NCBI RefSeq assembly: GCF_035961655.1
Contig: NZ_CP108393.1
Location: 310,001-374,000, forward strand
Source of the DNA: Streptomyces sp. NBC_01317
GTDB taxonomy: Bacteria > Actinomycetota > Actinomycetes > Streptomycetales > Streptomycetaceae
DNA: 64,000 nucleotides
Direction of reading: 5' to 3'
The translations under genes were made by a program, and so were the position numbers. The notes beneath the pieces were generated by a model. That model saw only the letters and a program-made list of their open reading frames with translations, ran no database searches and was not told the DNA's origin. Position 1 is the stretch's first letter. Every line of letters starts with the position of its first letter. Of the stretch, positions 1-64,000 are shown piece by piece.

Positions 1-208
1 GGGCACCGGAGTCGGGAGCGGGGCGGCTCGGCCCCTAGGCGCGGGAGGTTTCGCGGGTGTACGGCGCCGACCGCCGCGGCACTGGGACGGGGCGACGCCG
101 GGAACTCCGGTCGCGGAGTAGCGGCGAGTGGGAAGAGAGCGCTCCCGGCCGGGTACGGCCCCCGGGGGCACCGCCGTCGCGGTGCGGGGAGGGAACGGGC
201 CACGGTCT

Positions 209-270
209 GTCCGGCGGGGTCCGTCCGGCGGATCCCCCACGGATCAGCTCACGGCTGGTCCGCCGGACGG
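209..270 (-). promoter_or_regulatory. Putative attenuator with two competing hairpins
   Basis: On the minus strand, just after the small leader ORF at 329-403, the arm at 259-270 (TCCGCCGGACGG on the plus strand) is a perfect 12-bp complement of 221-232. Its core can pair equally with a second copy of GTCCGGCGG at 209-217, because that motif is directly repeated at 223-231. Two mutually exclusive hairpins sharing one arm, downstream of a Cys-containing leader peptide, look like transcription or translation attenuation of a gene lying left of the window. No U-tract is visible. Confidence 0.4.
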
Positions 271-328
271 GCCCGGGCAGGGCCGGAGTGCCGAAGGCCT
301 CACGCGGTGTGCCGGTTCGGCGGTCGGG

Positions 329-403
329 TCAGCGACAGAGGGCGCTGGAAGTGCGCCGGTAATCCACGTAGCGGCAGACCACACCGGGGTGCATCGAATG
401 CAT
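329..403 (-). CDS. Cys-type leader peptide (24 aa)
   Basis: A 24-codon ORF reading leftwards. It contains an internal Cys, then a Tyr-Val-Asp-Tyr-Arg-Arg segment, and ends SSALCR. This resembles the actinobacterial putative leader peptides (Arg-Arg-His-Val-Asp-Leu... ending in Ala-Leu-Cys-Arg) that precede sulfur-assimilation genes. A -35 TTGACA (438 to 433) and a -10-like GAGGAT (415 to 410), with a 17-nt spacer, put the transcript start at the A of the ATG, so the mRNA would be leaderless. Competing hairpins follow at 209-270. The gene it would control lies beyond position 1. The family resemblance is from memory and the role in cysteine sensing is inferred. Confidence 0.6.
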   Translation of the reverse strand: MHSMHPGVVCRYVDYRRTSSALCR

Positions 404-409
404 GCCCGT

Positions 410-462
410 ATCCTCACGGCCCGGCGCCCGACTGTCAATGGACACCTCCAGGTGTCTCATTG
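410..462 (-). promoter_or_regulatory. Leftward promoter with overlapping palindrome (candidate Rrf2 operator)
   Basis: A near-perfect palindrome at 436-462 has arms CAATGgACACC and GGTGTctCATTG around TCCA. It overlaps the -35 TTGACA (433-438) of the leftward promoter whose -10-like GAGGAT is at 410-415. A related sequence (sharing CAATGGACAC) overlaps the cupin promoter near 2050. The two flank the rrf2 operon, so the Rrf2 protein encoded at 1399-1959 is the obvious candidate repressor. Position 1-208 holds no gene I can support. Confidence 0.5.
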
Positions 463-490
463 GACGAGACCCTGACGACCTGCGGTTTCG

Positions 491-1402
491 TCAGCCGCGC
501 GGGCGGATTTCCGTGGGATGCAGCCACAGGGGGCCGTTGCCCGTGTCGACGCGTACGGCGTCCTTCGGAGGCTCCGACTCACGGGTGAGCAGGGCGAGTT
601 CGGGACCGGTCAGGGTGCGCCAGCGCTCCAGTGCCTCCCGGGCGGGGAGTTGTACGGGAGGGGCCGGCGCGGCCGTGCCCGCGGCGGAGCGGGCCGCTTC
701 CAGATAGGTCTCCACGGGACGCCATCCCGGGACACACACCCGGCCTCCTGGGCCGTCGAAGACCAGGGTCGGCAGGGCGTAACGGCGGTGGTCCCCCACC
801 TCCTTGGCCCGGCCCGGGTGCGGGCCCGGCGCGTCCAGATCCACCACTTCGGGCAGCGGGCGCCGGGTCTCCGCCCAGTCAGCGCGGACCGCGTCCCGGG
901 TCGCCGGGGCGGCCGCGTCGTCCCGCAGCCGGTCCGTGTCGAGTCCGGGAACGCCCTGTACGGCGGCGAGGACACCGTCCGGCGTGTCGGCGGGGGCGCC
1001 GAGGACGAACATGGTCTCGCGCAGCCGCCGCAGGACCCGTTCGGCGACCTCGGGCCCCTGCGCCTGCGCCGCCTTGGCGGCGAGCGACGCCGGCCAGCTG
1101 CTGCGGGCCACGCGGCGCAGCCGTGGCGCGTACGGCGCCCCGGTGTGGGCGCCGACCTCGTGGGTGAACCGTTCGTACCACCGCGCCTCGGCATCCGGAT
1201 CGGGCGCGGGATCGTCATCGTCGTCGAAGAGGATGCCGAAAACCCGGCGCCACCGCACGCCGTCGCCCCACTGGTGCCCGAGCCGCAGCCTGAGCAGGCG
1301 GAAGACGGGCTCGGAGCCCCAGGCCCAGGGGCAGACCGGATCGGTGAACTCGGTGATGTCCAGGGCCGGCCGGTACGCGCCCCCGGGCGCGGGCGGGGTC
1401 AT
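491..1402 (-). CDS. DsbA/FrnE-like thioredoxin-fold protein
   Basis: 303 aa. Near residue 23 it has DPVCPWAW, the CxxxW-type active-site region of DsbA-family (FrnE, 2-hydroxychromene isomerase-like) proteins, with a single Cys instead of CxxC. A conserved LPTLVFDGPGG segment lies near residue 210, in the cis-Pro region. This suggests a cytoplasmic thiol oxidoreductase or glutathione-type isomerase; no signal peptide is seen. The ATG overlaps the upstream rrf2 stop by 4 bp (ATGA on the minus strand), so the two genes are translationally coupled. The partnership with an Rrf2 regulator and a nearby Cys leader peptide fits a redox or sulfur role. Substrate unknown. Confidence 0.75.
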   Translation of the reverse strand: MTPPAPGGAYRPALDITEFTDPVCPWAWGSEPVFRLLRLRLGHQWGDGVRWRRVFGILFDDDDDPAPDPDAEARWYERFTHEVGAHTGAPYAPRLRRVARSSWPASLAAKAAQAQGPEVAERVLRRLRETMFVLGAPADTPDGVLAAVQGVPGLDTDRLRDDAAAPATRDAVRADWAETRRPLPEVVDLDAPGPHPGRAKEVGDHRRYALPTLVFDGPGGRVCVPGWRPVETYLEAARSAAGTAAPAPPVQLPAREALERWRTLTGPELALLTRESEPPKDAVRVDTGNGPLWLHPTEIRPRG

Positions 1403-1959
1403 GCGGGAACGGCCGCGGGACGGGCCGACGGCATGTCACGTACGTCCTCGGCCCCGGACCGGCCCGACGGCACGTCACGCACATCCTCAGCCCCGGACCG
1501 GCCCGACGGCACGTCACGCACATCCTCAGCCGCGGACCGGCCCGACGGCACACCACTCACCTCCTCGGCCGCCAGCTGGGCGATGCTCGTGCCGCCCAGC
1601 ACCGCCCGCGCGGCGGCCTCGACCGCACGCCACAGGTCCGGCAGCGTCCCGGCGGCGCCCGGGTACCCGAGATCGCCGGGGCGCTCGCCCCGTACGGTGA
1701 GGAACTCCCCGTCGACCGCCGTCATCACCTCGGCCACACTGATCGCGGCCGCGTCCCTGCCGATCCAGTAACCGCCCTCGCACCCCCGCTGGCTGCGCAC
1801 CAGACCCGCCTGCCGCAGGTCGCGGAAGACGGACTTGAGGAAGCGGAACGGGATGTCCTGGGAGGACGCGATGGACTCACAGGTGAGGGGCCGCCCGCTG
1901 TCGGCGGCCAGCTCCACGAGCGCCCGCACCGCGTAGTCCGCCTTCGCCGATATCTGCAT
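1399..1959 (-). CDS. Rrf2-family transcriptional regulator
   Basis: 186 aa from the ATG at 1959, preceded by GGGGAG. The start MQISAKADYAVRALVELA is the classical Rrf2 N-terminus; a longer frame to 2133 would run through the divergent promoter. A winged HTH covers about residues 1-75, including CESIASSQDIPFRFLKS. The three-Cys cluster that binds Fe-S in IscR and NsrR is absent (only single Cys residues near 25 and 60), so a CymR-like ligand-responsive type is possible. The C-terminus is a low-complexity tail built from three 13-residue repeats (AEDVRDVPSGRSG). Operon with the DsbA-like gene. It probably represses the divergent cupin gene and perhaps the leader peptide promoter near 436. Confidence 0.85.
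   Translation of the reverse strand: MQISAKADYAVRALVELAADSGRPLTCESIASSQDIPFRFLKSVFRDLRQAGLVRSQRGCEGGYWIGRDAAAISVAEVMTAVDGEFLTVRGERPGDLGYPGAAGTLPDLWRAVEAAARAVLGGTSIAQLAAEEVSGVPSGRSAAEDVRDVPSGRSGAEDVRDVPSGRSGAEDVRDMPSARPAAVPA
1431..1547 (-). repeat. Three 39-bp tandem repeats inside rrf2
   Basis: Units at 1431-1469, 1470-1508 and 1509-1547 differ at only a few bases, and a partial fourth begins at 1548. They encode the 13-aa repeat at the C-terminus of the Rrf2 protein. Because 39 is a multiple of three, copy-number change would alter tail length without frameshift. Confidence 0.9.
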
Positions 1960-2042
1960 CCGTACCGTCTCCCCGTAGCGTGCCGAGTCCACCGAGCACC
2001 GTCCGAGAAGCGTCCGGCAACCGGTGAGGACCAGCTCGGCGG

Positions 2043-2085
2043 CAATGGACACATCTTGACATCCATTCGCCGCCCTCTCTACGTT
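2043..2085 (+). promoter_or_regulatory. Cupin promoter with operator-like inverted repeat
   Basis: The -35 TTGACA is at 2056-2061 and the -10 TACGTT at 2080-2085, with an 18-nt spacer. An inverted repeat, AATGGA (2044-2049) and TCCATT (2062-2067), brackets the -35. It begins with CAATGGACAC, exactly like the palindrome at 436-462. This is the likely site of control by the divergent Rrf2 regulator. Confidence 0.55.
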
Positions 2086-2131
2086 CGGTCCCGGCCACTC
2101 GCACCCGCAGCCCCTGAGGAGCAGGAACTCC

Positions 2132-2632
2132 ATGGACGCGTTCCATCCCGACCTCCCGGGTCACGACCACGGTTCCGACCCCGCCGAGGGGAGCACGCCG
2201 CCGCTCCGGGCCCGTCTCCACCACATCCGCGCCGACGCGCTCGACGGCGACACCGCGCAGACCGGCGGGATGCGCAGGTTCGCTGCGATCAGCGGCGGCA
2301 GTGTGGGCTCGGAGCGGATCTGGATGGGACAGACCCATGTCGCTCCCGAAACGGCGTCCTCGAACCACCACCACGGGGAGTCTGAGACGGCGATCCACGT
2401 GGTCAAGGGACACCCGGAGTTCGTGTTCCTCGACAACTCGGGCGGCACACCCGAGGAGGTCCGGATCCGCACCTCGCCGGGCGACTACATCTTCGTACCG
2501 CCGTACGTCCCGCACCGCGAGGAGAATCCCAGCCCCGACGACGAGGCCGTCGTGGTGATCGCCCGCAGCACGCAGGAGGCGATCGTGGTCAACCTCCCCG
2601 AGCTGTACGTCCTCGACACCGGCACTCTTTAG
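2132..2632 (+). CDS. Cupin-domain protein
   Basis: 166 aa, ATG preceded by GAGGAGCAGGAACTCC. It is a single-domain cupin: SNHHHGESETAIHVVKG near residue 77 supplies the His/Glu metal ligands of cupin motif 1, and GDYIFVPPYVPHREEN near residue 122 gives motif 2 with its His. It is probably a small soluble metal-binding protein; no catalytic activity can be assigned. It lies divergent from rrf2, with the operator-like repeat over its -35, and its stop overlaps the convergent lipoprotein gene by 4 bp. Given the regulator and the Cys leader peptide nearby, a role in sulfur or redox metabolism is possible but unproven. Confidence 0.8.
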   Translation: MDAFHPDLPGHDHGSDPAEGSTPPLRARLHHIRADALDGDTAQTGGMRRFAAISGGSVGSERIWMGQTHVAPETASSNHHHGESETAIHVVKGHPEFVFLDNSGGTPEEVRIRTSPGDYIFVPPYVPHREENPSPDDEAVVVIARSTQEAIVVNLPELYVLDTGTL

Positions 2633-3051
2633 GCGCAGCCCGGCGGTTCCTCCTCGGTCGGTACGAATTGCATCGTGGGCGTCCCGGCGGCGTCGAAGTT
2701 GGCGGTGTCAGGGCCGATCAGGGTCATGTAGCCGGCGATTCTCTCGCTGTTCCGCGACGGCGGCGTCCCCCTGACCTGCTCGACACCGGGGAACACGGAG
2801 TCAAGGACCCACCAACGTCCGCCGAAGTCCAGCCACTTGATTCCGCAGTGCGTGTTGACGTCGTACGGATACGGCTCGTGCTCCCTGGGCGCGGCCGGCC
2901 CTTCCTCCCACGTGTCCGCAGTGAAGGTTCGGGCGGCCAGGGTGGGGCCTGCGTCCCCCTCACCGCCCGGGTCGTCGGGCGAGGACGAGCATCCGGAGAG
3001 CAACAGCCCAACGCCCAGGAACAGCAAAGCGACTTGACGCGACAGGTTCAT
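2629..3051 (-). CDS. Small secreted lipoprotein, unknown function
   Basis: 140 aa from the ATG at 3051, chosen because MNLSRQVALLFLGVGLLLSGC is a complete lipoprotein signal peptide with lipobox LLSGC; the longer frame would put Arg-rich sequence before it. The mature part starts with an Asp/Gly/Pro linker and has a roughly 100-residue domain containing HCGIKWLDFGGRWW and YMTLIGPDTANFDAAGTPTMQF, a pattern common in uncharacterised Streptomyces lipoproteins. Membrane-anchored on the outside of the cell. Convergent with the cupin gene. Function not recognised. Confidence 0.8.
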   Translation of the reverse strand: MNLSRQVALLFLGVGLLLSGCSSSPDDPGGEGDAGPTLAARTFTADTWEEGPAAPREHEPYPYDVNTHCGIKWLDFGGRWWVLDSVFPGVEQVRGTPPSRNSERIAGYMTLIGPDTANFDAAGTPTMQFVPTEEEPPGCA

Positions 3052-3269
3052 GCACCTCGGACGCCGCGGGTACGCATTCCGTTCCGGCCCGTCCGTCCTT
3101 CCGCGACACGGCTCAGGCCGGTCCGAACAGGGGCGGCGAACCACCGAGGGCCGAACGGTGACCCTTTCGGGTACAACCCTCTTCCGTGGTCGTGTGTCTT
3201 CTCCTGTACTCGCCTCACAAGATCACCGGGGACCGGTCCCGACCGGTTCCGCGCGCACGCAGGAGACGC

Positions 3270-4664
3270 ATGTTCACGCACAGGATGTCCCGCCCGTTCC
3301 GGCTCGCTCTCGCGACCGCCGCCGTCCTGTCCCTCACGGGCGGCGGGCTGCTGGCTCTCGCGGGCACGGCCGCGGCCGCCCCGGCGAAGTACGCCGACGA
3401 CTTCAACGGTGACGGCTACCGGGACTACGCCGAGGCCTCCCTCGGCGGCTCCTTCGCCGTGACCTACGGGACCGCGACCGGCCCCGGCACGGTGAGGAAG
3501 ACGTTCACCCAGAACAGCCCGAACATTCCCGGGGCCGCCGGGGACGCCGGCGGCACCGGGGACGCCTTCGGTGACGACCTGGCCGCCACCGACCTGGACC
3601 GGGACGGCTACGCCGACCTCGCGGTCACCGACTTCACCGAGAAGGTGAGCGGCAAGACCGGCTCGGGAGCGGTGGTCATCATGTGGGGCGCGAAGTCCGG
3701 CCTCGGCGCCAAGGCCACCCGGCTCCCCGTCGGCGCCGTCACCCACCGGGGCTTCGGCAAGGCGGTCGAGACCGGTGACTTCGACGGCGACGGCAAGCCG
3801 GACCTGGCGGTCGTCGACTCCCTCGACACCGCCTACATCTTCCGGGGAGGCTTCTCCAAGACAGGGACGACCGGCAAGGTCACCAAGCACAAGCTGCCCC
3901 TCAGCTCACCCGACGTCCTCGAACCCACCGGACTCGTCGCCGGGCAGGTCACCAAGGACAAGGCCACCGACCTGTACGTCCTCGGCCAGGGCTACCGCAA
4001 GGACAAGATGACGCAGGACGCGTGGTTCCTGCGGGGCGGCACCACCGTGAAGCCCGCCGCCAAGGTCACTCCGATCAACAACACCGCCCCCGACTACAGC
4101 CCCACGGGCGTCATCGCGGACTTCGACAAGAACGGCTACGGCGACCTGGCCGTCAGCGACACCGCCCACAACAAGGGCGCCGGCTCGGTCGTCGTCGTAC
4201 GCGGCGGCGCGTCCGGCCCCACCACCACGTACCGCCTCACCCAGTCCACGGCGGGCGTCGCCACGGGCGCCACCAAGAACGACGGCTTCGGCGCCGCTCT
4301 CTCCGCCGGCGACACCAACCGCGACGGCTACCCGGACCTCGCGGTGAACTCGGCGGAGGAGAAGGTCGGCTCGGCCGCGGCGGCGGGCGGCGTCCACCTC
4401 CTGCGCGGCGGCAAGAAGGGCCTGACCGGTACCGGTTCGCAGTGGTTCACCCGCTCCACCGCCGGCGTCCCCGGGAGCCCCACGGCCGACGAGAGGTTCG
4501 GACTGAACCTCCGGCTGCGCGACACCGACCGGGACGGCGACGCCGACCTGCTGATCGGCGACAAGGACTACGAGCAGACGAGCCTGCTCCTCCCCGGCGG
4601 CGCCGCCGGCATCACCACCACCGCCGTGACGAAGCTGGGAGTGTGGCCGAGCTTCCCCCAGTGA
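3270..4664 (+). CDS. Secreted FG-GAP/VCBS repeat protein
   Basis: 464 aa from the ATG at 3270, with GCAGGAGACGC in front; an earlier ATG at 3186 lacks a ribosome site. A signal peptide (MSRPFRLALATAAVLSLTGGGLLALAGTAAAA) is followed by about six FG-GAP (integrin-alpha beta-propeller) repeats. Each has a DxDxDG-type calcium loop: DFNGDGYRD, DLDRDGYAD, DFDGDGKPD, DFDKNGYGD, DTNRDGYPD and DTDRDGDAD. Such proteins are exported calcium-binding propellers common in Streptomyces. No catalytic domain is attached, so binding or structural roles are likely. Monocistronic; 32 bp from the convergent MurE gene. Confidence 0.85.
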   Translation: MFTHRMSRPFRLALATAAVLSLTGGGLLALAGTAAAAPAKYADDFNGDGYRDYAEASLGGSFAVTYGTATGPGTVRKTFTQNSPNIPGAAGDAGGTGDAFGDDLAATDLDRDGYADLAVTDFTEKVSGKTGSGAVVIMWGAKSGLGAKATRLPVGAVTHRGFGKAVETGDFDGDGKPDLAVVDSLDTAYIFRGGFSKTGTTGKVTKHKLPLSSPDVLEPTGLVAGQVTKDKATDLYVLGQGYRKDKMTQDAWFLRGGTTVKPAAKVTPINNTAPDYSPTGVIADFDKNGYGDLAVSDTAHNKGAGSVVVVRGGASGPTTTYRLTQSTAGVATGATKNDGFGAALSAGDTNRDGYPDLAVNSAEEKVGSAAAAGGVHLLRGGKKGLTGTGSQWFTRSTAGVPGSPTADERFGLNLRLRDTDRDGDADLLIGDKDYEQTSLLLPGGAAGITTTAVTKLGVWPSFPQ

Positions 4665-4696
4665 CACAGGAGGCGGCGGTCCCTCCGTAACACCCT

Positions 4697-6175
4697 TTAT
4701 CGGGCGAGTTCGCGGACCGTCGCCATGTCGCTGAACGGTACGAGTCGTTCGCCGACGATCTGGTACGGCTCGCTGCCCTTGCCGGCGATCAGCACGACAT
4801 CGTCCGGGCCCGCGGCGGCCAGCGCGTGGGCGATGGCGGCGCGGCGGTCGGCGAGCCGCTCGAAGGGCGTCCCCGTGGCGGTGATGCCCGGCGCGATCTG
4901 GTCCAGGATCGCCTCGGGGTCCTCGTCGCGGGGATTGTCCGAGGTGAGGACGCACAGGTCGGAGTAGGTGCCGGCGATCTCGCCCATCTCGGCCCGCTTG
5001 GTGATGTCGCGGTCGCCGCCGCAGCCGAAGACGGTGACGATCCGGCCCTTGGCGTACCCGCGGATGGTGGTGAGCACCTTCTCCAGCGAGTCGGGCGAGT
5101 GCGCGTAGTCCACGACGACCGAGGTGCCGGCCGGGGTCTCGAAGCGCTCGAAGCGGCCCGGGATCGGCGGCATCCGGTCGAGGGCGGCGACCAGTCCGCG
5201 CAGGTCGTGTCCGAGGAGGTGGCACGCGGCCACGGTGGCGAGGGCGTTGGCGACGGAGTAGCGGCCGGGTACGGGGATGGCCGCCGGGTACTTGCGCCCT
5301 TCGTGGTGCAGTGTGAAGCGGGTGCCGAAGGCGTCCACGGTGAGGTCGGTGGCGCGGTAGTCCGCGTCGGTGTCGAGGGCGTACGTCGTCACGGCCCCGG
5401 GCATCAGCGCGACGATCCCGGCGCCCACGGCGTCGTCGGCGTTCACGACGGCGCGGCGGCAGAGCCCCTGGAACAGCCGGAGTTTGGCGTCCCGGTAGTT
5501 CTCCATCGTGCCGTGGTCGTCCAGGTGATCCTGCGTCAGGTTGGTGAAGATGCCGACGTCGATGAAGGAGTGGTCGACGCGGTGCGTCAACAGCCCCATG
5601 GACGTGGCCTCCAGGACGACCGTACCGACCTCGCGGTCCCGCATGCGCCCCAGCAGGTACTGGAAGTCCGGCGACTCGGGGGTGGTCAGCACCGACCTCG
5701 GCATGGGGATCAGCTCGTCGCCGATCCGGCTGCCCGCGGTCCCGATGACCCCGACGGTGGCGCCCTCGGCGAGCCGCAGCACCGACTCGACCATGTACGA
5801 CACCGAGGTCTTGCCGTTGGTGCCGGTGATGGCGACCATGTCCATGGCGCGCCCGGGCTCGCCGTAGTAGCGGGAGGCGACCACCGCGGCCGTCGTGCGG
5901 GTGTCCTGGACGCGCACCACGCAGACGTCGGTGTCCGCCCAGACGGAGGCGGGCAGGTCCGGGGCCCCGGCGTCGACCAGGACGGCGACCGCGCCCCTGG
6001 CGAGCGCGGGGCCGACGGACTCGGGGCCGCCCTCGCGGTGTCCGGGCACCGCGATGAACAGCGATCCGGGTGACACCCGGTGGGCGTCGAAGGCGGTTCC
6101 CGCGGTGATCACCGTCTCCGGATCGCCCTGAAGAATCTCGTGGTCGTGCCCGGCGAGCAGTGCGCTCAACTTCAC
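4697..6175 (-). CDS. MurE-type Mur ligase (UDP-MurNAc-tripeptide synthetase family)
   Basis: 492 aa, full length for MurE. An N-terminal UDP-binding region is followed by the ATP loop AITGTNGKTS near residue 115, NLTQDHLDDHGTMENYRDAKL with the carbamylated-Lys position, the C-terminal DYAHSPDSLEK and FGCGGDRD, and SDNPRDEDP. The DNPR motif is the diaminopimelate-specific signature. The enzyme would add diaminopimelate to UDP-MurNAc-L-Ala-D-Glu in the cytoplasm. The gene stands alone, away from any other division or cell-wall gene, so it is probably a second copy beside the one in the dcw cluster. It may instead serve a specialised amino acid ligation. Confidence 0.85.
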   Translation of the reverse strand: MKLSALLAGHDHEILQGDPETVITAGTAFDAHRVSPGSLFIAVPGHREGGPESVGPALARGAVAVLVDAGAPDLPASVWADTDVCVVRVQDTRTTAAVVASRYYGEPGRAMDMVAITGTNGKTSVSYMVESVLRLAEGATVGVIGTAGSRIGDELIPMPRSVLTTPESPDFQYLLGRMRDREVGTVVLEATSMGLLTHRVDHSFIDVGIFTNLTQDHLDDHGTMENYRDAKLRLFQGLCRRAVVNADDAVGAGIVALMPGAVTTYALDTDADYRATDLTVDAFGTRFTLHHEGRKYPAAIPVPGRYSVANALATVAACHLLGHDLRGLVAALDRMPPIPGRFERFETPAGTSVVVDYAHSPDSLEKVLTTIRGYAKGRIVTVFGCGGDRDITKRAEMGEIAGTYSDLCVLTSDNPRDEDPEAILDQIAPGITATGTPFERLADRRAAIAHALAAAGPDDVVLIAGKGSEPYQIVGERLVPFSDMATVRELAR

Positions 6176-6533
6176 AGGGGTCCTCTCGAAGGCGCGATAC
6201 GGCCGGGTCGCCGCGGGCGCCGGGAAGGCGCCGACGGGTCGCGGTGGCGTCGCGTGACGGGGGTGGTGCGGGCGGTGACGGCGTCCGGGTCGGACCGGAC
6301 GCCACAGGGCCGGCCCGGCGGGCGGCGCGCTGCGGTGGGATGTGCTGCGGTGGGGGGCGTGCTGGTACGGCGGCGGTGGAGGCGGGTGCGGCTGCGGCGG
6401 TCAAGCGGGTGCGGGTGCGGTGAAGTCCCGTGCGGCGGGGGCGAGATGAGGGCGCGGACGGCCAGCGACGGCCGGACGGAAGGTGCGGGCGGGACGGCGG
6501 TTCAGGCGGGTCGGCGGCGGTGCAGGCGGGGTG

Positions 6534-6677
6534 TTAGCCGTGGCCGTGCAGGGCGCGACAACCGGCTTCCGGTGCGGACACCGGGCCGGGGCCTGAGGAC
6601 ACCGCGTCGGCGGCGGCCGGGCACAGTGCGCAGGCGCCCTGTCGCAGGCACTCCCTCACCACACGTGTGCAACCCAT
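6534..6677 (-). CDS. Possible small Cys-rich peptide (47 aa)
   Basis: The 696-bp interval 6176-6871 has no convincing long gene. On the minus strand an ATG at 6677 opens 47 codons ending at TAA. The product begins MGCTRVVRECLRQGACALCP and has five Cys in all. A -10-like TACACT ends 5 nt before the ATG, which would fit a leaderless transcript, but no -35 and no ribosome site are seen. The ordered Cys spacing (C3, C10, C16, C19) suggests metal binding. Weakly supported; the rest of the interval is GC-rich DNA in which I see nothing. Confidence 0.3.
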   Translation of the reverse strand: MGCTRVVRECLRQGACALCPAAADAVSSGPGPVSAPEAGCRALHGHG

Positions 6678-6871
6678 GGGGCGAGTGTACGGCCAGAGGG
6701 GCGCTCCCGGCTCCGTCGTGCGCGGGCCGGCCGCCGCTCCCGGACACGGCGACGCCGGGCGGACCTGTTCCGGTCCGCCCGGCGATCGCGTGCGGGAGTG
6801 CGTGGTGCCACAGCGTGGTGCCTCAGGTGCCTCTGGTGTCTCCCAGGGGCCGGAGGGGGGCGACGGGTGGG

Positions 6872-8215
6872 TCAGACGCCCTGTCCGGTGCCGGTGCCGC
6901 CGCCCGCCGCCTTCTTGATCCCCTTCGTGATGTCATCCATGACGGTGAGCTTCGGCGCCTTCACGTTGACGTCGAACCCGGACCGTACGATCACGATCAG
7001 CTCCTGGTTGGCGGGGGACGGGAAGGCCAGCGACTGGACGTAACCGTCGTCGCCCTTGCTCGTGACGACCTTCCAGCGCACCAGATAGCCCTTCTGGCCG
7101 GCGACGGTCACCGCTTCGGCCTTGAGCTGCTGGTGCGAGGAGATCTCGCCGTACGTGGCGCCGCCGTAGGAATCCTTGGCGTTGGCCTCGATGTCCTTCT
7201 CGGCCGCGTCCTTGGCCGTCTTCGCGTTGATCTCCAGCGCGGCGGCCGGGGCGGAGAACACCCCGCCGAGGACACAGGTCTGCGACGTCTCCCCGGGGCA
7301 CGGGTAGTCCCCGGTCGTCACCCCGGCGCCGATCGGGCCCGACTCGCCCTTCCAGCTCGTGGGGACCGGAATGCTGATGCCGCTGGCCCCGTCGGTGGCG
7401 AAGCCGTCCTCGGTCTGCGGCTGGGGCAGTTGGGGAGCGCCGTCCTCGCCGCCTCCGCCGCTGCCGCCCTCGCCCTGCCCGGGCGGGGCGTCGGGCGCGG
7501 GGCTCCGGCCGCGCTGCCCGGGGCCGGGCACGCCGGGCAGTGACGGCGCCGCGGAGGAACCCCCGTCGCCCGCCGCGGAGGTGTTGTCACTGTTGTCGTC
7601 GGTGCCGCGCCCGAGCAGGAAGGAGCCACCCGCGATGGCCAGCACCACGACGGCGGCGATCGCCCCGAACCCGATCCGCCGTTTGCGGTTCGGCGTGCCG
7701 GGGGCGGTCCCGGGTGCCGTGCCCAGCGGATACGGCGGGTACTGCGGCTGGCCCCAACCCGCCCCGGCGGGCGGCGCGGGAGGCACGGGACCGGGACCGG
7801 GGACGGGGACCGGCGCCGTGACCGTGGCGGGGTGGCCGTCGACCGGGTCCGGAACGGGCGCGGGAGGCGTGCCCTTGAACAGGTCCGGGCCGTGCGGCCG
7901 GTCGACCGCGCCCTGGACAAGGGTCTGATCGGGCCGATCCGGGTCCTGCGCCTGAGCCGGGTCCTGGGCCAGACCCGCGTCCTGGGCCAGGGCCGCGTCC
8001 CGGACGTGGGCCTGGGCCTGATCCGGTTCGTGGATCTGGTCCGCTTCCTGTGTCCGGACGGGGCCCGGATCCTGCTCCTGGTTCTGCTCCCGGTCCGGCG
8101 TGGCGGAACGGAGCTCTTCGGTCCAGGCCGATCCGTCCCACCATCGTTCGAGGCGGGGGCCGTCGCCTGTGTGCCCTGGATCGGGATGCCAGCCGGGGGG
8201 AGTCGAATACGTCAC
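6872..8215 (-). CDS. DUF2510 membrane-anchored protein
   Basis: 447 aa from the GTG at 8215 (VTYSTPPGWHPDPG); an ATG at 8233 adds six residues and neither has a clear ribosome site. The N-terminus is a DUF2510 motif (PGWHPDPG...RWWDGSAWTEEL). A long Gln/Asp/Pro-rich disordered stretch follows, then one transmembrane helix near residue 205 (GFGAIAAVVVLAIAGGSFLLG), a Gly/Ser/Pro linker, and an extracytoplasmic domain of about 150 residues ending in GGGTGTGQGV. Type II membrane topology is expected. Many Streptomyces proteins share this plan; function unknown. A simple monocistronic gene transcribed leftwards. Confidence 0.8.
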   Translation of the reverse strand: MTYSTPPGWHPDPGHTGDGPRLERWWDGSAWTEELRSATPDREQNQEQDPGPVRTQEADQIHEPDQAQAHVRDAALAQDAGLAQDPAQAQDPDRPDQTLVQGAVDRPHGPDLFKGTPPAPVPDPVDGHPATVTAPVPVPGPGPVPPAPPAGAGWGQPQYPPYPLGTAPGTAPGTPNRKRRIGFGAIAAVVVLAIAGGSFLLGRGTDDNSDNTSAAGDGGSSAAPSLPGVPGPGQRGRSPAPDAPPGQGEGGSGGGGEDGAPQLPQPQTEDGFATDGASGISIPVPTSWKGESGPIGAGVTTGDYPCPGETSQTCVLGGVFSAPAAALEINAKTAKDAAEKDIEANAKDSYGGATYGEISSHQQLKAEAVTVAGQKGYLVRWKVVTSKGDDGYVQSLAFPSPANQELIVIVRSGFDVNVKAPKLTVMDDITKGIKKAAGGGTGTGQGV

Positions 8216-8288
8216 GCGTCCAAGCCTAAGCATGCCAACTGAAAAGCCGGTGAGAGGCCCATGAGAATTAATACGGGGAGGCCGCCGT

Positions 8289-9623
8289 TCACGGCACGAT
8301 CCCCCGGATCGCCCCCAGCTCCAGCAGGTCCTGCGGCCGCAGTCCGAGCTGGTCGGCCGTCGCGCCCGCCTCGTCAGGGGCGCGTTTGAGGATCGCCGTG
8401 GCGAGTTCGGGCGCGATGACGGAGAAGTAACTGTCCTTCGTGGCCCACGTGTTGTCCGGCGCCGACAGCGCCAGCGCGCCGCCCGAGCCGCCCTCGCCGA
8501 TCAGCAGGGTGGTGATCGGCACCCGCGCCGCCGCCACCGCCGCGAAGACGTCCGCGACGGCCGCCCCCACCCCCGCGCGTTCCGCCTCGGCGTCGTTGGC
8601 CGCGCCCGGCGTGTCCACCAGGGTGAGGACGGGGATGCCCAGCCGGTCGGCGAGCCGGATCAGCCGCGCCGCCGTACGGTACCCGGCCGGGAGCGTGGCC
8701 GTGCCGCACTGCGCCGCGTACGCGTAGGTACGGCCCGCCCTCTCGCCGAACCCGCAGAGCATCCCGGGGTCCGTACCCCCGCAGCGGTCGCCGGTGACCT
8801 CCTCCCGGCGGGTGAAGTACGCGTCCAGGTACGCCCCGGCACGCGGGCGTCCGGCTGCCCGGGCACGCAGGACGGCTTCCCGGCCGGTGGCGGGCAGCGG
8901 GGTGTCGCCGAGACCGTCGGGCGGCGGCGCGGCGTCCGCGCGGACCCCACCGGTGAGCAGTGCCAGCCAGCTGCCGACCGTGGCGGCCAGCGCCTCCGGC
9001 GCCACCACGGCGTCGATCTGACCGGCCGTCAACTGCGCCTGGGCGGTGTACGCGTGGGGGTCGGCGTCCACGGGCCGTACCCGCGAGCCGGCGAAGCCGA
9101 TCTGGGCGTCCGGCAGCGCCAGTACGACATCGGCGCCCGCGCCCAGGGTGGCCCAGCCACCGCCGGTGGTCGGGTCCCGGACGACGGCCACCTGGGGCAG
9201 GCCGGCCTCCCGGGTCAGCGCCGACTGCCGTGCCACCCGCTGGAGTTGGCGCAGGGCGCGCATGCCCTCCTGCATCCGGCTGCCGCCGGTGGCGATGAGT
9301 GAGACAACCGGCAGTCCCTCCTCGCGCGCCCGGGTGTGGGCGGCCTCGATCCGGTCGCCCGTCGCCTCGCCCAACGAGCCGCCGAGGAAGCCGAATTCGA
9401 AGGAGATCAGCACGGCCCGGGTGGCGCCGACCCACGCGGTGCCGCAGACGACGGACTCGGCCTCGCCGGTCGTCCGCCGCGCGCGCCGCCGCTGCTCGCC
9501 GTACCCCTCCCAGGCCAGCGGTCCGTCCGGCGCGGAGATGTCCTCGGGCGCGGGCAGTTCGGCGAAGTCACCGCCACCGGTCACCCCGGCGATGGCCTCG
9601 CGGGCGCTCGACCGGTCAGCCAC
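8289..9623 (-). CDS. Acyl-CoA carboxylase carboxyltransferase (fused beta/alpha)
   Basis: 444 aa. The N-terminal half carries AccD-type crotonase-fold signatures (FEFGFLGGSLGEATGDRI, ATGGSRMQEGMRALRQL, DPTTGGGWATLGAGADV). The C-terminal half carries AccA-type ones (VDTPGAANDAEAERAGVGAAVADV, IGEGGSGGALALSAPD). It would transfer CO2 from biotin to an acyl-CoA, most likely acetyl-CoA to malonyl-CoA. The zinc ribbon of AccD is not evident. The ATG lies 8 bp inside the end of matB, so the two form an operon, both concerned with malonyl-CoA supply. The same pairing with matB exists in S. coelicolor as I recall. No biotin carboxylase or BCCP gene is adjacent. Confidence 0.85.
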   Translation of the reverse strand: MADRSSAREAIAGVTGGGDFAELPAPEDISAPDGPLAWEGYGEQRRRARRTTGEAESVVCGTAWVGATRAVLISFEFGFLGGSLGEATGDRIEAAHTRAREEGLPVVSLIATGGSRMQEGMRALRQLQRVARQSALTREAGLPQVAVVRDPTTGGGWATLGAGADVVLALPDAQIGFAGSRVRPVDADPHAYTAQAQLTAGQIDAVVAPEALAATVGSWLALLTGGVRADAAPPPDGLGDTPLPATGREAVLRARAAGRPRAGAYLDAYFTRREEVTGDRCGGTDPGMLCGFGERAGRTYAYAAQCGTATLPAGYRTAARLIRLADRLGIPVLTLVDTPGAANDAEAERAGVGAAVADVFAAVAAARVPITTLLIGEGGSGGALALSAPDNTWATKDSYFSVIAPELATAILKRAPDEAGATADQLGLRPQDLLELGAIRGIVP

Positions 9624-11106
9624 GGAGCGACCGCTTCATGATCTTGCCCATGTCGTTACGGGGCAGGGCGTCCAGATAGCGCACCACACGCGGCCGTTTG
9701 TGCGCCGCGAGCTGGCCCGCGACGTGATCCGCCAACTCCTCGGCGGACGGCGGCGCGTCGGCGTCCCGTGGCACGACCCACGCCACGATCCGCTCGCCGA
9801 GGTCCGCGTCGGGTTCGCCGGTGACGGCGGCCTCCCGTACCCCGGGATGCTCCAGCAGGACGTTCTCGATCTCCCCGGCGCCGATCTTGTAACCGCCGCT
9901 CTTGATCAGGTCGGTGGCCTTGCGGCCGACGATACGGACGTAGCCGTCCGGGTCGCGGACCGCCATGTCGCCCGTGCGGAACCAGCCGTCCGCGAAGGCG
10001 GCCTCCGTCGCGTCCGGCCGGTTCAGGTAGGCGGTGAAGAGGTTCGGGCCGCGTACCTGGATCTCGCCGACCGTCTCCCCGTCGTACGCCTCGATCGATT
10101 CGCCCGACTCCTCGACCAGGCGCAGTTCGACATCCCGCAGCGGAACGCCGACCGTGCCCGCGCGCGGTTCACCGTCCGCGCGCACGCTCGTGTTCATCAG
10201 GGTCTCCGTCATGCCGTACCGCTCGACGACCGCGCGCCCGGTGGCCGTGGTGATCCGCCGGTGGTCGTGCACGGGCAGCGCGGCGGAGCCGGACACCAGG
10301 AGCCGCGCCCCGGTCAGGGCCTTCACCAGTGCCGGATCGTCGGCCAGCGCCTCGGCGACGCGGTGGTACATCGTCGGTACGCCGAAGAGCATGGTGGCCC
10401 CGGAGGACAGCTCCCGCGTGACCCCGGCGGTGTCGAACCTGCCGAGGTGGCGCACGGACCCGCCCCTGCGCAGCGGGCCGAGGACGCCGAGGATCAGTCC
10501 GTGGACGTGGAAGAGCGGCAGCGCGTGGACGAGGACGTCGTCGGCGGTCCACTGCCAGGCGTCCTCCAGCGCGTCCAGGGAGGCGGTCAGGGCCCGGCGC
10601 GGCAGGACGGCCCCTTTGGGCGGCCCGGTGGTCCCGGAGGTGTAGACGATCAGCGCGGGCGCTTCGGGGGACGGCTCGGGAGGCAGCGGCGCGGGACCGT
10701 CGCCCGTGGGCACGCCGTCCGTCCCCCTCTCCCGAAGTGAACCCGGACGGGTCGCACGCGCCACGATGTCCACCCGCTCCGGTGCGGCGAGTCCCGGCGG
10801 CAGTTCGACACCTGCCTCCACCAGGACAAGGTCCGGGGCGCTGTCGGTGACGACGTGCGCGAGTTCGCGTTCCCCGCTCTTCGGGTTGACGGGCACGACG
10901 GGCACCCCGGCGAGCAGCCCGGCCACGACACCCACCGCCGTGCCGAGCGTGGGCGTGGCCCAGACCGCGATCCGCCGCGCACCGGCGATCCGCAGCGCCA
11001 GCGCGCCCGCGTCGTCGGCGAGTTCGGCGTACGTCAGGGTGTGGTCGCCGAACTGGAGCGCGGGCCGGTCCGCACGCGCGGCGAGGGCCGGGAAGAGTGG
11101 GGTCAC
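9616..11106 (-). CDS. matB: Malonyl-CoA synthetase MatB
   Basis: 496 aa from the GTG at 11106, preceded by AAGGAGAACG; the longer frame to 11700 overlaps the divergent gene. It belongs to the ANL superfamily: the P-loop IVYTSGTTGPPKGAV, HALPLFHVHGLILGVLGPLRRGG typical of MatB, YGMTETLMNTSVRADGEPRAG, RTGDMAVRDPDGYVRIVGR, and the catalytic Lys in PRNDMGKIMKR at the C-terminus. The match to S. coelicolor MatB, as I remember it, is nearly continuous. It activates malonate and methylmalonate to their CoA thioesters with ATP, giving polyketide extender units. Operon with the carboxyltransferase downstream. The biosynthetic genes further right may draw on this supply, though they are not linked. Confidence 0.92.
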   Translation of the reverse strand: MTPLFPALAARADRPALQFGDHTLTYAELADDAGALALRIAGARRIAVWATPTLGTAVGVVAGLLAGVPVVPVNPKSGERELAHVVTDSAPDLVLVEAGVELPPGLAAPERVDIVARATRPGSLRERGTDGVPTGDGPAPLPPEPSPEAPALIVYTSGTTGPPKGAVLPRRALTASLDALEDAWQWTADDVLVHALPLFHVHGLILGVLGPLRRGGSVRHLGRFDTAGVTRELSSGATMLFGVPTMYHRVAEALADDPALVKALTGARLLVSGSAALPVHDHRRITTATGRAVVERYGMTETLMNTSVRADGEPRAGTVGVPLRDVELRLVEESGESIEAYDGETVGEIQVRGPNLFTAYLNRPDATEAAFADGWFRTGDMAVRDPDGYVRIVGRKATDLIKSGGYKIGAGEIENVLLEHPGVREAAVTGEPDADLGERIVAWVVPRDADAPPSAEELADHVAGQLAAHKRPRVVRYLDALPRNDMGKIMKRSLRG

Positions 11107-11221
11107 GCGTCGTTCTCCTTGACGTCGGCACTGCCGGGAAGGCCGGATGGAACCACGGCCACCAGTGTGCCCGCACGCGGGGCACCCGGGAGTGTCAGAC
11201 CCCTGCCCTAGAGTGCGGGAC

Positions 11222-11788
11222 ATGGCTGCATCACACGTCCTCACCTGGGACATCAGGGAGAGCAAGGGGTACGAAACCAGCTGGGTGACGCTCGGCGAGG
11301 ACCGGCTGGACGCCCGTGGCAGAGCGGTCGGTACGGCACCGGAGCCGTACTGGATCTCGTACGAACTGGACACCGGCCCGGGCTTCGTCACCCGGGCGCT
11401 GCGCGTCGGCGTGGAGAGCGCGGCCGGTACGCGCGCCCTCGATCTGCGCCGGGACGAGGACGGGGCGTGGACCGTGGACGGGCGGCTGCGGCCCGAGCTG
11501 GCGGGGGCCCTCGACTGCGACCTCGGCCTGTGTCCCCTCACCAACTCCATGCCGGTGCTGCGGCACGGGCTCCACGCCGGTCCCGGCGGGGCGGCGTTCC
11601 TGATGGCGTGGGTGTCCGTACCTGATCTGACCGTGCACCCGTCCCGGCAGACGTACACCCACCTGCGGCGCACCGGGCGCGGCGGACTGGTCCGCTTCAC
11701 GTCGGGCGGCTTCCGCAGGGACCTGGAGTTCGACGCGGCGGGGCTGGTCCTCGACTACCCGGACCTCGCGCACCGCATGGAGGTCTGA
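11222..11788 (+). CDS. Putative glycolipid-binding protein (DUF1089)
   Basis: 188 aa, ATG at 11222. It has the features of the putative glycolipid-binding family PF06475: an N-terminal W-x-x-x-E/S strand followed by GVESAAGTRALDLRRDEDGAWTVDG, the conserved DCDLGLCPLTNSMPVLRHGL near residue 100, and a C-terminal VRFTSGGFRRDLEFDAAGLVLDYPDLAHR. A cytoplasmic beta-barrel; no signal peptide. Divergent from matB with about 115 bp between them. Biological role unclear. Confidence 0.8.
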   Translation: MAASHVLTWDIRESKGYETSWVTLGEDRLDARGRAVGTAPEPYWISYELDTGPGFVTRALRVGVESAAGTRALDLRRDEDGAWTVDGRLRPELAGALDCDLGLCPLTNSMPVLRHGLHAGPGGAAFLMAWVSVPDLTVHPSRQTYTHLRRTGRGGLVRFTSGGFRRDLEFDAAGLVLDYPDLAHRMEV

Positions 11789-11903
11789 CCACTCGGACGT
11801 CCTCCGCACCACGACCGACCAGCCGCCGGCCGACCCGTTGCCGACCCGTTGCCGACCAACGATCCACCGACGAACCGAGCCACCGCCCCTCAGGGAGAAG
11901 TCA

Positions 11904-13016
11904 GTGCCCACAGCAGACGAACTCATCAGCCCCGCCGCGGCCGCCGGCCTGGTCCGCTGTCTGGAGGCGGTCGCGCCACAACGGGAGCTGTCCGCCCTGC
12001 GCCGGGCCGCCACGTCGCTCGCGGGGGTCGGGCTGCGGGCCCGCAACGACCTGCTGCGGGAGGCCCTGCTGACCGATCTGCCCGCGGCCTACGCCGACTT
12101 CGACAAGACCGTACGGTCGGCCATGGACGATCCGGAGTTCACGGGCTGGATGATCTGGCCGGTGACCGACGCGGTCGCGACCCGGGCGCTCGCCTCGGAC
12201 GATCCGCGCGCGTTCGACGACGCCCTGGCGCTGCTGGCCGATCTCACGCCCCGGCTGACCGCGGAGTTCGCCCTGCGCCGCCTGCTCAACGCCGACCTGG
12301 ACCGCGCCCTCGCGGACATCCAGGGGTGGACCGCTCATCCGGACGCGCACGTACGGCGGCTGGCGAGCGAGGGGACCCGGCCGCGCCTGCCCTGGGCCGT
12401 ACGGGTCAAGCCGCTGGCCGACCGGCCGGAGGCGACGGTCCCGATCCTGGACGCGCTGTACCGGGACCCGTCGGAGTATGTGCGGCGGTCGGTCGCCAAC
12501 CACCTCAACGACGTGAGCCACACCAGCCCGGAATTGGCGGTGCGTGTCGCGACGGCGTGGGCGGCGGCTCCCGACGGCACCACCACGAAGGTCGTGCGCC
12601 ACGCGCTGCGGACCCTCGTCAAGCAGGGCCATCCCGGGGCGCTCGGGCTGCTGGGATTCCCGCCGCCCGCGGCCCTGACGGTCTCGGGCCCGGTCCTCGG
12701 CGCGACCGCGCTGTCCGTCGGGGACGAGCTGCCGTTCGAGGTCACGCTGACGAACGACTCGGCGGCGGAGACGCGGCTGGCGGTCGACTACGTGGTCCAC
12801 TACCGCAAGGCCAACGGCGGTACGGCCCCGAAGGTCTTCAAGCTCACCACCGTGACCCTGGCCCCCGGGGAGACGGTGGTCCTCGCCCGCCGCCGGTCCT
12901 TCAAACCGATCACCACGCGGACGTTCCACGCCGGGGAACACGCGCTGGAGGTCCAGGTCAACGGGGTGGCGCGGGGCCGGGCCGTCTTCCAACTCCAGGT
13001 GCCGCCGGAGGCATGA
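11904..13016 (+). CDS. DNA alkylation repair protein, AlkC-type with C-terminal Ig-like domain
   Basis: 370 aa from the GTG at 11904 after CAGGGAGAAGTCA. Residues about 1-240 are helical HEAT-like repeats of the AlkC/AlkD glycosylase superfamily (FTGWMIWPVTDAVATRAL, RRLASEGTRPRLPWAVRVKPL, YVRRSVANHLNDVSHTSPELAV). Residues about 260-370 form a beta-rich Ig-like domain (PFEVTLTNDSAAETRLAVDYVVHY, HALEVQVNGVARGRAVFQL), an arrangement described for some AlkC proteins. Expected to excise positively charged N-alkyl purines, mainly 3-methyladenine. It starts about 115 bp after the glycolipid-binding gene and ends at a strong terminator. Confidence 0.85.
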   Translation: MPTADELISPAAAAGLVRCLEAVAPQRELSALRRAATSLAGVGLRARNDLLREALLTDLPAAYADFDKTVRSAMDDPEFTGWMIWPVTDAVATRALASDDPRAFDDALALLADLTPRLTAEFALRRLLNADLDRALADIQGWTAHPDAHVRRLASEGTRPRLPWAVRVKPLADRPEATVPILDALYRDPSEYVRRSVANHLNDVSHTSPELAVRVATAWAAAPDGTTTKVVRHALRTLVKQGHPGALGLLGFPPPAALTVSGPVLGATALSVGDELPFEVTLTNDSAAETRLAVDYVVHYRKANGGTAPKVFKLTTVTLAPGETVVLARRRSFKPITTRTFHAGEHALEVQVNGVARGRAVFQLQVPPEA

Positions 13017-13019
13017 AAG

Positions 13020-13056
13020 GGGCCCCGGCCGGTTCGGGGGATGCCGGCCAGGGCCC
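13020..13056 (+). terminator. Hairpin terminator after the alkylation repair gene
   Basis: GGGCCCCGGCCGG (13020-13032) pairs with CCGGCCAGGGCCC (13044-13056) with one mismatch and an 11-nt loop, starting 4 nt after the stop. No U-tract follows, as is usual in Streptomyces. Confidence 0.7.
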
Positions 13057-13156
13057 ACGGTTGAGGAACGCCCGATCACACCGGCGCGTTCCGCGCGGCC
13101 GCCCGTCGGCGGTGTGAACTGTGCCACGCGGCCAGGCCTGTCCGGCCCCACCACAT

Positions 13157-13206
13157 GCGGAAACCGGCCGTCACACCCTGGTTCAGGATGCGACGGCCGG
13201 CTTCCG
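13157..13206 (-). terminator. Hairpin terminator after rpmE2
   Basis: GGAAACCGGCCGTC (13157-13170) pairs with GACGGCCGGCTTCC (13193-13206), a 14-bp stem with one G-T type mismatch. It lies 50 bp beyond the L31 stop on the minus strand. Confidence 0.65.
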
Positions 13207-13256
13207 GTCTCCGAGAGGAGTCGTACACCCCAGGGCCTCGCCGGCCCCGGCGGGAG

Positions 13257-13517
13257 TCAGTCGGTGGGGGTCTCACGCTTGCCGTAGCGGCGCTCGAAGC
13301 GCTCCACTCGGCCCGCGGTGTCCACGACACGGCCACGCCCGGTGTAGAACGGGTGGCTCGCGGACGAGATCTCCACGTCGATGACGGGGTAGGTGTTGCC
13401 GTCCTCCCACTCCACACGCTGCTCCGAGTCAGCGGTCGAACGCGTGAGGAAGGCGGCTCCGCCGGCGCGGTCCCGGAAGACGACCGGACGGGAAACGGGG
13501 TGGATACGAGGCTTCAT
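13257..13517 (-). CDS. rpmE2: 50S ribosomal protein L31 type B (cysteine-free)
   Basis: 86 aa, beginning [20 protein letters not shown] and containing [33 protein letters not shown], the type B L31 signature. It lacks the CxxC zinc ligands of the standard L31. In Streptomyces and Bacillus such paralogues replace the zinc-binding versions when zinc is scarce, usually under Zur. It follows rpmG by 64 bp in the same direction, and a hairpin closes the unit. I could not see a canonical AT-rich Zur box upstream. Confidence 0.92.
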
Positions 13518-13581
13518 GCGGAATCCTTCCTCGGTACGGGTGGAGGGGGTGGGACGGGGCGTTCGGTACGACGCCGGGCGG

Positions 13582-13746
13582 TCAGCGCTCTTCGCGAAAC
13601 ATCACGTGTTCGCCGGCGACCGGGTCGTACTTACGAAGGACAAGGCGGTCGGGATTGTTCCGCCGGCTCTTGCGCGTCACGTACGCCTGGCCGGTGCCCG
13701 CCGTCGACCGGAGGGTCACGACCGGACGGGTTTCGCTGCGTGCCAT
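13582..13746 (-). CDS. rpmG: 50S ribosomal protein L33 (cysteine-free paralogue)
   Basis: 54 aa from the ATG at 13746 ([20 protein letters not shown]); the upstream extension to 13827 is not L33-like. It contains [21 protein letters not shown], diagnostic for L33, and no Cys at all, so it is the zinc-independent C-minus form. First gene of a two-gene unit with rpmE2. In its leader a perfect inverted repeat, CTCGAT (13761-13766) and ATCGAG (13776-13781), could be an operator or hairpin. Confidence 0.92.
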
Positions 13747-13908
13747 GGGGGCTCCAGACTCTCGATATCGCTCCCATCGAGCGGTACGTCTCTGTAACAC
13801 ACCACCCCGTTGTGACATTCCCGCCACGTCCCGGCCCCTGGGACAGGAGAGACTGGGGGTGACTCCGGACGGCCGGAGCGCGGACAGCGGAAAGCAGGGA
13901 CGTCATCC

Positions 13909-14565
13909 ATGGGTGAGTTGATCCTCGTACGGCACGGCGAGACGGCCTGGTCGCTGTCCGGGCAGCACACCGGGTCCACCGACCTGCCGATGACGGCACA
14001 CGGCGAGGACGAGGCCCGCGCCGTGGCGCCGCTGCTGCGGGAGCGCCACATCGGGCTTGTGCTCGTCAGCCCGCTGGCGCGCGCCCGGCGTACGGCGGAA
14101 CTGGCCGGGCTCAAAGACCCGCGCATCACTTCTGACCTGCACGAATGGGACTACGGCGCGTACGAGGGCATCACCACCGCGGACATCCACACGACCCGGC
14201 CGGACTGGAGCCTGTGGACCGACGGGGTGCCCCCGGGTCCTGCCGACCACCCCGGCGAGCAGCCCGGCGACGTCGGGGCCCGCGCCGACCGGGTGCTGGG
14301 CGGGATCATGGACACCCTGCGGGCGGGCGACGACGACATCGCGCTCGTGTCGCACGGCCATTTCCTGCGTGTACTCACCGCGCGTTATCTCGGACTGAGC
14401 CCGGCGGCCGGCGCGCTTTTCCAGCTGACCACGGGAACGGTGTCACGACTCGGCCTGGAACACGGCAATCCTGTCATTACAGCCTGGAATCTCACGGTCC
14501 CGGCAAGCAGCTTCCGGGCCGCGTCGCGGGGAAAGAAAAAACTGTCCTCCCGTTCAGCAGGCTGA
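13909..14565 (+). CDS. Histidine phosphatase family protein
   Basis: 218 aa. LILVRHGETAWSLSGQHTG near the N-terminus is the RHG phosphohistidine motif. LVSPLARARRTAELAG follows, then the acid residue in DLHEWDYGAYEG near residue 83, and VSHGHFLRVLTARYL near residue 146 with the second catalytic His. This is the phosphoglycerate-mutase-like phosphatase fold, close to the acid phosphatase/fructose-2,6-bisphosphatase-like proteins of Streptomyces. The substrate cannot be read from sequence. The C-terminus is a Lys/Arg/Ser-rich tail. The start codon lies 162 bp from the divergent ribosomal protein operon. Confidence 0.88.
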   Translation: MGELILVRHGETAWSLSGQHTGSTDLPMTAHGEDEARAVAPLLRERHIGLVLVSPLARARRTAELAGLKDPRITSDLHEWDYGAYEGITTADIHTTRPDWSLWTDGVPPGPADHPGEQPGDVGARADRVLGGIMDTLRAGDDDIALVSHGHFLRVLTARYLGLSPAAGALFQLTTGTVSRLGLEHGNPVITAWNLTVPASSFRAASRGKKKLSSRSAG

Positions 14566-14665
14566 ATATCGACCCCCTTCCAGGCTCAATTCATCTCCAG
14601 ATTTGCGCCATTCGCGCCATACGCGCATTCATATCCCTGAACTTCGTCGACTTCCTCTGAATCCC

Positions 14666-14694
14666 TTGTCGGCCACCGCACGTGCTTCTACTCT
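14666..14694 (+). promoter_or_regulatory. Sigma70-type promoter of the secreted-protein gene
   Basis: TTGTCG (14666-14671) and TACTCT (14689-14694) with a 17-nt spacer, 36 bp before the GTG start at 14731, in a locally less GC-rich stretch. Confidence 0.6.
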
Positions 14695-14730
14695 GTCGCC
14701 CAAGCCATTTGGGAAATGGAGACGTGAGAC

Positions 14731-15330
14731 GTGTCCCGGAAAACCCGTATCGCCGCTGTCCTTTCCGCCGCTTCCGCACTTCTCATGGCGGCTCCGGCCG
14801 CTCATGCGGAAGTCGAACCGGGAGGGTGGAATTCAAGTTCCCCCTCCTTCACCGTGCAGGAACGGGGCTGCGGCCAGGTCGACAACCTGACCTTCACCCT
14901 GACCTGCTCCACCGCGAGCGGCGACCAGCGCGCCGAGCGCAGGTACGCCACGTACACCGGCGGCACCCGCCAGTTCGAGGGGTACTTCCGGATAGCCGCC
15001 ATGGGCGGCACCCGGATCAGCCTGAAGCAGACGTTCAACGAGTCCGCCTCGGGGCCGTACTTCATGCTGGCGGCCGAGCGCGGCGGCCGGCTGTACGCCG
15101 TGCACGGCGGCACCACTCTCTCGACCGCGGGCACCGTCGGTGCCACGGTCCGGGTCAACACCGTGCACCAGGTGGGCACTTCGCACCGTACGTACATCAA
15201 CGGCTCGCTGAAGCACACCTACAGCAGTCCGGGCGGCAGCTTCTACGACAAGTTCGGCGCGTACCGCACCGACAGCGGCAGCGGGCCCGCCACGGTCGTG
15301 TGGAGCAACGTGAAGTTCTGGAGCAAGTAG
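14731..15330 (+). CDS. Secreted protein, possible ConA-like/alginate-lyase-2 fold
   Basis: 199 aa from a GTG after GGAGACGTGAGAC. It has a clear Sec signal peptide (VSRKTRIAAVLSAASALLMAAPAAHA). The mature domain of about 170 residues is beta-rich, with an early Cys pair (RGCGQVDNLTFTLTCS), QFEGYFRIAAMGGTRISLKQTF, HQVGTSHRTYINGSLKHTY and FYDKFGAYRTDSGSGPATVVWSNVKFW. The last pattern, shape G-AYR followed by a tryptophan strand, recalls polysaccharide lyase family 7 and lectin-like jelly rolls. Extracellular, possibly a carbohydrate-binding protein; catalytic residues were not identified. Followed at 54 bp by a lipoprotein gene. Confidence 0.75.
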   Translation: MSRKTRIAAVLSAASALLMAAPAAHAEVEPGGWNSSSPSFTVQERGCGQVDNLTFTLTCSTASGDQRAERRYATYTGGTRQFEGYFRIAAMGGTRISLKQTFNESASGPYFMLAAERGGRLYAVHGGTTLSTAGTVGATVRVNTVHQVGTSHRTYINGSLKHTYSSPGGSFYDKFGAYRTDSGSGPATVVWSNVKFWSK

Positions 15331-15384
15331 ACCGTCCCTCCCGGATCGCGCCCTTCCCCCCACACGCCAGAAGGACCCCCCTCC

Positions 15385-16188
15385 GTGCTTCCACAACCGC
15401 GCACCCCGGCCATGGTGGTGCTCCTCCTCGCCCTGGCGGGCTGCACCGCGTCACCCGACGCGACACCGGACCGTACGAGGGCCGCGCGCCCCGCCCCGCC
15501 CGGCGGCGGCCTCACGCTCACCGGAGAACTGAAATCCCCGGTGGACGCGATCCTGCGCTGGAAGGGCGACGAGCCGGGCGCGGCGGGCCGCGTACTGGAG
15601 TTCGCGACCGAGCCCACGGGTCCGTACACCGTGCTGGAGTTCCTGGCGCCCGGCCGGACGGAGTACGAGCACCCGGACCTCATGCCGCACACCCCCTTCT
15701 TCTACCGGCTGCGGCCCTACTCCGGCCCCGCCTCGGCGCCCGTCGAGGTCACCCTCCCTCCGGGGGAGCCGACGGCGGAGGACCAGGAGGACGACCACAC
15801 CTGGACGGCGCCCCGCACCGTCGACGGGCCGCCGGCCGACACCCACCCGGTCGTGGACGCGCCGGCCGGCGGGGAGACCTCTGCCGGCGGGAGCACACAG
15901 CCGGCGGACGCCGCCGCGCCGGGCGACCTCCGGGCGACGGTCATGCACGCGGCGGGCATCGGATTCACCTGGACCGATCACGCCGAGGACGAGGACGGCT
16001 TCCTGCTGGAGACCAGGCCGTCGGGGAGCGAGACGTACCGCCCGGTGGCCGTCCTGGACCCGGACATCAACTCCTTCGGCCTCATCACCCTGCCGGACGA
16101 GAAGACGGCGTCCTACCGCGTACGGGCCTTCGTGTACGGGGAGCAGTCCAACATCGTCCACCTGGAGACCGGCGCCGGCGGCCGGTGA
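15385..16188 (+). CDS. Lipoprotein with two fibronectin-III-like domains
   Basis: 267 aa, GTG start after AAGGACC. The signal peptide ends in lipobox LALAGC. Two FnIII-like units of about 80 residues are visible (LTGELKSPVDAILRWKGDEPGAAGRVLEFATEP... and LRATVMHAAGIGFTWTDHAEDEDGFLLETRPSG...). They are separated by a Pro/Thr/Glu-rich linker, and each carries a YR-containing last strand (FYRLRPYSG, SYRVRAFVYG). Such domains mediate protein or polymer contacts. Surface anchored. It probably acts with the secreted protein encoded just upstream in the same direction. Confidence 0.75.
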   Translation: MLPQPRTPAMVVLLLALAGCTASPDATPDRTRAARPAPPGGGLTLTGELKSPVDAILRWKGDEPGAAGRVLEFATEPTGPYTVLEFLAPGRTEYEHPDLMPHTPFFYRLRPYSGPASAPVEVTLPPGEPTAEDQEDDHTWTAPRTVDGPPADTHPVVDAPAGGETSAGGSTQPADAAAPGDLRATVMHAAGIGFTWTDHAEDEDGFLLETRPSGSETYRPVAVLDPDINSFGLITLPDEKTASYRVRAFVYGEQSNIVHLETGAGGR

Positions 16189-16224
16189 TCTCCGGTCCGT
16201 CCCGTCACGGTCGGTTCCGTCCCG

Positions 16225-16737
16225 TCAAGGCCGGTCCGGTGCCGGCTCCTGCGCTTCGAGCCGCGCCGGCATCTCGTCCAGGGAGACGCGCATCAGTTCC
16301 TCGGCGCGGGTGAACCAGTCGACCAGGACGGCGATCTCCTCCGGCGCATAGTCGGCGAACAGGCCGTTGAGCCGTTCGTAGAGGCAGCCGTAGACCGCGT
16401 ACAGCCGGGCGGCCGTGGACGGGTCGGCGACGACCCTGATCCGCCGCCGGTCGGCCGGGTCCGGCTCCCGGTGCGCGTACCCGGCCCGTTCGAGCCGGTT
16501 GAGGACACCGGTCACCCCGCCGGTGGTCAGATTGGCCAGCGCGGCGAGTTCCCCGGCGCCGATCGGCTTCTCCCTCGCCCCGAGGATGTGTCCGAGGCAG
16601 GTCAGATCGGTGATGTTGATGCCCAGCCCCTCGGCCACCCGATGCTGGCCGACGGAACTCAGCGCCATGACCCGGTCCATCCTCGCCAGTGCCTCCGCAG
16701 GGGTCGCCGACGGCCGGGGGTTGCCCTTGCCCACCAT
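16225..16737 (-). CDS. MarR-family transcriptional regulator
   Basis: About 170 aa. Three starts compete: ATG 16749, ATG 16737 and GTG 16734. The first lies inside the operator palindrome, and AAGGAG is spaced best for the GTG, so the true start is 16737 or 16734. A winged helix runs through GINITDLTCLGHILGAREKPIGAGELAALANLTTGGVTGVLNRLERAGYAHREPDPADRRRIRV, with the conserved DxRxxR-type wing. Cytoplasmic homodimer expected. It lies divergent from a small membrane protein gene, with repeated CTTAG/CTAAG half sites in between, so autoregulation is likely. Confidence 0.85.
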   Translation of the reverse strand: MVGKGNPRPSATPAEALARMDRVMALSSVGQHRVAEGLGINITDLTCLGHILGAREKPIGAGELAALANLTTGGVTGVLNRLERAGYAHREPDPADRRRIRVVADPSTAARLYAVYGCLYERLNGLFADYAPEEIAVLVDWFTRAEELMRVSLDEMPARLEAQEPAPDRP

Positions 16738-16741
16738 TCTC

Positions 16742-16762
16742 CTTAGCATCTAAGTTACTTAG
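16742..16762. promoter_or_regulatory. MarR operator: overlapping palindromes
   Basis: CTTAGcatCTAAG (16742-16754) and CTAAGTtACTTAG (16750-16762) are perfect inverted repeats sharing one CTAAG half site. They cover the start region of the MarR gene, in an AT-richer pocket between the divergent genes. Confidence 0.7.
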
Positions 16763-16854
16763 CACGTGAGATAACTTCCCCACGTGCGAAGTCTAGGCGC
16801 GGCACACGGCTGCCGCGTTACCGGGAAGCACATGCGAGGGAGAGAGGAAGCCCC

Positions 16855-17211
16855 ATGAGCGCGCATGGCGACGTCGACCTGGGTCACACCGTCGCGGGGT
16901 GGACGGGCACGGTCACCGCGTGCGCCGGGACGGCCGGCGCGGGCGCCGCGCTGTGCGCCGCGTGGGCGCCGGGCATCTGGCTGGGGCTCGGCGTGGTGGC
17001 CGTGGCCGCGCTGGTCACCTGGGTGCTGCACCTCATCGGCTGGGGGAAGCCGCCGGGGCCGCGTACCGCCGACCAGTGGAACTGGCGGGTCCGCGACCGG
17101 ACGGCGGCCGAGGGGCACGGCGACTGCGCCGGGTGCCGACTGGCCCTGCGGCCGGCGGCCGGCGGGGAGGTGGCCCGTACGACGGCGGCAGCGACGGAAC
17201 CCGTGGCCTGA
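16855..17211 (+). CDS. Small membrane protein, HGxxPAAW family
   Basis: 118 aa. The N-terminus MSAHGDVDLGHTVAGWTG matches the HGxxPAAW pattern of a Streptomyces family of small two-helix membrane proteins. TM1 is about residues 20-42 (ACAGTAGAGAALCAAWAPGIWLGL) and TM2 about 43-62 (VVAVAALVTWVLHLIGWG). The cytoplasmic tail ends with GDCAGCRLALR, a CxxC pair. Function unknown. Divergent from the MarR regulator, which probably controls it. Confidence 0.75.
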   Translation: MSAHGDVDLGHTVAGWTGTVTACAGTAGAGAALCAAWAPGIWLGLGVVAVAALVTWVLHLIGWGKPPGPRTADQWNWRVRDRTAAEGHGDCAGCRLALRPAAGGEVARTTAAATEPVA

Positions 17212-17235
17212 GCCGCCACGGGCGGGAACAGAAGC

Positions 17236-17276
17236 GGGCGCCGGCCCGGCGGGGTGAACCCGTCGGACCGGCGCCC
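17236..17276. terminator. Bidirectional hairpin terminator
   Basis: GGGCGCCGG (17236-17244) and CCGGCGCCC (17268-17276) form a perfect stem between the convergent membrane protein and cold shock genes. Confidence 0.7.
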
Positions 17277-17320
17277 TGTCGTCCGTGCCCTCGCGGGCGG
17301 GACGGCTCCGCTCTCAGCCC

Positions 17321-17524
17321 TTAGGCGGGGAGGATGTTCTCCGCCTGGGGGCCCTTCTGGCCCTGGGTGACCTCAAAGGTCACCTTCTGGCCCTCCTGGA
17401 GCTCGCGGAAGCCGGAGGTCGCGATGTTCGAGTAGTGCGCGAACACGTCGGGGCCACCGCCGTCCTGCGCGATGAAGCCGAAGCCCTTTTCCGAGTTGAA
17501 CCACTTCACTGTTCCACTGGCCAT
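17321..17524 (-). CDS. Cold shock protein
   Basis: 67 aa from the ATG at 17524 ([23 protein letters not shown]). RNP1 (KGFGFI) and RNP2 (DVFAHYSNI) are intact, and [22 protein letters not shown] is the usual Streptomyces Csp C-terminus. A single-stranded nucleic acid binding OB fold acting as RNA chaperone or antiterminator. The untranslated upstream region of about 300 bp (17525-17829) contains a perfect hairpin and otherwise no gene. Confidence 0.93.
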
Positions 17525-17618
17525 GGTGAATCTCCGTATCCGGGACGCATGGTCCCCCGCACGGTACGGGGAACCGGAGGTGATCGCCTTGGTCCGCAGA
17601 GACGCTGAACAGCACAAA

Positions 17619-17643
17619 CGCCCGTGACGGTGCGTCACGGGCG
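17619..17643 (-). promoter_or_regulatory. Hairpin in the upstream region of the cold shock gene
   Basis: CGCCCGTGAC, loop GGTGC, GTCACGGGCG: a perfect 10-bp stem 95 nt upstream of the cold shock ATG. It could be a 5'-leader structure of the csp mRNA, where long leaders are common, or a terminator for transcription arriving from the aldo/keto reductase gene, whose stop is at 17830 on the same strand. The second reading is at least as likely. Confidence 0.45.
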
Positions 17644-17829
17644 AGCGGTACTTCGGAACCACGACAGCTGATCAAGACGCTACATGGCGCAACGCGATAC
17701 AGCCACAGAAACGACCAACTCTTGCAGCCGTGCCGCACCCTGGCGCGGCAATCGGCCCACGATCATCCCGTTTTATCTCCCGATCAACGCCGATCGGCCG
17801 CGTGGTTCTCCCGTGTGCGGAGGCGGTGC

Positions 17830-18813
17830 CTACCAGCGCCCGTGGACCGAGGCGCGCAGCCGCCGGTCGTACAGGTCCCTGACGGCGTCCAGGGTCGGCT
17901 GCGGCAGGGCGGGCAGCTCCGCCGCCGCGCCGTTGCCCCGGGCCTGCGCGACGGAGCGGGCGCCGGGGATGACGGTCGTGACGCCGGGCTGCTGGACGAT
18001 CCAGCGCAGGGCCGTCTGGGCCGCCGTGGCGCCCTCGGGGGCCAGTTCGCCGAACTCGGCCGCCGCCGCGAGGCCGGTCTCGTAGTCGATGCCGGAGAAG
18101 GTCTCCCCCTGGTCGAACGCCTCGCCGTGCCGGTTGTACGTCCGGTGGTCGTCGGCGGCGAAGACCGTGTCCTTCGTGTACTTCCCGGACAGCAGGCCGG
18201 AGGCCAGGGGCACCCGCGCGACGATGCCGACACCCGCCTCGCGGGCGGCCGGCAGCACCTCTTCGAGCGGCTTGAGCCGGAAGGCGTTGAGGATGATCTG
18301 CACACTCGCGACGCCGGGCCTGGCGATGGCCGCCAGCGCCTCGGCGCAGGTCTCGACGCTCACCGCGTAGGCGGCGATCCGCCGCTCGTCCACCAGGGTG
18401 TCGAGCGCGTCGTAGACGGCGTCCGACTCGATGACGGCCGGCGGCGGGCAGTGCAGCTGGACCAGGTCGAGCGTGTCGGTGCCGAGGTTCGCCCGGGAAC
18501 GGTCGTTCCACGCCCGGAAATTGTCCAGGGTGTAGTTCTCCGGAAGCTGCTCGGCCCGCCGGCCCATCTTCGTCGCGACGAAGATCCCGGCGTCCGGCCG
18601 GTCCTTGAGATAGCGGCCGATCAGCTGCTCGCTGCGGCCGTCCCCGTACACGTCCGCGGTGTCGAAGAAGGTCACCCCCGACTCGACCGCCGCGTCCAGG
18701 ACGGCGAACGCGTCCGACTCGGTCACGTCCCCCCAGTCCGCGCCCAGCTGCCAAGTTCCCAGTCCTACGACGGAGACGTCTCGTCCCGTCCTGCCCAGTA
18801 CACGCTGCTCCAT
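17830..18813 (-). CDS. Aldo/keto reductase
   Basis: 327 aa from the ATG at 18813 (MEQRVLGRTGRDVSVVGLGTWQLG). It is a TIM-barrel AKR with FFDTADVYGDGRSEQLIG (Asp and Tyr of the catalytic tetrad), ATKMGRRAEQLPENYTLDN (Lys region), LVQLHCPPP (His), and the NADPH-binding VTTVIPGARSVAQARGN. Predicted to reduce carbonyls with NADPH; substrate unknown. Same strand as the upstream His-rich gene, but a strong terminator separates them. Confidence 0.88.
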   Translation of the reverse strand: MEQRVLGRTGRDVSVVGLGTWQLGADWGDVTESDAFAVLDAAVESGVTFFDTADVYGDGRSEQLIGRYLKDRPDAGIFVATKMGRRAEQLPENYTLDNFRAWNDRSRANLGTDTLDLVQLHCPPPAVIESDAVYDALDTLVDERRIAAYAVSVETCAEALAAIARPGVASVQIILNAFRLKPLEEVLPAAREAGVGIVARVPLASGLLSGKYTKDTVFAADDHRTYNRHGEAFDQGETFSGIDYETGLAAAAEFGELAPEGATAAQTALRWIVQQPGVTTVIPGARSVAQARGNGAAAELPALPQPTLDAVRDLYDRRLRASVHGRW

Positions 18814-18867
18814 ACGGGTGATGCTACGTGGTCCGGAGAGCGCTCCCACGGCCGTCCCCCGGGAAGA

Positions 18868-18903
18868 GCGGGTGGCCCCCTGGGACGCCGGGGGGCCACC
18901 CGC
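18868..18903 (-). terminator. Strong hairpin terminator after the His-rich gene
   Basis: GCGGGTGGCCCCC (18868-18880) pairs perfectly with GGGGGCCACCCGC (18891-18903), 66 bp beyond the stop at 18970. Confidence 0.75.
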
Positions 18904-18969
18904 CCGTTCACGCGTCGCCCACGTACCGGCGCACGTACCAGCACACGGACACGCACACGCGGCCGTGGC

Positions 18970-19266
18970 TCAGTGGTCGTCCCAGTGGCCGTCGTGCCCG
19001 GCGTGCCGGTGGCCGTCGTGCACGTAGTCCACGTGGTCGCGGTGCGGTACGGCGACATGGCCGCAGCCCTCGCCGTGCCGGTGGCCGTGCTCGCCGTGCG
19101 GCGCGTGGGCGGCGGCCTCGCACTCGTCCACGTGGTCGTCGTGGACCTGGTGGAGGTGCCCGTCGTGCGCGTAGTCCACGTGGTCGCCGTGGGGGACGGC
19201 CACGTGGCCGCAGCCCTCGCCGTGGCGGTGCGCGTGGTCGGGGTGGGGGGCGTGAGCAGTGGTCAT
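18970..19266 (-). CDS. Histidine-rich metal-binding protein with internal duplication
   Basis: 98 aa from the ATG at 19266 (MTTAHAPHPDHAHRHGEGCG). A block of roughly 27 residues, HRHGEGCGHVAVPHGDHVDY followed by a His/Asp tail, occurs twice, before and after a HVDECEAAAHAPHGEH linker. About a quarter of the residues are His, with single Cys in each HGEGCGH. It should bind several zinc, nickel or copper ions in the cytoplasm; no signal or TM segment. Related small His-rich proteins occur in Streptomyces. A metal storage or chaperone role is inferred. Its gene is alone, preceded by GGAGAGAGCC. Confidence 0.75.
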   Translation of the reverse strand: MTTAHAPHPDHAHRHGEGCGHVAVPHGDHVDYAHDGHLHQVHDDHVDECEAAAHAPHGEHGHRHGEGCGHVAVPHRDHVDYVHDGHRHAGHDGHWDDH

Positions 19267-19448
19267 GGCTCTCTCCGGTCGCGCGTCGGGGGCCGACGGC
19301 GTCCGGCTCCCGCACACCGCCCGGCCTGGTTCGCCTCCCCAACGAGACCTCACCGGTCACGTCACCTCGCACGCGGCATTCGGCGTACGGATGATCGGGC
19401 CGCCCGGCGCGCAGGGTGCGAGCGGCCCGCCCGGCGCTCCCGGCCGTC

Positions 19449-20249
19449 TCAGGGAAGGGCGCGCGCGTTCGTGCCGATGACCACCGTCGCGTACAGCTCG
19501 TCTGAGGTGACCGTGCGCGGGAGCAGCCCGTCCCCGGCGACCGTCGCGACGGCCCGGTCCGCCTGGCGTTCGCTCGTCTCGAACAGCAGCCGGCCGCCCG
19601 GGGCCAGCCAGCGCGCGGCCCCGGCGGTCACCCGCCGCAGGACGTCAAGACCGTCCTCTCCCCCGTCGAGCGCCACCCGCGCCTCGTGCAGCCGGGCCTC
19701 CGGGGGCAGCAGCGCGATCTCCCGGGTGGGGACGTACGGCACGTTCGCGAGCAGGACGTCGACGCGTCCGGCCAGCTCCGCGGGCAGCGGGTCGTACAGA
19801 TCGCCCTCGTACACCCGGCCCCCCGCGGCGGCGACATTGCTGCGGGCGCACCGGACGGCGGCGGGGTCGATGTCGGAGGCGTACAGCTCCACCCCGTCCA
19901 GCTCGGCGGCGAGCGCCGCGCCCAGGGCGCCCGAGCCGCAGCACAGGTCGACCACCACGGCGCCGGGGCGCGCGAGGGCCACGGCCTGGTCGACGAGGAA
20001 TTCGGTACGCCGGCGCGGGACGAACACCCCGGGGTCCACGATGATGCGGCGGCCCCGGAACTCCGCCCAGCCCAGGACGTGTTCGAGGGGAAGCCCGTGG
20101 ACACGCCGGTCCAGCATGGAGGTGAGTTCGGCGGGGGTGCGGGCCGTGGAGAGGATCAGTCGCGCCTCGTCCTCGGCGAAGACACAGCCCGCGGCGCGGA
20201 GTCTGCTGACCACAGTGGAGAGGGGGAGAAGTGACGGTGGAACCGGCAT
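19449..20249 (-). CDS. Putative protein-(glutamine-N5) methyltransferase (HemK/PrmC-like)
   Basis: 266 aa from the ATG at 20249; the frame further upstream is Arg/Pro-rich and not homologous. A class I SAM methyltransferase: VFVPRRRTEFLVDQAV (PRRRTE is the HemK signature), VVDLCCGSGALGAALA (motif I), LYASDIDPAAVRCARSN (motif II), and LLANVPYVPTREIALLPPEARLHEARVALDGG. The catalytic NPPY of PrmC is NVPY here, a change typical of a Streptomyces paralogue group annotated as putative N5-glutamine methyltransferases. The true target may not be a release factor. Ends 180 bp before the His-rich gene. Confidence 0.82.
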   Translation of the reverse strand: MPVPPSLLPLSTVVSRLRAAGCVFAEDEARLILSTARTPAELTSMLDRRVHGLPLEHVLGWAEFRGRRIIVDPGVFVPRRRTEFLVDQAVALARPGAVVVDLCCGSGALGAALAAELDGVELYASDIDPAAVRCARSNVAAAGGRVYEGDLYDPLPAELAGRVDVLLANVPYVPTREIALLPPEARLHEARVALDGGEDGLDVLRRVTAGAARWLAPGGRLLFETSERQADRAVATVAGDGLLPRTVTSDELYATVVIGTNARALP

Positions 20250-20452
20250 CGGAGCCTTTCGGGAACGCCTTCGGGCGCTCCCGCGGTCACCTGGGCCGGT
20301 CGGACCGCACGGCCGTGAGGGGGAGCACCCGGCCTGATACAGCGGTAATGGGGTCCACCTCCTCGATCGCTCACTGCTGACGGACGGCTTCACTCTACCC
20401 GAGGCCGCGCCGGCCCTGGGCGGCGCGGGACAGACCCGCTCCGGACGGCGAG

Positions 20453-20495
20453 GCGCCCGCCCTTCCCCTGGGAGCCACTCGGGAAGGGCGGGCGC
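20453..20495 (-). terminator. Perfect 15-bp hairpin terminator after DUF1772 gene
   Basis: GCGCCCGCCCTTCCC (20453-20467) and GGGAAGGGCGGGCGC (20481-20495). It is nearly the same stem as the one after the second DUF1772 gene at 44434-44476. Confidence 0.75.
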
Positions 20496-20530
20496 GTCAC
20501 CTGCGGTCCGGCGGTGCCGCTGAGGGGGGC

Positions 20531-21127
20531 TCAGACGGCGCCGGGGCGCAGCGGGGAGGTCCCGCGCCCGTGCAGCACCAGGGCGCGGGCGAGGAAGCCC
20601 AGGGCCGCGGTGCAGACCAGGGTCCGCACGATGTTGGTGGCCACCCAGGTGTCCTTGAACTTGTCGACGACCGAGAAGTCGGTGATCTTCGCGGGGTCCC
20701 CGGCGGCGGCCAGCTCGTTGTTGAGCGGGATGTTGACGCTGAACGTGATGACGAGGGCGACCAGGTAGAGCGCCGCGGCGGCGGCGATCCAGAGCGCGGC
20801 GGCCCGGCGGCCCTGGCGGTGTTCCAGGAACACCGCGATGCCCGTGGCGAGCAGCGCGCCGACGAAGACCATGCCGAAGAGCCCGCTGCCGTCGATCAGC
20901 GCGTTGAAGTTCTGCATCGCGGTGACGTAGGTGCGGTCGTCGCCCTTGGCCAGACCGGGCATGACGGAGACGTCGAAGGCGAAGAACAGGCCCGCCATGA
21001 GACCCATGGTGATGGTCGCGATCATCAGCAGGGGCCCGGCCGCCTTGCTGCGGCGCACCGGGGCGGCCACGGGCGGCGGCGGGTGGGCGACGTAGGGGTG
21101 GGGGGTGCCGGGAGGGTAGTGACTCAT
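20531..21127 (-). CDS. DUF1772 (anthrone oxygenase-like) membrane protein
   Basis: 198 aa from the ATG at 21127. A Pro-rich N-terminus is followed by four predicted TM helices (LLMIATITMGLMAGLFFAFDVSVMPGL, FGMVFVGALLATGIAVFLEH, AALWIAAAAALYLVALVITF, and the C-terminal IVRTLVCTAALGFLARALVL). NIPLNNELA and the FDxSVMPG motif are DUF1772 hallmarks. The family includes anthrone oxygenases of polyketide pathways, but most members are uncharacterised. A 10-codon ORF from 21156 ends with its stop overlapping this ATG (ATGA). The 74-bp promoter element upstream is shared with the NmrA-like gene at 45864-46703. A paralogue is encoded at 44506-45066. Confidence 0.85.
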   Translation of the reverse strand: MSHYPPGTPHPYVAHPPPPVAAPVRRSKAAGPLLMIATITMGLMAGLFFAFDVSVMPGLAKGDDRTYVTAMQNFNALIDGSGLFGMVFVGALLATGIAVFLEHRQGRRAAALWIAAAAALYLVALVITFSVNIPLNNELAAAGDPAKITDFSVVDKFKDTWVATNIVRTLVCTAALGFLARALVLHGRGTSPLRPGAV

Positions 21128-21154
21128 CGAAGTTCCTTGTCTGACGTCCGCCTC

Positions 21155-21228
21155 ATGGTTCCAGTCAAGTCGAAGGCGCTGAGACGGTACATAGTTGTAA
21201 AGCTCAGGTGCATGTCCCTGCGTCCAAC
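21155..21228 (-). promoter_or_regulatory. 74-bp promoter element, copy A (shared with 46702-46775)
   Basis: Aligned without gaps to 46702-46775, it shares the blocks CCAGTCAAGT, GCTGAGACGGTACATAG, AAGCTCAG and TGCGTCCAAC (plus-strand reading). Read in the direction of transcription, CTGAG and CTCAG form an inverted repeat 19 nt apart. Block conservation between non-homologous genes indicates a common activator site rather than shared coding sequence. Confidence 0.7.
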
Positions 21229-21264
21229 CCCGCCCACCGGAAGTCCGGCACGCCGGGAGGCCGT

Positions 21265-22227
21265 TCAGCGCGGGGCGGTGGCCGGTTCGCGGACCTCGCG
21301 CGCGCTCACTCCGAGGTTCTGGTGAATCTCCAGCGTGGCCGTGGACCGGTTCAGGGTGATGTAGTGCAGGCCGGGGGCGCCCTCGGCGAGCAGCCGCTCG
21401 GCCATCGCCGTGGCGTGCTCGACCCCGATCCGGTGGCCGTCGGCGGGGCTGTCCCTGGCGGCTTCGAGACGCTGGGCCAGATGGTCGGGGAAGCGGGCGT
21501 CGCTGAGTTCGGCGAAGCGGCGGATCTGCCGCACGTCGGTGGCGGGCATGATCTCCGGGATGATCGGGGTGGTGCAGCCGGCGACCGCCAGCCGGTCGCG
21601 CAGCCTCAGGTAGTCGTCCACGTCGAAGAACATCTGGGTGATGGCGTAGTCGGCGCCCGCACGGCACTTGGCGACGAAGTGGCGGATGTCGGTGTCCCAG
21701 TCGGCGGAGCGCGGGTGGCGCTCGGGGAAGGCGGCCACCCCGACCGTGAAGTCGCCCAGGTCCCTGATGAGGGTGACCAGTTCACTCGCCTGGGCGAAGC
21801 CCTCGGGGTGGCGTACCCACTCGGCGCGGGGGTCGCCGGGCGGGTCGCCGCGCAGGGCGAGGACGTCGCGGATGCCGGCGTCCGCGTACTGGCCGATGAT
21901 GTGGCGCAGTTCGGCGACGGAGTGGCCGACCGCCGTCAGGTGGGCGACCGGGGTGAGGGTGGTCTCGGCGGCGATGCGCTTGGTGACCTCGACCGTGCGG
22001 TCGCGCGAGGAGCCGCCCGCGCCGTACGTGACGGAGACGAAGGTGGGGGCGAGCGGTTCGATGCGGCGGATCGCGTTCCAGAGGGTGCGTTCCCCGGCTT
22101 CGGTCTTCGGCGGGAAGAACTCGAAGGAGAACGAGCGCCTCTCCCCTGACGGCGCTGACAGCGCGGACAGCAGGGCACGGGGGCCTGTCTTGGGGTACGG
22201 CGGACGGTCTGCGGTCTCTGCCGCCAT
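21265..22227 (-). CDS. metF: Methylenetetrahydrofolate reductase
   Basis: 320 aa from the ATG at 22227 ([20 protein letters not shown]). It is a FAD-dependent TIM barrel: [19 protein letters not shown] with the catalytic Glu, [30 protein letters not shown], and [21 protein letters not shown]. It reduces 5,10-methylene-THF to 5-methyl-THF, the methyl donor for methionine synthesis. Transcribed leftwards, separated from the biosynthetic operon by 134 bp. metE lies 35 kb away in the same window; the cluster's methyltransferase uses SAM, so proximity may be useful but is probably incidental. Confidence 0.92.
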
Positions 22228-22361
22228 GGCGGAGGTCCTTCCTGAAGTCGTTCGAGGCGCCTGTGAGTTCGCAGAGTAGCCGCCGGGTGGCGCTGCGTTC
22301 CGCCGTGGCCGCATGGTGGTCCCCCGTGGTGATCAGCGGCGGGTGGCCGCGCCCGTGGCGG

Positions 22362-23351
22362 TCAGCGCGCGCCGGTGTGCCCGCGGAGCAGGCACTCCTC
22401 CAGGAACGCCACCGCCCGGAGGTGGTAGGCGCGGGCCGCGTGCCCGAGGCTGATGTTGTGGCCGGCTTCGGGCAGCCGCTCCACCGTGACGTGCGGGGCC
22501 GCGGTGAGGAGGGCCGTCATCGCGGTGAGGTCCTCCTCGCCGAGCCGCCACCACAGTTCGTGTTCCGCGAACGTCAGGCGTACGGGGATCGTGACGCGGC
22601 CGGCCAGGCGCGGGTACTGCGCGGGCCAGGAGGCGGTCTGGGCGGCCTCGTGCCGGGGGACCCGCTGGAGGAGGGAGCGGCTCGCCCGGAACGTACCGGG
22701 CGGATAGAGGTGCAGCGGGCCCCAGTTGAGCCGGGACGCGCCGCCGCCGAGGGTGTCGGGGAAGTGGCGGGCCTCGGGATTGTACTGCCAGCCGCAGCCG
22801 TTGACGTCCAGGCCGAGGAGCGACCCGCCGGCTTCGGCGGCCGCCATGTGGAAGGCGACCTTGCCGCCGTCGGAGTGGGCGGCGAGGAAGAAGCCGGCCC
22901 CGGTGGGGTGGGTGTGGGCGAAGGCGGCGAGCGCGGTGTGCAGGACGACCGCCTGTTCGCCGAGGGAGTGGCCCTCCGGGAGCTGCCGCGCGGACAGCCC
23001 GTACCCGGGGCGGTCCAGCGCCAGTACGGTGTGGCCGAGCCGCGCGCCCAGGGTGAGCAGGGAGTTGAGCGGGTCGGTCAGGCCGTTGAAGTACTCGGCG
23101 CACATGCCGCGGCCGTGCACGGCGACGATGACGGCGCGTGGCGCGCCGCCGGTGCCGTCGTGGACACCGGCCGGTTCGGCGAGCAGGCCGGACACCTGGA
23201 CCCCGCCGGCGTCCAGGAGGATCGGCCGGACGGCGGGGACAAGGCTGGGATCGGGTCCGAGAACGGGAACGGGGCCGGGGTCAGGAGCGGCGGCGGGGCC
23301 GGAGCCGAGGGCGGGGCCGGGCGGTGGTGTGGTGTCGGCCGGAGCGGTCAT
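22362..23351 (-). CDS. Alpha/beta hydrolase (last gene of the 12-gene operon)
   Basis: 329 aa. A Pro/Gly-rich N-terminal stretch of about 40 residues precedes an alpha/beta-hydrolase fold: VIVAVHGRGMCAEYFNGL, HTVLALDRPGYGLSARQL, nucleophile elbow FFLAAHSDGGKVAFH (AHSDG in place of GxSxG), VRLTFAEHELWWRLGEEDL with an acid, and LPEAGHNISLGHA with the catalytic His. It may hydrolyse a thioester or ester intermediate, or act as editing or off-loading enzyme. It follows the TrpC-like gene by 36 bp and marks the likely left boundary of the biosynthetic cluster. Confidence 0.8.
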   Translation of the reverse strand: MTAPADTTPPPGPALGSGPAAAPDPGPVPVLGPDPSLVPAVRPILLDAGGVQVSGLLAEPAGVHDGTGGAPRAVIVAVHGRGMCAEYFNGLTDPLNSLLTLGARLGHTVLALDRPGYGLSARQLPEGHSLGEQAVVLHTALAAFAHTHPTGAGFFLAAHSDGGKVAFHMAAAEAGGSLLGLDVNGCGWQYNPEARHFPDTLGGGASRLNWGPLHLYPPGTFRASRSLLQRVPRHEAAQTASWPAQYPRLAGRVTIPVRLTFAEHELWWRLGEEDLTAMTALLTAAPHVTVERLPEAGHNISLGHAARAYHLRAVAFLEECLLRGHTGAR

Positions 23352-23387
23352 GGGTGGTGGTCTCCAGGAGCGGTACGGACGGGGCGG

Positions 23388-24098
23388 TCAGGGCGTGCGG
23401 GAGGGTGGCCGGACCCTGGCACGGTCCAGGTCCTCCAGCCAGCCGGCCGCGCTGTCGGTGCGCAGCAGCGACGTACCGACCAGCAGGCCCGCGAAGCCCG
23501 CGTCGAGCAGGCGCGCGGCGGCGACCGGGCTGTCGATGGCGCTGGCGCTCACCGGACACCGGGTACCGGACGCGCGGAGGGCGGGCAGCAGGGCCATGCT
23601 CCGGTCCAGGTCTCCGCGATCGCTCTCCTTGACCTTGATGTCCTTGTTGTTGACGGCGACCACGCACTCCTCGGCGTGCGGCAGCCCGTCGAGTTCCGCC
23701 TCCTGGGTCACTTCCACGAAGGGGGTGAGGCCCTCGGCGAGACAGCCGGAGATCAGGGTGCGCATGCTGGACCTGGGCAGCAGGGCGGCGGTGAGCAGGA
23801 CGGCCGACGCGCCCAGCTCCCTGGCGGTCCGCAGCTGGTCCTTGCGGGTGATGAAGTCCTTCTGGAGCAGGGGCAGATCGGTGAGCGCGGCGACATCGCG
23901 GAGCAGGGCCGTCGTTCCGCCGAACCAGCGGCCCGTCACCACGGAGATGCAGGGCGCGCCCGCGCGTTCGTACGACTCCACGATCGCGGCCGGGGTGCGT
24001 CCGCCGAGCAGGTCGTAGCCGTGCGCGTCACGCCGCTTGACCTCCATGACCAGCGGGCGCTCGGCGGCCAGCAGGGCTTCCAGGAAACGGGCGGTCAT
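23388..24098 (-). CDS. TrpC-like indole-3-glycerol-phosphate synthase homologue
   Basis: 236 aa, shorter than ordinary TrpC (about 260-270) because the N-terminal helix region is missing. The barrel keeps Glu19/Lys21 (LVMEVKRRDAHG), the second Lys in LLQKDFITRKDQL, a Glu in PFVEVTQEAE and the NN pair in VAVNNKDIKV. The usual SPS after KRA is DAH, and the SESGI loop is SASAI, removing a conserved Glu. It would close an indole-type pyrrole ring with loss of CO2 and water from a 1-carboxyarylamino-deoxyribulose phosphate. The ATG overlaps the TrpF-like stop by 4 bp. The altered residues suggest a substrate other than the anthranilate derivative. Confidence 0.82.
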   Translation of the reverse strand: MTARFLEALLAAERPLVMEVKRRDAHGYDLLGGRTPAAIVESYERAGAPCISVVTGRWFGGTTALLRDVAALTDLPLLQKDFITRKDQLRTARELGASAVLLTAALLPRSSMRTLISGCLAEGLTPFVEVTQEAELDGLPHAEECVVAVNNKDIKVKESDRGDLDRSMALLPALRASGTRCPVSASAIDSPVAAARLLDAGFAGLLVGTSLLRTDSAAGWLEDLDRARVRPPSRTP

Positions 24099-24796
24099 CT
24101 GGTCTCCTCCAGGAGAGGTACGGTCCGCCAGGCGCGGGCCAGGGCGGTGACGGCCGGCGCCGCGAAGCGTCCGTGGCCGTCGCGTGCCGCGGTGTCGACG
24201 TCGACGCCGCGGAACCCGGGGTGGCTCACGACGGCTTCGAGGCCGGGGCGGTGGGCGGGGGTGATGCCCCCGGCGAGCAGGAACGGCCGGGTGAGGCGCG
24301 GCAGCAGGTCCAGTACGTCGTCTGCGCGGAGGGACTGTCCCGTGCTGCCGATCCGGCCGTCCTCGGTGGTGGTGTCGAGGAGGAAGAGGTCCGTGCCGGC
24401 CCGTTCGTAGGCGCCGATCAGCGGGCGTTCCAGGCAGGCGCCGTCGCGCAGGTGGAGCACCTTGACCAGCACCGCGTCGGGCAGGGCGGAGCGCAGCGCC
24501 CTGACCACGGAGGGCGGCTGGTAGGCGTGCAGCTGGAGCCAGCGGAGCCCGGTGCGTCGGGCCACGGCGGCGAGGGCGTCCGGGTCGCCGAGGAAGGTGA
24601 CGAGGACCGGTTCGAGGCGGCCGGTGGCACGGGCGGCGGAGACCAGGCCGGCCAGCCGGTCCCCGGGCAGGTCCGCATGGCCGCCGGGCACCCCGTGCCA
24701 GAGGCCGACGCAGGTGGCCCCGTGGGCGGCGAGCAGGGCGATGTCGGCGGGTTCGGTGGCTCCGCAGACCTTGAGGACGCCGGCCGGCACGCTCAT
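24095..24796 (-). CDS. TrpF-like phosphoribosylanthranilate isomerase homologue
   Basis: 233 aa. LKVCGATEPADIALL holds the catalytic Cys11 and FLLDTTTEDGRIGSTGQ the catalytic Asp141. PFLLAGGITPAHRPGLEAV and GVDVDTAARDG are the phosphate-binding loops. It should carry out the Amadori rearrangement of an N-phosphoribosyl arylamine. Streptomyces normally lack trpF because PriA (HisA) serves both pathways, so a dedicated copy inside a biosynthetic operon is notable and argues for a special substrate. Coupled by 4-bp overlaps to the acyl-CoA dehydrogenase before it and the TrpC-like gene after it. Confidence 0.83.
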   Translation of the reverse strand: MSVPAGVLKVCGATEPADIALLAAHGATCVGLWHGVPGGHADLPGDRLAGLVSAARATGRLEPVLVTFLGDPDALAAVARRTGLRWLQLHAYQPPSVVRALRSALPDAVLVKVLHLRDGACLERPLIGAYERAGTDLFLLDTTTEDGRIGSTGQSLRADDVLDLLPRLTRPFLLAGGITPAHRPGLEAVVSHPGFRGVDVDTAARDGHGRFAAPAVTALARAWRTVPLLEETR

Positions 24797-25938
24797 TGGC
24801 CGAGGCCCATCATCGAGGCGATGCGGTTGTACTGGATCTCGCTGGTGCCGGAGTAGATGGTGCCGGCCACGGCGTTGCGTACGTCCTTCTCCAGGCCGTA
24901 CTCGGTCATGTAGCCGTGGCCGCCGAAGAGCTGGACGGCGGTCAGGCTGGTGGCGAGGTTGGATTCGCTGGTGAGGAGTTTGGCGATGGCGAGGTCGGTG
25001 GTGACGTTCTCGCCGGCCGCGAGGCGTTCACCGGTGTCGTACAGCCATTTGGCGGCCGTCTCCAGTCGGATCTTCGCGTCCACGATCTTGTTCGCCACGG
25101 CCTGGTAGGAGCCGATGGTCTTCCCGAAGGAGCGGCGGGTCCTCGCCTGCTCGACGAGGCGGCCGAGACGGTGCCGCATCTCCCCCACGTTGACGATGAA
25201 GGAGTAGAGGATCTCCCGTTTCATCACGTGGTCGAGCACGAGGAACCCTCCGCCGACGCGGCCGAGGACCTGGGTGGCGGGGACGCGGCAGTCGTCGAAG
25301 TAGAGCTCGCTGATGGGTGAGGTGCGCAGGCCCATCTTCTTGGTGGGTTTGCCGATGACGAGACCGGGAGTGTCCCGGTCCACGAGGAACGCGGTGACGC
25401 CGAGGGCTCCGCCGTCCGGGCGCGTACGCGCGTAGACGACGATGACGTCGGCGACCGGCCCGTTGCTGACGAAGATCTTGCCGCCGTTGAGGACGAAGTG
25501 GTCGCCGTCCCGGACGGCCCGGGTGGTCATCGCCATGGCGTCCGAGCCGCTCTCCGCCTCGGTGATCGCGTGGGCGCCGATCGTCTCGCCCGAGCAGATC
25601 CGGGTGAGGTACTTGTCCTTCTGGGCCGCCGTGCCGAACTGCTCCACGGGGACGCCTGTGCTGGCCATGGTGGTGGTGACCGAGAAACTCAGCCCCGAGT
25701 CGCGGCAGTTCTCGCCCAGGCCTTCGAGCACGTGCATGGTGGTGAGCAGGGACTGTCCAAGGCCGCCCCACTCCTCCCCGAAGGGCAGTCCGAGAATGCC
25801 GGTCTCCCGGATCAGCTTCCACTTGTCCCAGGAGAACGTGGCCTGTTCGTCCTGTTCGATGTGGCCGGCGCTGAGGGCCTCGCCCCACCGTGCCAGGCCC
25901 TCGCGCAGGTCGGTCTGATCGGCGTTCCAGCGGATCAC
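24793..25938 (-). CDS. Acyl-CoA dehydrogenase, aminoacyl-carrier-protein dehydrogenase type
   Basis: 381 aa, complete three-domain flavoprotein. AHAITEAESGSDAMAMTTRA and the NGGKIFVSNGPVADVIVVYA core bind FAD; RRSFGKTIGSYQAVANKI is the usual C-terminal signature. The Glu in YEGT of medium-chain enzymes is Ser363 (YSGTSEIQ). A Glu at 242 (MKREILYSF) aligns with the alternative base of isovaleryl-CoA dehydrogenase and of PigA/RedW/PltE, which oxidise prolyl-S-PCP to pyrrolyl-S-PCP. With a free adenylating enzyme and carrier protein in the same operon, oxidation of an aminoacyl-S-carrier is the best guess. The substrate amino acid is not established. Confidence 0.85.
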   Translation of the reverse strand: MIRWNADQTDLREGLARWGEALSAGHIEQDEQATFSWDKWKLIRETGILGLPFGEEWGGLGQSLLTTMHVLEGLGENCRDSGLSFSVTTTMASTGVPVEQFGTAAQKDKYLTRICSGETIGAHAITEAESGSDAMAMTTRAVRDGDHFVLNGGKIFVSNGPVADVIVVYARTRPDGGALGVTAFLVDRDTPGLVIGKPTKKMGLRTSPISELYFDDCRVPATQVLGRVGGGFLVLDHVMKREILYSFIVNVGEMRHRLGRLVEQARTRRSFGKTIGSYQAVANKIVDAKIRLETAAKWLYDTGERLAAGENVTTDLAIAKLLTSESNLATSLTAVQLFGGHGYMTEYGLEKDVRNAVAGTIYSGTSEIQYNRIASMMGLGQ

Positions 25939-25984
25939 GGCGAGCCTTTCGATGTACGTACGGACCGTGCGGGTCTGGGGTGGA

Positions 25985-26359
25985 TCAGTAGGCGGAGGAG
26001 CTGTGTTCGTCGAGCTGGTGCACCTCGTCGCCCTGGAGGGCCGGGGAGAAGACGCAGACCAGGCGGAGGTCCTCGTGCGGGCTCGCCACGAGGTAGTGGG
26101 GATCGTTCTCGTTGAGGGAGTACAGGACGCCCGGTGTGAGCGCGTGGGACGTACCGTCGAGCTCGATCACCTCGCCGGAGCCCTCGATGCAGTAGCAGGT
26201 CTCCAGGTGGTTGCGGTACTGGAGGCGGGACTTGGTGCCGGCGCGCACGGTGGTGTCGGTGACGCTGTAGTCGAGGCCGTCCGCGGCCGTGAGGAAGCGA
26301 CGGCTCAGGCCGTTGCCCCATTCGACGGTCTTGACGTTCTCCAGGTCACGGATAATCAT
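25985..26359 (-). CDS. EctC-like cupin (ectoine synthase family)
   Basis: 124 aa from the ATG at 26359 with GGGAG upstream (a TTG two codons earlier is less likely). The whole chain follows ectoine synthase: MIIRDLENVK, TTVRAGTKSRLQYRNHLETC, YCIEGSGEVIELDG, GVLYSLNENDPHYLVAS and LRLVCVFSPALQGDEVHQ. The metal ligands Glu53, Tyr80 and His88 have the spacing of EctC. EctC closes a ring by condensing an amide carbonyl with an amine. No ectA, ectB or ectD is near, so this orphan copy is probably a cyclase for a pathway intermediate. It begins 2 nt after the TrpA-like stop. Confidence 0.85.
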   Translation of the reverse strand: MIIRDLENVKTVEWGNGLSRRFLTAADGLDYSVTDTTVRAGTKSRLQYRNHLETCYCIEGSGEVIELDGTSHALTPGVLYSLNENDPHYLVASPHEDLRLVCVFSPALQGDEVHQLDEHSSSAY

Positions 26360-26361
26360 GT

Positions 26362-27189
26362 TCAACTCCCTGTTCTCTCTGGTGTGTTGGTTGGGATGGG
26401 AGAGACGGACCCGACGAAGTCGCGGAAGGCCCGGACGATGTCGTCGCCCTGGTCGAGTGCCTGCTCGACCGTGGCGACGCCGGCGGAACCGATGATCACG
26501 CCATCGGCGCCGCAGGCTCGTACGGCTTCCACGTCCTGTCTGGTCCTGACCCCGAAGCCGACGGCTATCGGGGACGTCGTGTGCGCCCGGAGAGCGGTGA
26601 CCGTGCCGGCCAGGTCCGCGTGGCCGGTGGCCGGCGCGGTGCCGCTGCGTCCGTAGTGGGCGACGAGATAGAGGTAGGCGGTGGCGTCGGCCGCCGCCTC
26701 CGCCCGGGTGGCGGGCGGGCTCTGCTGGTAGCAGGTGGTGACGACGGGCAGCCCCGCCTCGCGGGCGGCGGCCAGGTGGGCGGCGCGCAGCCGGGGCGGC
26801 AGCGCGTGGACGAGCAGGCCGTCCGCGCCCGAGTCGGCGATGGTACGGGTGGTGGCCGCGAGGTCCCGGTGCTTGAGCGAGTGGCTCCAGTCGGCGAGCA
26901 GCGCGATCCGCAAGGTGCGCAGTCCCGGGCGGACGGCGGCGACGAACTCCAGAACCTCGTCCAGGCCCACGCCGAGGGCGAGCGCGCGGCTCGCCGACCG
27001 GCGGATGACGGGCCCGTCGGTGACCGAGTCCGGGAAGGGGACGGCCAGTTCGAGGCAGTCGACACCCTCGTCGTCCAGCATCCGCACGAGATCGGCGAGG
27101 ACGTCGAGGGGCGGGTCCCCGGCGTTGAGGAACAGCGCGAGGCCGGGTCCCTCGCCGCCCGTCCTGGCGCGGGTGAAGAAGTCAGACAT
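26362..27189 (-). CDS. TrpA-like tryptophan synthase alpha homologue
   Basis: 275 aa from the ATG at 27189; the frame upstream of it overlaps the TrpD-like gene. The catalytic Glu47 and Asp58 are in LELAVPFPDSVTDGPVIRRS, followed by loop residues in CYQQSPPATRAEAA, a YLVAHYGRSGTAPA segment replacing the usual GVTG loop, and the phosphate site FGVRTRQDVEAVRACGADGVIIGSA. It would split indole-3-glycerol phosphate, or an analogue, into the free indole and glyceraldehyde-3-phosphate. No trpB partner is present, as in plant BX1-type indole lyases. Overlaps the TrpD-like stop by 8 bp. Confidence 0.83.
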   Translation of the reverse strand: MSDFFTRARTGGEGPGLALFLNAGDPPLDVLADLVRMLDDEGVDCLELAVPFPDSVTDGPVIRRSASRALALGVGLDEVLEFVAAVRPGLRTLRIALLADWSHSLKHRDLAATTRTIADSGADGLLVHALPPRLRAAHLAAAREAGLPVVTTCYQQSPPATRAEAAADATAYLYLVAHYGRSGTAPATGHADLAGTVTALRAHTTSPIAVGFGVRTRQDVEAVRACGADGVIIGSAGVATVEQALDQGDDIVRAFRDFVGSVSPIPTNTPERTGS

Positions 27190-28237
27190 GGGCCGCTCCG
27201 CCCGCACGGACCAATGGCCGCGCCTGGTCGGCACGGACGCGCTCGGCCAGGGCGCGGGCCGCTCCGCCCCGTACCGCTTCCTCCGCCGCCGCGACGGCCC
27301 GGCTCCAGTCGGTGAGGTGGCCGCTCGCGACGGCCAGGGCCGCGGCGTTGAGGCAGACCGTGCGGGTGGCCACCTCACCGGCGGTGCCGCCGAGGACGGA
27401 CAGGAAGTGGTCCGGCGCCGAGGCGGGGTCGGCGGCCGGGCCGAGGTCGTCGAACCCGCCCTCGGAGGAGACCAGTTCACCGGCCTTGACGGTGAACTCG
27501 CCCCCGGCGTCGCCGTTGGTGTGGATGGTGTTGTCGGCGAAGCCGAGCAGTTCGTCGGCTCCCCGGTCGTTGCTGGTCAGCCACAGGGTGCGATCGGTGA
27601 CGGTCCCCGCGAGGGCGCGGAGTCCGGTGAGCGGCGCACTCGCGGAGACCCCGGTGACCTGGGCGGTGACGGGCAGGTCGGCGAGGAAGGGACCCAGGGC
27701 GTTCAGGAAGCGGCCGAAGGGCTTCATGCTCAGCGGCGCGACGGTCCTGGCGAGCCGGGTCAGCTGCGCGGGGTAGACGAACGGCCCCGCGAAGGCGATG
27801 CCGTACCGCTCCAGCGTCCCTTCGGTCTGCTCGTACGACGACGTCAGCCGGATCCCGAGGCGTTCCAGCAGGTCGACGGAGCCGAGGCTGCTGGAGTAGG
27901 CACGTGAGCCGGTCTTGACGACCCGTACGCCCGCCGCGGCGGCGACGAACGCCGACGCGGTCGAGATGTTGAAGGTCCTGGGGCCGCCGCCGGTGCCCAC
28001 CACGTTGACCGTGCCGGGCCAGCGGTCCGCCGGCCGGGCGGGCCGCCGTTCCGCGAGCGAGTCCAGCAGGTGGCGCAGGGTCTCGTGGTCGGGGAGCCGG
28101 GTGGCCAGGGAGGTCAGCAGGGCCACGGCCTGTGCCCGGTCGAGGCTGCCGTCGCCGAGCTGGTCCCAGAACGACCGCCAGGTCTCGCGCCCGACGGGCG
28201 CGCGCTGTTCGAGCAGTCCGAGGATCGCGAGGTGCAT
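27182..28237 (-). CDS. TrpD-like phosphoribosyltransferase with altered acceptor site
   Basis: 351 aa from the ATG at 28237. The PRPP-side features are present: VVGTGGGPRTFNISTASAF (residues 79-97) and the metal-binding Asp228-Glu229 (DRGADEL). On the anthranilate side, canonical KHGNR is KTGSR (108-112) and HPAM is YPAQ (155-158). The following RREL-G-RT-FN stretch is replaced by a divergent one ending GRFLNALGPF. It should transfer phosphoribose from PRPP to an amine, but probably not anthranilate. First of four Trp-type genes in the operon; 1 bp separates it from the carrier protein gene. Confidence 0.82.
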   Translation of the reverse strand: MHLAILGLLEQRAPVGRETWRSFWDQLGDGSLDRAQAVALLTSLATRLPDHETLRHLLDSLAERRPARPADRWPGTVNVVGTGGGPRTFNISTASAFVAAAAGVRVVKTGSRAYSSSLGSVDLLERLGIRLTSSYEQTEGTLERYGIAFAGPFVYPAQLTRLARTVAPLSMKPFGRFLNALGPFLADLPVTAQVTGVSASAPLTGLRALAGTVTDRTLWLTSNDRGADELLGFADNTIHTNGDAGGEFTVKAGELVSSEGGFDDLGPAADPASAPDHFLSVLGGTAGEVATRTVCLNAAALAVASGHLTDWSRAVAAAEEAVRGGAARALAERVRADQARPLVRAGGAAHV

Positions 28238-28238
28238 G

Positions 28239-28502
28239 TCAGCTTCCTGCGACCTCTGGCCGGCGCGAGCCCGAGACGAAGGCGTCGATCGCGGCGACAC
28301 TGCGGAAGTTGTCCGGGTCGAGGTCCTCGTCGCCGATGGCGACCTCGAACCGGTCCTCGACCCAGGCGATCAGCTTCAGCACACCGAGGCTGTCGATGAC
28401 ACCGTCGGAGAGCAGGTCGTGGTCGTCGGCCAGCTCCTCGGCGCTGACGTCGGGCAGGAACTCCTCGATGACGAACTGCTTGATGGTGCCGACGTGGCTC
28501 AT
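28239..28502 (-). CDS. Acyl/peptidyl carrier protein
   Basis: 87 aa. A four-helix carrier protein with the phosphopantetheine Ser38 in SDGVIDSLGVLKLIAWVEDRF. The sequence DSLG with a hydrophobic pocket and acidic helix II fits free-standing PCP/ACP partners of discrete adenylating enzymes. It overlaps the adenylation gene by 4 bp, so it is most likely loaded by that enzyme and its cargo oxidised by the acyl-CoA dehydrogenase. Confidence 0.88.
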   Translation of the reverse strand: MSHVGTIKQFVIEEFLPDVSAEELADDHDLLSDGVIDSLGVLKLIAWVEDRFEVAIGDEDLDPDNFRSVAAIDAFVSGSRRPEVAGS

Positions 28503-30007
28503 GACGTTCTTCCTTTCGCTGATGACAGAGGGTGGAGCCGGTCGAGCGCCCTGCGGTCGACCTTCCCGGTGGCGGTCTTGGGCAGCGGCTCGTCGACGAT
28601 CCGCAGCTGGGCGGGGACGGCGGCCCTGGGCAGGCCCTGGGCGCAGTGCTTGCGCAGTTCGAGGCTGCTCACCCCGCTGCCGGGCGCGCGGTGGACCGCG
28701 GCGATCAGGACGCGGCCCTCGATGGGGTCGGGCACGGCGGCCACACCCGCTTCGAGCACGGAGGGGTGGTCGAGCAGGACCCGTTCCACCTCGGCGGTGT
28801 TGACGGCCACGCCCCGGACCTTGACCTGGTGGTCGCCGCGTCCCGTGAGGTGGAGCCGTCCCTCGGTGTCGCGCCGTACGAGGTCGCCGGTACGGAACCA
28901 GGGGCGGTCGTCGAGCCCGAGGGGGTGACCGGTGAACACTCCGGTGTGCCGGGTCCGGTCGAGGTAGCCCGCCGACTGGAAGGGTGTCGACACGTACAGC
29001 TCGCCGGAGCCCGGTCCGGTGACGGGCCGGCCGTCCTGGTCCAGGACCAGGGCCTCGACGCCGGGGAGCGGGACGCCGATCGGCACGGGTGTGCCGGTGG
29101 TGGCGTCCACCTCGTGGACGAAGCTGTCGTTGGTCTCGGTGCAGCCGTAGATGTTGTGGATCCGCGCCGAGGGGAAGAGCTTGGGCAGCCCGCCCAGGGT
29201 GCGGTCGGGGATGACGTCGCCGGTGAACATCGCGTGCCGGACGCCGGGCAGGGTCACCCCGCGCCGCTCGGCCGCGTCGAGCAGCAGGCCGTAGAACATC
29301 GGCACCGCCTGGACGACCTCGACGTCGTGGCGCACGAGCAGGTCGAGGAGGTGTCCGCCGCGGGCGGCGAGGGCGGGGTCGACCAGGACGACCCGGCCGC
29401 CGTGGGCGAGCGTGGTCCACACATCGAGCAGGCAGAGGTCGAAGTTGAGCGGGGCGTAGTTGAGGACGGTCGTGCCCGGGGTGATCGAGAAGGCGGGTCC
29501 CGCCCAGGCGGCGAAGCGGTTCACGGCGTCCCGGCCCAGCGGGACGATCTTGGGCAGGCTGGTGGAGCCCGAGGTGGTGAGCATGAACGACACCTCGGCG
29601 GCCTCGCGGGGCGAGAGCGGCTGCGGGGTGACCTCGGGGTTGGGCACCACGCCCGGGTCCTCGGCCCCGGGGGCGATCACCCGGCGGCAGCCCGCCTGGG
29701 CGAACAGGTCCGCGAGCAGGGCGGGGGCGAGGGCCGGGGACGGCAGGAGGAAGGGGCGCCGGGCGAGCAGGCACGCCAGGACGAGGGCGACGGCCGCGGG
29801 TGACTTGGTGCCGAGGACGCCGACGGGCTCGCCGGGGGTGAGCCCGATCCGGTCCAGCCGTTCGCGCTGCTGTCCCGCCTGCTCGTACAGCTCGCGGTAC
29901 GAGGTCTCCTCGCCGTTCCAGACGAGCGCGGGCGCGTCGGGGCGCTCGCGGACCTGGAGGAGGAATCCGCCGACGAGGCCGCCGGGGCCGGGGCTGTCAG
30001 TGCTCAT
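28499..30007 (-). CDS. Stand-alone amino acid adenylating enzyme
   Basis: 502 aa. Complete core motifs: A3 LTTSGSTSLPKIV, A4 region NFDLCLLDVW with the Asp expected for binding an amino group, A5 YGCTETND, A7 RTGDLVRRD, A8 GRGDHQVKVRGVAVNTAEVE and A10 PKTATGKVDRRAL. It activates a carboxylic acid, by the A4 Asp probably an amino acid, and loads it on the carrier protein encoded next. The trio of A enzyme, PCP and dehydrogenase copies the L-proline to pyrrole-2-carboxyl module of prodiginine and pyoluteorin pathways. Specificity was not computed. Its start overlaps the MaoC gene by 11 bp. Confidence 0.88.
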   Translation of the reverse strand: MSTDSPGPGGLVGGFLLQVRERPDAPALVWNGEETSYRELYEQAGQQRERLDRIGLTPGEPVGVLGTKSPAAVALVLACLLARRPFLLPSPALAPALLADLFAQAGCRRVIAPGAEDPGVVPNPEVTPQPLSPREAAEVSFMLTTSGSTSLPKIVPLGRDAVNRFAAWAGPAFSITPGTTVLNYAPLNFDLCLLDVWTTLAHGGRVVLVDPALAARGGHLLDLLVRHDVEVVQAVPMFYGLLLDAAERRGVTLPGVRHAMFTGDVIPDRTLGGLPKLFPSARIHNIYGCTETNDSFVHEVDATTGTPVPIGVPLPGVEALVLDQDGRPVTGPGSGELYVSTPFQSAGYLDRTRHTGVFTGHPLGLDDRPWFRTGDLVRRDTEGRLHLTGRGDHQVKVRGVAVNTAEVERVLLDHPSVLEAGVAAVPDPIEGRVLIAAVHRAPGSGVSSLELRKHCAQGLPRAAVPAQLRIVDEPLPKTATGKVDRRALDRLHPLSSAKGRTS

Positions 30008-30917
30008 GGCTGCCTCCGGTGGGTACGGCCCCGGACCCGGCGCCGGGATCGGCGAGCTGGACCCAGCCGCTCTTCACCGCGGGCCCCGCCGGGGTCCTGC
30101 CGGTGAAGCGCACCACCAGGCCGGCCGCGTCCGGCTGGAGTTCGAGGCGCAGCTCCTCGCCGGGCGCCACGGGCGACGAGAAGCGGGCGCCGATGCCCCG
30201 TACGCGCGAGGGGTCGCCATCGGCGTACCGGTCGGTGATCTCCTCGACAGCCAGGGCCACCACGCTCATGCCGTGCGCGATGACGGAGCCGAAGCCGGCG
30301 GCGCGGGCCGCTTCCCGGTCGAGGTGGATGGGGTTGAGGTCGCCCGAGGCGTGGGCGTACCGGCCGATCCATTCCTCGGTCAACTCGTGCGTCGCGAGGG
30401 CGGGTTCACCGGATCCGGCGGGCTTCGGGGCGGGGGCGCCCGCCGAGATGTCACCGAAGGGGTCCAGTGCGGTGGCGCCGACGAGCAGGGCGCTGGTGAG
30501 CAGCTCCGCGAAGGGCTCCGCTCCCCCGTCCGCGTCGCCGGTGAGCAGCGAGCGCAGGGCGACCCGGGTGCCGCGTGGCTCGCGGCGGGCGCCGAGCACG
30601 TCGAGCCGTACGGTCACCCGCTCACCGGCGGCGACGAGCCTGCGGCAGCGGATGTCCTGGCCGAGGTGGACGACGGACACGGGTCCCGTCTCGGCGGCGG
30701 TCAGCGCGGCGACCGTCTGCTCGGCGACGGTGTGGGCGAGGACAAACGCGTGCACGGGCGAGGCGGGTCCGGCGGCCGGGTGGCCGGTTCCGGCCGCCGG
30801 GAGCGCGGACCGTACGGCGTCCCGGTAGGCGGCGAGCTGCGCCGCGGTGACGGTGGAGGCCGCCGCGGGGGCGAGGGCCTGGGCCACGGTTGTCTCCTCG
30901 ATCGGTGTGGTGGTCAT
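29997..30917 (-). CDS. MaoC-like dehydratase (double hot-dog)
   Basis: 306 aa from the ATG at 30917. The C-terminal hot-dog has the hydratase motif YAHASGDLNPIHLDREAARAAGFGSVIAHGMSV, with catalytic Asp and His. The N-terminal half (residues 25-160, VHLGQDIRCRRLVAAGERVTVRLDVLG) is a degenerate hot-dog, as in HadAB-like or FAS-type MaoC fusions. Predicted to dehydrate 3-hydroxyacyl-ACP (trans-2-enoyl product) made by the cluster's ketosynthase and ketoreductase. Overlaps the ketosynthase gene by 4 bp and the adenylation gene by 11 bp. Confidence 0.85.
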   Translation of the reverse strand: MTTTPIEETTVAQALAPAAASTVTAAQLAAYRDAVRSALPAAGTGHPAAGPASPVHAFVLAHTVAEQTVAALTAAETGPVSVVHLGQDIRCRRLVAAGERVTVRLDVLGARREPRGTRVALRSLLTGDADGGAEPFAELLTSALLVGATALDPFGDISAGAPAPKPAGSGEPALATHELTEEWIGRYAHASGDLNPIHLDREAARAAGFGSVIAHGMSVVALAVEEITDRYADGDPSRVRGIGARFSSPVAPGEELRLELQPDAAGLVVRFTGRTPAGPAVKSGWVQLADPGAGSGAVPTGGSHEH

Positions 30918-32164
30918 ACCGGCGACACCACCAGGGTGGAGTTGTGGCCGCCGAAGCCGAAGGAGTTCGACAGCGCGGGACCGGACGCCACGGGGCGCGG
31001 AGCGCCGTGGACCACGTCGATTTCCATGCCTGGCTCCAGTTGTTCGTGGTTGGCGGTGGGCGGGACCTCGCACCGGCGCATCGCCTCGACGGTGGCGATC
31101 AGTTCGACGGCTCCGGCGGCTCCGATGAGGTGGCCGATGACACTCTTGGTCGCGGTCACCGGCGGCCCGTCGGCGCCGAACACCTTGGTGAGGGCGGCCG
31201 CTTCGGCCCGGTCGTTGTGCGGGGTGGAGGTGCCGTGGGCGTTGATGTGGACGATGTCGGAGGGGATCAGGCCGGCGTCGGCGATCGCCCCGGTCATCGC
31301 GTCGATGGCGGCGGAGCCGTCGGGCAGGGGCATGGCGAGGTGGTAGGCGTCCGAGGTGGCCGCGTACCCGGCGACGGTGGCGTACGTTTGCGCTCCCCGC
31401 GCCCGTGCGTCGTCCAGGCGTTCCAGGACGACGAACCCGGCGCCCTCCCCCATCACGAACCCGTCGCGGTCGGTGTCGAACGGCCGGGACGCGTGCTCCG
31501 GGTCGTCGTTGCGCATCGAGACGGCGTTGAGGTTGCCGAACCCGGCGAGGGTGACGGGGGTGAGGGTGGATTCGCAGCCCCCCGCGATGACGACGTCCGC
31601 CCGGTGGGTCTGGAGGAGCATCAGCGCGTGGCCGACGGCGTCGGCGCCGCTGGCGCAGGTGGTGGCGATGGTGAGGGCGGGGCCCTGCCAGCCGAGCCGG
31701 ATCGCGATCTGCGCGGCGGCGGCGTTGGGCATCGTCATCAGCGGCATGAGCGGGTTGACCCGGTGGGGGCCCGACTCGGTGAAGAGCCGGGACTGCTCGT
31801 CGCTGGTGGCCCGGCCGCCGACGGCGTTGCCGACGACGATGGCGGTACGGCCGGGGTCCGCGGTGGGCGCCCCGGCGTCGCGGTGGGCGGCGAGCGCGGC
31901 GGTCGTCCCGTACAGCGCGAACGGGTCCATCCGCCGGGCGTCCTTGTCGGGGACCAGTCCGACGGCGTCGAGGCCGCGGACCCGGCAGCCGATCCTGACC
32001 CGGTGCCGGGACAGGTCGAGGTGGGTGAGCGCGGCGGCGGTCGAGCGGCCGGCGCGGAGGGTGTCCCACAGGTCGTCGGGGGTGCTGCCGCCCGGAGTGA
32101 CGACGCCCATGCCGGTGATCGCGACAGGCGCTGTGAGCGGTGCGTGCCTCGGTGAGGTTGGCAT
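30914..32164 (-). CDS. FabF-type beta-ketoacyl-ACP synthase
   Basis: 416 aa from the ATG at 32164. The catalytic triad is complete: Cys170 in TIATTCASGADAVGH, His in HINAHGTSTPHNDRAEA, and Lys/His in TKSVIGHLIGAAGAVE. The GMGVVTPGG start and C-terminal NSFGFGGHNSTLV are standard for KAS II. It extends an acyl-ACP with malonyl-ACP by decarboxylative condensation. No chain length factor is encoded nearby, so it is FAS-like rather than an aromatic type II PKS. It lies 195 bp after the AONS gene, with a strong hairpin in that gap. Confidence 0.9.
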   Translation of the reverse strand: MPTSPRHAPLTAPVAITGMGVVTPGGSTPDDLWDTLRAGRSTAAALTHLDLSRHRVRIGCRVRGLDAVGLVPDKDARRMDPFALYGTTAALAAHRDAGAPTADPGRTAIVVGNAVGGRATSDEQSRLFTESGPHRVNPLMPLMTMPNAAAAQIAIRLGWQGPALTIATTCASGADAVGHALMLLQTHRADVVIAGGCESTLTPVTLAGFGNLNAVSMRNDDPEHASRPFDTDRDGFVMGEGAGFVVLERLDDARARGAQTYATVAGYAATSDAYHLAMPLPDGSAAIDAMTGAIADAGLIPSDIVHINAHGTSTPHNDRAEAAALTKVFGADGPPVTATKSVIGHLIGAAGAVELIATVEAMRRCEVPPTANHEQLEPGMEIDVVHGAPRPVASGPALSNSFGFGGHNSTLVVSPV

Positions 32165-32236
32165 CTCGGATCCCGTATCCCGTGCGAGCGGCGGACGGCC
32201 GTCCGGCCGTTGAGGTGGTGGCGGTGGTGGCGGTCG

Positions 32237-32278
32237 GCGCGCGTGCCGACCGGTTCTACGAGTCGGTGGCACGCGCGC
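32237..32278 (-). promoter_or_regulatory. Intra-operon hairpin between AONS and ketosynthase genes
   Basis: GCGCGCGTGCC (32237-32247) and GGCACGCGCGC (32268-32278) form a perfect 11-bp stem in the only large gap (32165-32359) of the leftward operon. It may be a partial terminator, attenuator or RNA processing site that lowers expression of the 11 downstream genes relative to the AONS. Confidence 0.55.
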
Positions 32279-32359
32279 GTCGGCCGTCGGTGTCGACCCG
32301 GCTCCGAGGCCCGGTTCAGGAACGTCCTGACGGTGGGTCAGAAGTGGTCGGAGCACGGC

Positions 32360-33595
32360 TCAGGCGGGGATCAGACCGCACTCCGCCGCGGCCTTGAGGA
32401 AGGCCTCCGCGGCGAAGTCGAGGTCCGCCTTGGTGTGCCGGGCGGTGATGGCGATCCGCAGCCGCGCCAGGTCGTTGGGGACCGCGGGGGTGACCACCGG
32501 CAGCCCGATCACGCCGGCCGCGCGGCACGCGGTCGCGTAGTCGTAGGCCGCCTCGTCGGAGCCCGCGATGACCGGCACCACGGCCGTCTCGCTGTCGCCC
32601 GTCCGCATCCCCCCGTCGTTCAGGGTGCGGCGGAAGCGCGCGGACTCCTCCTGGATGTGGGTGACCCGCTCGGGCTCCTGCTGGAGGATGCGCAGCGACT
32701 CCAGCGCGGCGCCGGTCTGGGCCGGGCCGAGGGCGGCGGAGAAGAGGAACGGCCGCGCCGCGTACTTCAGATGGCCGATCAGCTCCTCGGGCCCCGCGAC
32801 CCAGCCCCCCATGGAGGGGATGGCCTTGGACAGCGTGCCCAGCTTGACGTCGACCTTCGCCGTGTACCCGAAGTGCTCCTCGATGCCCTTGCCGGTGGCG
32901 CCGATGACACCGAGCGCGTGGGCCTCGTCCACCATCAGCAGCGCGTCGTGCGCGTCGCAGACGCGGCGCAGCTCGGGCAGCGGGGCGATGTCGCCGTCCA
33001 TCGAGTACACACTGTCGACGATGACCAGGCGGATGCCGTCGGGGCCCGCCGCGGCGAGCCGCCGGTCAAGATGGTCCACGTCGTTGTGGCGGAAGCGGGT
33101 GACGGTGGCGCCGCTGAGGCGGCAGCCGTCGACGATGCTGGCGTGGTCGTACTTGTCGATCAGTACGGTGTCCCCCGCGCCGACCAGGGCGCCGACCGTG
33201 CCGACGTTGGCCGCGTAGCCGGAGCCGAAGACCAGGGCCCGGTCGCGGCCGGCGAACTGGGCGACCTCCGCCTCCAGTTCCTCGTGCAGCGGGATCGACC
33301 CGGCCAGTGCCCGTACCCCGTGGTTGCCGGTGCCGTACAGCTCGACGGCGGCCTGGGCGGCGCGGACCACACGCTCGTCACCGGCCAGACCGAGGTAGCT
33401 GTAGCCCGACATCATCAGGAGGCGGCGGCCGTCGAGGTCGGCGTACGCGGAGTCCCGCTCGACCGTGTACGTGACGAAGCTGTTGCGGCGGGCGGGCTCC
33501 CATTCGAGCGACTGCACGCGACGGCGTGTCGCGTCCAGTTTCGGCGCGAGCCGTTCCCAGCCTCCGGATGCGTTCACGGACGTCTCCTCATCCAC
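32360..33595 (-). CDS. Alpha-oxoamine synthase (AONS/KBL family, PLP)
   Basis: 411 aa. Fold type I PLP enzyme: GSGYAANVGTVGALVGAGDTVLIDKYDHASIVDG, HNDVDHLDRRL, VDSVYSMDGDIAPL, VDEAHALGVIG with the PLP Asp, and TLSKAIPSMGG with the Schiff-base Lys. The family condenses an acyl thioester with an amino acid, losing CO2, to give an alpha-aminoketone. In prodiginine pathways AONS domains release the chain and lead to a pyrrole ring. Here it is free-standing and is the first gene of the leftward operon, directly behind the SARP-type repeats. Amino acid partner unknown (Gly, Ala or Ser are usual). Confidence 0.87.
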   Translation of the reverse strand: MDEETSVNASGGWERLAPKLDATRRRVQSLEWEPARRNSFVTYTVERDSAYADLDGRRLLMMSGYSYLGLAGDERVVRAAQAAVELYGTGNHGVRALAGSIPLHEELEAEVAQFAGRDRALVFGSGYAANVGTVGALVGAGDTVLIDKYDHASIVDGCRLSGATVTRFRHNDVDHLDRRLAAAGPDGIRLVIVDSVYSMDGDIAPLPELRRVCDAHDALLMVDEAHALGVIGATGKGIEEHFGYTAKVDVKLGTLSKAIPSMGGWVAGPEELIGHLKYAARPFLFSAALGPAQTGAALESLRILQQEPERVTHIQEESARFRRTLNDGGMRTGDSETAVVPVIAGSDEAAYDYATACRAAGVIGLPVVTPAVPNDLARLRIAITARHTKADLDFAAEAFLKAAAECGLIPA

Positions 33596-33662
33596 GTTTC
33601 GGACAATTACCGGAGTCCTCTCAACCCTGGACCCGAAGTGCGACGCAATTCAACGACAGCCG

Positions 33663-33737
33663 CGCAAGGCGGGCGCAACACGGCTGTGAGATGGGGGAAT
33701 TGGGACAGCGCAACAAGAACGCGACAGCGAACGGCAA
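33663..33737 (-). promoter_or_regulatory. SARP-type 11-bp repeats upstream of the 12-gene operon
   Basis: On the plus strand CGCAAGG (33663) and CGCAACA (33674) start 11 bp apart. Upstream of the leftward operon a second array has CGCAACA (33709), CGCGACA (33720) and ACGGCAA (33731), again 11 bp apart. All face the same way, reading TGTTGCG towards the AONS gene. About 9 nt past the proximal repeat a -10-like TTGAAT occurs. This is the layout of SARP-activated promoters. Confidence 0.65.
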
Positions 33738-33786
33738 TCGGAACTCAAGGCTCCAGCCATTCAAGTGGATTGTTCTCCGGCCACTG

Positions 33787-33817
33787 TTGACACACCGAGA
33801 AGGGTGGCCGGTATCGT
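33787..33817 (+). promoter_or_regulatory. Putative promoter of the SARP gene
   Basis: TTGACA (33787-33792) and TATCGT (33812-33817) with a long 19-nt spacer. If used, transcription would start near 33824, almost at a GTG at 33827 that could act as a leaderless start. Confidence 0.4.
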
Positions 33818-33877
33818 CCAATTCTTGTGCGGGGGGCATACCCGAGACGTGTCCCGCTTTCCTCCACAAGGACAAGC

Positions 33878-34834
33878 GTGACGCCCCCTGGCGCGTTCTC
33901 GACCCACCGTCGCCGGCCGCAGCCGGCGCCGGAACTCCCGGCCACCGGCCGACCGCTCAGGGAGTACAGCTTGCTCATCAGACTCGCTGGTCTCGTCACC
34001 ATCGAACCCGACGGGACTGCCCCACAGCACCTGTCCAGCGCACAGGCCCAGATCGCTTTCGCCCGGCTCGTCCTCGAACGCTCCGGGGGCACCAGCCGCG
34101 ACCAGCTCGCCGACACCGTATGGCCGGACGGCCTCCCCGACACCTGGGCGTCCGCGCTCCGCAGCGTGGTCAGCCGCGTCCGTACGTTCGTCACATCCCC
34201 GACGCAGCATCCGGGCATCACCCCGCTCGTCGCCCAGGGCGGCCGCTATCTGCTGTACCTGCCCAAGGAGGCACTGGTCGACGTCGAGTGCGCGGAGGAG
34301 GCGGCGACCGAGGCGGCCGAGGCGTACGCGACCGGGTCGTACGGTGTCGCGCAGAAGCTCGCGGCCGCCGCTGTGTCACATCTACGCGGGTCATTTCTTC
34401 CGGCCCACGAGGGCGAGTGGGTCAACAGCACCCGCGAACGCCTCGATGAGCTGCGGTTGTCCGCGCTGGAGACGGCGAGCCTCGCCTCGTCGGCTCTCGG
34501 CGACGAGCACCACGCGCTGCGGTACGCCGAGGAGGCCGTACGGCGCGCTCCGTTCAGGGAGAGCGCGTACCGGTGCCGGATGGCCGCGCACCGGACGGCG
34601 GGCAACCGGGCCGAGGCGCTGCGCACATACCAGCAGTTGCGCGAGGTCCTCGCCGAGGAGCTGGGCATCGACCCGGCGCCCGAGAGCGAGGCCGCGTACC
34701 TGGAGCTGCTGTGTACGCCCGGCACGCGGCGGCGCCCGGAGCCCCGGGCGGTCACCCAGCTGGACCCTGTCCTGATGGGCATGTTCGAGGCTCCGTACCC
34801 GCGGCCGGCCGCACCCCGCCGGCGTGTGGCCTAG
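33878..34834 (+). CDS. SARP-family regulator (pathway-specific activator candidate)
   Basis: 318 aa from the GTG at 33878 behind AAGGACAAGC. Alternatives are a GTG at 33827 and a TTG at 33971 behind AGGGAG; the last gives MLIRLAGLVTIEPDG and fits the usual SARP N-terminus well. It has an OmpR-type winged DNA-binding domain (QIAFARLVLERSGGTSRDQLADTVWPDGLPDTWASALRSVVSRVRTF) followed by a bacterial transcriptional activation domain (DVECAEEAATEAAEAY, EWVNSTRERLDELRLSALE, ALRTYQQLREVLAEELGIDPAPES). No NB-ARC domain. It stands between the two leftward operons and probably activates them and the rightward operon through the CGCAACA repeats. Confidence 0.85.
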   Translation: MTPPGAFSTHRRRPQPAPELPATGRPLREYSLLIRLAGLVTIEPDGTAPQHLSSAQAQIAFARLVLERSGGTSRDQLADTVWPDGLPDTWASALRSVVSRVRTFVTSPTQHPGITPLVAQGGRYLLYLPKEALVDVECAEEAATEAAEAYATGSYGVAQKLAAAAVSHLRGSFLPAHEGEWVNSTRERLDELRLSALETASLASSALGDEHHALRYAEEAVRRAPFRESAYRCRMAAHRTAGNRAEALRTYQQLREVLAEELGIDPAPESEAAYLELLCTPGTRRRPEPRAVTQLDPVLMGMFEAPYPRPAAPRRRVA

Positions 34835-34869
34835 GCCTGTCGACGGGGGACACGGGAAGGACATGAGAA

Positions 34870-34901
34870 AGAGGCGGCCCGGAGGATTCCGGACCGCCTC
34901 T
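34870..34901. terminator. Bidirectional terminator between SARP and ketoreductase
   Basis: AGAGGCGGcCCGG (34870-34882) and CCGGaCCGCCTCT (34889-34901) form a tight stem with a 6-nt loop between convergent genes. Confidence 0.8.
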
Positions 34902-34918
34902 CTTCGTGCGCCACGGCG

Positions 34919-35674
34919 TCAGGTGATGGAGACGCCGCTGTCGATGCTGATGACCTGGCCCGTCATGCAGTCCTGGTCCAGGAAGAGCGCCGCACTGCGC
35001 GCCACCTCCTCGACCGTGACAAAACGCGGGATGGGGGCCTTGTCCTCCATCCCCTCGATGACCCGGTCGGACAGGTTCTTCGTCATACCGGTGATCATGA
35101 AGCCGGGCGACAGGGCGTTGACGGTCACCCCGCGCCGGCCGCACTCGGCGGCCAGGGTCCGGGTGAAGCCGATGAGCCCCGCCTTGGACGCGGAGTACGC
35201 CGTCTGCCCCGCCGTCGCGATCAGGCCGGAGGGCGAGACCACGTTGATGATCCGTCCCCACCGCTGCCTGAGCATGTACGGCACGGCCACCCTGGTCGTG
35301 TGGAACGAGCCGACCAGGTTGGTCTGGATCACCTGCGCCCAGTCCGCCGGCGACTGCATCGCCATCAGCGAGTCCTTGCGGATCGCGCCGTTGTTGACCA
35401 GCACGTCGACGGGTCCGAGGCGCTCGCTGATCTCCGCGTACAGGGCGGTGACGGCCTCCCAGGAGCCCACGTCCCCGGTCACCACGACCGAGTCGTTGGT
35501 CAGCTTGTCCTGGACGGCCCTGGCCTGTGCCTCCGCGCTGTTGTAGTGCACGGCGACCCGGCAGCCGAGGGCGTCCAGTTCGAGTGCCAGCGCCTGGCCG
35601 AGACCGCCGGACGCCCCCGTGACGAGGGCGACCGGCTGCTCCGGGCGGCTGCCCGGTGTGTTGTTACGGCTCAT
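34919..35674 (-). CDS. 3-oxoacyl-ACP reductase (FabG-like SDR)
   Basis: 251 aa from the ATG at 35674; the longer upstream frame is a shadow of the KAS III gene. The Rossmann start is ALVTGASGGLGQALALEL, with NNGAIR and the catalytic Ser-Tyr-Lys in NVVSPSGLIATAGQTAYSASKAG. PGFMITGMT and SGVSIT close the domain. NADPH-dependent reduction of 3-ketoacyl-ACP between the ketosynthase and MaoC steps is the natural role. The start overlaps the KAS III stop (ATGA). Confidence 0.88.
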   Translation of the reverse strand: MSRNNTPGSRPEQPVALVTGASGGLGQALALELDALGCRVAVHYNSAEAQARAVQDKLTNDSVVVTGDVGSWEAVTALYAEISERLGPVDVLVNNGAIRKDSLMAMQSPADWAQVIQTNLVGSFHTTRVAVPYMLRQRWGRIINVVSPSGLIATAGQTAYSASKAGLIGFTRTLAAECGRRGVTVNALSPGFMITGMTKNLSDRVIEGMEDKAPIPRFVTVEEVARSAALFLDQDCMTGQVISIDSGVSIT

Positions 35675-36654
35675 TTCTCCCCGCCCCACTCCAGGAGCAT
35701 CGATCCCCAGGTCATGCCGGCACCGAAGCCCGCGAGCAGGACCTGGTCGCCGTTCTGGATCCGGCCGTCGTCGAGCGCCTCGGTGAGGGCGATCGGGATG
35801 GACGCGGACGCGGTGTTGCCGTACCGCTCCAGGTTGGTGACCAGGGCCTCCTTGCGGAGTCCTGTGTGGCTGAGGATCGAGTTGATGATCCGGATGTTGG
35901 CCTGGTGCGGGATGATGTGGTCGACGTCGGCGGCGTCGACCTTGGCGCTCTCCAGCGTCTCCCGGACCGTACGGACCGTGTAGCGCACGGCGTTGAGGTA
36001 GATCTCGTTGCCGTTGATCTGGGCGTAGTGCAGCCCCGCGCGCACGGTCTCCTCGGTGGTGGGCATCCTGCTGCCGCCCGCCAGTACCTTGAGGCTGCCG
36101 GCGCACGAGCCGTCGGCGCCCAGGTTCCACGCCTTGACCCGGTTCTCGGGTCCCGGCGTCAGGACGACGGCGCCCGCGCCGTCGCCCACGAGGATCGACA
36201 GGTCCCGGTCGTCGGGATTGGCCGTCAGGGTGTGGGTGTCGGAGCCGATCAGCAGGATGGGCCGGGGGTCGATGGCGATGAGCGCCATCGCCGACACCAG
36301 TCCGTAGACGAAGCCCGCGCACTCCGAGTTGACGTCGTGCGCGCTGCCCGCGATGCCGAGGTCGTGGTGGACGAACGCGGACGTGGCCGGTGAGGGCTGT
36401 TCCGGGGTGGCGGTGGCGACGATCAGATGGGCGATGTCGGCACCGGTCAGCCCGGCCTTCTCCAGCGCGCGCCGGCCGGCCTCGACCGCCAGTGAGGCTG
36501 TCGTCTGGCCGGGACCCACGGCCCGGCGCTCCTGGATACCGCACCGGCTGACGATCCAGTTCTCGTCCACACCGAAGCGCTCCGCGAGCTCCGCGCTGGT
36601 GACCTTGCGCTCGGGTACGGACATGCCCCACCCAGTGATGTCAAAGCCGTTCAC
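35671..36654 (-). CDS. Beta-ketoacyl-ACP synthase III (FabH-like)
   Basis: 327 aa. The Cys-His-Asn triad is intact: Cys112 in DVNSECAGFVYGL, His in IIPHQANIRIINS, and Asn in LERYGNTASASIP. The C-terminal ALDDGRIQNGDQVLLAGFGAGMTWGSMLLEW is the FabH signature. It should start chain building by condensing a CoA or carrier-bound starter with malonyl-ACP. Whether the starter is a short fatty acyl unit or the oxidised aminoacyl group on the other carrier protein is open. Second gene of the ACP-KAS III-ketoreductase operon. Confidence 0.9.
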   Translation of the reverse strand: MNGFDITGWGMSVPERKVTSAELAERFGVDENWIVSRCGIQERRAVGPGQTTASLAVEAGRRALEKAGLTGADIAHLIVATATPEQPSPATSAFVHHDLGIAGSAHDVNSECAGFVYGLVSAMALIAIDPRPILLIGSDTHTLTANPDDRDLSILVGDGAGAVVLTPGPENRVKAWNLGADGSCAGSLKVLAGGSRMPTTEETVRAGLHYAQINGNEIYLNAVRYTVRTVRETLESAKVDAADVDHIIPHQANIRIINSILSHTGLRKEALVTNLERYGNTASASIPIALTEALDDGRIQNGDQVLLAGFGAGMTWGSMLLEWGGEK

Positions 36655-36666
36655 GGGGCGCTCTCG

Positions 36667-36927
36667 CTACGCCTGCGCCGGCTGCGGCACGAGCGCGAGG
36701 ATCCGCTCGTACACATGGCGCAGCGTCGTGGTGTCATCGAGGTCCGCGAACAGCGACTCGTCGGCGGGGATGTGCGGGTACTGGTTCTGGAACCCGTACA
36801 GCCACTCCATCAGGTCCAGCGAGTCGACGTCCGCGATGTGCTGGAGCGGTGCATCGGGGCTGACCTCCTGGGCGCCCGACACGGCCTCGAGCTGGCTCGC
36901 CAGTTCTTCGATGGTGGGCAGCGTCAT
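36667..36927 (-). CDS. Acyl carrier protein
   Basis: 86 aa. Ser36 in HIADVDSLDLMEWLYGF is the phosphopantetheine site (DVDSLD rather than the housekeeping LGADSLD). As the first gene of the operon with KAS III and a ketoreductase, it is probably the chain-extending ACP, distinct from the amino acid carrier encoded at 28239-28502. Ends 12 bp before the KAS III start. Confidence 0.88.
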   Translation of the reverse strand: MTLPTIEELASQLEAVSGAQEVSPDAPLQHIADVDSLDLMEWLYGFQNQYPHIPADESLFADLDDTTTLRHVYERILALVPQPAQA

Positions 36928-36985
36928 GAGCTTCGGTCCTCTCTCGCGGTGCATCCGGTTTCGAGAGGCATGCAAGCGCGGGCCG

Positions 36986-37038
36986 CGCAACCGGCGCGCA
37001 ACACCGGTGCCGTACGGCCGTGTTGCGCGTCTGTTGCG
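36986..37038. promoter_or_regulatory. Divergent SARP-type repeats
   Basis: CGCAACC (36986) and CGCAACA (36997) lie 11 bp apart on the plus strand. TGTTGCG (37021) and TGTTGCG (37032), their mirror image, are also 11 bp apart. Eight nucleotides outside each pair come GCTTGC (leftward) and GCTTTC (rightward). The symmetric arrangement between the ACP operon and the methyltransferase operon indicates two back-to-back SARP-activated promoters. The interval 36928-37167 has no gene. Confidence 0.7.
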
Positions 37039-37167
37039 AGCGAACCGCTTTCCTCGTGACCGGATCGCAGGACCGGATCGCCCGGCGGGATCGGCGGTCG
37101 GACCGGCCGCCGCACCGGTGGTCGGTACGAGCGGATCGCGGAACCAACACCAGGAAAGAGGTCGAGG

Positions 37168-38052
37168 ATGACAACGGTCGCCCCCAGATCCGTGGACCCC
37201 GAGGTCGACGCGGTCAGGCACCACTACGAGGTGAGCAACGATTTCTACGCTCTCCTGCTGGGCCCGTCCATGATGTACTCCGGCGGCTACTGGGAGCCGG
37301 ACGAGACGCTCGTCGGGGCCCTGGACGAGGCGCAGTTCCGCAAGCTCGACACGTTCGCCGAGCTGGCCGGCGCCAAGGACGCGGGCCGGGTGCTGGACAT
37401 CGGCTGCGGCTGGGGCACCATGCTCAACCGGCTGACGACGGTCCACGGGGTGCGCGAGGCCGTCGGCCTGACCCTGAGCCGTACCCAGGAGGCGTTCATC
37501 ACCGGCCTGGACAACCCGCGGATCACCACGCGGGTGGAGAGCTGGGCGGACCACACGACCGAAGAAAAGTACGACGCGGCGTTCTGCATCAACGCGCTGG
37601 AGCACTTCGTCTCCTCCAACCTGCCGCCGCGCGAGCGCACCAAGCGCTACCGCTTCTTCTTCAACCAGGTCTCCAAGGCGCTCAATCCGGGGGCGAAGTT
37701 CGTCCTGCACACGATGACCGCCGAGGCGCAGCCGATGAGCCGCGAGCTGCTCGCGGACCTCAAGTTCCTCCAGCGCAGCGAGTTCGAGGGGATGCACATC
37801 CCGCATCTGCACGAGCTGACCGCCGCCGCGGAGGGTCTCTTCGAGGTCGTGGAGATCGTCAACGAGCGGGAGTCCTTCGCCCAGGCGTGCCGCGCCTGGC
37901 TGGAGCGGCTGGCCGCGGACCGTGAGACCGCGGTCGCCCTTGAGGGCGAGGACGTGGTGGCCCGCTTCGAGCGCTACCTCGACATCTTCGCGTACACCCT
38001 CGAGGACAAGTTCTTCAACAACTTCCGCGTCACCATCGCGCGCAGGGGCTGA
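37168..38052 (+). CDS. SAM-dependent methyltransferase, cyclopropane-fatty-acid-synthase type
   Basis: 294 aa. It follows the CFA/mycolic acid cyclopropane synthase pattern: HYEVSNDFYALLLGPSMMYSGGYWE at the N-terminus, the SAM site VLDIGCGWGTMLNRL, GLTLSRTQEAFI and a C-terminal ERYLDIFAYTLEDKFFNNFRVTIARR. Such enzymes methylate alkenes of acyl chains to cyclopropanes or branched products, though some act on small natural products. First gene of the rightward operon behind the CGCAACA repeats. The enoyl chain expected from the MaoC step would suit it as a substrate. Confidence 0.85.
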   Translation: MTTVAPRSVDPEVDAVRHHYEVSNDFYALLLGPSMMYSGGYWEPDETLVGALDEAQFRKLDTFAELAGAKDAGRVLDIGCGWGTMLNRLTTVHGVREAVGLTLSRTQEAFITGLDNPRITTRVESWADHTTEEKYDAAFCINALEHFVSSNLPPRERTKRYRFFFNQVSKALNPGAKFVLHTMTAEAQPMSRELLADLKFLQRSEFEGMHIPHLHELTAAAEGLFEVVEIVNERESFAQACRAWLERLAADRETAVALEGEDVVARFERYLDIFAYTLEDKFFNNFRVTIARRG

Positions 38053-38062
38053 GGAGGCCACC

Positions 38063-39625
38063 GTGACGAGCATTCTCGAACCCGCCCACGGCGGCGGAGT
38101 GAGCGGTGAGGCGCGGGACGCGGCCGGCCGGGGGCCGACCCGTCATCTGCGGGTCGCGGTCATCGGCAGTGGCTTCTCGGGCCTGGGTACGGCCATCCGG
38201 CTGCTCCAGCAGGGCATCGACGACTTCCTGGTCTTCGAGCGGGCCGACGAGGTGGGCGGCACCTGGCGCGACAACTCCTACCCGGGGTGCGCCTGTGACG
38301 TGATGTCCCACCTGTACTCCTTCTCGTTCGCGCAGAACCCGCACTGGAAGAGCACGTTCGGCAAGCGCGACGAGCTGTACGCGTATCTGCGGGACTGCGC
38401 CGACCGGTTCGGGGTACGGCCGCACATCCGCTTCGGCCACGAGCTGATCGCCGCCCGCTGGGACGACGCGACCCGCCACTGGCACATCGAGACCTCGGGC
38501 GGGGAGTACACCGCTCAGGTCCTGGTCACCGGCACCGGGTATCTCAGTGAGCCGGCGCTGCCGGACATCCCGGGTCTCGCGGACTTCGAGGGGAAGGTCT
38601 TCCACTCCTCGCGCTGGGACCACGACCACGACCTGGCGGGCCGGCGCGTCGCCGTCATCGGCACGGGGGCCTCCGCCATCCAGTTCGTCCCGAAGATCCA
38701 GCCCGAGGTGGGGCACCTGGACCTCTACCAGCGCACTCCCCCGTGGGTCGGCCCGAAGAACGACAAGGCCACCAGCCCGCTCCAGGCGAAGCTGCTGCGC
38801 GGACTGCCCGGTTACCAGAACTTCCGGCGCAACTTCAACATGTGGGGCCGCGAGATCCTGGCCTTCGTGATGGCGCGTCCCAAGGTCGCCGGGAAGATGC
38901 AGAAGATGGCGTCGGACCATCTGAAGAAGAGCGTCGCCGATCCGGCGCTGCGCGAGCGGCTGACGCCCGACTACGTCATGGCGTGCAAGCGGCTGCTGTT
39001 CTCGAACACCTGGTACCCGGCGATCCAGCAGCCCAACGTCGAGCTCGTCACCGACGGGATCGACCACATCAGGGCCAAGTCGGTGGTGGGCAAGGACGGC
39101 CAGGAGCGCGAGGTCGACACCATCATCCTCGGTACGGGCTTCAAGGCCGTGGACCGGCCGGTCGCCGGGCGGATCTGGGGCCGGGGCGGCGTCCAGCTGC
39201 GGGAGGCCTGGAGCGGGGGCATGTCCGCGCACCGCGGCACCACCGTGGCCGGCTTCCCCAACCTCTTCATGCTGCTCGGCCCCAACACGACCCTCGGGCA
39301 CTCCTCGCAGGTCGTGATGATCGAGGCCCAGATCGCCTACGTGCTCAGCGCGCTGAAGCAGATGGACCGGCGCGGCCTGTCCAGCGTGGAGGTCCGCGAG
39401 GAGGCGCAGGCGGCGTACAACACGGCGCTCGACGAGCGGCTCGACGGCACGGTGTGGAACGCCGGGAACTGCAAGAGCTGGTACCTCGACAGCAGCGGCC
39501 GCAACCCGTCGATCTGGCCGACGTACACCTGGCGGTTCCGCCGCCAGACCAAGCACTTCGATCTGGGCGAGTACCAGCTCGCCACCACTGTCGGCGCCGG
39601 AAGACCGGCTGTGAAGCACGTATGA
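38063..39625 (+). CDS. Flavin monooxygenase, Baeyer-Villiger type
   Basis: 520 aa from the GTG at 38063 after GAGGAGGCCACC. The FAD site is VAVIGSGFSGLGTAIRL and the NADPH site VAVIGTGASAIQFVPKI. FEGKVFHSSRWDHD matches the type I Baeyer-Villiger fingerprint (F-x-G-x-x-x-H-x-x-x-W). The C-terminal WPTYTWRFRRQTKHFDLGEY is usual for this group. It would insert oxygen next to a ketone, for instance the ketone left by the AONS, or oxygenate N or C atoms. Its start is 10 bp after the methyltransferase stop. Confidence 0.87.
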   Translation: MTSILEPAHGGGVSGEARDAAGRGPTRHLRVAVIGSGFSGLGTAIRLLQQGIDDFLVFERADEVGGTWRDNSYPGCACDVMSHLYSFSFAQNPHWKSTFGKRDELYAYLRDCADRFGVRPHIRFGHELIAARWDDATRHWHIETSGGEYTAQVLVTGTGYLSEPALPDIPGLADFEGKVFHSSRWDHDHDLAGRRVAVIGTGASAIQFVPKIQPEVGHLDLYQRTPPWVGPKNDKATSPLQAKLLRGLPGYQNFRRNFNMWGREILAFVMARPKVAGKMQKMASDHLKKSVADPALRERLTPDYVMACKRLLFSNTWYPAIQQPNVELVTDGIDHIRAKSVVGKDGQEREVDTIILGTGFKAVDRPVAGRIWGRGGVQLREAWSGGMSAHRGTTVAGFPNLFMLLGPNTTLGHSSQVVMIEAQIAYVLSALKQMDRRGLSSVEVREEAQAAYNTALDERLDGTVWNAGNCKSWYLDSSGRNPSIWPTYTWRFRRQTKHFDLGEYQLATTVGAGRPAVKHV

Positions 39626-41169
39626 CGAACGGGAGAACGGACCAGATGAGCAACAGCACTCCTTCTCGGCGCAGGGTCCTGGGCGGGATCGCCGCCACCG
39701 CGGCCACCGTGGTGGGCTGGAACGCCACCACCCAGACGTGGGCGACCGCGGCGGAGTCCGGCCGGGGCCACGGCGGGCACGGCGGGCACGGCGGCCAGGT
39801 GTCCCCCGTACCGCCGCTGGACGGGACGCTGAAGACGTCCGGGGCCGAACTGGCGCCGTTCGGGCGGGACTTCGGCCGTCTGGTGACGGACGCCGTGCCG
39901 TGGGCGGTGCTGGTGCCCGGATCGGACCGGGACGTCGTCACGATGGTGAACTACGCCAGGGCGAACAACCTCAAGATCGCCGTCAACGGGCGCAGCGGCA
40001 CCGGTGACGACATCGAGTCGCACTCCAGCTACGGCCAGGCCTCGGTCCGGGGCGGTATCTCGGTCGACGCGCGCGGTCTCGCGAAGATCTACAGCATCGG
40101 TTCGACCACGGCGACGGTGGGCGCGGGTGTCACCTGGGGCCAGCTGACGGACGCGGCGGCGCCGAAGGGCAAGATGCCGCCGGCGGTGCCGGACTACCTC
40201 CACCTGTCCATCGGCGGCACGCTGAGCGTCGGCGGGATCGGCGGTACGGCGGGCAAGTACGGCCTGCTCGTCGACACGGTCCGGTCTCTGGACGTCGTCA
40301 CGGGCGCCGGCCAGCTGGTCACCACCTCGCCGACGGTCCGCCCCGACCTCTTCAACGCCGTCCTGGGCGGTGGCGGTCAGGTCGCCATCATCCTGCGCGC
40401 CACGGTGGACGTCGTCCCGCTCAAGGAGCGGGCGGTCATCTTCAGCCTGTACTACAACGACGTGGCGACCTACATGGCCGACTCGGAGAAGGTCCTGGCC
40501 GACGGCCGGTTCGAGGTCCAGGCGGGCGAGTTGCAGCGCACCCCGGACGACACGGGCTGGCGTTACAAGCTGGAGGTCGGGGCCGTCTACAACGGCACCG
40601 CCGTCCCGAACCGCGCGGCGCTGCTCGCGGGGCTGCGGGACAACCGGGCGGAGGCCGTCATCGAGGACATGGCGTACCGCGACTACAACTTCCGTCTCGA
40701 CGCGGCGGAGGCGTACCTCAAGGAGACGGGGTACTGGTTCCAGCCGAAGCCCTGGCTGTCCATGTTCCTGCCCGCGTCCAAGGCCAAGCAGTTCCTCAAG
40801 ATCGCCGAGGCCGAGCTGACGGCGAACGACCTGGGCGCCGGCTTCCTGCTGACGTACCCGTACCGCACGTCGAAGCTCAAGCGCCCGCTGGCCGTCCAGC
40901 CGAACGAGCCGGTCGCTTACCTCTTCGACCTGCTGCGCTTCCCCCACCCGGGCGAGCCGGACATCCAGGGGATGCTGGAGCAGAACCGGCGGCTGTACGA
41001 CAAGGCCGTGGCGCTCGGCGCCAAGCGGTACCTGGTCGGCGCCGTCCCGAGGATGACGGAGGCGGACTGGAAGAAGCACTTCGGCAACCGCTACGCCGAG
41101 TTCTGCTCCGCGAAGCGGCGCTACGACCCGGCGGGCATCCTCACCCCCGGCCAGGGTTTCTTCGGCTGA
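39622..41169 (+). CDS. Tat-exported FAD-linked oxidase
   Basis: 515 aa from the ATG overlapping the previous stop (ATGA); an ATG at 39646 (MSNSTPSRRRVLGG) is also possible. A twin-arginine signal (RRRVLGGIAATAATVVGW) is followed by a GHGGHGGHGG stretch near residue 50. The FAD-binding_4 domain includes VPGSDRDVVTMVNYARAN, NGRSGTGDDIESHSSYGQ and LHLSIGGTLSVGGIGGTAGKYG, close to cytokinin dehydrogenase-like oxidases. The usual GRGHS-type His for covalent FAD is displaced. The C-terminus RRYDPAGILTPGQGFFG is standard. An exported oxidase implies a final oxidation outside the membrane. Confidence 0.85.
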   Translation: MTNGRTDQMSNSTPSRRRVLGGIAATAATVVGWNATTQTWATAAESGRGHGGHGGHGGQVSPVPPLDGTLKTSGAELAPFGRDFGRLVTDAVPWAVLVPGSDRDVVTMVNYARANNLKIAVNGRSGTGDDIESHSSYGQASVRGGISVDARGLAKIYSIGSTTATVGAGVTWGQLTDAAAPKGKMPPAVPDYLHLSIGGTLSVGGIGGTAGKYGLLVDTVRSLDVVTGAGQLVTTSPTVRPDLFNAVLGGGGQVAIILRATVDVVPLKERAVIFSLYYNDVATYMADSEKVLADGRFEVQAGELQRTPDDTGWRYKLEVGAVYNGTAVPNRAALLAGLRDNRAEAVIEDMAYRDYNFRLDAAEAYLKETGYWFQPKPWLSMFLPASKAKQFLKIAEAELTANDLGAGFLLTYPYRTSKLKRPLAVQPNEPVAYLFDLLRFPHPGEPDIQGMLEQNRRLYDKAVALGAKRYLVGAVPRMTEADWKKHFGNRYAEFCSAKRRYDPAGILTPGQGFFG

Positions 41170-41297
41170 CCGACCGGGGGCGGGGTCTCTCCGCGGCTCC
41201 GCCCCTGCCCGCTCTTCCCGCTCTTTTCCTCGCACCGCACCGCACCGCACCGACCCCGCCCCGCTCCCCCATCCGCAGGACCGCACAGGGAGATCCC

Positions 41298-41786
41298 ATG
41301 ACCGGATACGACATCATCGACGAGGCGGTGGTCGGCGCCCCCGCGGACGCCGTCTGGGACGCGCTCGTCGCCGAGTTCCGCGGCGCCGCCGCCTGGTGGG
41401 TCCCGGCGAACACCTTCGAGACCGTGACCGGCGCGCCCGACGTCGTGGGGGGTGAGGTCGCGGTGACCGTCCACACCAAGGGCGTCGACAAGGGCGGGCT
41501 CAAGCTCCGCTTCACCTCGCGCACCCTGTCCGTGGACCCGGGCCGCCGGCTGGCGGTCGAATACGTCGACGGGGTCTTCCGCGGTCCTGCCACGTTTGTC
41601 CTGGAGCCGCTCGACGGCGGGGACCGTACCCGGGTGCGCATGCACTTCCAGGGCCGGCCGCACGGCAAGCTGAAGGTCATCTCCAAGCTCGCCGACATCG
41701 GCGCCGAGCACTCCAAGGCGACCCTCGCGGCCTTCGCGGCGCTGGACCGGCGGCTGGCCGGGGCCCGGGACGGCGCGTCCCGATGA
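41298..41786 (+). CDS. SRPBCC-fold protein
   Basis: 162 aa. The helix-grip START-like pattern is visible: YDIIDEAVVGAPADAVWDALVAEF at the N-terminus, a central beta sheet (LSVDPGRRLAVEYVDG, GPATFVLEPLDGGDRTRVRMHFQG) and a long C-terminal helix (SKATLAAFAALDRRLAG). These proteins bind hydrophobic ligands or act as polyketide cyclases. Its role here may be ring closure or carrying the product. Its stop overlaps the hydrolase start; 128 bp separate it from the FAD oxidase. Confidence 0.78.
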   Translation: MTGYDIIDEAVVGAPADAVWDALVAEFRGAAAWWVPANTFETVTGAPDVVGGEVAVTVHTKGVDKGGLKLRFTSRTLSVDPGRRLAVEYVDGVFRGPATFVLEPLDGGDRTRVRMHFQGRPHGKLKVISKLADIGAEHSKATLAAFAALDRRLAGARDGASR

Positions 41787-42649
41787 GCGCCCTCACGAAG
41801 CTTCCCGCGGGCTCGCTCACCGAGGAGACGACGGTCCGCACCGACGACGGCGCCGCCCTCGCCGTCACCGTCCTCGGCCCCCTGAGCCCCGGGCCCGGCA
41901 GCGGGACCACGGTCGTGCTGGCGCACGGCTGGGCGGCGGGGCGCCGGGTCTGGGGCACGGTCGCCGACCGGCTGATCAGGGACGGCCACCGCGTGGTGCT
42001 GTACGACCAGCGCGGGCACGGCGCGTCCGGCCTCGGCACCGAGCCCATCTCGATCCGGCGGCTCGGCGCCGACCTGGCGGCCGTGCTGGGCGAGACGGGC
42101 TCGCGGGACGCGGTACTGGTCGGGCACTCGGGTGGCGGTTTCGCGGCGATGGAGTACGCCACCGCCGAGCCCTCCCTCGCGCGGCGGCTGCGCGGGCTGG
42201 TGCTGCTGGGCACCGCCGCGCACGACCAGGACACCCCGGACAGTGAAGTACGCATGATGGGCAGCGCGTTGTTCTCCCGGGCGCTGGCGCGGCCCGCGCT
42301 CGGCCGGCGGCTGCTGGGCCAGACGATGGGCAAGAAGGTCGACCCGTGCGCCCTGGAGGTCAACCGGCAGATGTTCGCGGCGGCGTCGCCTCAGGTGCGC
42401 GCGGACTGCTTCAGCTCGTCGCGCGGCATGGACCTGCGGGCGAAGCTGGCCGCCGTCACCACGCCCGCCGTGGTGCTGGCAGGGGAGAACGACCGGGTCA
42501 TCGCTCCGGCGCTGGGCAAGGCGGTGGCGGCCTCGCTGCCGGACGCGCGGTTCGAACAGTTGCCGGGCGCGGGGCACATGCTGCCGCTGGAGCGTCCCGG
42601 AGATGTCGTACGGGCCGTGGCCGGGCTGCTGGCCCGACCCCGGCCGTGA
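41783..42649 (+). CDS. Alpha/beta hydrolase
   Basis: 288 aa. TTVVLAHGWAAGRRVWGTVADRL, the nucleophile elbow VLVGHSGGGFAAMEY (GHSGG), acid in LAGENDRVIAPAL and His in LPGAGHMLPLERPGD give a complete triad. Typical esterase/thioesterase-like domain without signal peptide. Coupled by 4-bp overlaps (ATGA and GTGA) to the SRPBCC and phosphopantetheinyl transferase genes. Possible chain release or ester cleavage. Confidence 0.83.
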   Translation: MSALTKLPAGSLTEETTVRTDDGAALAVTVLGPLSPGPGSGTTVVLAHGWAAGRRVWGTVADRLIRDGHRVVLYDQRGHGASGLGTEPISIRRLGADLAAVLGETGSRDAVLVGHSGGGFAAMEYATAEPSLARRLRGLVLLGTAAHDQDTPDSEVRMMGSALFSRALARPALGRRLLGQTMGKKVDPCALEVNRQMFAAASPQVRADCFSSSRGMDLRAKLAAVTTPAVVLAGENDRVIAPALGKAVAASLPDARFEQLPGAGHMLPLERPGDVVRAVAGLLARPRP

Positions 42650-43425
42650 CGCCGTCCACCACCGTGATCGACGAGATCCTGCCTCCGGGCGTCAGGTCGG
42701 CCGAAGCGTTCGACGACCTGGCGCCCGCGCCGCTGTTTCCCGAGGAGGCCGCGCTGATGGCCGGCCGGTGGGAGCGGCGGCAGCGGCAGTTCGCGACCGC
42801 CCGCGCCTGTGCGCGCCGCTCGCTGTCCCAACTGGGCCTGGCGCCCGCGCCGTTGCTGCCGGGCGCGGGCGGTGCGCCGCAGTGGCCGGCGGGGGTGGTG
42901 GGGAGCATCACCCATTGCGACGGCTACCGGGCCGCGGTGGTGGCGAGGACCACCGACATCGCGGCGCTCGGCATCGACGCGGAGCCCGCCGAGCCGTTGC
43001 CGCCCGGGGTCCTCGGCCTGGTGACGTCGGACGGCGAGAGGGCGGTGGTGGAGCAACTGGCCGCCGCACAGCCGGGCGTGCCGTGGGACCGGCTGCTGTT
43101 CTCGGCGAAGGAAGCGGTGTACAAGGCGTGGTTCCCGGCGACGGGCCGGTGGCTGGGTTTCGCGGACGCCCGCGTCGAGCCGGCCGCCGACGGTACGTTC
43201 CTGGCGTGTCTGCACCCGGCGGACCCTCCCGTACACGCCCCTACGCATTACGCGGGGCGCTGGCTGGTGCGTGGGGAGCTGCTGCTGACGGCGGTGGCCC
43301 TGAGGGCCGTACGGCCCTCGCCGCTCCCCCCGGCCGGTCCGCTCGCCCCGGTCAGCGGTCCAGCACGACGATACGGGCCGGAGCGCCCTGCCGGTGCGCC
43401 GACGGGGACCCGCTGCCCTTCCTGA
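42646..43425 (+). CDS. 4'-Phosphopantetheinyl transferase (EntD/Sfp type)
   Basis: 259 aa from the GTG at 42646, overlapping the hydrolase stop. VVGSITHCDGYRAAVVAR, ALGIDAEPAEPLPPGV (GxDxExxE-type) and LLFSAKEAVYKAWFPATG (F-S-x-K-E-x-x-x-K) are the three PPTase motifs. It transfers phosphopantetheine from CoA to the two carrier proteins of the cluster. Having its own PPTase makes the cluster self-sufficient. The last 74 bp overlap the convergent AraC gene, so the right end of the core cluster is here. Confidence 0.88.
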   Translation: MTPSTTVIDEILPPGVRSAEAFDDLAPAPLFPEEAALMAGRWERRQRQFATARACARRSLSQLGLAPAPLLPGAGGAPQWPAGVVGSITHCDGYRAAVVARTTDIAALGIDAEPAEPLPPGVLGLVTSDGERAVVEQLAAAQPGVPWDRLLFSAKEAVYKAWFPATGRWLGFADARVEPAADGTFLACLHPADPPVHAPTHYAGRWLVRGELLLTAVALRAVRPSPLPPAGPLAPVSGPARRYGPERPAGAPTGTRCPS

Positions 43426-44344
43426 ACTGCTGCGGGCTCACGCCCCGCACCCGCTTGAAGGCCGCGCTCAGCGCGAACGCCCCGCTGTAGCCCACCCGGC
43501 GCGCCACCGTGGCCACCGTCGCGTCCGGTTCCCTCAGCAGGTCCGCGGCGAGGGTGAGGCGCCAGCCCGTCAGGTACGCCATCGGGGGCTCTCCGACGAG
43601 GTGGGTGAAGTGGCGGGCGAGGCCCGCGCGCGAGACGCCGACGGTGTCGGCGAGCGACGCCACCGTCCAGGCCTTCCCGGGCTGTTCGTGGAGCAGCCGC
43701 AGCGCGGGACCCACCACGGGGTCGCTCTGCGCGCGGTACCACGCGGGCGCGCCGGACCCGGGGACCGCCAGCCAGGTGCGCAGCACACTGACGAGCAGCA
43801 GGTCCAACAGCCGGTCCAGGACCAGCTCCTGGCCGATCTCGTCCTTGCCGATCTCGTCGGCGAGCAGCGCCACGAGTGGGTTGGGTCCCGCCTCCGCGGG
43901 CCGTACGAGCAGGACCGGCAGCGCGGCCAGCAGACGCCGGCCGATCTCGCTGGGCGCCTGATACGTGCCGCTGAGCATGACCGAGGAGCCGGTCCTGCTG
44001 TCGTCGCCCCAGGTGCGTACCCCGAGGGCCATCGTCTCCGTGACGTCCTCGCCCTCGGTGGTGTTGCAGCGCTGTTCGGGTCCGACGACGATCTGGAGGG
44101 GCGTGTCGAGGTCGTCGGCGATGGTGTACGCGTCGGGGCCGCGCATCACGGCGACGTCCCCGGGACACAGCAGCACCGGGTCCCCGTTGTCGGGGATCAC
44201 CCAGGCGTCGCCGCGCACCATGGTGACCACGGAGATCGGGGCCCGGTCCTCGACCCGGAGCGACCACGGCGGGTTGAAGACGGACTTGAGGAGGAACGCG
44301 CCGCGGGCCTTGGGACCTTCGAGGAGACCGGTCAGAGTGTCCAT
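43352..44344 (-). CDS. AraC-family regulator with cupin sensor
   Basis: 330 aa. The N-terminal AraC_binding/cupin region (PISVVTMVRGDAWVIPDNGDPVLLCPGDVAVMRGPDAYTIADD) is followed by a C-terminal double HTH (WTVASLADTVGVSRAGLARHFTHLVGEPPMAYLTGWRL and ATVATVARRVGYSGAFALSAAFKRVRGVSPQQFR). This subgroup of AraC regulators often sits beside NmrA-like reductases and DUF1772 proteins, as here. It may bind the 74-bp element found before the NmrA-like gene and the other DUF1772 gene. Confidence 0.86.
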   Translation of the reverse strand: MDTLTGLLEGPKARGAFLLKSVFNPPWSLRVEDRAPISVVTMVRGDAWVIPDNGDPVLLCPGDVAVMRGPDAYTIADDLDTPLQIVVGPEQRCNTTEGEDVTETMALGVRTWGDDSRTGSSVMLSGTYQAPSEIGRRLLAALPVLLVRPAEAGPNPLVALLADEIGKDEIGQELVLDRLLDLLLVSVLRTWLAVPGSGAPAWYRAQSDPVVGPALRLLHEQPGKAWTVASLADTVGVSRAGLARHFTHLVGEPPMAYLTGWRLTLAADLLREPDATVATVARRVGYSGAFALSAAFKRVRGVSPQQFRKGSGSPSAHRQGAPARIVVLDR

Positions 44345-44433
44345 GTCATCACCTTAGACGACGCCGTATGAAAAGACACCGGTTCCACATGATCCGTCTC
44401 AACTCGGCACGCGGTGGGCGCGCCGGGTGGTAT

Positions 44434-44476
44434 GCGCCCGCCCTCCTCGCGGGGGAACGAGAAGGAGGGCGGGCGC
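44434..44476 (-). terminator. Hairpin terminator after second DUF1772 gene
   Basis: GCGCCCGCCCTCCT (44434-44447) and AGGAGGGCGGGCGC (44463-44476) form a perfect 14-bp stem. Confidence 0.75.
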
Positions 44477-44505
44477 AGTTCGGGGGGGGAGAGAGAGAAC
44501 GGCTC

Positions 44506-45066
44506 TCAGGCGCTCCGCGCCGGGCCCCTGCCGTGCAGGACCAGCGCGCGCCCGAGGGCGCCCAGGGCCGCCGTACAGGCCAGCGTGCGCGCGACGTTGG
44601 CGGACCGCCACGGCAGGTCGAATGCCTTCCGTACGGCCGCGAGGTCGGCGCCGGAGGATGAACCGGCCCGCGCCAGCCGCCTGTTGAGCGGCAGGTTCAC
44701 GCACACGGTGACGGCGACCGAGAGCGCGTAGAGCGCGGTGGCCGCACCGGTCCAGCGCGCCGCCTCCGGCCGCTCCCGGCGCCGCTGGAGGACCGCCGCG
44801 AGCCCCGTGGCGAGGAACACCCCGAGGAACAGGAGCCCGAAGAGCCCGCTGTTGTCGAGGACCCCGTTGATCCGCCGCATCGCGGTCACGTACGCCTCGT
44901 CGTCCCGCCGGGCGAGGCGCGGCATGACCGACACGTCGAAGGCGAGGTAGAGACCCGCCATCAGTCCGGTGCCGATGGTCGCGGCGACGAGCACGGGGCG
45001 GGTCGCCAGGTCACGGGGGCGTACGGCCGCCGGTACGCCGGGGACCTCGGGGGGAACGGAGTGCAT
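44506..45066 (-). CDS. DUF1772 (anthrone oxygenase-like) membrane protein, second copy
   Basis: 186 aa. Clearly paralogous to the protein at 20531-21127: LVAATIGTGLMAGLYLAFDVSVMPRL, INGVLDNSGLFGLLFLGVFLATG, VNLPLNRRLARAG and ALGRALVLHGRG align along the whole length, with four TM helices. It starts 11 bp after the hemerythrin gene on the same strand, and the AraC regulator gene follows. Unlike the first copy it is not preceded by the 74-bp element. Role unknown. Confidence 0.84.
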   Translation of the reverse strand: MHSVPPEVPGVPAAVRPRDLATRPVLVAATIGTGLMAGLYLAFDVSVMPRLARRDDEAYVTAMRRINGVLDNSGLFGLLFLGVFLATGLAAVLQRRRERPEAARWTGAATALYALSVAVTVCVNLPLNRRLARAGSSSGADLAAVRKAFDLPWRSANVARTLACTAALGALGRALVLHGRGPARSA

Positions 45067-45077
45067 CGGGCTTCCTC

Positions 45078-45731
45078 TCAGGACGGGCGGGTGACCCCGG
45101 TGAGGGTCCGTTCGTAGCGCCGGCGCAGCACGGTGTTGCCGATGACCCGGACGGGCGGCGGGATGGTCGCGGCGACCTGCGCCACCGACCGCTTGTCCGC
45201 GCCGTCGAACATCCAGGGCTGGAGCGCCGTCATGACCTTGAGCGGGGCGCTGGCGATCACCTTCCGCTCGACCGCGAGGTACTCCTCGGGGGAGAGCCGC
45301 GCGAAGACGGGGAACGAGACCGCCTCCTCGTCCTTGAGGTGGTCCCTCAGCACGGAGTCGAAGCGGGTGGCCGCCTGCTCCACCGCGGCGGGGTCACCGC
45401 CGGGGCGCAGCACGGCCGAAACCGCCTCCATGGCCCGGTCGAGGACCGCGTGGTCCTCGCCGAGCAGCCGCGCCTCGGCGGCGAACTGCGGGGCCCTGGC
45501 GAGCAGTCCCGGCCACAGGACGTCGTCCTCGCTGCGGTGGTGCCAGTCGATGATGTCGCGCAGCTGCTGCCACCAGGCGCCGGCCGGCCCGAGCCCGGCG
45601 CGGGTCAGCAGGGGCGCGGCGGCCAGCAGCCGCCGGGCGTCGCGGCGCATCGCGATGTGCATCAGCGCGAACCCGTGGAAGTGACCGGGCAGGGAACCGA
45701 GGCCGTGCTCGCTCGACATGGGACTACTCAT
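45078..45731 (-). CDS. Hemerythrin-domain protein
   Basis: 217 aa. The di-iron ligands of a hemerythrin-like four-helix bundle are visible: HGFALMHIAMRRDARRL, IDWHHRSEDDVLWPGLL (HxxxE pattern), GEDHAVLDRAM and LRDHLKDEEAVSFPVF. A C-terminal extension of about 60 residues includes LQPWMFDGADKR. Such proteins sense or bind O2, NO or iron. Operon leader for the DUF1772 gene. The start has GAGGAGGCGGCC upstream; an internal ATG five codons on is possible. Confidence 0.85.
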   Translation of the reverse strand: MSSPMSSEHGLGSLPGHFHGFALMHIAMRRDARRLLAAAPLLTRAGLGPAGAWWQQLRDIIDWHHRSEDDVLWPGLLARAPQFAAEARLLGEDHAVLDRAMEAVSAVLRPGGDPAAVEQAATRFDSVLRDHLKDEEAVSFPVFARLSPEEYLAVERKVIASAPLKVMTALQPWMFDGADKRSVAQVAATIPPPVRVIGNTVLRRRYERTLTGVTRPS

Positions 45732-45863
45732 GGCCGCCTCCTCGTGGCTGATACGACTCGTCCGATACGTCTCGTCGTGGGCGTCGTCACGCGCCGGTGC
45801 GCGCGGCCCGCGGTCGCGGCCCGCTCGGTGCGGGCCGCGACCACAGGACGGTGTGACGCGAGG

Positions 45864-46703
45864 TCAGACGTTCCACACGCCGGTGGCGGCGGCGTCCCTG
45901 GCGTAGTCGGAGAAGTCGCGGGCCTTGCGGCCCAGGGCCTCCTCCACGCCGTTCACGACGTGCGCGTTGCGGCCGTCGAGGATGAGGCCGAAGAGGTCGG
46001 CGAACTCGACCGGCAGCCCGTTCTCCGCCAGGACGGCGCGGTAGTCGTCAAGGGCGACCGGGATGTACGTGATCTCCCGCCCGGTGGCCTTGGACAGCTC
46101 CTGGGCCACGTCCTGGAAGCTCAGCAGCCGGGGCCCGGAGAGTTCGTAGGTCTTGCCGATGTGCTTCGGGTCGGTCAGCGCGGCGGTGACCACGTCCGCG
46201 ATGTCGTCGGCGTCCGTGAACGGCTCGACGGCGTCACCGGTCGGCAGGGCCAGCTCACCGGAGAGGACGGGGTCCAGGAAGAAGCTCTCGCTGAAGTTCT
46301 GGTTGAACCAGCTCGACCGCACGATCGTCCAGTCGGCGCCGGAGTCCTTCAGCTTGTTCTCGCTGACCTGCGCGCCCTCCTCGCCGCGCCCGGAGAGCAG
46401 CACCAGCCGACGGGCGCCCCGCTCGACGGCGAACGCGGAGAAGGCCTCGACGGCCTCGGCCGCGCCGGGGAAGGCGAGGTCGGGGTAGTACGTGACGTAG
46501 ACGGCTCCCACGCCTTCCAGCGCGCCCTCCCAGGTGGCGGGTTCTTCCCAGACGAAGGGCCGGTCGGCGTTGCGCGAACCGACGCGTACGGGGAGATCCA
46601 GCGCGGCGAGCCGCTCGGCGACTCTGCGGCCGGTCTTGCCGGTGCCGCCGATGACGAGTGTCGTCTTCTTGTCTGCCTGGGTGTCCTGCGTGGTCTGTGT
46701 CAT
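45864..46703 (-). CDS. NmrA-like NAD(P)-binding oxidoreductase
   Basis: 279 aa from the ATG at 46703 (MTQTTQDTQADKKTTLVIGGTGKTGRRVAERL). The GGTGKTGRR nucleotide loop and atypical-SDR body (YVTYYPDLAFPGAAEAVEAF, RLVLLSGRGEEGAQVSENKLKDSGADWTIVRSSWFNQNFSE) are those of NmrA/quinone reductase-like proteins that bind NAD(P)H with low or no classical SDR catalysis. The 74-bp element ends exactly at its start codon and is shared with the DUF1772 gene at 20531-21127. Quinone or redox stress response is a reasonable inference. Confidence 0.83.
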   Translation of the reverse strand: MTQTTQDTQADKKTTLVIGGTGKTGRRVAERLAALDLPVRVGSRNADRPFVWEEPATWEGALEGVGAVYVTYYPDLAFPGAAEAVEAFSAFAVERGARRLVLLSGRGEEGAQVSENKLKDSGADWTIVRSSWFNQNFSESFFLDPVLSGELALPTGDAVEPFTDADDIADVVTAALTDPKHIGKTYELSGPRLLSFQDVAQELSKATGREITYIPVALDDYRAVLAENGLPVEFADLFGLILDGRNAHVVNGVEEALGRKARDFSDYARDAAATGVWNV

Positions 46704-46775
46704 GGCTCCAGTCAAGTGCACCCGGCTGAGACGGTACATAGCCGCAAAGCTCAGTTCCATACGCGTGCGTCCAAC
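46702..46775 (-). promoter_or_regulatory. 74-bp promoter element, copy B (shared with 21155-21228)
   Basis: Same length and block order as copy A, with no gaps. The start codon of the NmrA-like gene lies at the downstream edge, so the element covers the complete promoter. It also reaches to within 10 bp of the 3' end of the ketoreductase gene. Confidence 0.7.
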
Positions 46776-46784
46776 ATCCCGCGC

Positions 46785-47570
46785 TCAGGAACTGCCCAGC
46801 CCCCCGCAGACGTTGATCGCCTGGCCGGTGACGGACGCGGCGCCCTCGCTCGCGAGGAAGCCGACCAGGCTCGCCACCTCCTCGGCGGTGGTGTAGCGGC
46901 CGAGCGGGATCTTCGCCTCGAACTGCTCCTGGACGAACTCCTCGGTGGTGTCCCAGGCGGCGGCGTACCCCTGTCTGACCTGTTCGGCCATCGGGGTCTC
47001 CACATAGCCGGGACAGACCGCGTTCACGGTGACCCCGGCCGGCGCCAGCTCCTTGCCGAGCGACCGGGTGAAGCCGACCACTCCGTGCTTGGACGCGGAG
47101 TACGGGGAGCCCAGCAGGACGCCCTGCTTCCCGGCGACCGAGGCGATGTTGATGATGCGGCCGTGGCCGGCCTCCATCAGGCCGCCGCTGCGCAGCACTT
47201 CACGGGTGAGCAGGAAGACACCGTTGAGATTGGTGTCGATCACGTCGTACCAGAGTTCGTCGGTCATCTCGGCGAGCGGGCCGCCACCACCCCGGCCCGC
47301 GTTGTTCACCAGGACGTTCACCGGACCGAACTCCCCTACCACCGCGGCCACCAGAGCGGCGACCGACCTCCGGTCCCGTACGTCGGCCGCCGCGCCTTCG
47401 GCGCGCAGCCCCTCCGCGCGGAGATCCTCGACCGTCTGCTTGACGTGGTGCGCGGTGCGCGCGCAGACAAAGACACGATGTCCCCGCCGCCCCAGTTCCC
47501 GCGCTATGGCCAGGCCTATTCCCCGGGTCGCACCGGTGATCAGGGCGACCGGGCCGGCCAGCGCCCCCAT
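46785..47570 (-). CDS. ActIII-like ketoreductase (SDR)
   Basis: 261 aa from the ATG at 47570, the same length as ActIII. Over its length it resembles the actinorhodin C9 ketoreductase: ALITGATRGIGLAIARELGRRGHRVFVCAR, NVLVNNAGRGGGGPLAEMTDELWYDVIDTNLNGVF, NIASVAGKQGVLLGSPYSASKHGVVGFT, VNAVCPGYVETPMAEQVR and AINVCGGLGS. No aromatic minimal PKS is in the window. It sits between GBL-system genes and a stress locus. It may reduce a ketone in the unknown pathway or act like BarS1-type reductases that finish butyrolactone signals. Confidence 0.83.
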   Translation of the reverse strand: MGALAGPVALITGATRGIGLAIARELGRRGHRVFVCARTAHHVKQTVEDLRAEGLRAEGAAADVRDRRSVAALVAAVVGEFGPVNVLVNNAGRGGGGPLAEMTDELWYDVIDTNLNGVFLLTREVLRSGGLMEAGHGRIINIASVAGKQGVLLGSPYSASKHGVVGFTRSLGKELAPAGVTVNAVCPGYVETPMAEQVRQGYAAAWDTTEEFVQEQFEAKIPLGRYTTAEEVASLVGFLASEGAASVTGQAINVCGGLGSS

Positions 47571-47859
47571 CGCTCCCGGCCGGTGCCCGGCCCCCCGTAC
47601 CTGAATTCCCACGGCTTCCCTCCGCGTCGTCGAATCTCCGTCGGACAACCGCTCTTCGACTCGGAGACGTTATCCGCGCAGGGATCGCTTTCCTTGAATT
47701 CTTGAGTACCTGTCGAGCACGTCTCCATGCTTTCGACCAGGGCACCCACCCATTCCACGCACCCGCCGGACAGCGCCGACAACCCAGAATTCCCTGTCGG
47801 CATATGCCGTTCACTTACACGCCGGAAACATTTATCGCGGGCGCGCGCCGGGGTCGTAC

Positions 47860-48684
47860 TCAGCTCACCCGGACGAGCGGTTCGCGGGAGGTCTCCGCCG
47901 GGGCCGCCTCGGGGCCCGCCATCAGGATCGAACGCTGGAGCCGCCGGACGCCCGCGGAGGGCTCCAGGCCCAACTCCTTGACCAGCGTCGAGCGCAGCCG
48001 CTGATAGACGCTCAGCGCCTCGCCCCGGCGGCCGGAACGGTGGAGGGCGAGCATGAACTGGCCGTGCAGGTTCTCGTGGGTGCGGTAGCGGCTGACCAGC
48101 ACGGTCAGTTCGGCGAGCAGCTCGCGGTGCCGGCCCAGCCGCAGGTCCGCCTCGATGCGCTGGTCGAGCGCGCACAGGCGCGACTCCTCCAGGCGCTTGA
48201 TCTCCATGTCGAGCTGCGCCCCGCACTGGACGTCGGCGAAGGGCGGGCCCGTCCACAGGGCGAGCGCTTCCCTCAACTGCCGGGCGGCGCGCGGGTAGTC
48301 GCCGGCGTCGGCCGCCCGGTACCCGAGCCCGGCGAGCCGGTCGAACTCCTTGACGTCGCTCGTCCCGCCGCCGGTGTCGAGCCGGTAGCCGCCGGGGAGC
48401 GTGATCAGGATGTCCTTGGCGGTACGCTCGCCCCCGCCCTCCGGCTCGGCCTTGAGTGCCGTCGCTATCAGGGACCGCAGCTGGAGGACGTACGTCTGGA
48501 GGGTCGTCCTGGCACTGCGCGGGGGCTCGCCCGCCCACAGCTCCTCGATCAGCGCGGCCACCGGCACCACCTGGTCCGCGTGGAGGGCCAGGACGGCGAG
48601 CACCTGACGGGGCTTGGGCGCCGTCGGAGTGATCGATTTCCCGTTCTGTCTCACAGCCAATGCGCCCAGTACGTCGATGTCCAC
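47860..48684 (-). CDS. SARP-family regulator, second
   Basis: 274 aa from a GTG after GGGGAGACGC. MDIDVLGALAVRQNGKSITPTAPKPRQVLAVLALHADQVV is the standard SARP N-terminus. The DNA-binding domain runs to RLDTGGG and the activation domain from DVKEFDRLAGLGYRAADAGDY to LVKELGLEPSAGVRRLQRSIL, with a Pro/Ala tail. Two butyrolactone-receptor-like sites lie 80-126 bp upstream, so it is probably the switch between the signal system and biosynthesis. Whether it feeds the cluster at 22-43 kb, another cluster, or the first SARP cannot be told from sequence. Confidence 0.86.
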   Translation of the reverse strand: MDIDVLGALAVRQNGKSITPTAPKPRQVLAVLALHADQVVPVAALIEELWAGEPPRSARTTLQTYVLQLRSLIATALKAEPEGGGERTAKDILITLPGGYRLDTGGGTSDVKEFDRLAGLGYRAADAGDYPRAARQLREALALWTGPPFADVQCGAQLDMEIKRLEESRLCALDQRIEADLRLGRHRELLAELTVLVSRYRTHENLHGQFMLALHRSGRRGEALSVYQRLRSTLVKELGLEPSAGVRRLQRSILMAGPEAAPAETSREPLVRVS

Positions 48685-48763
48685 GCGTCTCCCCTATCCC
48701 TGCAAGGTGAAGTCAGTGCCGTTCGAGGCCGCTCACGGGGTGCGATTGCTGCGCATGGATTCA

Positions 48764-48810
48764 AAAACAGGACAGACGGTTTGTCAATATCAAACCGTCC
48801 AGACTGTTTT
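48764..48810 (-). promoter_or_regulatory. Twin ARE-like operators upstream of the second SARP
   Basis: GACGGTTTG (48775-48783) and CAAACCGTC (48791-48799) form a perfect inverted repeat with 7-nt spacer, and AAAACAG (48764-48770) and CTGTTTT (48804-48810) extend it symmetrically. Read outward, each half is an ARE-like site (AAACAG...CGGTTTG and CAAACCG...CTGTTT). The half-site sequence matches the palindrome before the TetR gene. Confidence 0.65.
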
Positions 48811-48881
48811 TTGTTAACGCTGTGTACACCAACCTCGCCCCTTCGTCACCGTACGGGCGGAAATCGGTCAGCGCGCGCCCG

Positions 48882-49541
48882 TCACACGGGCTCCTCGACC
48901 GGCATTCCGGGCGCACCGACAACACAGCGGGAGCCGCAGGTCACCACTGTGTCCAGCGCGTCCCGCGCCGCCAGTCTCGGCAGCATCAGCTCCCAGAACC
49001 CGGTCAGCGTACGCTGAGAGATCCAGTCCTTGTCGTCCCTTGAGCCAAGTACCTGGAAACCGACCGTCGCAGCCACGATCGCGCCCACCGCGTCGTCGTG
49101 CGACACCCCGTCGGCCAGAGCGCCCTGAGCCGCCGCCCGCTGTAGTACGGTCTCGATCCAGGACCGCCACTCACGCCGCAGATCGACGCCGCCGACGCGG
49201 GAGATGTCGCCGCTCAGCTCGAATCCGGCGCGGACGACCACATCGTCGTCGAGTCCGCACATCAGTGCGTGGGTACTGTCCACCAGAAGCTGGAGAGCGG
49301 CGGGCCCGTCGGCACCCGCCACGACGGTGAGCCGCCGCACCCGCCGCACGGCCTCTTCCTCGACCCCGCCGGCCAGGGCGCTCTTGCTGTCGAAGTGGAA
49401 ATGCAGGGCCCCGTTGCTCACCCCGGCCCGGCGGCTGATCGCCGTGAGTGAGGCGGACACAAATCCTTCCTCCGCGAAGACCTCCGCGGCGGCGAGGATC
49501 AACGACCGCCGGGTACGGGCGGCGCGCTCCTGCTTGACCAT
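48882..49541 (-). CDS. GBL-receptor-like TetR regulator (ArpA/ScbR family)
   Basis: 219 aa from the ATG at 49541, for which TTGGAG is spaced correctly. MVKQERAARTRRSLILAAAEVFAEEGFVSASLTAISRRAGVSNGALHFHFDSKSALAGGVEEEA is the typical HTH of butyrolactone receptors. The ligand domain includes GFELSGDISRVGGVDLRREWRSWIETVLQRAAAQG. It is divergent from an afsA-family gene, the classical arrangement for such pairs. It presumably represses itself and the nearby SARP gene until the butyrolactone accumulates. A pseudo-receptor role cannot be excluded. Confidence 0.87.
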   Translation of the reverse strand: MVKQERAARTRRSLILAAAEVFAEEGFVSASLTAISRRAGVSNGALHFHFDSKSALAGGVEEEAVRRVRRLTVVAGADGPAALQLLVDSTHALMCGLDDDVVVRAGFELSGDISRVGGVDLRREWRSWIETVLQRAAAQGALADGVSHDDAVGAIVAATVGFQVLGSRDDKDWISQRTLTGFWELMLPRLAARDALDTVVTCGSRCVVGAPGMPVEEPV

Positions 49542-49600
49542 CAACATCTCCAAGGTGTCGGGAGGACCGGCAGCGACGCGCACGTTGCGGCACGACATTA

Positions 49601-49622
49601 ACAAACCGCCGGGGCGGTTTGT
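49601..49622. promoter_or_regulatory. ARE palindrome of the GBL receptor gene
   Basis: ACAAACCGCC, GG, GGCGGTTTGT: a perfect 22-bp palindrome matching the ACAnACCG...CGGTnTGT pattern of autoregulatory elements. It is 60 bp upstream of the TetR start. Confidence 0.8.
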
Positions 49623-49832
49623 ATATGGAATACACAACTCCGCCAGCTGAAGGCGCTCCTGGTCGGCCACCGGCTCAAGGCCCGCTCAAGATTGGCCGGA
49701 GAACATCTGGAGATCCACTCGACCGAATGAACCATGCCTGGACGCCAGTTCGCCAGTGACACGTGTGTTCTTACGCTTACTCGGCGTGGCGACCCAGTAT
49801 TTACGTGGAAGCCGCCCAGAAGCCTGTCGACT

Positions 49833-49846
49833 ATACCGGTCGGTAT
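49833..49846. promoter_or_regulatory. ARE-like palindrome upstream of afsA homologue
   Basis: ATACCG, GT, CGGTAT is a perfect 14-bp inverted repeat of the butyrolactone operator type, 75 bp before the afsA-family start. Together with 49601-49622 it places two receptor sites in the divergent interval. Confidence 0.7.
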
Positions 49847-49920
49847 GTATATTTCCCGCTTCGGGGGAGCTGTACCGCTCTCGTCCTTCACCCGTGATCC
49901 GTGCTCCTTGGGGAGGCTCC

Positions 49921-50901
49921 ATGTCCGAAACGACATTCCGGATGAACGACACGTCCGGCTCCGCCGGTCTCTACGGCCCGTCCCGCCCGTCCGGCCCGCC
50001 GGCACCACCGCTGACCACCACGGTTCCGAAGGAGTTCGTGCACCGCGCGGCGGTGGCGGAGGTCCTGCTCACCGGCTGGCGCCGCGTCGACGCCACGCAC
50101 TTCGCCGTGACGGCCCAGTGGCCCCGGCTGCACGGCTTCTACAGCGCCGTCCTCGGCCGGCACGACCCGCTGCTCACGGCGGAAACCATTCGTCAGGTCG
50201 GTTCCCTGCTGTCCCACGCCGAGTTCGGCGTGCCTCTGGGGCATCAGTTCCTCATGCGGGACCTGTCGTTCACCGTCGACCCGCGGCACCTCGCGGTGAC
50301 CGGGGTCCCCGCGGACCTCGAACTCGACGTCCGCTGCTCGGAGATACGCAGACGCGGCTCCGAACTGGCCTCGATGCGCTACGAGGCCGTGGTCCACCGG
50401 GACGGCCAGATCGTCGCCACCGGGGGCGCGTCCTTCGCGTGCGCCTCCCCCGCCGTCTACCGGCGCCTGCGGGGCGGGCGGGCCGGTACGGAGTCCTCGG
50501 CACACCGGCACCCGCTGGGGACACCCGTACCGCCGCCGGACGTCGGCCGCTCCGCGCCGTTCGACGTGGTGCTCTCCCCGACCGACGACGGCGCCGGCGT
50601 ATGGCAGCTGCGCACCGACACCACCCACCCGGTGCTCTTCGACCACCCGGTCGACCACATACCGGGCATGCTGCTGCTCGAAGCGGCCCGGCAGGCCACT
50701 CTGGTGACGCTGGGCGCGGGAGACCGCGTCCTGACCAGCTTCACCGGCTCGTTCGACCGTTACGCGGAGCTGGACCTCCCGTGCCGGGTCGAGGCCCGGG
50801 TCCTGCCCGAGGACTTCGCGGGCCTGGCGTCGGTCCTGGTGACCGGCCATCAGGAGGGTGAGCAGGTCTTCAGCTGCGTGGTGAGCGCGTCCAGGGACTG
50901 A
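49921..50901 (+). CDS. AfsA/ScbA-family butyrolactone synthase
   Basis: 326 aa from the ATG at 49921 behind GGGGAGGCTCC. Two AfsA hot-dog repeats are present: VPKEFVHRAAVAEVLLTGWRRVDATHFAVTAQWPRLH at residue 38 and DTTHPVLFDHPVDHIPGMLLLEAARQATLV near residue 240. KEFVHRA and DHPVDHIPGMLLLEA hold the conserved His/Glu residues. It joins a beta-ketoacyl group to dihydroxyacetone phosphate, the first committed step of GBL signals. The 3' end overlaps the convergent PrsW gene by 32 bp. Confidence 0.9.
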   Translation: MSETTFRMNDTSGSAGLYGPSRPSGPPAPPLTTTVPKEFVHRAAVAEVLLTGWRRVDATHFAVTAQWPRLHGFYSAVLGRHDPLLTAETIRQVGSLLSHAEFGVPLGHQFLMRDLSFTVDPRHLAVTGVPADLELDVRCSEIRRRGSELASMRYEAVVHRDGQIVATGGASFACASPAVYRRLRGGRAGTESSAHRHPLGTPVPPPDVGRSAPFDVVLSPTDDGAGVWQLRTDTTHPVLFDHPVDHIPGMLLLEAARQATLVTLGAGDRVLTSFTGSFDRYAELDLPCRVEARVLPEDFAGLASVLVTGHQEGEQVFSCVVSASRD

Positions 50902-51922
50902 CGTCCCGGCCGGGCAGGGGGCGTACCGCCGCGTGTTCCTCCACCTCGTCCAGGTAGAGGGCGGCACGCGCCGCCGCGTCCGCGCGCTGCGCGGGAGGCA
51001 CCCCGCGCAGCGCGCGCCGCCGCGATCCCCGGGTGAGCAGGTCCGGGGACAGGCCGGTCTCCGGGGACAGCAGGAAGGCGCGGGCCCGGTCCCGTACCCC
51101 GCGCCGCAGGACGAGGTAGAAGCCGAGGGCGACCAGGAAGTTGAGGACCGCCTTGCCCGCGATGCCCGCGACGGACTGGAGGAACGGCGAGTCGAAGAAC
51201 CAGTGCATGCCCATCGCCGTCAGCAGGCAGAGCAGGGCCGCGAGGTGGCGCCGCGGCGCCGGCGGGGAGCGGTGGGCGAGCAGGATCCCGACCCCGGTGC
51301 CCGCCACCGCCGTCATGGCCCAGTGCGAGCCGATGCCTGTGAGCACCACCCGGGTGGTGAAGGACTGGCCGACGGCGGCGCCCTCGTCGATCCCCCCGGC
51401 GATCACGAGGGAGTTCATCGCGAAGGTCCAGTTCTCGACGACCTGGAAGCCCAGTCCGGTGAAGGCGCCCAGGAAGAAGCCGTCCAGCGGCCCGCGGACC
51501 AGCCGCCGCGACCCGAGGGCGATCAGCAGCACACCGGACACCTTGAGGAGTTCCTCGTTCAGCGGGGCCGTGAGGGCCGCGCCCCAGCGCGAGCCGAAGT
51601 CGATCCCGCCGGTCTTGAACCAGACCCCCTGGAGTCCGGTGTTGGCCACGATGGCGCTGCCCGTCGCCGCGGTGCCGCCCCAGGCGACGCCGCTCCAGGC
51701 CCAGGGGCGGGACGGCGGCCGGACGGGGCGCGCCTGTTCCAAAATGCCCACCCCGACGAGGACGGTGAGCAGCAGCAGCGCCGCGGCCAGCAGGGCGGAG
51801 CCGGGGAAGACCCGGACGAGGCCCGAGAAGTCGTAGAGGATCAGCGCCGCGCCGGCCGCGCAGAGGACGGCCCACATCAGGCCCACGACCCTGCGCCCGG
51901 CGGACGCGCCGAGGGTGGTCAC
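50870..51922 (-). CDS. PrsW-family intramembrane protease
   Basis: About 350 aa from the GTG at 51922 (VTTLGASAGRRVVGLMW); longer starts run into Arg/Pro-rich sequence without homology. Around eight TM helices carry PrsW motifs: LTAPLNEELLKVSGVLL (EE catalytic pair), FFLGAFTGLGFQVVENWTFAMN, GIGSHWAMTAVAGTGVG and MGMHWFFDSPFL. In Bacillus PrsW cleaves an anti-sigma factor. The soluble C-terminal tail (RARAFLLSPETGLSPDLLTRG...) is usual in Streptomyces members. Substrate unknown. Confidence 0.83.
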   Translation of the reverse strand: MTTLGASAGRRVVGLMWAVLCAAGAALILYDFSGLVRVFPGSALLAAALLLLTVLVGVGILEQARPVRPPSRPWAWSGVAWGGTAATGSAIVANTGLQGVWFKTGGIDFGSRWGAALTAPLNEELLKVSGVLLIALGSRRLVRGPLDGFFLGAFTGLGFQVVENWTFAMNSLVIAGGIDEGAAVGQSFTTRVVLTGIGSHWAMTAVAGTGVGILLAHRSPPAPRRHLAALLCLLTAMGMHWFFDSPFLQSVAGIAGKAVLNFLVALGFYLVLRRGVRDRARAFLLSPETGLSPDLLTRGSRRRALRGVPPAQRADAAARAALYLDEVEEHAAVRPLPGRDVSPWTRSPRS

Positions 51923-52025
51923 CGGGGTGTGTCCGCGCCGTGGGCTCGTTCGCCCGGAGGGCGGGGCGCGCGTGCCCGGTGTCGCGAGCCGGACACCACT
52001 TCGCGGACCCGCGCCGGGGCCGGGC

Positions 52026-52634
52026 TCACAGGACGCCCCCGGGGAAGGCGACCTCGCGGGCCTGCGCGAGCCCGTCCGCCAGGGCGTCGGGGTCCGCGTC
52101 CGGCTCCGCCAGTACGGTGATCTCGACGGCGTAGTCCTGCCCCGGCGACACCCACACGGCGGCCCGGCCCGCGCGGCCGCCCCTGCGCAGCGTCCCGGTC
52201 GCGCCCGGTGCTCCCCCGGCACTGGTGGCCCGGGTCGGCGCGCCCAGCACGATGTCGCTGTCCACCGCCGACTGGATCCTGCGCAGCCCCGGCCACAGCT
52301 CCCCGGCGTCGGCGGTGGTGGTGACGGGGACGGCGACGTAACTCGCGACGAAGTCGACACCGTCGCGCGACAGGGACAGGCCGCTGCCGGAGTCGCTCCC
52401 CGCCTTGCTCAGCTGCCAGCCCCCGCCCACCACCCGCAGGACGAGCGTGTCGTCGCCCGGCCCCAGCACCAGCTCCGTGTTGTCCCGTACGGGCTCGTCG
52501 TCGTCGAGGGCGCCGTCGATCAGCGACCAGCCGACGGTCAGCGCCAGCACGACGCACAGGACCCCCGCGACGGCCCACCGCGTCGGCCGGGACGGCCGCG
52601 CGGGCGGGTGTCGCGTGACCGGTGCGTCCGCCAT
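52026..52634 (-). CDS. Membrane-anchored hypothetical protein
   Basis: 202 aa. The short cytoplasmic N-terminus (MADAPVTRHPPARPSRPTR) is followed by one TM helix (WAVAGVLCVVLALTVGWSLI) and an extracytoplasmic domain of about 160 residues (LVLRVVGGGWQLSKAGSDSGSGLSLSRDGVDFVASYVAVPV, DIVLGAPTRATSAGG, RAAVWVSPGQDYAVEITVLAEPDADP). This plan is common in Streptomyces proteins of unknown function. Same strand as the pigment genes but probably unrelated to them; about 100 bp from the PrsW start. Confidence 0.78.
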   Translation of the reverse strand: MADAPVTRHPPARPSRPTRWAVAGVLCVVLALTVGWSLIDGALDDDEPVRDNTELVLGPGDDTLVLRVVGGGWQLSKAGSDSGSGLSLSRDGVDFVASYVAVPVTTTADAGELWPGLRRIQSAVDSDIVLGAPTRATSAGGAPGATGTLRRGGRAGRAAVWVSPGQDYAVEITVLAEPDADPDALADGLAQAREVAFPGGVL

Positions 52635-52660
52635 GCCTCTGTGCCCGTACCCGTCGTCCC

Positions 52661-53224
52661 CTAGACCGCTTCCTTCCGGGCGTCGTGCCGCAGGGGCGTG
52701 AGCTGCTGGATGTCGTAGCGCACGCGCAGCTCGTTGACGGCGTCGGGGTCCGGTGCGCCCTCCTGCTTGAGGATGTCGAGCAGTTCCTCGAAGTACCGCT
52801 CGTGGTCCGTGGGCGGGGACGACTGGAAGAACATGCGCGCGGGTCCGTCGCCGGCGTTGGCGAACGCGTGCGGGCAGCCCGGCGGGACGACGATGACCGT
52901 GCCGGGCGTCGCCCGTACGACCGTGCGGCCCGACGCGGACTCCCAGTGCCGCCAGTCCTCGCTGAGCACCCGTGGTTCGAACGCCAGCACGTCCAGCTCG
53001 CCGTCGAGGACGTAGAACAGCTCCTCGCTGTGCGCGTGCCGGTGCGCGCCCACGTCGAAGCCCGGCGGGACGACGACCTCGAAGCTGGAGGAGACCCGGG
53101 AGTGTTCGCCGGTGACCTTGAAGGTCACCTCCTGGGAGGCGGTACGGACGGTCGTGCCCCCGCCCGGCGGGACGACCAGGCCTTCGGTGCGCGCGAGCCC
53201 GGCCCGCTGGGTCATCAGGGTCAT
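52661..53224 (-). CDS. Cupin monooxygenase-like protein of the THN pigment set
   Basis: 187 aa. GFDVGAHRHAHSEELFYVLDGELDVL is cupin motif 1 with three His and a Glu, and TPGTVIVVPPGCPHAFAN is motif 2. Cupin proteins beside rppA (MomA type) oxidise 1,3,6,8-tetrahydroxynaphthalene to flaviolin, which fits its place downstream of the P450 and rppA genes. Starts about 70 bp after the P450 stop. Activity assigned by context and family. Confidence 0.82.
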   Translation of the reverse strand: MTLMTQRAGLARTEGLVVPPGGGTTVRTASQEVTFKVTGEHSRVSSSFEVVVPPGFDVGAHRHAHSEELFYVLDGELDVLAFEPRVLSEDWRHWESASGRTVVRATPGTVIVVPPGCPHAFANAGDGPARMFFQSSPPTDHERYFEELLDILKQEGAPDPDAVNELRVRYDIQQLTPLRHDARKEAV

Positions 53225-53293
53225 GCGGTCCTCCGGAAAGAGACGGAAGGGAAAGGCGGCAGAGGAAGGCGGAGACGGGTACGGACGGGTCGC

Positions 53294-54547
53294 TCACCAG
53301 AGGACGGGCAGCGCCTCGGGGCCGCGGATCAATGCCTCGCGCCGCCAGCGCACCTCGTCCCGCGGCACGGCGAGCCGCAGGCGCGGCAGCCGCTCCAGCA
53401 GGCTCGCGATCATGATCCTGGACTCCAGCCGGGCGAGCATCGGGCCGACGCAGTAGTGCGGTCCGTGTCCGAAGGCCAGATGCGGGGTGGGGCCCCGGTC
53501 GAAGTCGAGCCGGCCGGGATCGGCGAAGACGTCCGAGTCCCGGTTGGCGGTGAGGTACGAGGCGTAGACGGCCTCGCCGGCCCGGATCCGTACCCCCCGG
53601 ACCGTCACGTCCTCGGTGGCGATCCGTGCGATGCCCACGCCGTTGCGGTGCGGGATGAAGCGCAGCAGCTCCTCGACGGCGGCGGGCAGCAGCTCGGGTT
53701 CCGCGCGCAGCCGCGCCATGTGGTCCGGGTGGGTGAGCAGCGCGTAGAGCATGTTGGCGCTGTTGTTGGTGACGGCGTGGGCGCCGCTGATCTGGATGAG
53801 GACGGCGATCGCGACCGCTTCTTCGAGGCTCAGCTCGTCCGTCTCCACCGCCTCGGCCAGCACCGCCGCGAGGTCGTCGCCGCCGTTCGTACGCCGCCGG
53901 CCGATGAAGTCGGTGAAATAGGCACCGATCTCCGCCTTGGCACGCTCGCTGTGGGCCCGGCTGTGCGCGGCGGTCAGGAGCGACTCCGTCCACTTCCGCA
54001 TCAACGGCCGGTCGTGCTCGGGCACGCCCATGATCTCGCTGATCACGGCCAGCGGGAACGGCCCGTGGATCCGCGCCATCAGATCGGCGGGCGCGCCCGC
54101 GCGCAGCATGCCGTCGATGAGGTCGTCCATGATCCGCCGGGCACGCTCCTCCACCCCGGCGACGGCGCGGGGGGTGAACGCCTTGGCGACCGAGCGGCGC
54201 AGCCGGGTGTGGTCGGGCGGGTCGGCGAATCCCACGGCCGCGTCGAGCGGGATGAAGTGCGGGGTCATCCGGGTGACGGCACGGCCCACGAGCGCCTGAC
54301 GGCTGAAGCGCGCGTCGTTGGTGACCAGCTTGACGTCCTCGTACCGGGTGATCAGCCAGGCGAACCCCTCGCCGTGGGGGAGCTGGACCCGGCTGACCGG
54401 GTCCTCGCGCAGCCGTTCGGCGAGGAAGGGGTCGAAGTCCAGCCCGGACAGGTGGGGCACGGCCCAGAACCGGACGGGATGCGCGTCCCTCCCGGTGTCG
54501 GGGGTGTCCTGCGCGGGGGCCGCCGTCTCCGGTGTGTTGGTGGTCAT
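53294..54547 (-). CDS. Cytochrome P450, CYP158-like
   Basis: 417 aa. The heme loop FGHGPHYCVGPMLARLE holds the Cys ligand, and EELLRFIPHRN is the ExxR region. The I-helix has QISGAHAVTNNSANML, in which the usual acid-Thr pair is altered, as in CYP158A2. Next to rppA, it should couple flaviolin by oxidative C-C bond formation to biflaviolins or triflaviolin, giving a UV-protective pigment. It starts 1 bp after the rppA stop, so the three genes form one transcript. Confidence 0.88.
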   Translation of the reverse strand: MTTNTPETAAPAQDTPDTGRDAHPVRFWAVPHLSGLDFDPFLAERLREDPVSRVQLPHGEGFAWLITRYEDVKLVTNDARFSRQALVGRAVTRMTPHFIPLDAAVGFADPPDHTRLRRSVAKAFTPRAVAGVEERARRIMDDLIDGMLRAGAPADLMARIHGPFPLAVISEIMGVPEHDRPLMRKWTESLLTAAHSRAHSERAKAEIGAYFTDFIGRRRTNGGDDLAAVLAEAVETDELSLEEAVAIAVLIQISGAHAVTNNSANMLYALLTHPDHMARLRAEPELLPAAVEELLRFIPHRNGVGIARIATEDVTVRGVRIRAGEAVYASYLTANRDSDVFADPGRLDFDRGPTPHLAFGHGPHYCVGPMLARLESRIMIASLLERLPRLRLAVPRDEVRWRREALIRGPEALPVLW

Positions 54548-54548
54548 C

Positions 54549-55688
54549 TCAGCTCACCGGTTCCGTCGCGGGAGAGGGCCGGTCGGTGTGGACCGGGGTG
54601 GTCAGGACGTGCCGTTCGGACAGCTCCAGGCCGGCGAGGGAGTCGGTGGACCAGCGTCCGAGGGCCATCTCGGCGGTGATGCCGGGCCCGAAGCCCGCGA
54701 TGATCCCGCTGGCGCCGTCCTCGACCCGGCCCTCGTCGAACAGCCTGCGCACCGCGTCGAGGACGACGGCGCTGGCGATGTTCCCGTACTCGGTGAGGGT
54801 GGCGCGGCTGAACCGGAACGCCTCGGGCGGGACCTCCAGGAAGTGGCTGAGGTCGTCCAGGATGCGCGGGCCGCCCGCGTGGATGATGTAGAAGTCGAGG
54901 GCCGCCGCGTCCCAGCCGTGCTGGACGGCCATCGCGCGGAGCGCGGGGGCGAGGGGTTCCATCGTGCCGGGCACCCGCTTGTCCAGCAGGAAGTGGAAGC
55001 CGGTCGCGCGGACGCTGTACGCGATCCAGTCGGTGGTGTCGGGCACGAGGTGCGAGCCGTTGCGCTCCAGCGCGATGCCGGTGCCGCCCTTGCCCCGGAC
55101 GACGGCGGCGGCCACCGCGTCACCGAACAGGCCGTTGGAGAGCAGCGAGCCGACCCCCAGGTCGGTCGGCTGGTAGCAGAGCGAACAGAATTCGCACGCG
55201 ACGATGAGCACGTTCGCGTCCGGGTACGCCTGGCAGAAGTCGTGCGCCCGGTTGACGGCGGCGCCGCCCGCCGCGCAGCCGAGCTGGGCGATCGGCAACT
55301 GCCGGGTGTGACTGGGGAAGTCCATGGTGTTGATCAGCCAGGCGGTCAGCGACGGCATCATGAAGCCCGTGCACGAGACATAGATGATCAGGTCGATGTC
55401 GGAGGCACGCAGCTCGGCGTGGTCCAGGGCGCGGTTCACCACGGCGGGCACCCGCGCCTTCGCCTCGGACTCGTACAGCCGGTTGCGGTCCTCGAAGCCG
55501 GGGTGCCTGAGGGTCTCCTCGATGGGCTGGACGAGGTGGCGCTTGGCCACCCCGGTGTTCTCGATCAACCGGAGCGCCAGGGGAAGTTGCGGGTGGCCGG
55601 CGTGGAGCGACCGCGCCAGGGCGAGGGTGTCCTCCATGGTGATCACATGCTCGGGAACCGACACATCGGGCTTACACAGAGTCGCCAC
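54549..55688 (-). CDS. rppA: 1,3,6,8-Tetrahydroxynaphthalene synthase (type III PKS)
   Basis: 379 aa. Catalytic Cys in LPIAQLGCAAGGAAVNRAHD, His in FYIIHAGGPRILDDL and Asn in LTEYGNIASAVV form the chalcone-synthase triad. The extra Cys in IIYVSCTGFMMPS is a mark of THN synthases that use malonyl-CoA as starter. MATLCKPDVSVPEHVITMEDTLALAR and ENTGVAKRHLVQPIEETL agree closely with S. coelicolor RppA. It condenses five malonyl-CoA to THN, which autoxidises to flaviolin. First gene of the pigment operon, with a 475-bp non-coding region upstream. Confidence 0.94.
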   Translation of the reverse strand: MATLCKPDVSVPEHVITMEDTLALARSLHAGHPQLPLALRLIENTGVAKRHLVQPIEETLRHPGFEDRNRLYESEAKARVPAVVNRALDHAELRASDIDLIIYVSCTGFMMPSLTAWLINTMDFPSHTRQLPIAQLGCAAGGAAVNRAHDFCQAYPDANVLIVACEFCSLCYQPTDLGVGSLLSNGLFGDAVAAAVVRGKGGTGIALERNGSHLVPDTTDWIAYSVRATGFHFLLDKRVPGTMEPLAPALRAMAVQHGWDAAALDFYIIHAGGPRILDDLSHFLEVPPEAFRFSRATLTEYGNIASAVVLDAVRRLFDEGRVEDGASGIIAGFGPGITAEMALGRWSTDSLAGLELSERHVLTTPVHTDRPSPATEPVS

Positions 55689-56125
55689 GACGCGCTCTCC
55701 TTCGTTCGTGTTCGCTGTGAACTGCGGCCCACACTCTGTGGTGGCCCACCACCCCGCAACCTGGGGAACTGCCGGGAACTGGCCCCTGGGAGGAGCGTCA
55801 GGGGAGCGAGGGGGCGGGATCCGAAGGACCGTGAGGGATCTTACCCATGACTACGGAAAGTAAGCACAAAAGGGGCGCATCGTCCGTTCGTGGGCGCGCC
55901 GCCCGGTCCCCGATGCGTCGCTCCGACGGCCGGGACCCCACCGGCCCGGCGACCGTGGGTCACGACCCGTCCACCGAACGGGTCGGAAGCCGAAAACCGG
56001 CCATCCTGTACCGGTGTCACCACGGGACTCGTAGGTCCCGGAGACCCCTTCGCGTCCCAACGTTTTGGCGCGGGAGAGACATTCGGGGAGTCGTTGAGCC
56101 CTATAGTACGGGCTGGGCGGTTTGT
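55689..56125. promoter_or_regulatory. Divergent control region between rppA and the TetR gene
   Basis: No gene is supported in 55689-56163. Near rppA, GGAACTG is repeated 10 bp apart (around 55765-55780). On the other side a -10-like TATAGT (56102-56107) precedes the TetR gene. CGGTTTGT (56118-56125), the same half site as in the ARE at 49601-49622, follows at the expected transcript start, with a poor left half. This hints at autoregulation or control by the other receptor. Confidence 0.4.
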
Positions 56126-56163
56126 TTTGTGCTGGTCAACCCGGCTGCGCGGAAGGGTCATTC

Positions 56164-56805
56164 ATGGCAACACAGGAGCGCGCCATCCGGACGCGCATGG
56201 CGATTCTGGAGGCGGCCGGCGCGGTCTTCGACGAGTTCGGCTACTCCTCCACGACCCTCACCATGGTTCTGGAACGCGCTGAGGTCACCAAGGGTGCCCT
56301 GTATTTCCACTTCCAGTCGAAGGAAGCTCTGGCGCAGGCGGTCCTGGACGAGCAGGTACAGCTCGGCACCGTACCCCCACAGGCCTCCAAGCTCCAGGAA
56401 GTCATCGACATCACCTTCGCGGTGGCCCACCGGCTCCTGGACAACGCACTGCTCAGGGGAAGCGTCCGGCTCACCGTGGACCAGGGTGCTCCCCCCGGCG
56501 TCGACCACAGCGGCCCCTTCCGCCAGTGGCCCGTCCATCTGGTGTCGCTGATGGAAGAGGCACGCGCGCAGGGTGAGTTGCTCCCCAGCGTGCGCCCGCA
56601 GGACACCGTCGAACTGCTGGTCGGTGCCTTCGCCGGCATCCAGCTGATGTCCCGCGCCCTGACGAATCGCGAGGATCTCGGGCGGCGGATATCGATACTG
56701 TGGGGACACATCCTGCCCAGCATCGCGGTCCCGGGCCTGATGCCGAGCATCGACACCGCGCCCGACCGCGGGGTACGGGTCACCGAGGCGATCATGGCGG
56801 CCTGA
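56164..56805 (+). CDS. GBL-receptor-like TetR regulator, second
   Basis: 213 aa from the ATG at 56164 after GGAAGGGTCATTC. MATQERAIRTRMAILEAAGAVFDEFGYSSTTLTMVLERAEVTKGALYFHFQSKEALAQAVLDEQ is a strong ScbR/ArpA-type N-terminus. The ligand domain includes RLTVDQGAPPGVDHSGPFRQW, with the Trp region that contacts butyrolactone, and HLVSLMEEARAQGELLPSVRPQDTVELLVGAFAGIQLMSRALTNREDLGRR. Of the two receptors in the window this one looks closer to true GBL receptors. It sits beside the pigment operon. Confidence 0.88.
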   Translation: MATQERAIRTRMAILEAAGAVFDEFGYSSTTLTMVLERAEVTKGALYFHFQSKEALAQAVLDEQVQLGTVPPQASKLQEVIDITFAVAHRLLDNALLRGSVRLTVDQGAPPGVDHSGPFRQWPVHLVSLMEEARAQGELLPSVRPQDTVELLVGAFAGIQLMSRALTNREDLGRRISILWGHILPSIAVPGLMPSIDTAPDRGVRVTEAIMAA

Positions 56806-56861
56806 TCCGGTGAGCGGGCCTTCCCACCTGGTGAGCGGGCCCTCCCCCGTCCGGAACCCCT

Positions 56862-56887
56862 CCCCCTTCCGGAATAAGGAAAGGGGC
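56862..56887 (+). terminator. Hairpin after the second TetR gene
   Basis: CCCCTTCC (56863-56870) pairs with GGAAAGGGG (56878-56886), with one bulged A and loop GGAATAA. A direct repeat of GGTGAGCGGGCC precedes it. Confidence 0.55.
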
Positions 56888-56919
56888 TCCCGGCGCTTCA
56901 GCTGAGGGCATAGGGTGAC

Positions 56920-57115
56920 GAGTGCAGTTGGTTCGCCCTGTCAGCCAGACAGCGGCGTCGTAAGAGGGAACCCGGTGGGAATCCGGGACTGCCCCGCAGC
57001 GGTGAGTGGGAACGACCGCCGTCATCAGCACTGGGCCCGGATCGGGTCTGGGAAGCGACGGCCAGTAGGTGTCTCGTCCGTAGAGACGCGCCCACGAGTC
57101 CGAAGACCTGCCACT
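56920..57115 (+). ncRNA. Cobalamin riboswitch upstream of metE
   Basis: Conserved cobalamin elements appear in order: CCCGGTGGGAATCCGGGACT, GCCCCGCAGCGGTGAGTGG, CACTGGGCCCGGATCGGG, TCTGGGAAGCGACGGCC, and the B12 box GAGTCCGAAGACCTGCC at 57096-57112. In actinomycetes it shuts off the B12-independent methionine synthase when adenosylcobalamin is available. It ends about 180 nt before the metE start, leaving room for an expression platform. Confidence 0.92.
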
Positions 57116-57291
57116 GCCCGCGCGCGAACACCGTGCGCGGAGATCCCGGTGACCTCGTGGGCGGGTCGGCGTACATATCAGGCGGTCACGCGCACCCGGA
57201 CACCCGGGACGTGATCCGTCCGGTCTGTGGCTCCTCTCGTGCCCTCGACCGTCCCCGGGACGGCAGAGAACCGCTCGCGAAGGAGAGTTCT

Positions 57292-59616
57292 GTGACAGAC
57301 AAGTCCGCAGCCGCGGCAGCACGGGCGACCGTGCACGGCTACCCCCGCCAGGGCCAGAACCGTGAACTGAAGAAGGCCGTCGAGGGCTACTGGAAAGGCA
57401 CCGTCGGCGCCGACGCGTTGCGCGACACGGCCGCCGGACTGCGCCGTACGAACTGGCGCCGCCTCGCCGACGCCGGCATCCACGAGGTTCCCACCGGCGA
57501 CTTCTCGTTGTACGACCACGTCCTCGACACCAGCGTCTTGGTCGGCGCGATCCCCGCACGCCACCGCGCCGCCGTCGCGGCGGACGCCCTCGACGGGTAT
57601 TTCGCGATGGCGCGCGGCACGCAGGACGTCGCGCCGCTGGAGATGACCAAGTGGTTCGACACGAACTACCACTACCTCGTCCCCGAGCTGGGCCCGGACA
57701 CCGTGTTCACCGCCGATTCCACCAAGCCGGTCGCCGAGCTGAGGGAAGCCCTCGCGCTGGGCCTCGCGGCGCGGCCCGTGCTCGTGGGCCCGGTCACCTA
57801 TCTGCTGCTGGCCAAGCCCGCCCCCGGTGTCGCCCCGGACTTCGAGCCGCTGACGCTGCTCGACCGGCTGCTCCCGGTGTACGCGGAAGTCCTGGCCGAC
57901 CTGCGCGCCGCCGGCGCCGAGTGGGCGCAGCTCGACGAGCCCGCGCTCGTCGAGGACAGGACCCCGGCGGAGCTGAACGCCACGGCCCGCGCCTACCGGG
58001 ACCTCGGCGCGCTGACCGACCGGCCGAAGCTGCTGGTCGCGTCGTACTTCGACCGGCTCGGCAAGGCCCTGCCCGTCCTCGCCAAGGCACCCGTCGAAGG
58101 GCTTGCCCTCGACTTCACGGGACCGGCCGCCGCGAACCTCGACGCCCTGGGCGCCGTGGGCGGCCTGCCGGGCAAGCGCCTGGTCGCGGGCGTCGTCAAC
58201 GGCCGCAACATCTGGATCAACGACTTCGAGAAGTCGTTGTCGGTCCTCGGTACGCTCCTCGGGCTCGCCGACCGCGTCGACGTGTCCTCCTCCTGCTCGC
58301 TCCTGCACGTCCCGCTCGACGTCACGGCGGAGCGGGACATCGATCCGCAGATCCTCCGCTGGCTCGCCTTCGCGCGCCAGAAGACGGAGGAGGTCGTCAC
58401 GCTGGCGCGCGGTCTCGCGCAGGGCACCGACACGATCGCCGCCGAACTCACCGCGAACCGCGCCGACCTGGTCTCGCGCGCCGGTTCCGCGCTCACCAAC
58501 GACCCGGCGGTACGGGCCCGCGCCACGGCGGTCACCGACGCCGACGGGCACCGCGCCGCACCGTACCCGGAGCGGGCGACGGCCCAGCGTGCCCACCTCG
58601 GGCTGCCGTTGCTGCCGACCACCACCATCGGCTCGTTCCCGCAGACGAACGAACTGCGCACCGCACGCGCCGACCTGCGCGCGGGACGTATCGACACGGC
58701 GGGGTACGACGAGCGCATCGAGGCCGAGATCCGTGAGGTCCTCGCCTTCCAGGAGAAGGCCGGCATCGACGTGCTGGTGCACGGCGAGCCCGAACGCAAC
58801 GACATGGTCCAGTACTTCGCCGAGCAGCTGACCGGCTACCTCGCGACCCGGCAGGGGTGGGTGCAGTCGTACGGCACCCGTTACGTGCGCCCGCCGATCC
58901 TGGCCGGGGACATCTCGCGCCCCGAGCCGATGACCGTGCGCTGGACCACGTACGCGCAGTCGGTCACCGACCGGCCGGTCAAGGGCATGCTCACCGGCCC
59001 TGTCACCATGCTGGCCTGGTCCTTCGTCCGTGACGACCAGCCGCTCGGCGACACCGCCCTCCAGGTCGCGCTCGCGCTGCGCGACGAGGTGAACGACTTG
59101 GAGGCAGCCGGGACTTCGGTCATCCAGGTGGACGAGCCCGCGCTGCGCGAGACGCTGCCGCTGCGTGCCGACGACCGCCAGGAGTATCTCGACTGGGCGA
59201 CCGAGGCCTTCCGTATCACCACCGGCGGGGTCCTCCCGGCCACCCAGATCCACACACACATGTGCTACGCGGAGTTCGGGGACATCGTCCAGGCCATCAA
59301 GGATCTGGACGCGGACGTGATCAGCCTGGAGGCGGCGCGGTCGCACATGCAGGTCGCCGGCGAACTGGCGGCGGCGGGCTATCCGCGCGAGGTGGGCCCC
59401 GGGGTCTACGACATCCACTCCCCCCGCGTGCCCTCCGCCCAGGAGGCGGCGGCCCTGCTGCGCAAGGGACTTGAGGCGGTGCCGGCCGAGCGGCTGTGGG
59501 TCAACCCGGACTGCGGGCTGAAGACCCGCGGCTGGACCGAGGTGCGCGCCTCGCTGGAGAACCTGGTCGAGGCCGCCCGTGAGGTCCGGGGCACCCTGCC
59601 CACCCGCACTTCCTGA
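57292..59616 (+). CDS. metE: Cobalamin-independent methionine synthase
   Basis: 774 aa from the GTG at 57292 after AAGGAGAGTTC. MetE is a double TIM barrel: an N-terminal half with YPRQGQNRELKKAVEGYW and a catalytic C-terminal half from LPLLPTTTIGSFPQTNELR. Zinc ligands are seen in IQIHTHMCYAEFGD and VNPDCGLKTRGW, and the folate/homocysteine site in PVTMLAWSFVRDDQP. It transfers methyl from 5-methyl-THF triglutamate to homocysteine. Governed by the riboswitch upstream. Followed by a palindromic terminator. Confidence 0.95.
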   Translation: MTDKSAAAAARATVHGYPRQGQNRELKKAVEGYWKGTVGADALRDTAAGLRRTNWRRLADAGIHEVPTGDFSLYDHVLDTSVLVGAIPARHRAAVAADALDGYFAMARGTQDVAPLEMTKWFDTNYHYLVPELGPDTVFTADSTKPVAELREALALGLAARPVLVGPVTYLLLAKPAPGVAPDFEPLTLLDRLLPVYAEVLADLRAAGAEWAQLDEPALVEDRTPAELNATARAYRDLGALTDRPKLLVASYFDRLGKALPVLAKAPVEGLALDFTGPAAANLDALGAVGGLPGKRLVAGVVNGRNIWINDFEKSLSVLGTLLGLADRVDVSSSCSLLHVPLDVTAERDIDPQILRWLAFARQKTEEVVTLARGLAQGTDTIAAELTANRADLVSRAGSALTNDPAVRARATAVTDADGHRAAPYPERATAQRAHLGLPLLPTTTIGSFPQTNELRTARADLRAGRIDTAGYDERIEAEIREVLAFQEKAGIDVLVHGEPERNDMVQYFAEQLTGYLATRQGWVQSYGTRYVRPPILAGDISRPEPMTVRWTTYAQSVTDRPVKGMLTGPVTMLAWSFVRDDQPLGDTALQVALALRDEVNDLEAAGTSVIQVDEPALRETLPLRADDRQEYLDWATEAFRITTGGVLPATQIHTHMCYAEFGDIVQAIKDLDADVISLEAARSHMQVAGELAAAGYPREVGPGVYDIHSPRVPSAQEAAALLRKGLEAVPAERLWVNPDCGLKTRGWTEVRASLENLVEAAREVRGTLPTRTS

Positions 59617-59622
59617 CCCGAG

Positions 59623-59642
59623 CCGGGGCCGGCCGGCCCCGG
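59623..59642 (+). terminator. Palindromic terminator after metE
   Basis: CCGGGGCC, GGCC, GGCCCCGG: perfect stem starting 7 nt after the metE stop. Confidence 0.65.
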
Positions 59643-59769
59643 AACCGGAACGACCCGGCGGCGGCCGGGGCGGACAGACCGGATGTTTCCTGACATCCGG
59701 CCAACTGTTCCGCTCGGGCCGCCGTCAGGCGTTGTGGCGGTCCAGGTCCGCAGACGGTACGGTCGCGTG

Positions 59770-59862
59770 GACATGACGACGGTGTGACGGAAGTCCGGTG
59801 AGAATCCGGCACGGTCGCGCCACTGTGTACCCGTACCTCTGCGGGAAGTCAGACCCGGCACC
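59770..59862 (+). ncRNA. Cobalamin riboswitch upstream of cbtBA
   Basis: GGAAGTCCGGTGAGAATCCG, the short GCGCCACTGTGTACCC segment and the B12-box-like GCGGGAAGTCAGACCC mark a compact cobalamin riboswitch. It precedes cbtB by about 50 nt. Together with 56920-57115 it puts methionine synthesis and cobalt uptake under the same signal. Confidence 0.9.
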
Positions 59863-59912
59863 TTCGTCTCAAGCACCACGATCGGGACGCGTGTTCCCCA
59901 GGAGGTTCGGCC

Positions 59913-60131
59913 ATGGCACACTCCGCTGCCCCCACGACAGCCGCAACACCGGCTCTCACTCCCCTCTCGCTCAAGGAGATAGCCCCGTGGGCGCTCTTCT
60001 TCGGCGTGCTGATGCTCGTCCTGCTCTACTTCGTCGGCGCGGAACAGGGTGCCCTGTCCGTCATCTCAGGTGAGAGCGTGCACGAATGGGTCCACGACGG
60101 ACGCCATCTGCTCGGTTTCCCCTGCCACTGA
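59913..60131 (+). CDS. cbtB: CbtB, small cobalt transporter subunit
   Basis: 72 aa, ATG after CCAGGAGGTTCGGCC. One TM helix (IAPWALFFGVLMLVLLYFVGAEQG) and a C-terminal HEWVHDGRHLLGFPCH with several His and a Cys are the CbtB hallmarks; the His-rich tail probably collects Co2+. Located directly after the cobalamin riboswitch and 21 bp before cbtA. Confidence 0.92.
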   Translation: MAHSAAPTTAATPALTPLSLKEIAPWALFFGVLMLVLLYFVGAEQGALSVISGESVHEWVHDGRHLLGFPCH

Positions 60132-60152
60132 CCGGCCGGGAGACCCTTTCTC

Positions 60153-60932
60153 ATGAACTCCGTATCTGTCCGCGCCCTGCTCGTGCGCGGCATGCTCGCC
60201 GGCCTCGCCGCCGGTGTGCTCGCCCTCGTGGTCGCCTATCTGCTCGGTGAGCCCTCCGTGGACGCGGCCATCGCGTTCGAGGAGGCGCACAGCCACGAGC
60301 ACGGCGGCGAGGAACTCGTCAGCCGTTCCCTCCAGTCCACCGCGGGCCTCGCCACCGGTGTGCTCATCTTCGGCATCGCGGTCGGGGGCATCGCCGCCCT
60401 GGTGTTCTGTTACGCCCTGGGCCGCGTCGGCCGGTTCGGACCGCGGGCGACCGCTGTCCTGCTGGCCGTCGGCGCGCTGCTGACGGTGTACGTCGTACCG
60501 TTCCTCAAGTACCCGGCCAACCCGCCCGCCGTCGGCAACGGCGACACCATCGGGAAGCGGACGACGCTCTACTTCCTGATGATCGTGCTGAGTCTCCTGC
60601 TCGCGGCCGGCGCGCTCCTGCTCGGCCGGCGGCTCGCGCCGCGCCTGGGCAACTGGAACGCGACGGTGGCGGCGGGGGCCGCCTTCGTGGTCGCCGTCGG
60701 ACTGGCCTACGGCTTCCTGCCGACGATCAACGAGGTGCCCAAGGACTTCCCGGCCACGCTGATCTGGGAGTTCCGGCTGTCTTCGCTCGCCGTCCAGGTC
60801 ACCCTGTGGACGACGTTCGGGCTGCTCTTCGGCCACCTCGCCGAGCGGCTCCTCGTCCCGAGGACCGACCGGGTCGCCGTCCCCGCCGGTACGTCCGGGG
60901 TGGAGCCGAAGGCCACCGCCGCCGCGGGCTGA
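60153..60932 (+). CDS. cbtA: CbtA, cobalt transporter membrane subunit
   Basis: 259 aa. About five to six TM helices (LVRGMLAGLAAGVLALVVAYLLG, GLATGVLIFGIAVGGIAALVFCYALG and so on) and the metal-binding loop EEAHSHEHGGEELVSRSLQ after TM1 identify CbtA. YVVPFLKYPANPPAVGNGDTIGKRT and FLPTINEVPKDFPATLIWEFRLSS are conserved periplasmic and inner regions. It works with CbtB to import cobalt for B12 synthesis. Confidence 0.93.
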   Translation: MNSVSVRALLVRGMLAGLAAGVLALVVAYLLGEPSVDAAIAFEEAHSHEHGGEELVSRSLQSTAGLATGVLIFGIAVGGIAALVFCYALGRVGRFGPRATAVLLAVGALLTVYVVPFLKYPANPPAVGNGDTIGKRTTLYFLMIVLSLLLAAGALLLGRRLAPRLGNWNATVAAGAAFVVAVGLAYGFLPTINEVPKDFPATLIWEFRLSSLAVQVTLWTTFGLLFGHLAERLLVPRTDRVAVPAGTSGVEPKATAAAG

Positions 60933-60984
60933 GGGCCATGGGGCGTCCCGGCGGGTCAGGCCGCCGGGAGCTCCGGTCCGGGGC

Positions 60985-61300
60985 GTGGCACGCTCGCCCT
61001 GACGACCCACCGGTGCGTGATCGTCCCCCTCTACCTGAAGTACGTGGCCACGCGCGGCGCCGGACTCACCCGCGAACTCGTCGGGATCGGCGCGGGTCGG
61101 TCCACTGGATCGGCGGGCCGCTGGGGTCGTGGATGGCGGACGACCAGGTAACCGCCGGCGCCCTCACCGACGCCCTGATCGCCATGGCGGTGGTCATGGT
61201 CCTGACCTGTACGACCTCACTCGCCGCGCGGGCCTGGGGCGTCCGCCGCCACGCGGTGTCGCCGGGCGGCCGGGCGGGGCCGGCTGATCGCGATCGTGAT
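60985..61300 (+). pseudogene. Remnant of an MFS-type transporter
   Basis: Between cbtA and the LysR gene, pieces of a membrane protein are legible in two different frames. One frame gives IVPLYLKYVATRGAGLTRELVGIGAG. Near 61100 the reading shifts to VHWIGGPLGSWMADDQVTAGALTDALIAMAVVMVLTCTTSLAARAW, which ends in frame without a transporter C-terminus. IGGPLG-W-AD is typical of MFS permeases. The N-terminal and middle helices are gone, so the gene has been deleted and frameshifted. A neighbouring LysR regulator may once have controlled it. Confidence 0.6.
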
Positions 61301-61442
61301 CACGGGAGGGGACGTCGGTCTCGTAAGCCAGGTGCCCCGGGGTCGTCATACCCTGGGGGCATCAGGACGATTCGACCTGTCCGGACCGTGCGACTTGTCA
61401 GGCCCGTCCGACCTGCCCGACCTGTCCGACCTGGGAGAGCCG

Positions 61443-62326
61443 TGGACGTCGATCTGAGGAAGCTCCGCTACTTCGTCGCGGTGGCCGAGGAACTGCACTT
61501 CGGGCGGGCCGCCGAGCGGCTCCACATCGCCCAGCCGGTCCTCTCCCGCCAGATCCGCGCGCTGGAGCAGGAGCTGCGCGTCCAGCTCCTCACCCGGGAC
61601 CGGCGCTCGACCGCGCTCACCCCGGCCGGGGAGCAGGTGCGGAAGGACGCCGTGTCGCTGCTGGCCTCCGCCGAGGGTCTGCGGCGCCGGGCGCTGCGGG
61701 TCGCGGGCGGCACGGACCGGCTGACGGTCGGGTTCATGCCCGGCATCACGGTCACCGCCGCCGTCCAGGCGCTCACCGCGCGCCACCCGGGGCTGACGGT
61801 CGACGTCCTGCGGACGTCGTGGGACGACCAGACCCGGGCGGTGCGCGACGGGCGGGTCGACCTCAGCTTCGTACGGATGCCGGCCGACCGTGAGGACCTG
61901 TGCCTGCGCCCGCTGTTCCACGAGCCACGGGTCGCGGTCCTGCCGCGCGGGCACCGGCTCGCGGGGAAGCAGGCCGCCGGCATCGCCGACCTGGCAGGCG
62001 AGCGGCTGCTCCAGGACCCCGACGCCGTTCCCGAGTGGCGGGATCTGCCCCATCGGCCGCCGGACGAGGACCCGCGGCCGGTCCCTGTCGTCCGTACGGT
62101 CGAGGAGAAACTGGAATACGTGGCCGCACTCCAGGGGGTGGTCGTGCTGCCGCGCTCCACCGCCCTCTACTACACGCGCCCGGACCTCTGCCAGGTCACC
62201 CTGACCGACATCGAGCCCGGCCAGGTCTGCCTGGCCTGGAGCGCCCGGAACACGGGTCCGCTGACCCTGGAATTCGCCGACCTGGCGGTGGAGATCTACG
62301 CGGACGGTCCTGACCCTGTCTCCTGA
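61443..62326 (+). CDS. LysR-family transcriptional regulator
   Basis: 294 aa from the GTG at 61443 after GGGAGAGCC; the frame runs open further upstream but there encodes transporter remnant. VDVDLRKLRYFVAVAEELHFGRAAERLHIAQPVLSRQIRALEQEL is the LysR HTH. The substrate domain follows (RLTVGFMPGITVTAAVQAL, LRTSWDDQTRAVRDGRVDLSFVRMP, RPLFHEPRVAVLPRGHRLAG). Targets unknown. The neighbouring downstream gene is a SnoaL-like protein on the same strand, 143 bp away. Confidence 0.88.
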
Positions 62327-62469
62327 GCGTTCCGCCCACCCATTACCTCCGGCGTAATCGACGCTGTCCGGGACGCGAGGCAGGCTTGGGTTCACCGGGT
62401 CCCGGGCGGCGCACTCCGCCCGGGGCCCGGGTCCCCGACCGACCGAACCTCGATGGAGGCTGATTTCCC

Positions 62470-62847
62470 ATGTCCGTGACCCCTTACGAGACCGCCGTCA
62501 CCCGTTACTTCGAGGCCTGGAACGCCCCGTCCGCCGAGGCGCGCACAAAGGCGGTCGCGGCGGCCTGGAGCGAGGACGGCGGGTACACCGATCCGCTGGT
62601 GGACGTCAGCGGGCAGGAGGCGATCGCGGCCGTCGTGGCGGGGGCCAGGGAGCAGTTCCCCGGATTCACGTTCCGGCTCGCCGGGGCGGTCGACGGCCAC
62701 CACGGCGTCGCACGCTTCGGCTGGGAGCTGGTCTCCGACGCGGACAGCTCCGTCCCCGTCACCGGCTCCGACGTCCTCACGCTGGCCGGGGATGGCAGGA
62801 TCGACCGGGTGTACGGCTTCCTGGACCGGGTGCCGGCCGGCGCGTGA
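62470..62847 (+). CDS. SnoaL/NTF2-like protein
   Basis: 125 aa. The cone-shaped NTF2 fold is recognisable: YETAVTRYFEAWNAPSAEARTKAVAAAWSEDGGYTDPLVDVSGQEAIAAVVAGAREQFPGFTFRLAGAVDGHHGVARFGWEL, ending DVLTLAGDGRIDRVYGFLDRVPAG. Small alpha+beta barrels of this type bind or isomerise small molecules. No partner enzyme is encoded next to it. Start preceded by GATGGAGGCTGATTTCCC. Confidence 0.82.
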   Translation: MSVTPYETAVTRYFEAWNAPSAEARTKAVAAAWSEDGGYTDPLVDVSGQEAIAAVVAGAREQFPGFTFRLAGAVDGHHGVARFGWELVSDADSSVPVTGSDVLTLAGDGRIDRVYGFLDRVPAGA

Positions 62848-62939
62848 CCGGGGCGGGGGGCGGGAGGTCCAGGACGGGCGGGAGCCGTAGGAACGTGCCT
62901 CATCCCGGAGTCTTGTGAGAGCGCTCCCAGGGCGTCAGC

Positions 62940-63608
62940 ATGCTCCGTATGAACGTGCCTTCCGCTTCCGCCCCTTCCGCCCCTTCCGCCCCGCGCCCCG
63001 CTGTCCGCGCCTATCGCCGCGAGGATCTGCCCGCGCTGTTCGACATCTGCGTACGGACCGCGTACGAGGGCCAGGACTCACGACACCTCTACCCGGACCC
63101 GGACCTGATGCCGAGCATCTTCGCCGCTCCCTACGCCGTACTGGAGCCGGAGCTGACCTTCGTCCTGGACGACGGGCACGGTCAGGCCGTCGGATACGTC
63201 CTCGGCACGGCCGACACCGCGGCCTTCGCGCGGGCGTTCCGCTCGGTCTGGCTGCCGACGCTGACCGGCCGCTATCCGGCGCCGGCCGGCCCGCCCCGGA
63301 CACCGAGCGAGGAGATGATCGCCCTCATGCACGATCCGGAACGGCTGGTCCTGCCCGAGCTGGCCGCGTACCCCGCCCATCTCCACATCGACCTGCTCCC
63401 CGACTGGCAGCGGAAGGGCCACGGCCGGGCCCTCATGTTCCGGTTCCTCGGGGCGCTGCGGGACAGGGGGGTCGGCGCGGCCCATCTCTCGATGGTCACG
63501 GCGAACACGGCCGCCCGCGCCTTCTACGACCGGCTCGGCTTCCGGCCGATCGAGGTGCCGGATCCGGGTCCCCTCACGTATCTCGGCCGCTCGACCACGG
63601 TTGAGTAG
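62940..63608 (+). CDS. GNAT-family N-acetyltransferase
   Basis: 222 aa from the ATG at 62940 (a second ATG at 62949 may be used). VRAYRREDLPALFDICVRTA opens a GNAT domain; LTFVLDDGHGQAVGYVLGTADT is the central sheet, HLHIDLLPDWQRKGHGRALMFRFL the acetyl-CoA loop (Q/R-x-x-G-x-G), and VTANTAARAFYDRLGFRPIEV the C-terminal motif. Related to Streptomyces proteins annotated as GNAT/O-GlcNAcase acetyltransferase-like. Acceptor unknown. Confidence 0.86.
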   Translation: MLRMNVPSASAPSAPSAPRPAVRAYRREDLPALFDICVRTAYEGQDSRHLYPDPDLMPSIFAAPYAVLEPELTFVLDDGHGQAVGYVLGTADTAAFARAFRSVWLPTLTGRYPAPAGPPRTPSEEMIALMHDPERLVLPELAAYPAHLHIDLLPDWQRKGHGRALMFRFLGALRDRGVGAAHLSMVTANTAARAFYDRLGFRPIEVPDPGPLTYLGRSTTVE

Positions 63609-63639
63609 CCGTACCCATCCGATCCCCGCGTCGGCGCTG

Positions 63640-64000
63640 GACGCCGGCCACCACCACCGAGGACATCAAGGCCGCCATCCGGACAAGCTGCCGCTGACCG
63701 GCCCGGACCTGTCCTCCGGGCGCCTCACGGCCGGCCAGGGACTGCTGAAGCACACCGTCCACCTGGACGAACTCTCCCACCGCTTCGCATCCGAGTGGCT
63801 TGCCGAGCGGTACCGCCGGTGGCCAGCGGCCACCAACACCCGCCTCCTGATCAGCCCGTAGTCCGCGTTCGACATCAACAACCCCGCCATCAGCGCCACA
63901 ATGCTCGGGAAGGTCTTCAGACGGGCCGACTTGACCATGCAGCAGGTACGCCAGGACCGGATCCTCTACGAAGCCCGCGAGCGCGAGGACCCGCTCCCGC
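63640..64000 (+). pseudogene. Broken site-specific recombinase/integrase fragment
   Basis: In the frame of 63601, LTGPDLSSGRLTAGQGLLKHTVHLDELSHRFASEWLAERYRRWPAATNTRLLIS reads like the middle of Streptomyces tyrosine-recombinase-like proteins. A TAG at 63859-63861 interrupts it. The same frame continues SAFDINNPAISATMLGKVFRRADLTMQQVRQDRILYEAREREDP to the window edge. There is no start region or upstream domain. This is a nonsense-interrupted, 5'-truncated relic of a mobile element. Confidence 0.6.

Follow-up and report, generated by a model that had tools for sequence, protein, structure and literature searches.

What product would call for an ectoine synthase-like cyclase and four tryptophan-pathway homologues beside an amino acid-activating enzyme, carrier proteins and type II fatty acid synthase-like enzymes? 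This question is raised by a locus of Streptomyces sp. NBC_01317, which we analyzed within a 64,000-nucleotide stretch of DNA (hereafter, the window). The initial annotation had read positions 22362..43425 as one coherent biosynthetic cluster with an N-heterocycle-rich product. We agree that it is one cluster, and the inferred product class is likely to be right. The genes that it named are present (Pfam profile matches, except for the second carrier protein, ACP2) and, as it stated, there is no modular PKS, none being found in the 40 window ORFs scanned. We then used 25 loci, selected by the presence of EctC and TrpD (whose counts are therefore fixed by construction) and by more than 9 kb of flank on each side. 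PCP1, the dehydrogenase (ACAD) and TrpC were found in 25/25 of them, and AONS, FabF and MaoC in 21/25; thus, the association of these genes is not due to chance. The misses in locus L035 are divergent copies under the 38% threshold. The genes inside the annotated limits are real, but conserved neighbors extend past both ends, to about 20.5-46.5 kb. At and beyond the two ends lie:

20531..22227, minus strand: DUF1772 and MTHFR genes, also found beside several relatives
22362..23195, minus strand: alpha/beta hydrolase downstream of TrpC, a possible release enzyme
44506..46511, minus strand: DUF1772, hemerythrin and NmrA genes, which adjoin the cluster in L040 as well

Could the MTHFR gene beside the cluster serve methyl supply? 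For the cluster itself, our reading of the sequence, held with moderate confidence, is that it builds a starter unit, an unusual fused heteroaromatic, through an aminopyrrole and its annulation by Trp-type enzymes, and then extends it. The aminopyrrole would be the work of these genes:

25985..26359, minus strand: EctC-like cupin cyclase (PF06339, 120.8 bits)
28499..30007, minus strand: stand-alone adenylating (A) enzyme, AMP-binding, pocket code DLLQMTIDS
28239..28502, minus strand: stand-alone carrier protein PCP1 (PF00550)
24793..25938, minus strand: oxidase with acyl-CoA dehydrogenase domains, belonging to the prolyl-carrier dehydrogenase group

The EctC-like gene is the sole PF06339 match in this genome. 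Its product resembles ectoine synthase in being a cupin with the same Fe ligands and Trp21, but the carboxylate-binding Asn38 is replaced by Thr (Asn occupies this position in 0/86 aligned relatives), and neither ectA nor ectB was seen beside it among the window ORFs scanned. Ectoine was rejected as a substrate. In our model, the cyclase would convert glutamine, free or carrier-bound, to a 2-amino-1-pyrroline-5-carboxyl, an amidine that we take to be the same as that in anthelvencin and kikumycin. The A enzyme and PCP1 would hold this amidine as a thioester, which the dehydrogenase would oxidize to a 2-aminopyrrole-5-carbonyl. This step is supported by precedent: in the route described for showdomycin, a module makes carrier-bound 2-aminopyrrole-5-carboxyl from glutamine (PMC8724604). 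The likeness to that module (SdmC/D/E plus oxidation) covers the glutamine cyclase, the A enzyme, the PCP and the pyrrole-forming oxidation, and at our locus the EctC-like cyclase, stand-alone A enzyme, PCP and ACAD all lie together. By analogy, the formation of an aminopyrrole from glutamine on a carrier protein appears well supported here.

The A pocket code is DLLQxTIDS-like in 51/56 rows, which are not independent, several loci coming from one genome (e.g. L067 and L077, and possibly L010 and L081). These rows include three loci in which a showdomycin-type C-glycosynthase adjoins the module (L083-L085, with the code DLLQxTVDS). The link to the showdomycin enzymes themselves (SdmC/SdmE) is made through loci assigned by this neighboring C-glycosynthase. 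The five exceptions are L044, L075, L076, L089 and L090; in the last two, the EctC-like gene adjoins an A enzyme of code DFYHxTMRV and there is no ACAD match. Our cluster differs from that of showdomycin in having four Trp-type enzymes, and neither a YeiN-like C-glycosynthase (PF04227) nor a transglutaminase-like domain was found in the 40 window ORFs (14.7 to 50.9 kb). Elsewhere, the module has a transglutaminase-like gene with it, namely in all 7 type-B loci and in L042, L043, L077-L080 and L083-L088. Against our model, the PCP1 of our cluster would have to be unloaded, or pass on its load, in another way.

The initial annotation could not place the EctC homologue and knew of no pathway pairing such genes with four Trp-type genes. 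For EctC alone, the showdomycin-type route from glutamine to an aminopyrrole provides a fit; we found no described pathway with all four Trp-type genes, and the open-access literature, among the matches listed, contained no published combination of Trp-type genes and EctC. Thus, the EctC part has precedent, and what is new is the pairing of the aminopyrrole module with TrpD/F/C/A:

27182..28237, minus strand: TrpD-like phosphoribosyltransferase (PF00591, 120.4 bits)
24095..24796, minus strand: TrpF-like isomerase (PF00697, 23.9 bits, cut-off 22.7)
23388..24098, minus strand: TrpC-like ring-closing enzyme (PF00218, 117.5 bits)
26362..27189, minus strand: TrpA-like lyase, proposed to release glyceraldehyde 3-phosphate (PF00290, 147.3 bits)

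Alignment revealed that the catalytic residues of all four proteins are kept, which does not show their substrate; TrpC Asn180 is absent in L035. Fold searches with TrpD and TrpF, the two proteins modelled, gave AnPRT and PRAI as the top matches listed. The TGA flagged in two TrpF matches and one TrpC match falls within the last 5 residues, that is, at the natural end. In the TrpD-like proteins, the residues that line up with KHGN and RRELG of the housekeeping enzyme, which we take to be anthranilate-recognizing, are altered in 18/18 sequences, and anthranilate was rejected as substrate on this ground. The set resembles tryptophan biosynthesis in the folds and catalytic residues of its enzymes, and presumably also in the order of the reactions, and differs from it in the changed anthranilate recognition, in the lack of TrpE and TrpB among the ORFs scanned, and in the proposed aminopyrrole substrate and absence of decarboxylation.

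We infer that the aminopyrrole, either carrier-bound or as the free acid, then gains a second ring built with ribose carbons of PRPP. The TrpD-like enzyme would move phosphoribose from PRPP onto the exocyclic amine, the TrpF-like enzyme would form the Amadori ketose, and the TrpC-like enzyme would form a further five-membered ring through the carbon adjacent to the amine, with a proton lost here in place of the CO2 lost in tryptophan synthesis. The TrpA-like enzyme would then expel glyceraldehyde 3-phosphate, two ribose carbons remaining, and the most likely product would be a pyrrolo[2,3-b]pyrrole-2-carbonyl (1,6-dihydro form). We know of no natural product with this fused 5-5 heteroaromatic system. 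Against the annulation, ring closure by a housekeeping IGPS is 41,000-fold less efficient on the decarboxylated substrate, although that substrate carries a benzene ring and not an electron-rich aminopyrrole. Also, the 24.9 kb read of the Aliiroseovarius locus showed neither TrpF nor TrpA, suggesting that these two may be replaceable there.

The same module and Trp-type enzymes could instead close the ring on the endocyclic amidine nitrogen; a pyrrolo[1,2-a]imidazole would result, with no difference in mass. The enzyme evidence applies equally to this product, and closure of an amidine with an alpha-hydroxyketone to an imidazole is ordinary chemistry. We nevertheless consider it unlikely, as a carbon nucleophile is what TrpC and TrpA act on in tryptophan synthesis, and the showdomycin pyrrole intermediate is glycosylated on carbon (PMC8724604).

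It is more doubtful still that the Trp-type genes are extra copies raising indole or tryptophan supply, apart from the aminopyrrole module. Some clusters do carry duplicate Trp genes, and the kept catalytic residues would suit such a role. However, the anthranilate-recognizing residues are changed, TrpE and TrpB are not among the 40 window ORFs scanned, the genome still has housekeeping TrpD/C/A, and the Trp-type genes abut and overlap module genes and co-occur with the module across phyla.

The initial annotation had likened the cluster to prodiginine synthesis, in which proline would be loaded and oxidized to pyrrole-2-carbonyl, and KS and AONS would then build a bipyrrole. The A, PCP, ACAD, KS and AONS logic is indeed common to both (the prodiginine counterparts presumably being RedM/O/W and RedN), the required AONS and KS are present, and the nearest PDB match of the oxidase is a prolyl-carrier dehydrogenase. 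Its description as PigA-type holds in that RedW and PigA are its nearest NCBIfam relatives, but it scores far under their cut-offs (352.7/650 and 350.5/500 bits). Moreover, the DLLQMTIDS pocket differs from the DLFYLALVC of a control A enzyme that we take to be prolyl, with distal Q278, D330 and S331 in place of Y, V and C, and proline loading is thus not supported. With this pocket, these scores and a conserved EctC-like gene that fits the aminopyrrole route, prolyl-PCP oxidation was rejected, and we regard it as very improbable. The Trp-type genes are another difference from prodiginine synthesis. We give scant credence to loading of a beta-amino acid (e.g. beta-alanine), its desaturation to a beta-aminoacrylyl thioester mimicking anthranilate and annulation to pyrrole-3-carbonyl, for which bolagladin offers a precedent in an ACAD-type enzyme making dehydro-beta-alanine (PMC7756342), and dropped it after reading the A pocket, which has Ala, not the Asp230 of VinN-type enzymes, five residues before the kept Asp235 (placed by counting), and the conservation of EctC, which it leaves unexplained.

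For the pyrrolo[2,3-b]pyrrole unit, extension and finishing form the weakest part of what we infer, and would involve the following genes:

35671..36570, minus strand: KASIII (profile match)
30914..32110, minus strand: FabF-type ketosynthase (profile match)
36667..36927, minus strand: second carrier protein ACP2, small, with a DSL motif, conserved beside KASIII; no Pfam or NCBIfam match
34919..35674, minus strand: FabG-type ketoreductase (KR), SDR (profile match)
29997..30887, minus strand: MaoC-type dehydratase (Pfam match)
32360..33517, minus strand: AONS-type PLP acyltransferase (aminotransferase I/II domain)
37168..38052, plus strand: CMAS-type methyltransferase (profile match)
38063..39625, plus strand: flavin monooxygenase, BVMO-like, with an FMO-like domain (profile match)
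39646..41169, plus strand: FAD oxidase of cytokinin-dehydrogenase type (FAD_binding_4 and cytokinin-dehydrogenase domains), with a twin-arginine-like SRRR stretch at its N-terminus
41298..41786, plus strand: SRPBCC protein (Polyketide_cyc2)
41783..42649, plus strand: alpha/beta hydrolase (Pfam match)
42346..43425, plus strand: phosphopantetheinyl transferase (PF17837, PF01648), an open frame whose true start is not fixed

KASIII, FabF and ACP2, with KR and MaoC, would add short reduced units, AONS would carry out a condensation with an amino acid, and finishing would fall to the methyltransferase, monooxygenase and FAD oxidase, all under SARP control:

33878..34834, plus strand: SARP regulator, BTAD (PF03704)
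33518..33877, no strand: divergent promoter with two TGTTGCGC octamers
36928..37167, no strand: divergent promoter in which each strand carries repeat pairs at 11-bp spacing

All 4 TGTTGCGC octamers of the window lie in these two promoters, partly in line with the SARP-repeat linkage initially annotated, but their number alone is not unusual (at least 4 in 9/100 shuffles). The 7-mer TGTTGCG occurs 8 times in the window, 3 of them outside the two promoters, and is absent from the AONS/SARP gap of 9/25 relatives.

Finally, we analyzed the distribution of the EctC class, which occurs in 21/392 Streptomyces genomes sampled (about 5%). Type A was assigned to 17 survey genomes by EctC identity (76-100%), and AONS, FabF and MaoC were seen in its loci only where longer flanks were read. 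The cluster is incomplete in three of the 17, and these three, and no others, hold a further module that contains the genes they lack; as G129 and G174 look closely related, these may represent two events. AONS and MaoC had no match in 7/7 type-B loci, and L101, of this type, has a distant FabF-like match (37%). We put at even chances the broader model that a paralogous Trp set, retargeted to a carrier-bound aminopyrrole, makes pyrrolo[2,3-b]pyrrole as a portable block that is used by ketosynthases (type A), next to NRPS genes (S. clavuligerus) and in proteobacteria.

The cross-complementing genomes constitute a ready natural experiment. If our model is true, four consecutive steps of primary metabolism would have been re-used as a set, with both the substrate and the resulting fused nitrogen heterocycle being new, and the combination of EctC, the DLLQxTIDS code and a TrpD without anthranilate recognition would serve as a handle for genome mining.

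Gene calls and Pfam/NCBIfam scans of the window bore out the list of cluster genes made in the initial annotation. The host genome is a single contig of 8.07 Mb, with the window at positions 310,001-374,000, and the loci closest to it are found in Streptomyces. The cluster comprises three operons:

Operon A, minus strand: AONS, FabF, MaoC, A enzyme, PCP1, TrpD, TrpA, EctC, ACAD, TrpF, TrpC, in this order
Operon B: ACP2-KASIII-KR
Operon C: methyltransferase, flavin monooxygenase, FAD oxidase, SRPBCC, hydrolase, PPTase

From MaoC through TrpC, neighbouring genes of operon A overlap or lie no more than 46 bp apart. The active-site motifs of KASIII, FabF, KR and AONS appear intact in the translations.

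Our model suggests that glutamine would be converted into a cyclic amidine and then into an aminopyrrole thioester, that the Trp-type set would annulate this aminopyrrole with loss of glyceraldehyde 3-phosphate, and that the resulting fused bicycle would be extended by the ketosynthases and AONS. What the sequences show directly is the gene content, the identity of the A pocket, the residue changes and the co-inheritance of the genes. The aminopyrrole is proposed as an intermediate from precedent; that it is annulated, with which regiochemistry, and what the cluster finally makes are what we infer.

The precedent is showdomycin, for which a review describes cyclization of glutamine by SdmE to 2-amino-1-pyrroline-5-carboxylate, activation of this compound by SdmC and its carriage on SdmD, oxidation and hydrolysis, and C-glycosylation by SdmA of the intermediate so formed (PMC8724604); the primary paper cited there mentions a pyrrole intermediate in its title. 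A weak side activity of EctC converts glutamine into the same cyclic amidine (PMC5924519). For the EctC of Paenibacillus lautus, Asn38 is described as contacting the substrate carboxylate and Glu57, Tyr84 and His92 as holding the iron (PMC6344544). Among 86 aligned EctC-like sequences, which are partly non-independent and include some from outside the module, position 38 is Thr in 62, Cys in 16, Ala in 8 and Asn in none, while the metal ligands are kept in 86/86 and Trp21 in 83/86. Judged from these residues, the pattern is compatible with a substrate whose carboxylate is not free, for example one attached to a carrier protein.

The C-glycosynthase family PF04227 was looked for in 25 genomes with an EctC-like gene and occurs somewhere in 22 of them, with a copy at most about 2.3 kb from an EctC-like gene in G214, G295 and G203 and about 5 kb away in G310. 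The A pockets of the three loci nearest a C-glycosynthase gene (L083-L085) agree with that of the window enzyme. With positions numbered by the usual GrsA scheme and located by motif, 51 of the 56 rows show a DLLQxTIDS-like code; a small number of them have V, F or H at one position or T for the terminal S. The exceptions are L044, which is prolyl-type and has no EctC match, L075 and L076 (degenerate), and L089 and L090. At the last two loci, an A enzyme of code DFYHxTMRV adjoins an EctC-like gene (L089, about 8364-9926; L090, about 10072-10980), with no ACAD match; the unit made here is possibly the amidine that pyrrolamide-type products use in non-oxidised form.

Six loci carry A, PCP, EctC and ACAD with a transglutaminase-like (TGase) and an arylmalonate-decarboxylase-like gene and gave no match to Trp-type genes: L042 (Vibrio plasmid), L043 (Streptomyces globosus plasmid) and L077-L080 (Streptomyces). 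Thus, the module is separable from the Trp cassette. This second, smaller cluster type, A-PCP-EctC-ACAD-TGase (L042, 7668-14563; L043, 6462-14906; L077-L080), is common to Vibrio and Streptomyces and also carries an Amdase-family gene, a cytidine-deaminase-like gene, two SMR pumps and, in most loci, a DsbA-like gene. Its product is probably aminopyrrole-derived.

A search of genome contigs with the EctC-like protein returned 35 loci. Conservation was counted in 25 loci chosen for having EctC and TrpD, with more than 9 kb on either side of EctC (L010 and L081 are the same genome), at a threshold of at least 38% identity across half of the query. PCP1, ACAD and TrpC were each present in 25/25, A enzyme and TrpA in 22, AONS, FabF and MaoC in 21, TrpF in 20 and KR in 16; KASIII was present in 10, many loci stopping short of its position. 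Relatives occur in Streptomyces, Actinophytocola and Actinoplanes. Diverged cores were found in a gammaproteobacterial MAG (L035: ACAD, A, PCP, TrpF, EctC, TrpA, TrpD, TrpC), whose genes scored absent are divergent copies, and on a plasmid of Aliiroseovarius crassostreae (L039: EctC, ACAD, A, PCP, TrpD, TrpC). On the latter (5175-13793) a TGase-like and two KS-like genes accompany the core, near RHS and SpvB/TcaC-like genes.

Housekeeping TrpD, TrpC and TrpA are encoded elsewhere in the same genome. AlphaFold models of the cluster TrpF (pLDDT 91.9) and TrpD (pLDDT 88.1) best match PRAI and AnPRT structures, respectively. Cys11 and Asp141 of TrpF are kept and invariant across 23 aligned sequences, and TrpA retains its catalytic Glu and Asp in 17/17. 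TrpC keeps the equivalents of E51, K53, K110 and E159 in 18/18 and of N180 in 17/18, with SAS replacing the housekeeping AES in 18/18. In TrpD, the DE motif and the motif for PRPP binding are retained, but the asparagine of KHGN and the two arginines of RRELG in its housekeeping paralogue are replaced in 18/18. A 2-aminopyrrole carbon is expected to be far more nucleophilic than that of a benzene substrate. IGPS can close the ring on a benzene substrate without the carboxylate, deprotonation replacing decarboxylation, at 41,000-fold lower efficiency (PMC7681013).

At an E-value cut-off of 1e-24, EctC-like matches were found in 42 of 392 sampled Streptomyces genomes. Type A, with EctC at 76-100% identity, occurs in 17 genomes, type B (63-72%) in 7, and both in 3. 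The type-B loci (L082, L096-L101) carry A, PCP, TrpD, TrpA, EctC, ACAD, TGase and TrpF in 7/7 and TrpC in 5/7, with no AONS or MaoC match. The incomplete type-A clusters are exactly those of the three genomes that also have type B: G251 is without A and TrpF, and G174 and G129 are without TrpF and TrpA and have an A gene that has lost its pocket and A10 motif. In all three, the type-B cluster contains TrpF, TrpA and an A gene whose code is intact; the special TrpC of G174 and G129 is confined to type A. In the remaining 14 type-A genomes, TrpF adjoins EctC in 14/14. Random incompleteness among the 17 would fall on those three with a chance of 1/680, G129 and G174 possibly being one event. This pairing with a type-B cluster carrying the missing genes connects A, TrpF, TrpA and TrpC with a single product pool.

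All 4 TGTTGCGC octamers in the window fall within two divergent promoters and are a plausible, putative SARP operator. In the AONS/SARP gap, at least one copy of TGTTGCG was found in 16/25 relatives and none in 9/25. Near the cluster, at 47860-50901, lie a second SARP gene and genes of TetR and AfsA type, which suggest gamma-butyrolactone control.

Plasmids of six Streptomyces NBC strains carry TrpD relatives (H1-H6), and some chromosomes (G129, G199, G272) have the EctC gene near both ends; this pattern suggests mobility. On the S. clavuligerus megaplasmid (L041, 6063-15480), condensation, adenylation and thioesterase genes directly adjoin the aminopyrrole-Trp module; thus, the aminopyrrole-derived unit may be used by NRPSs as well.
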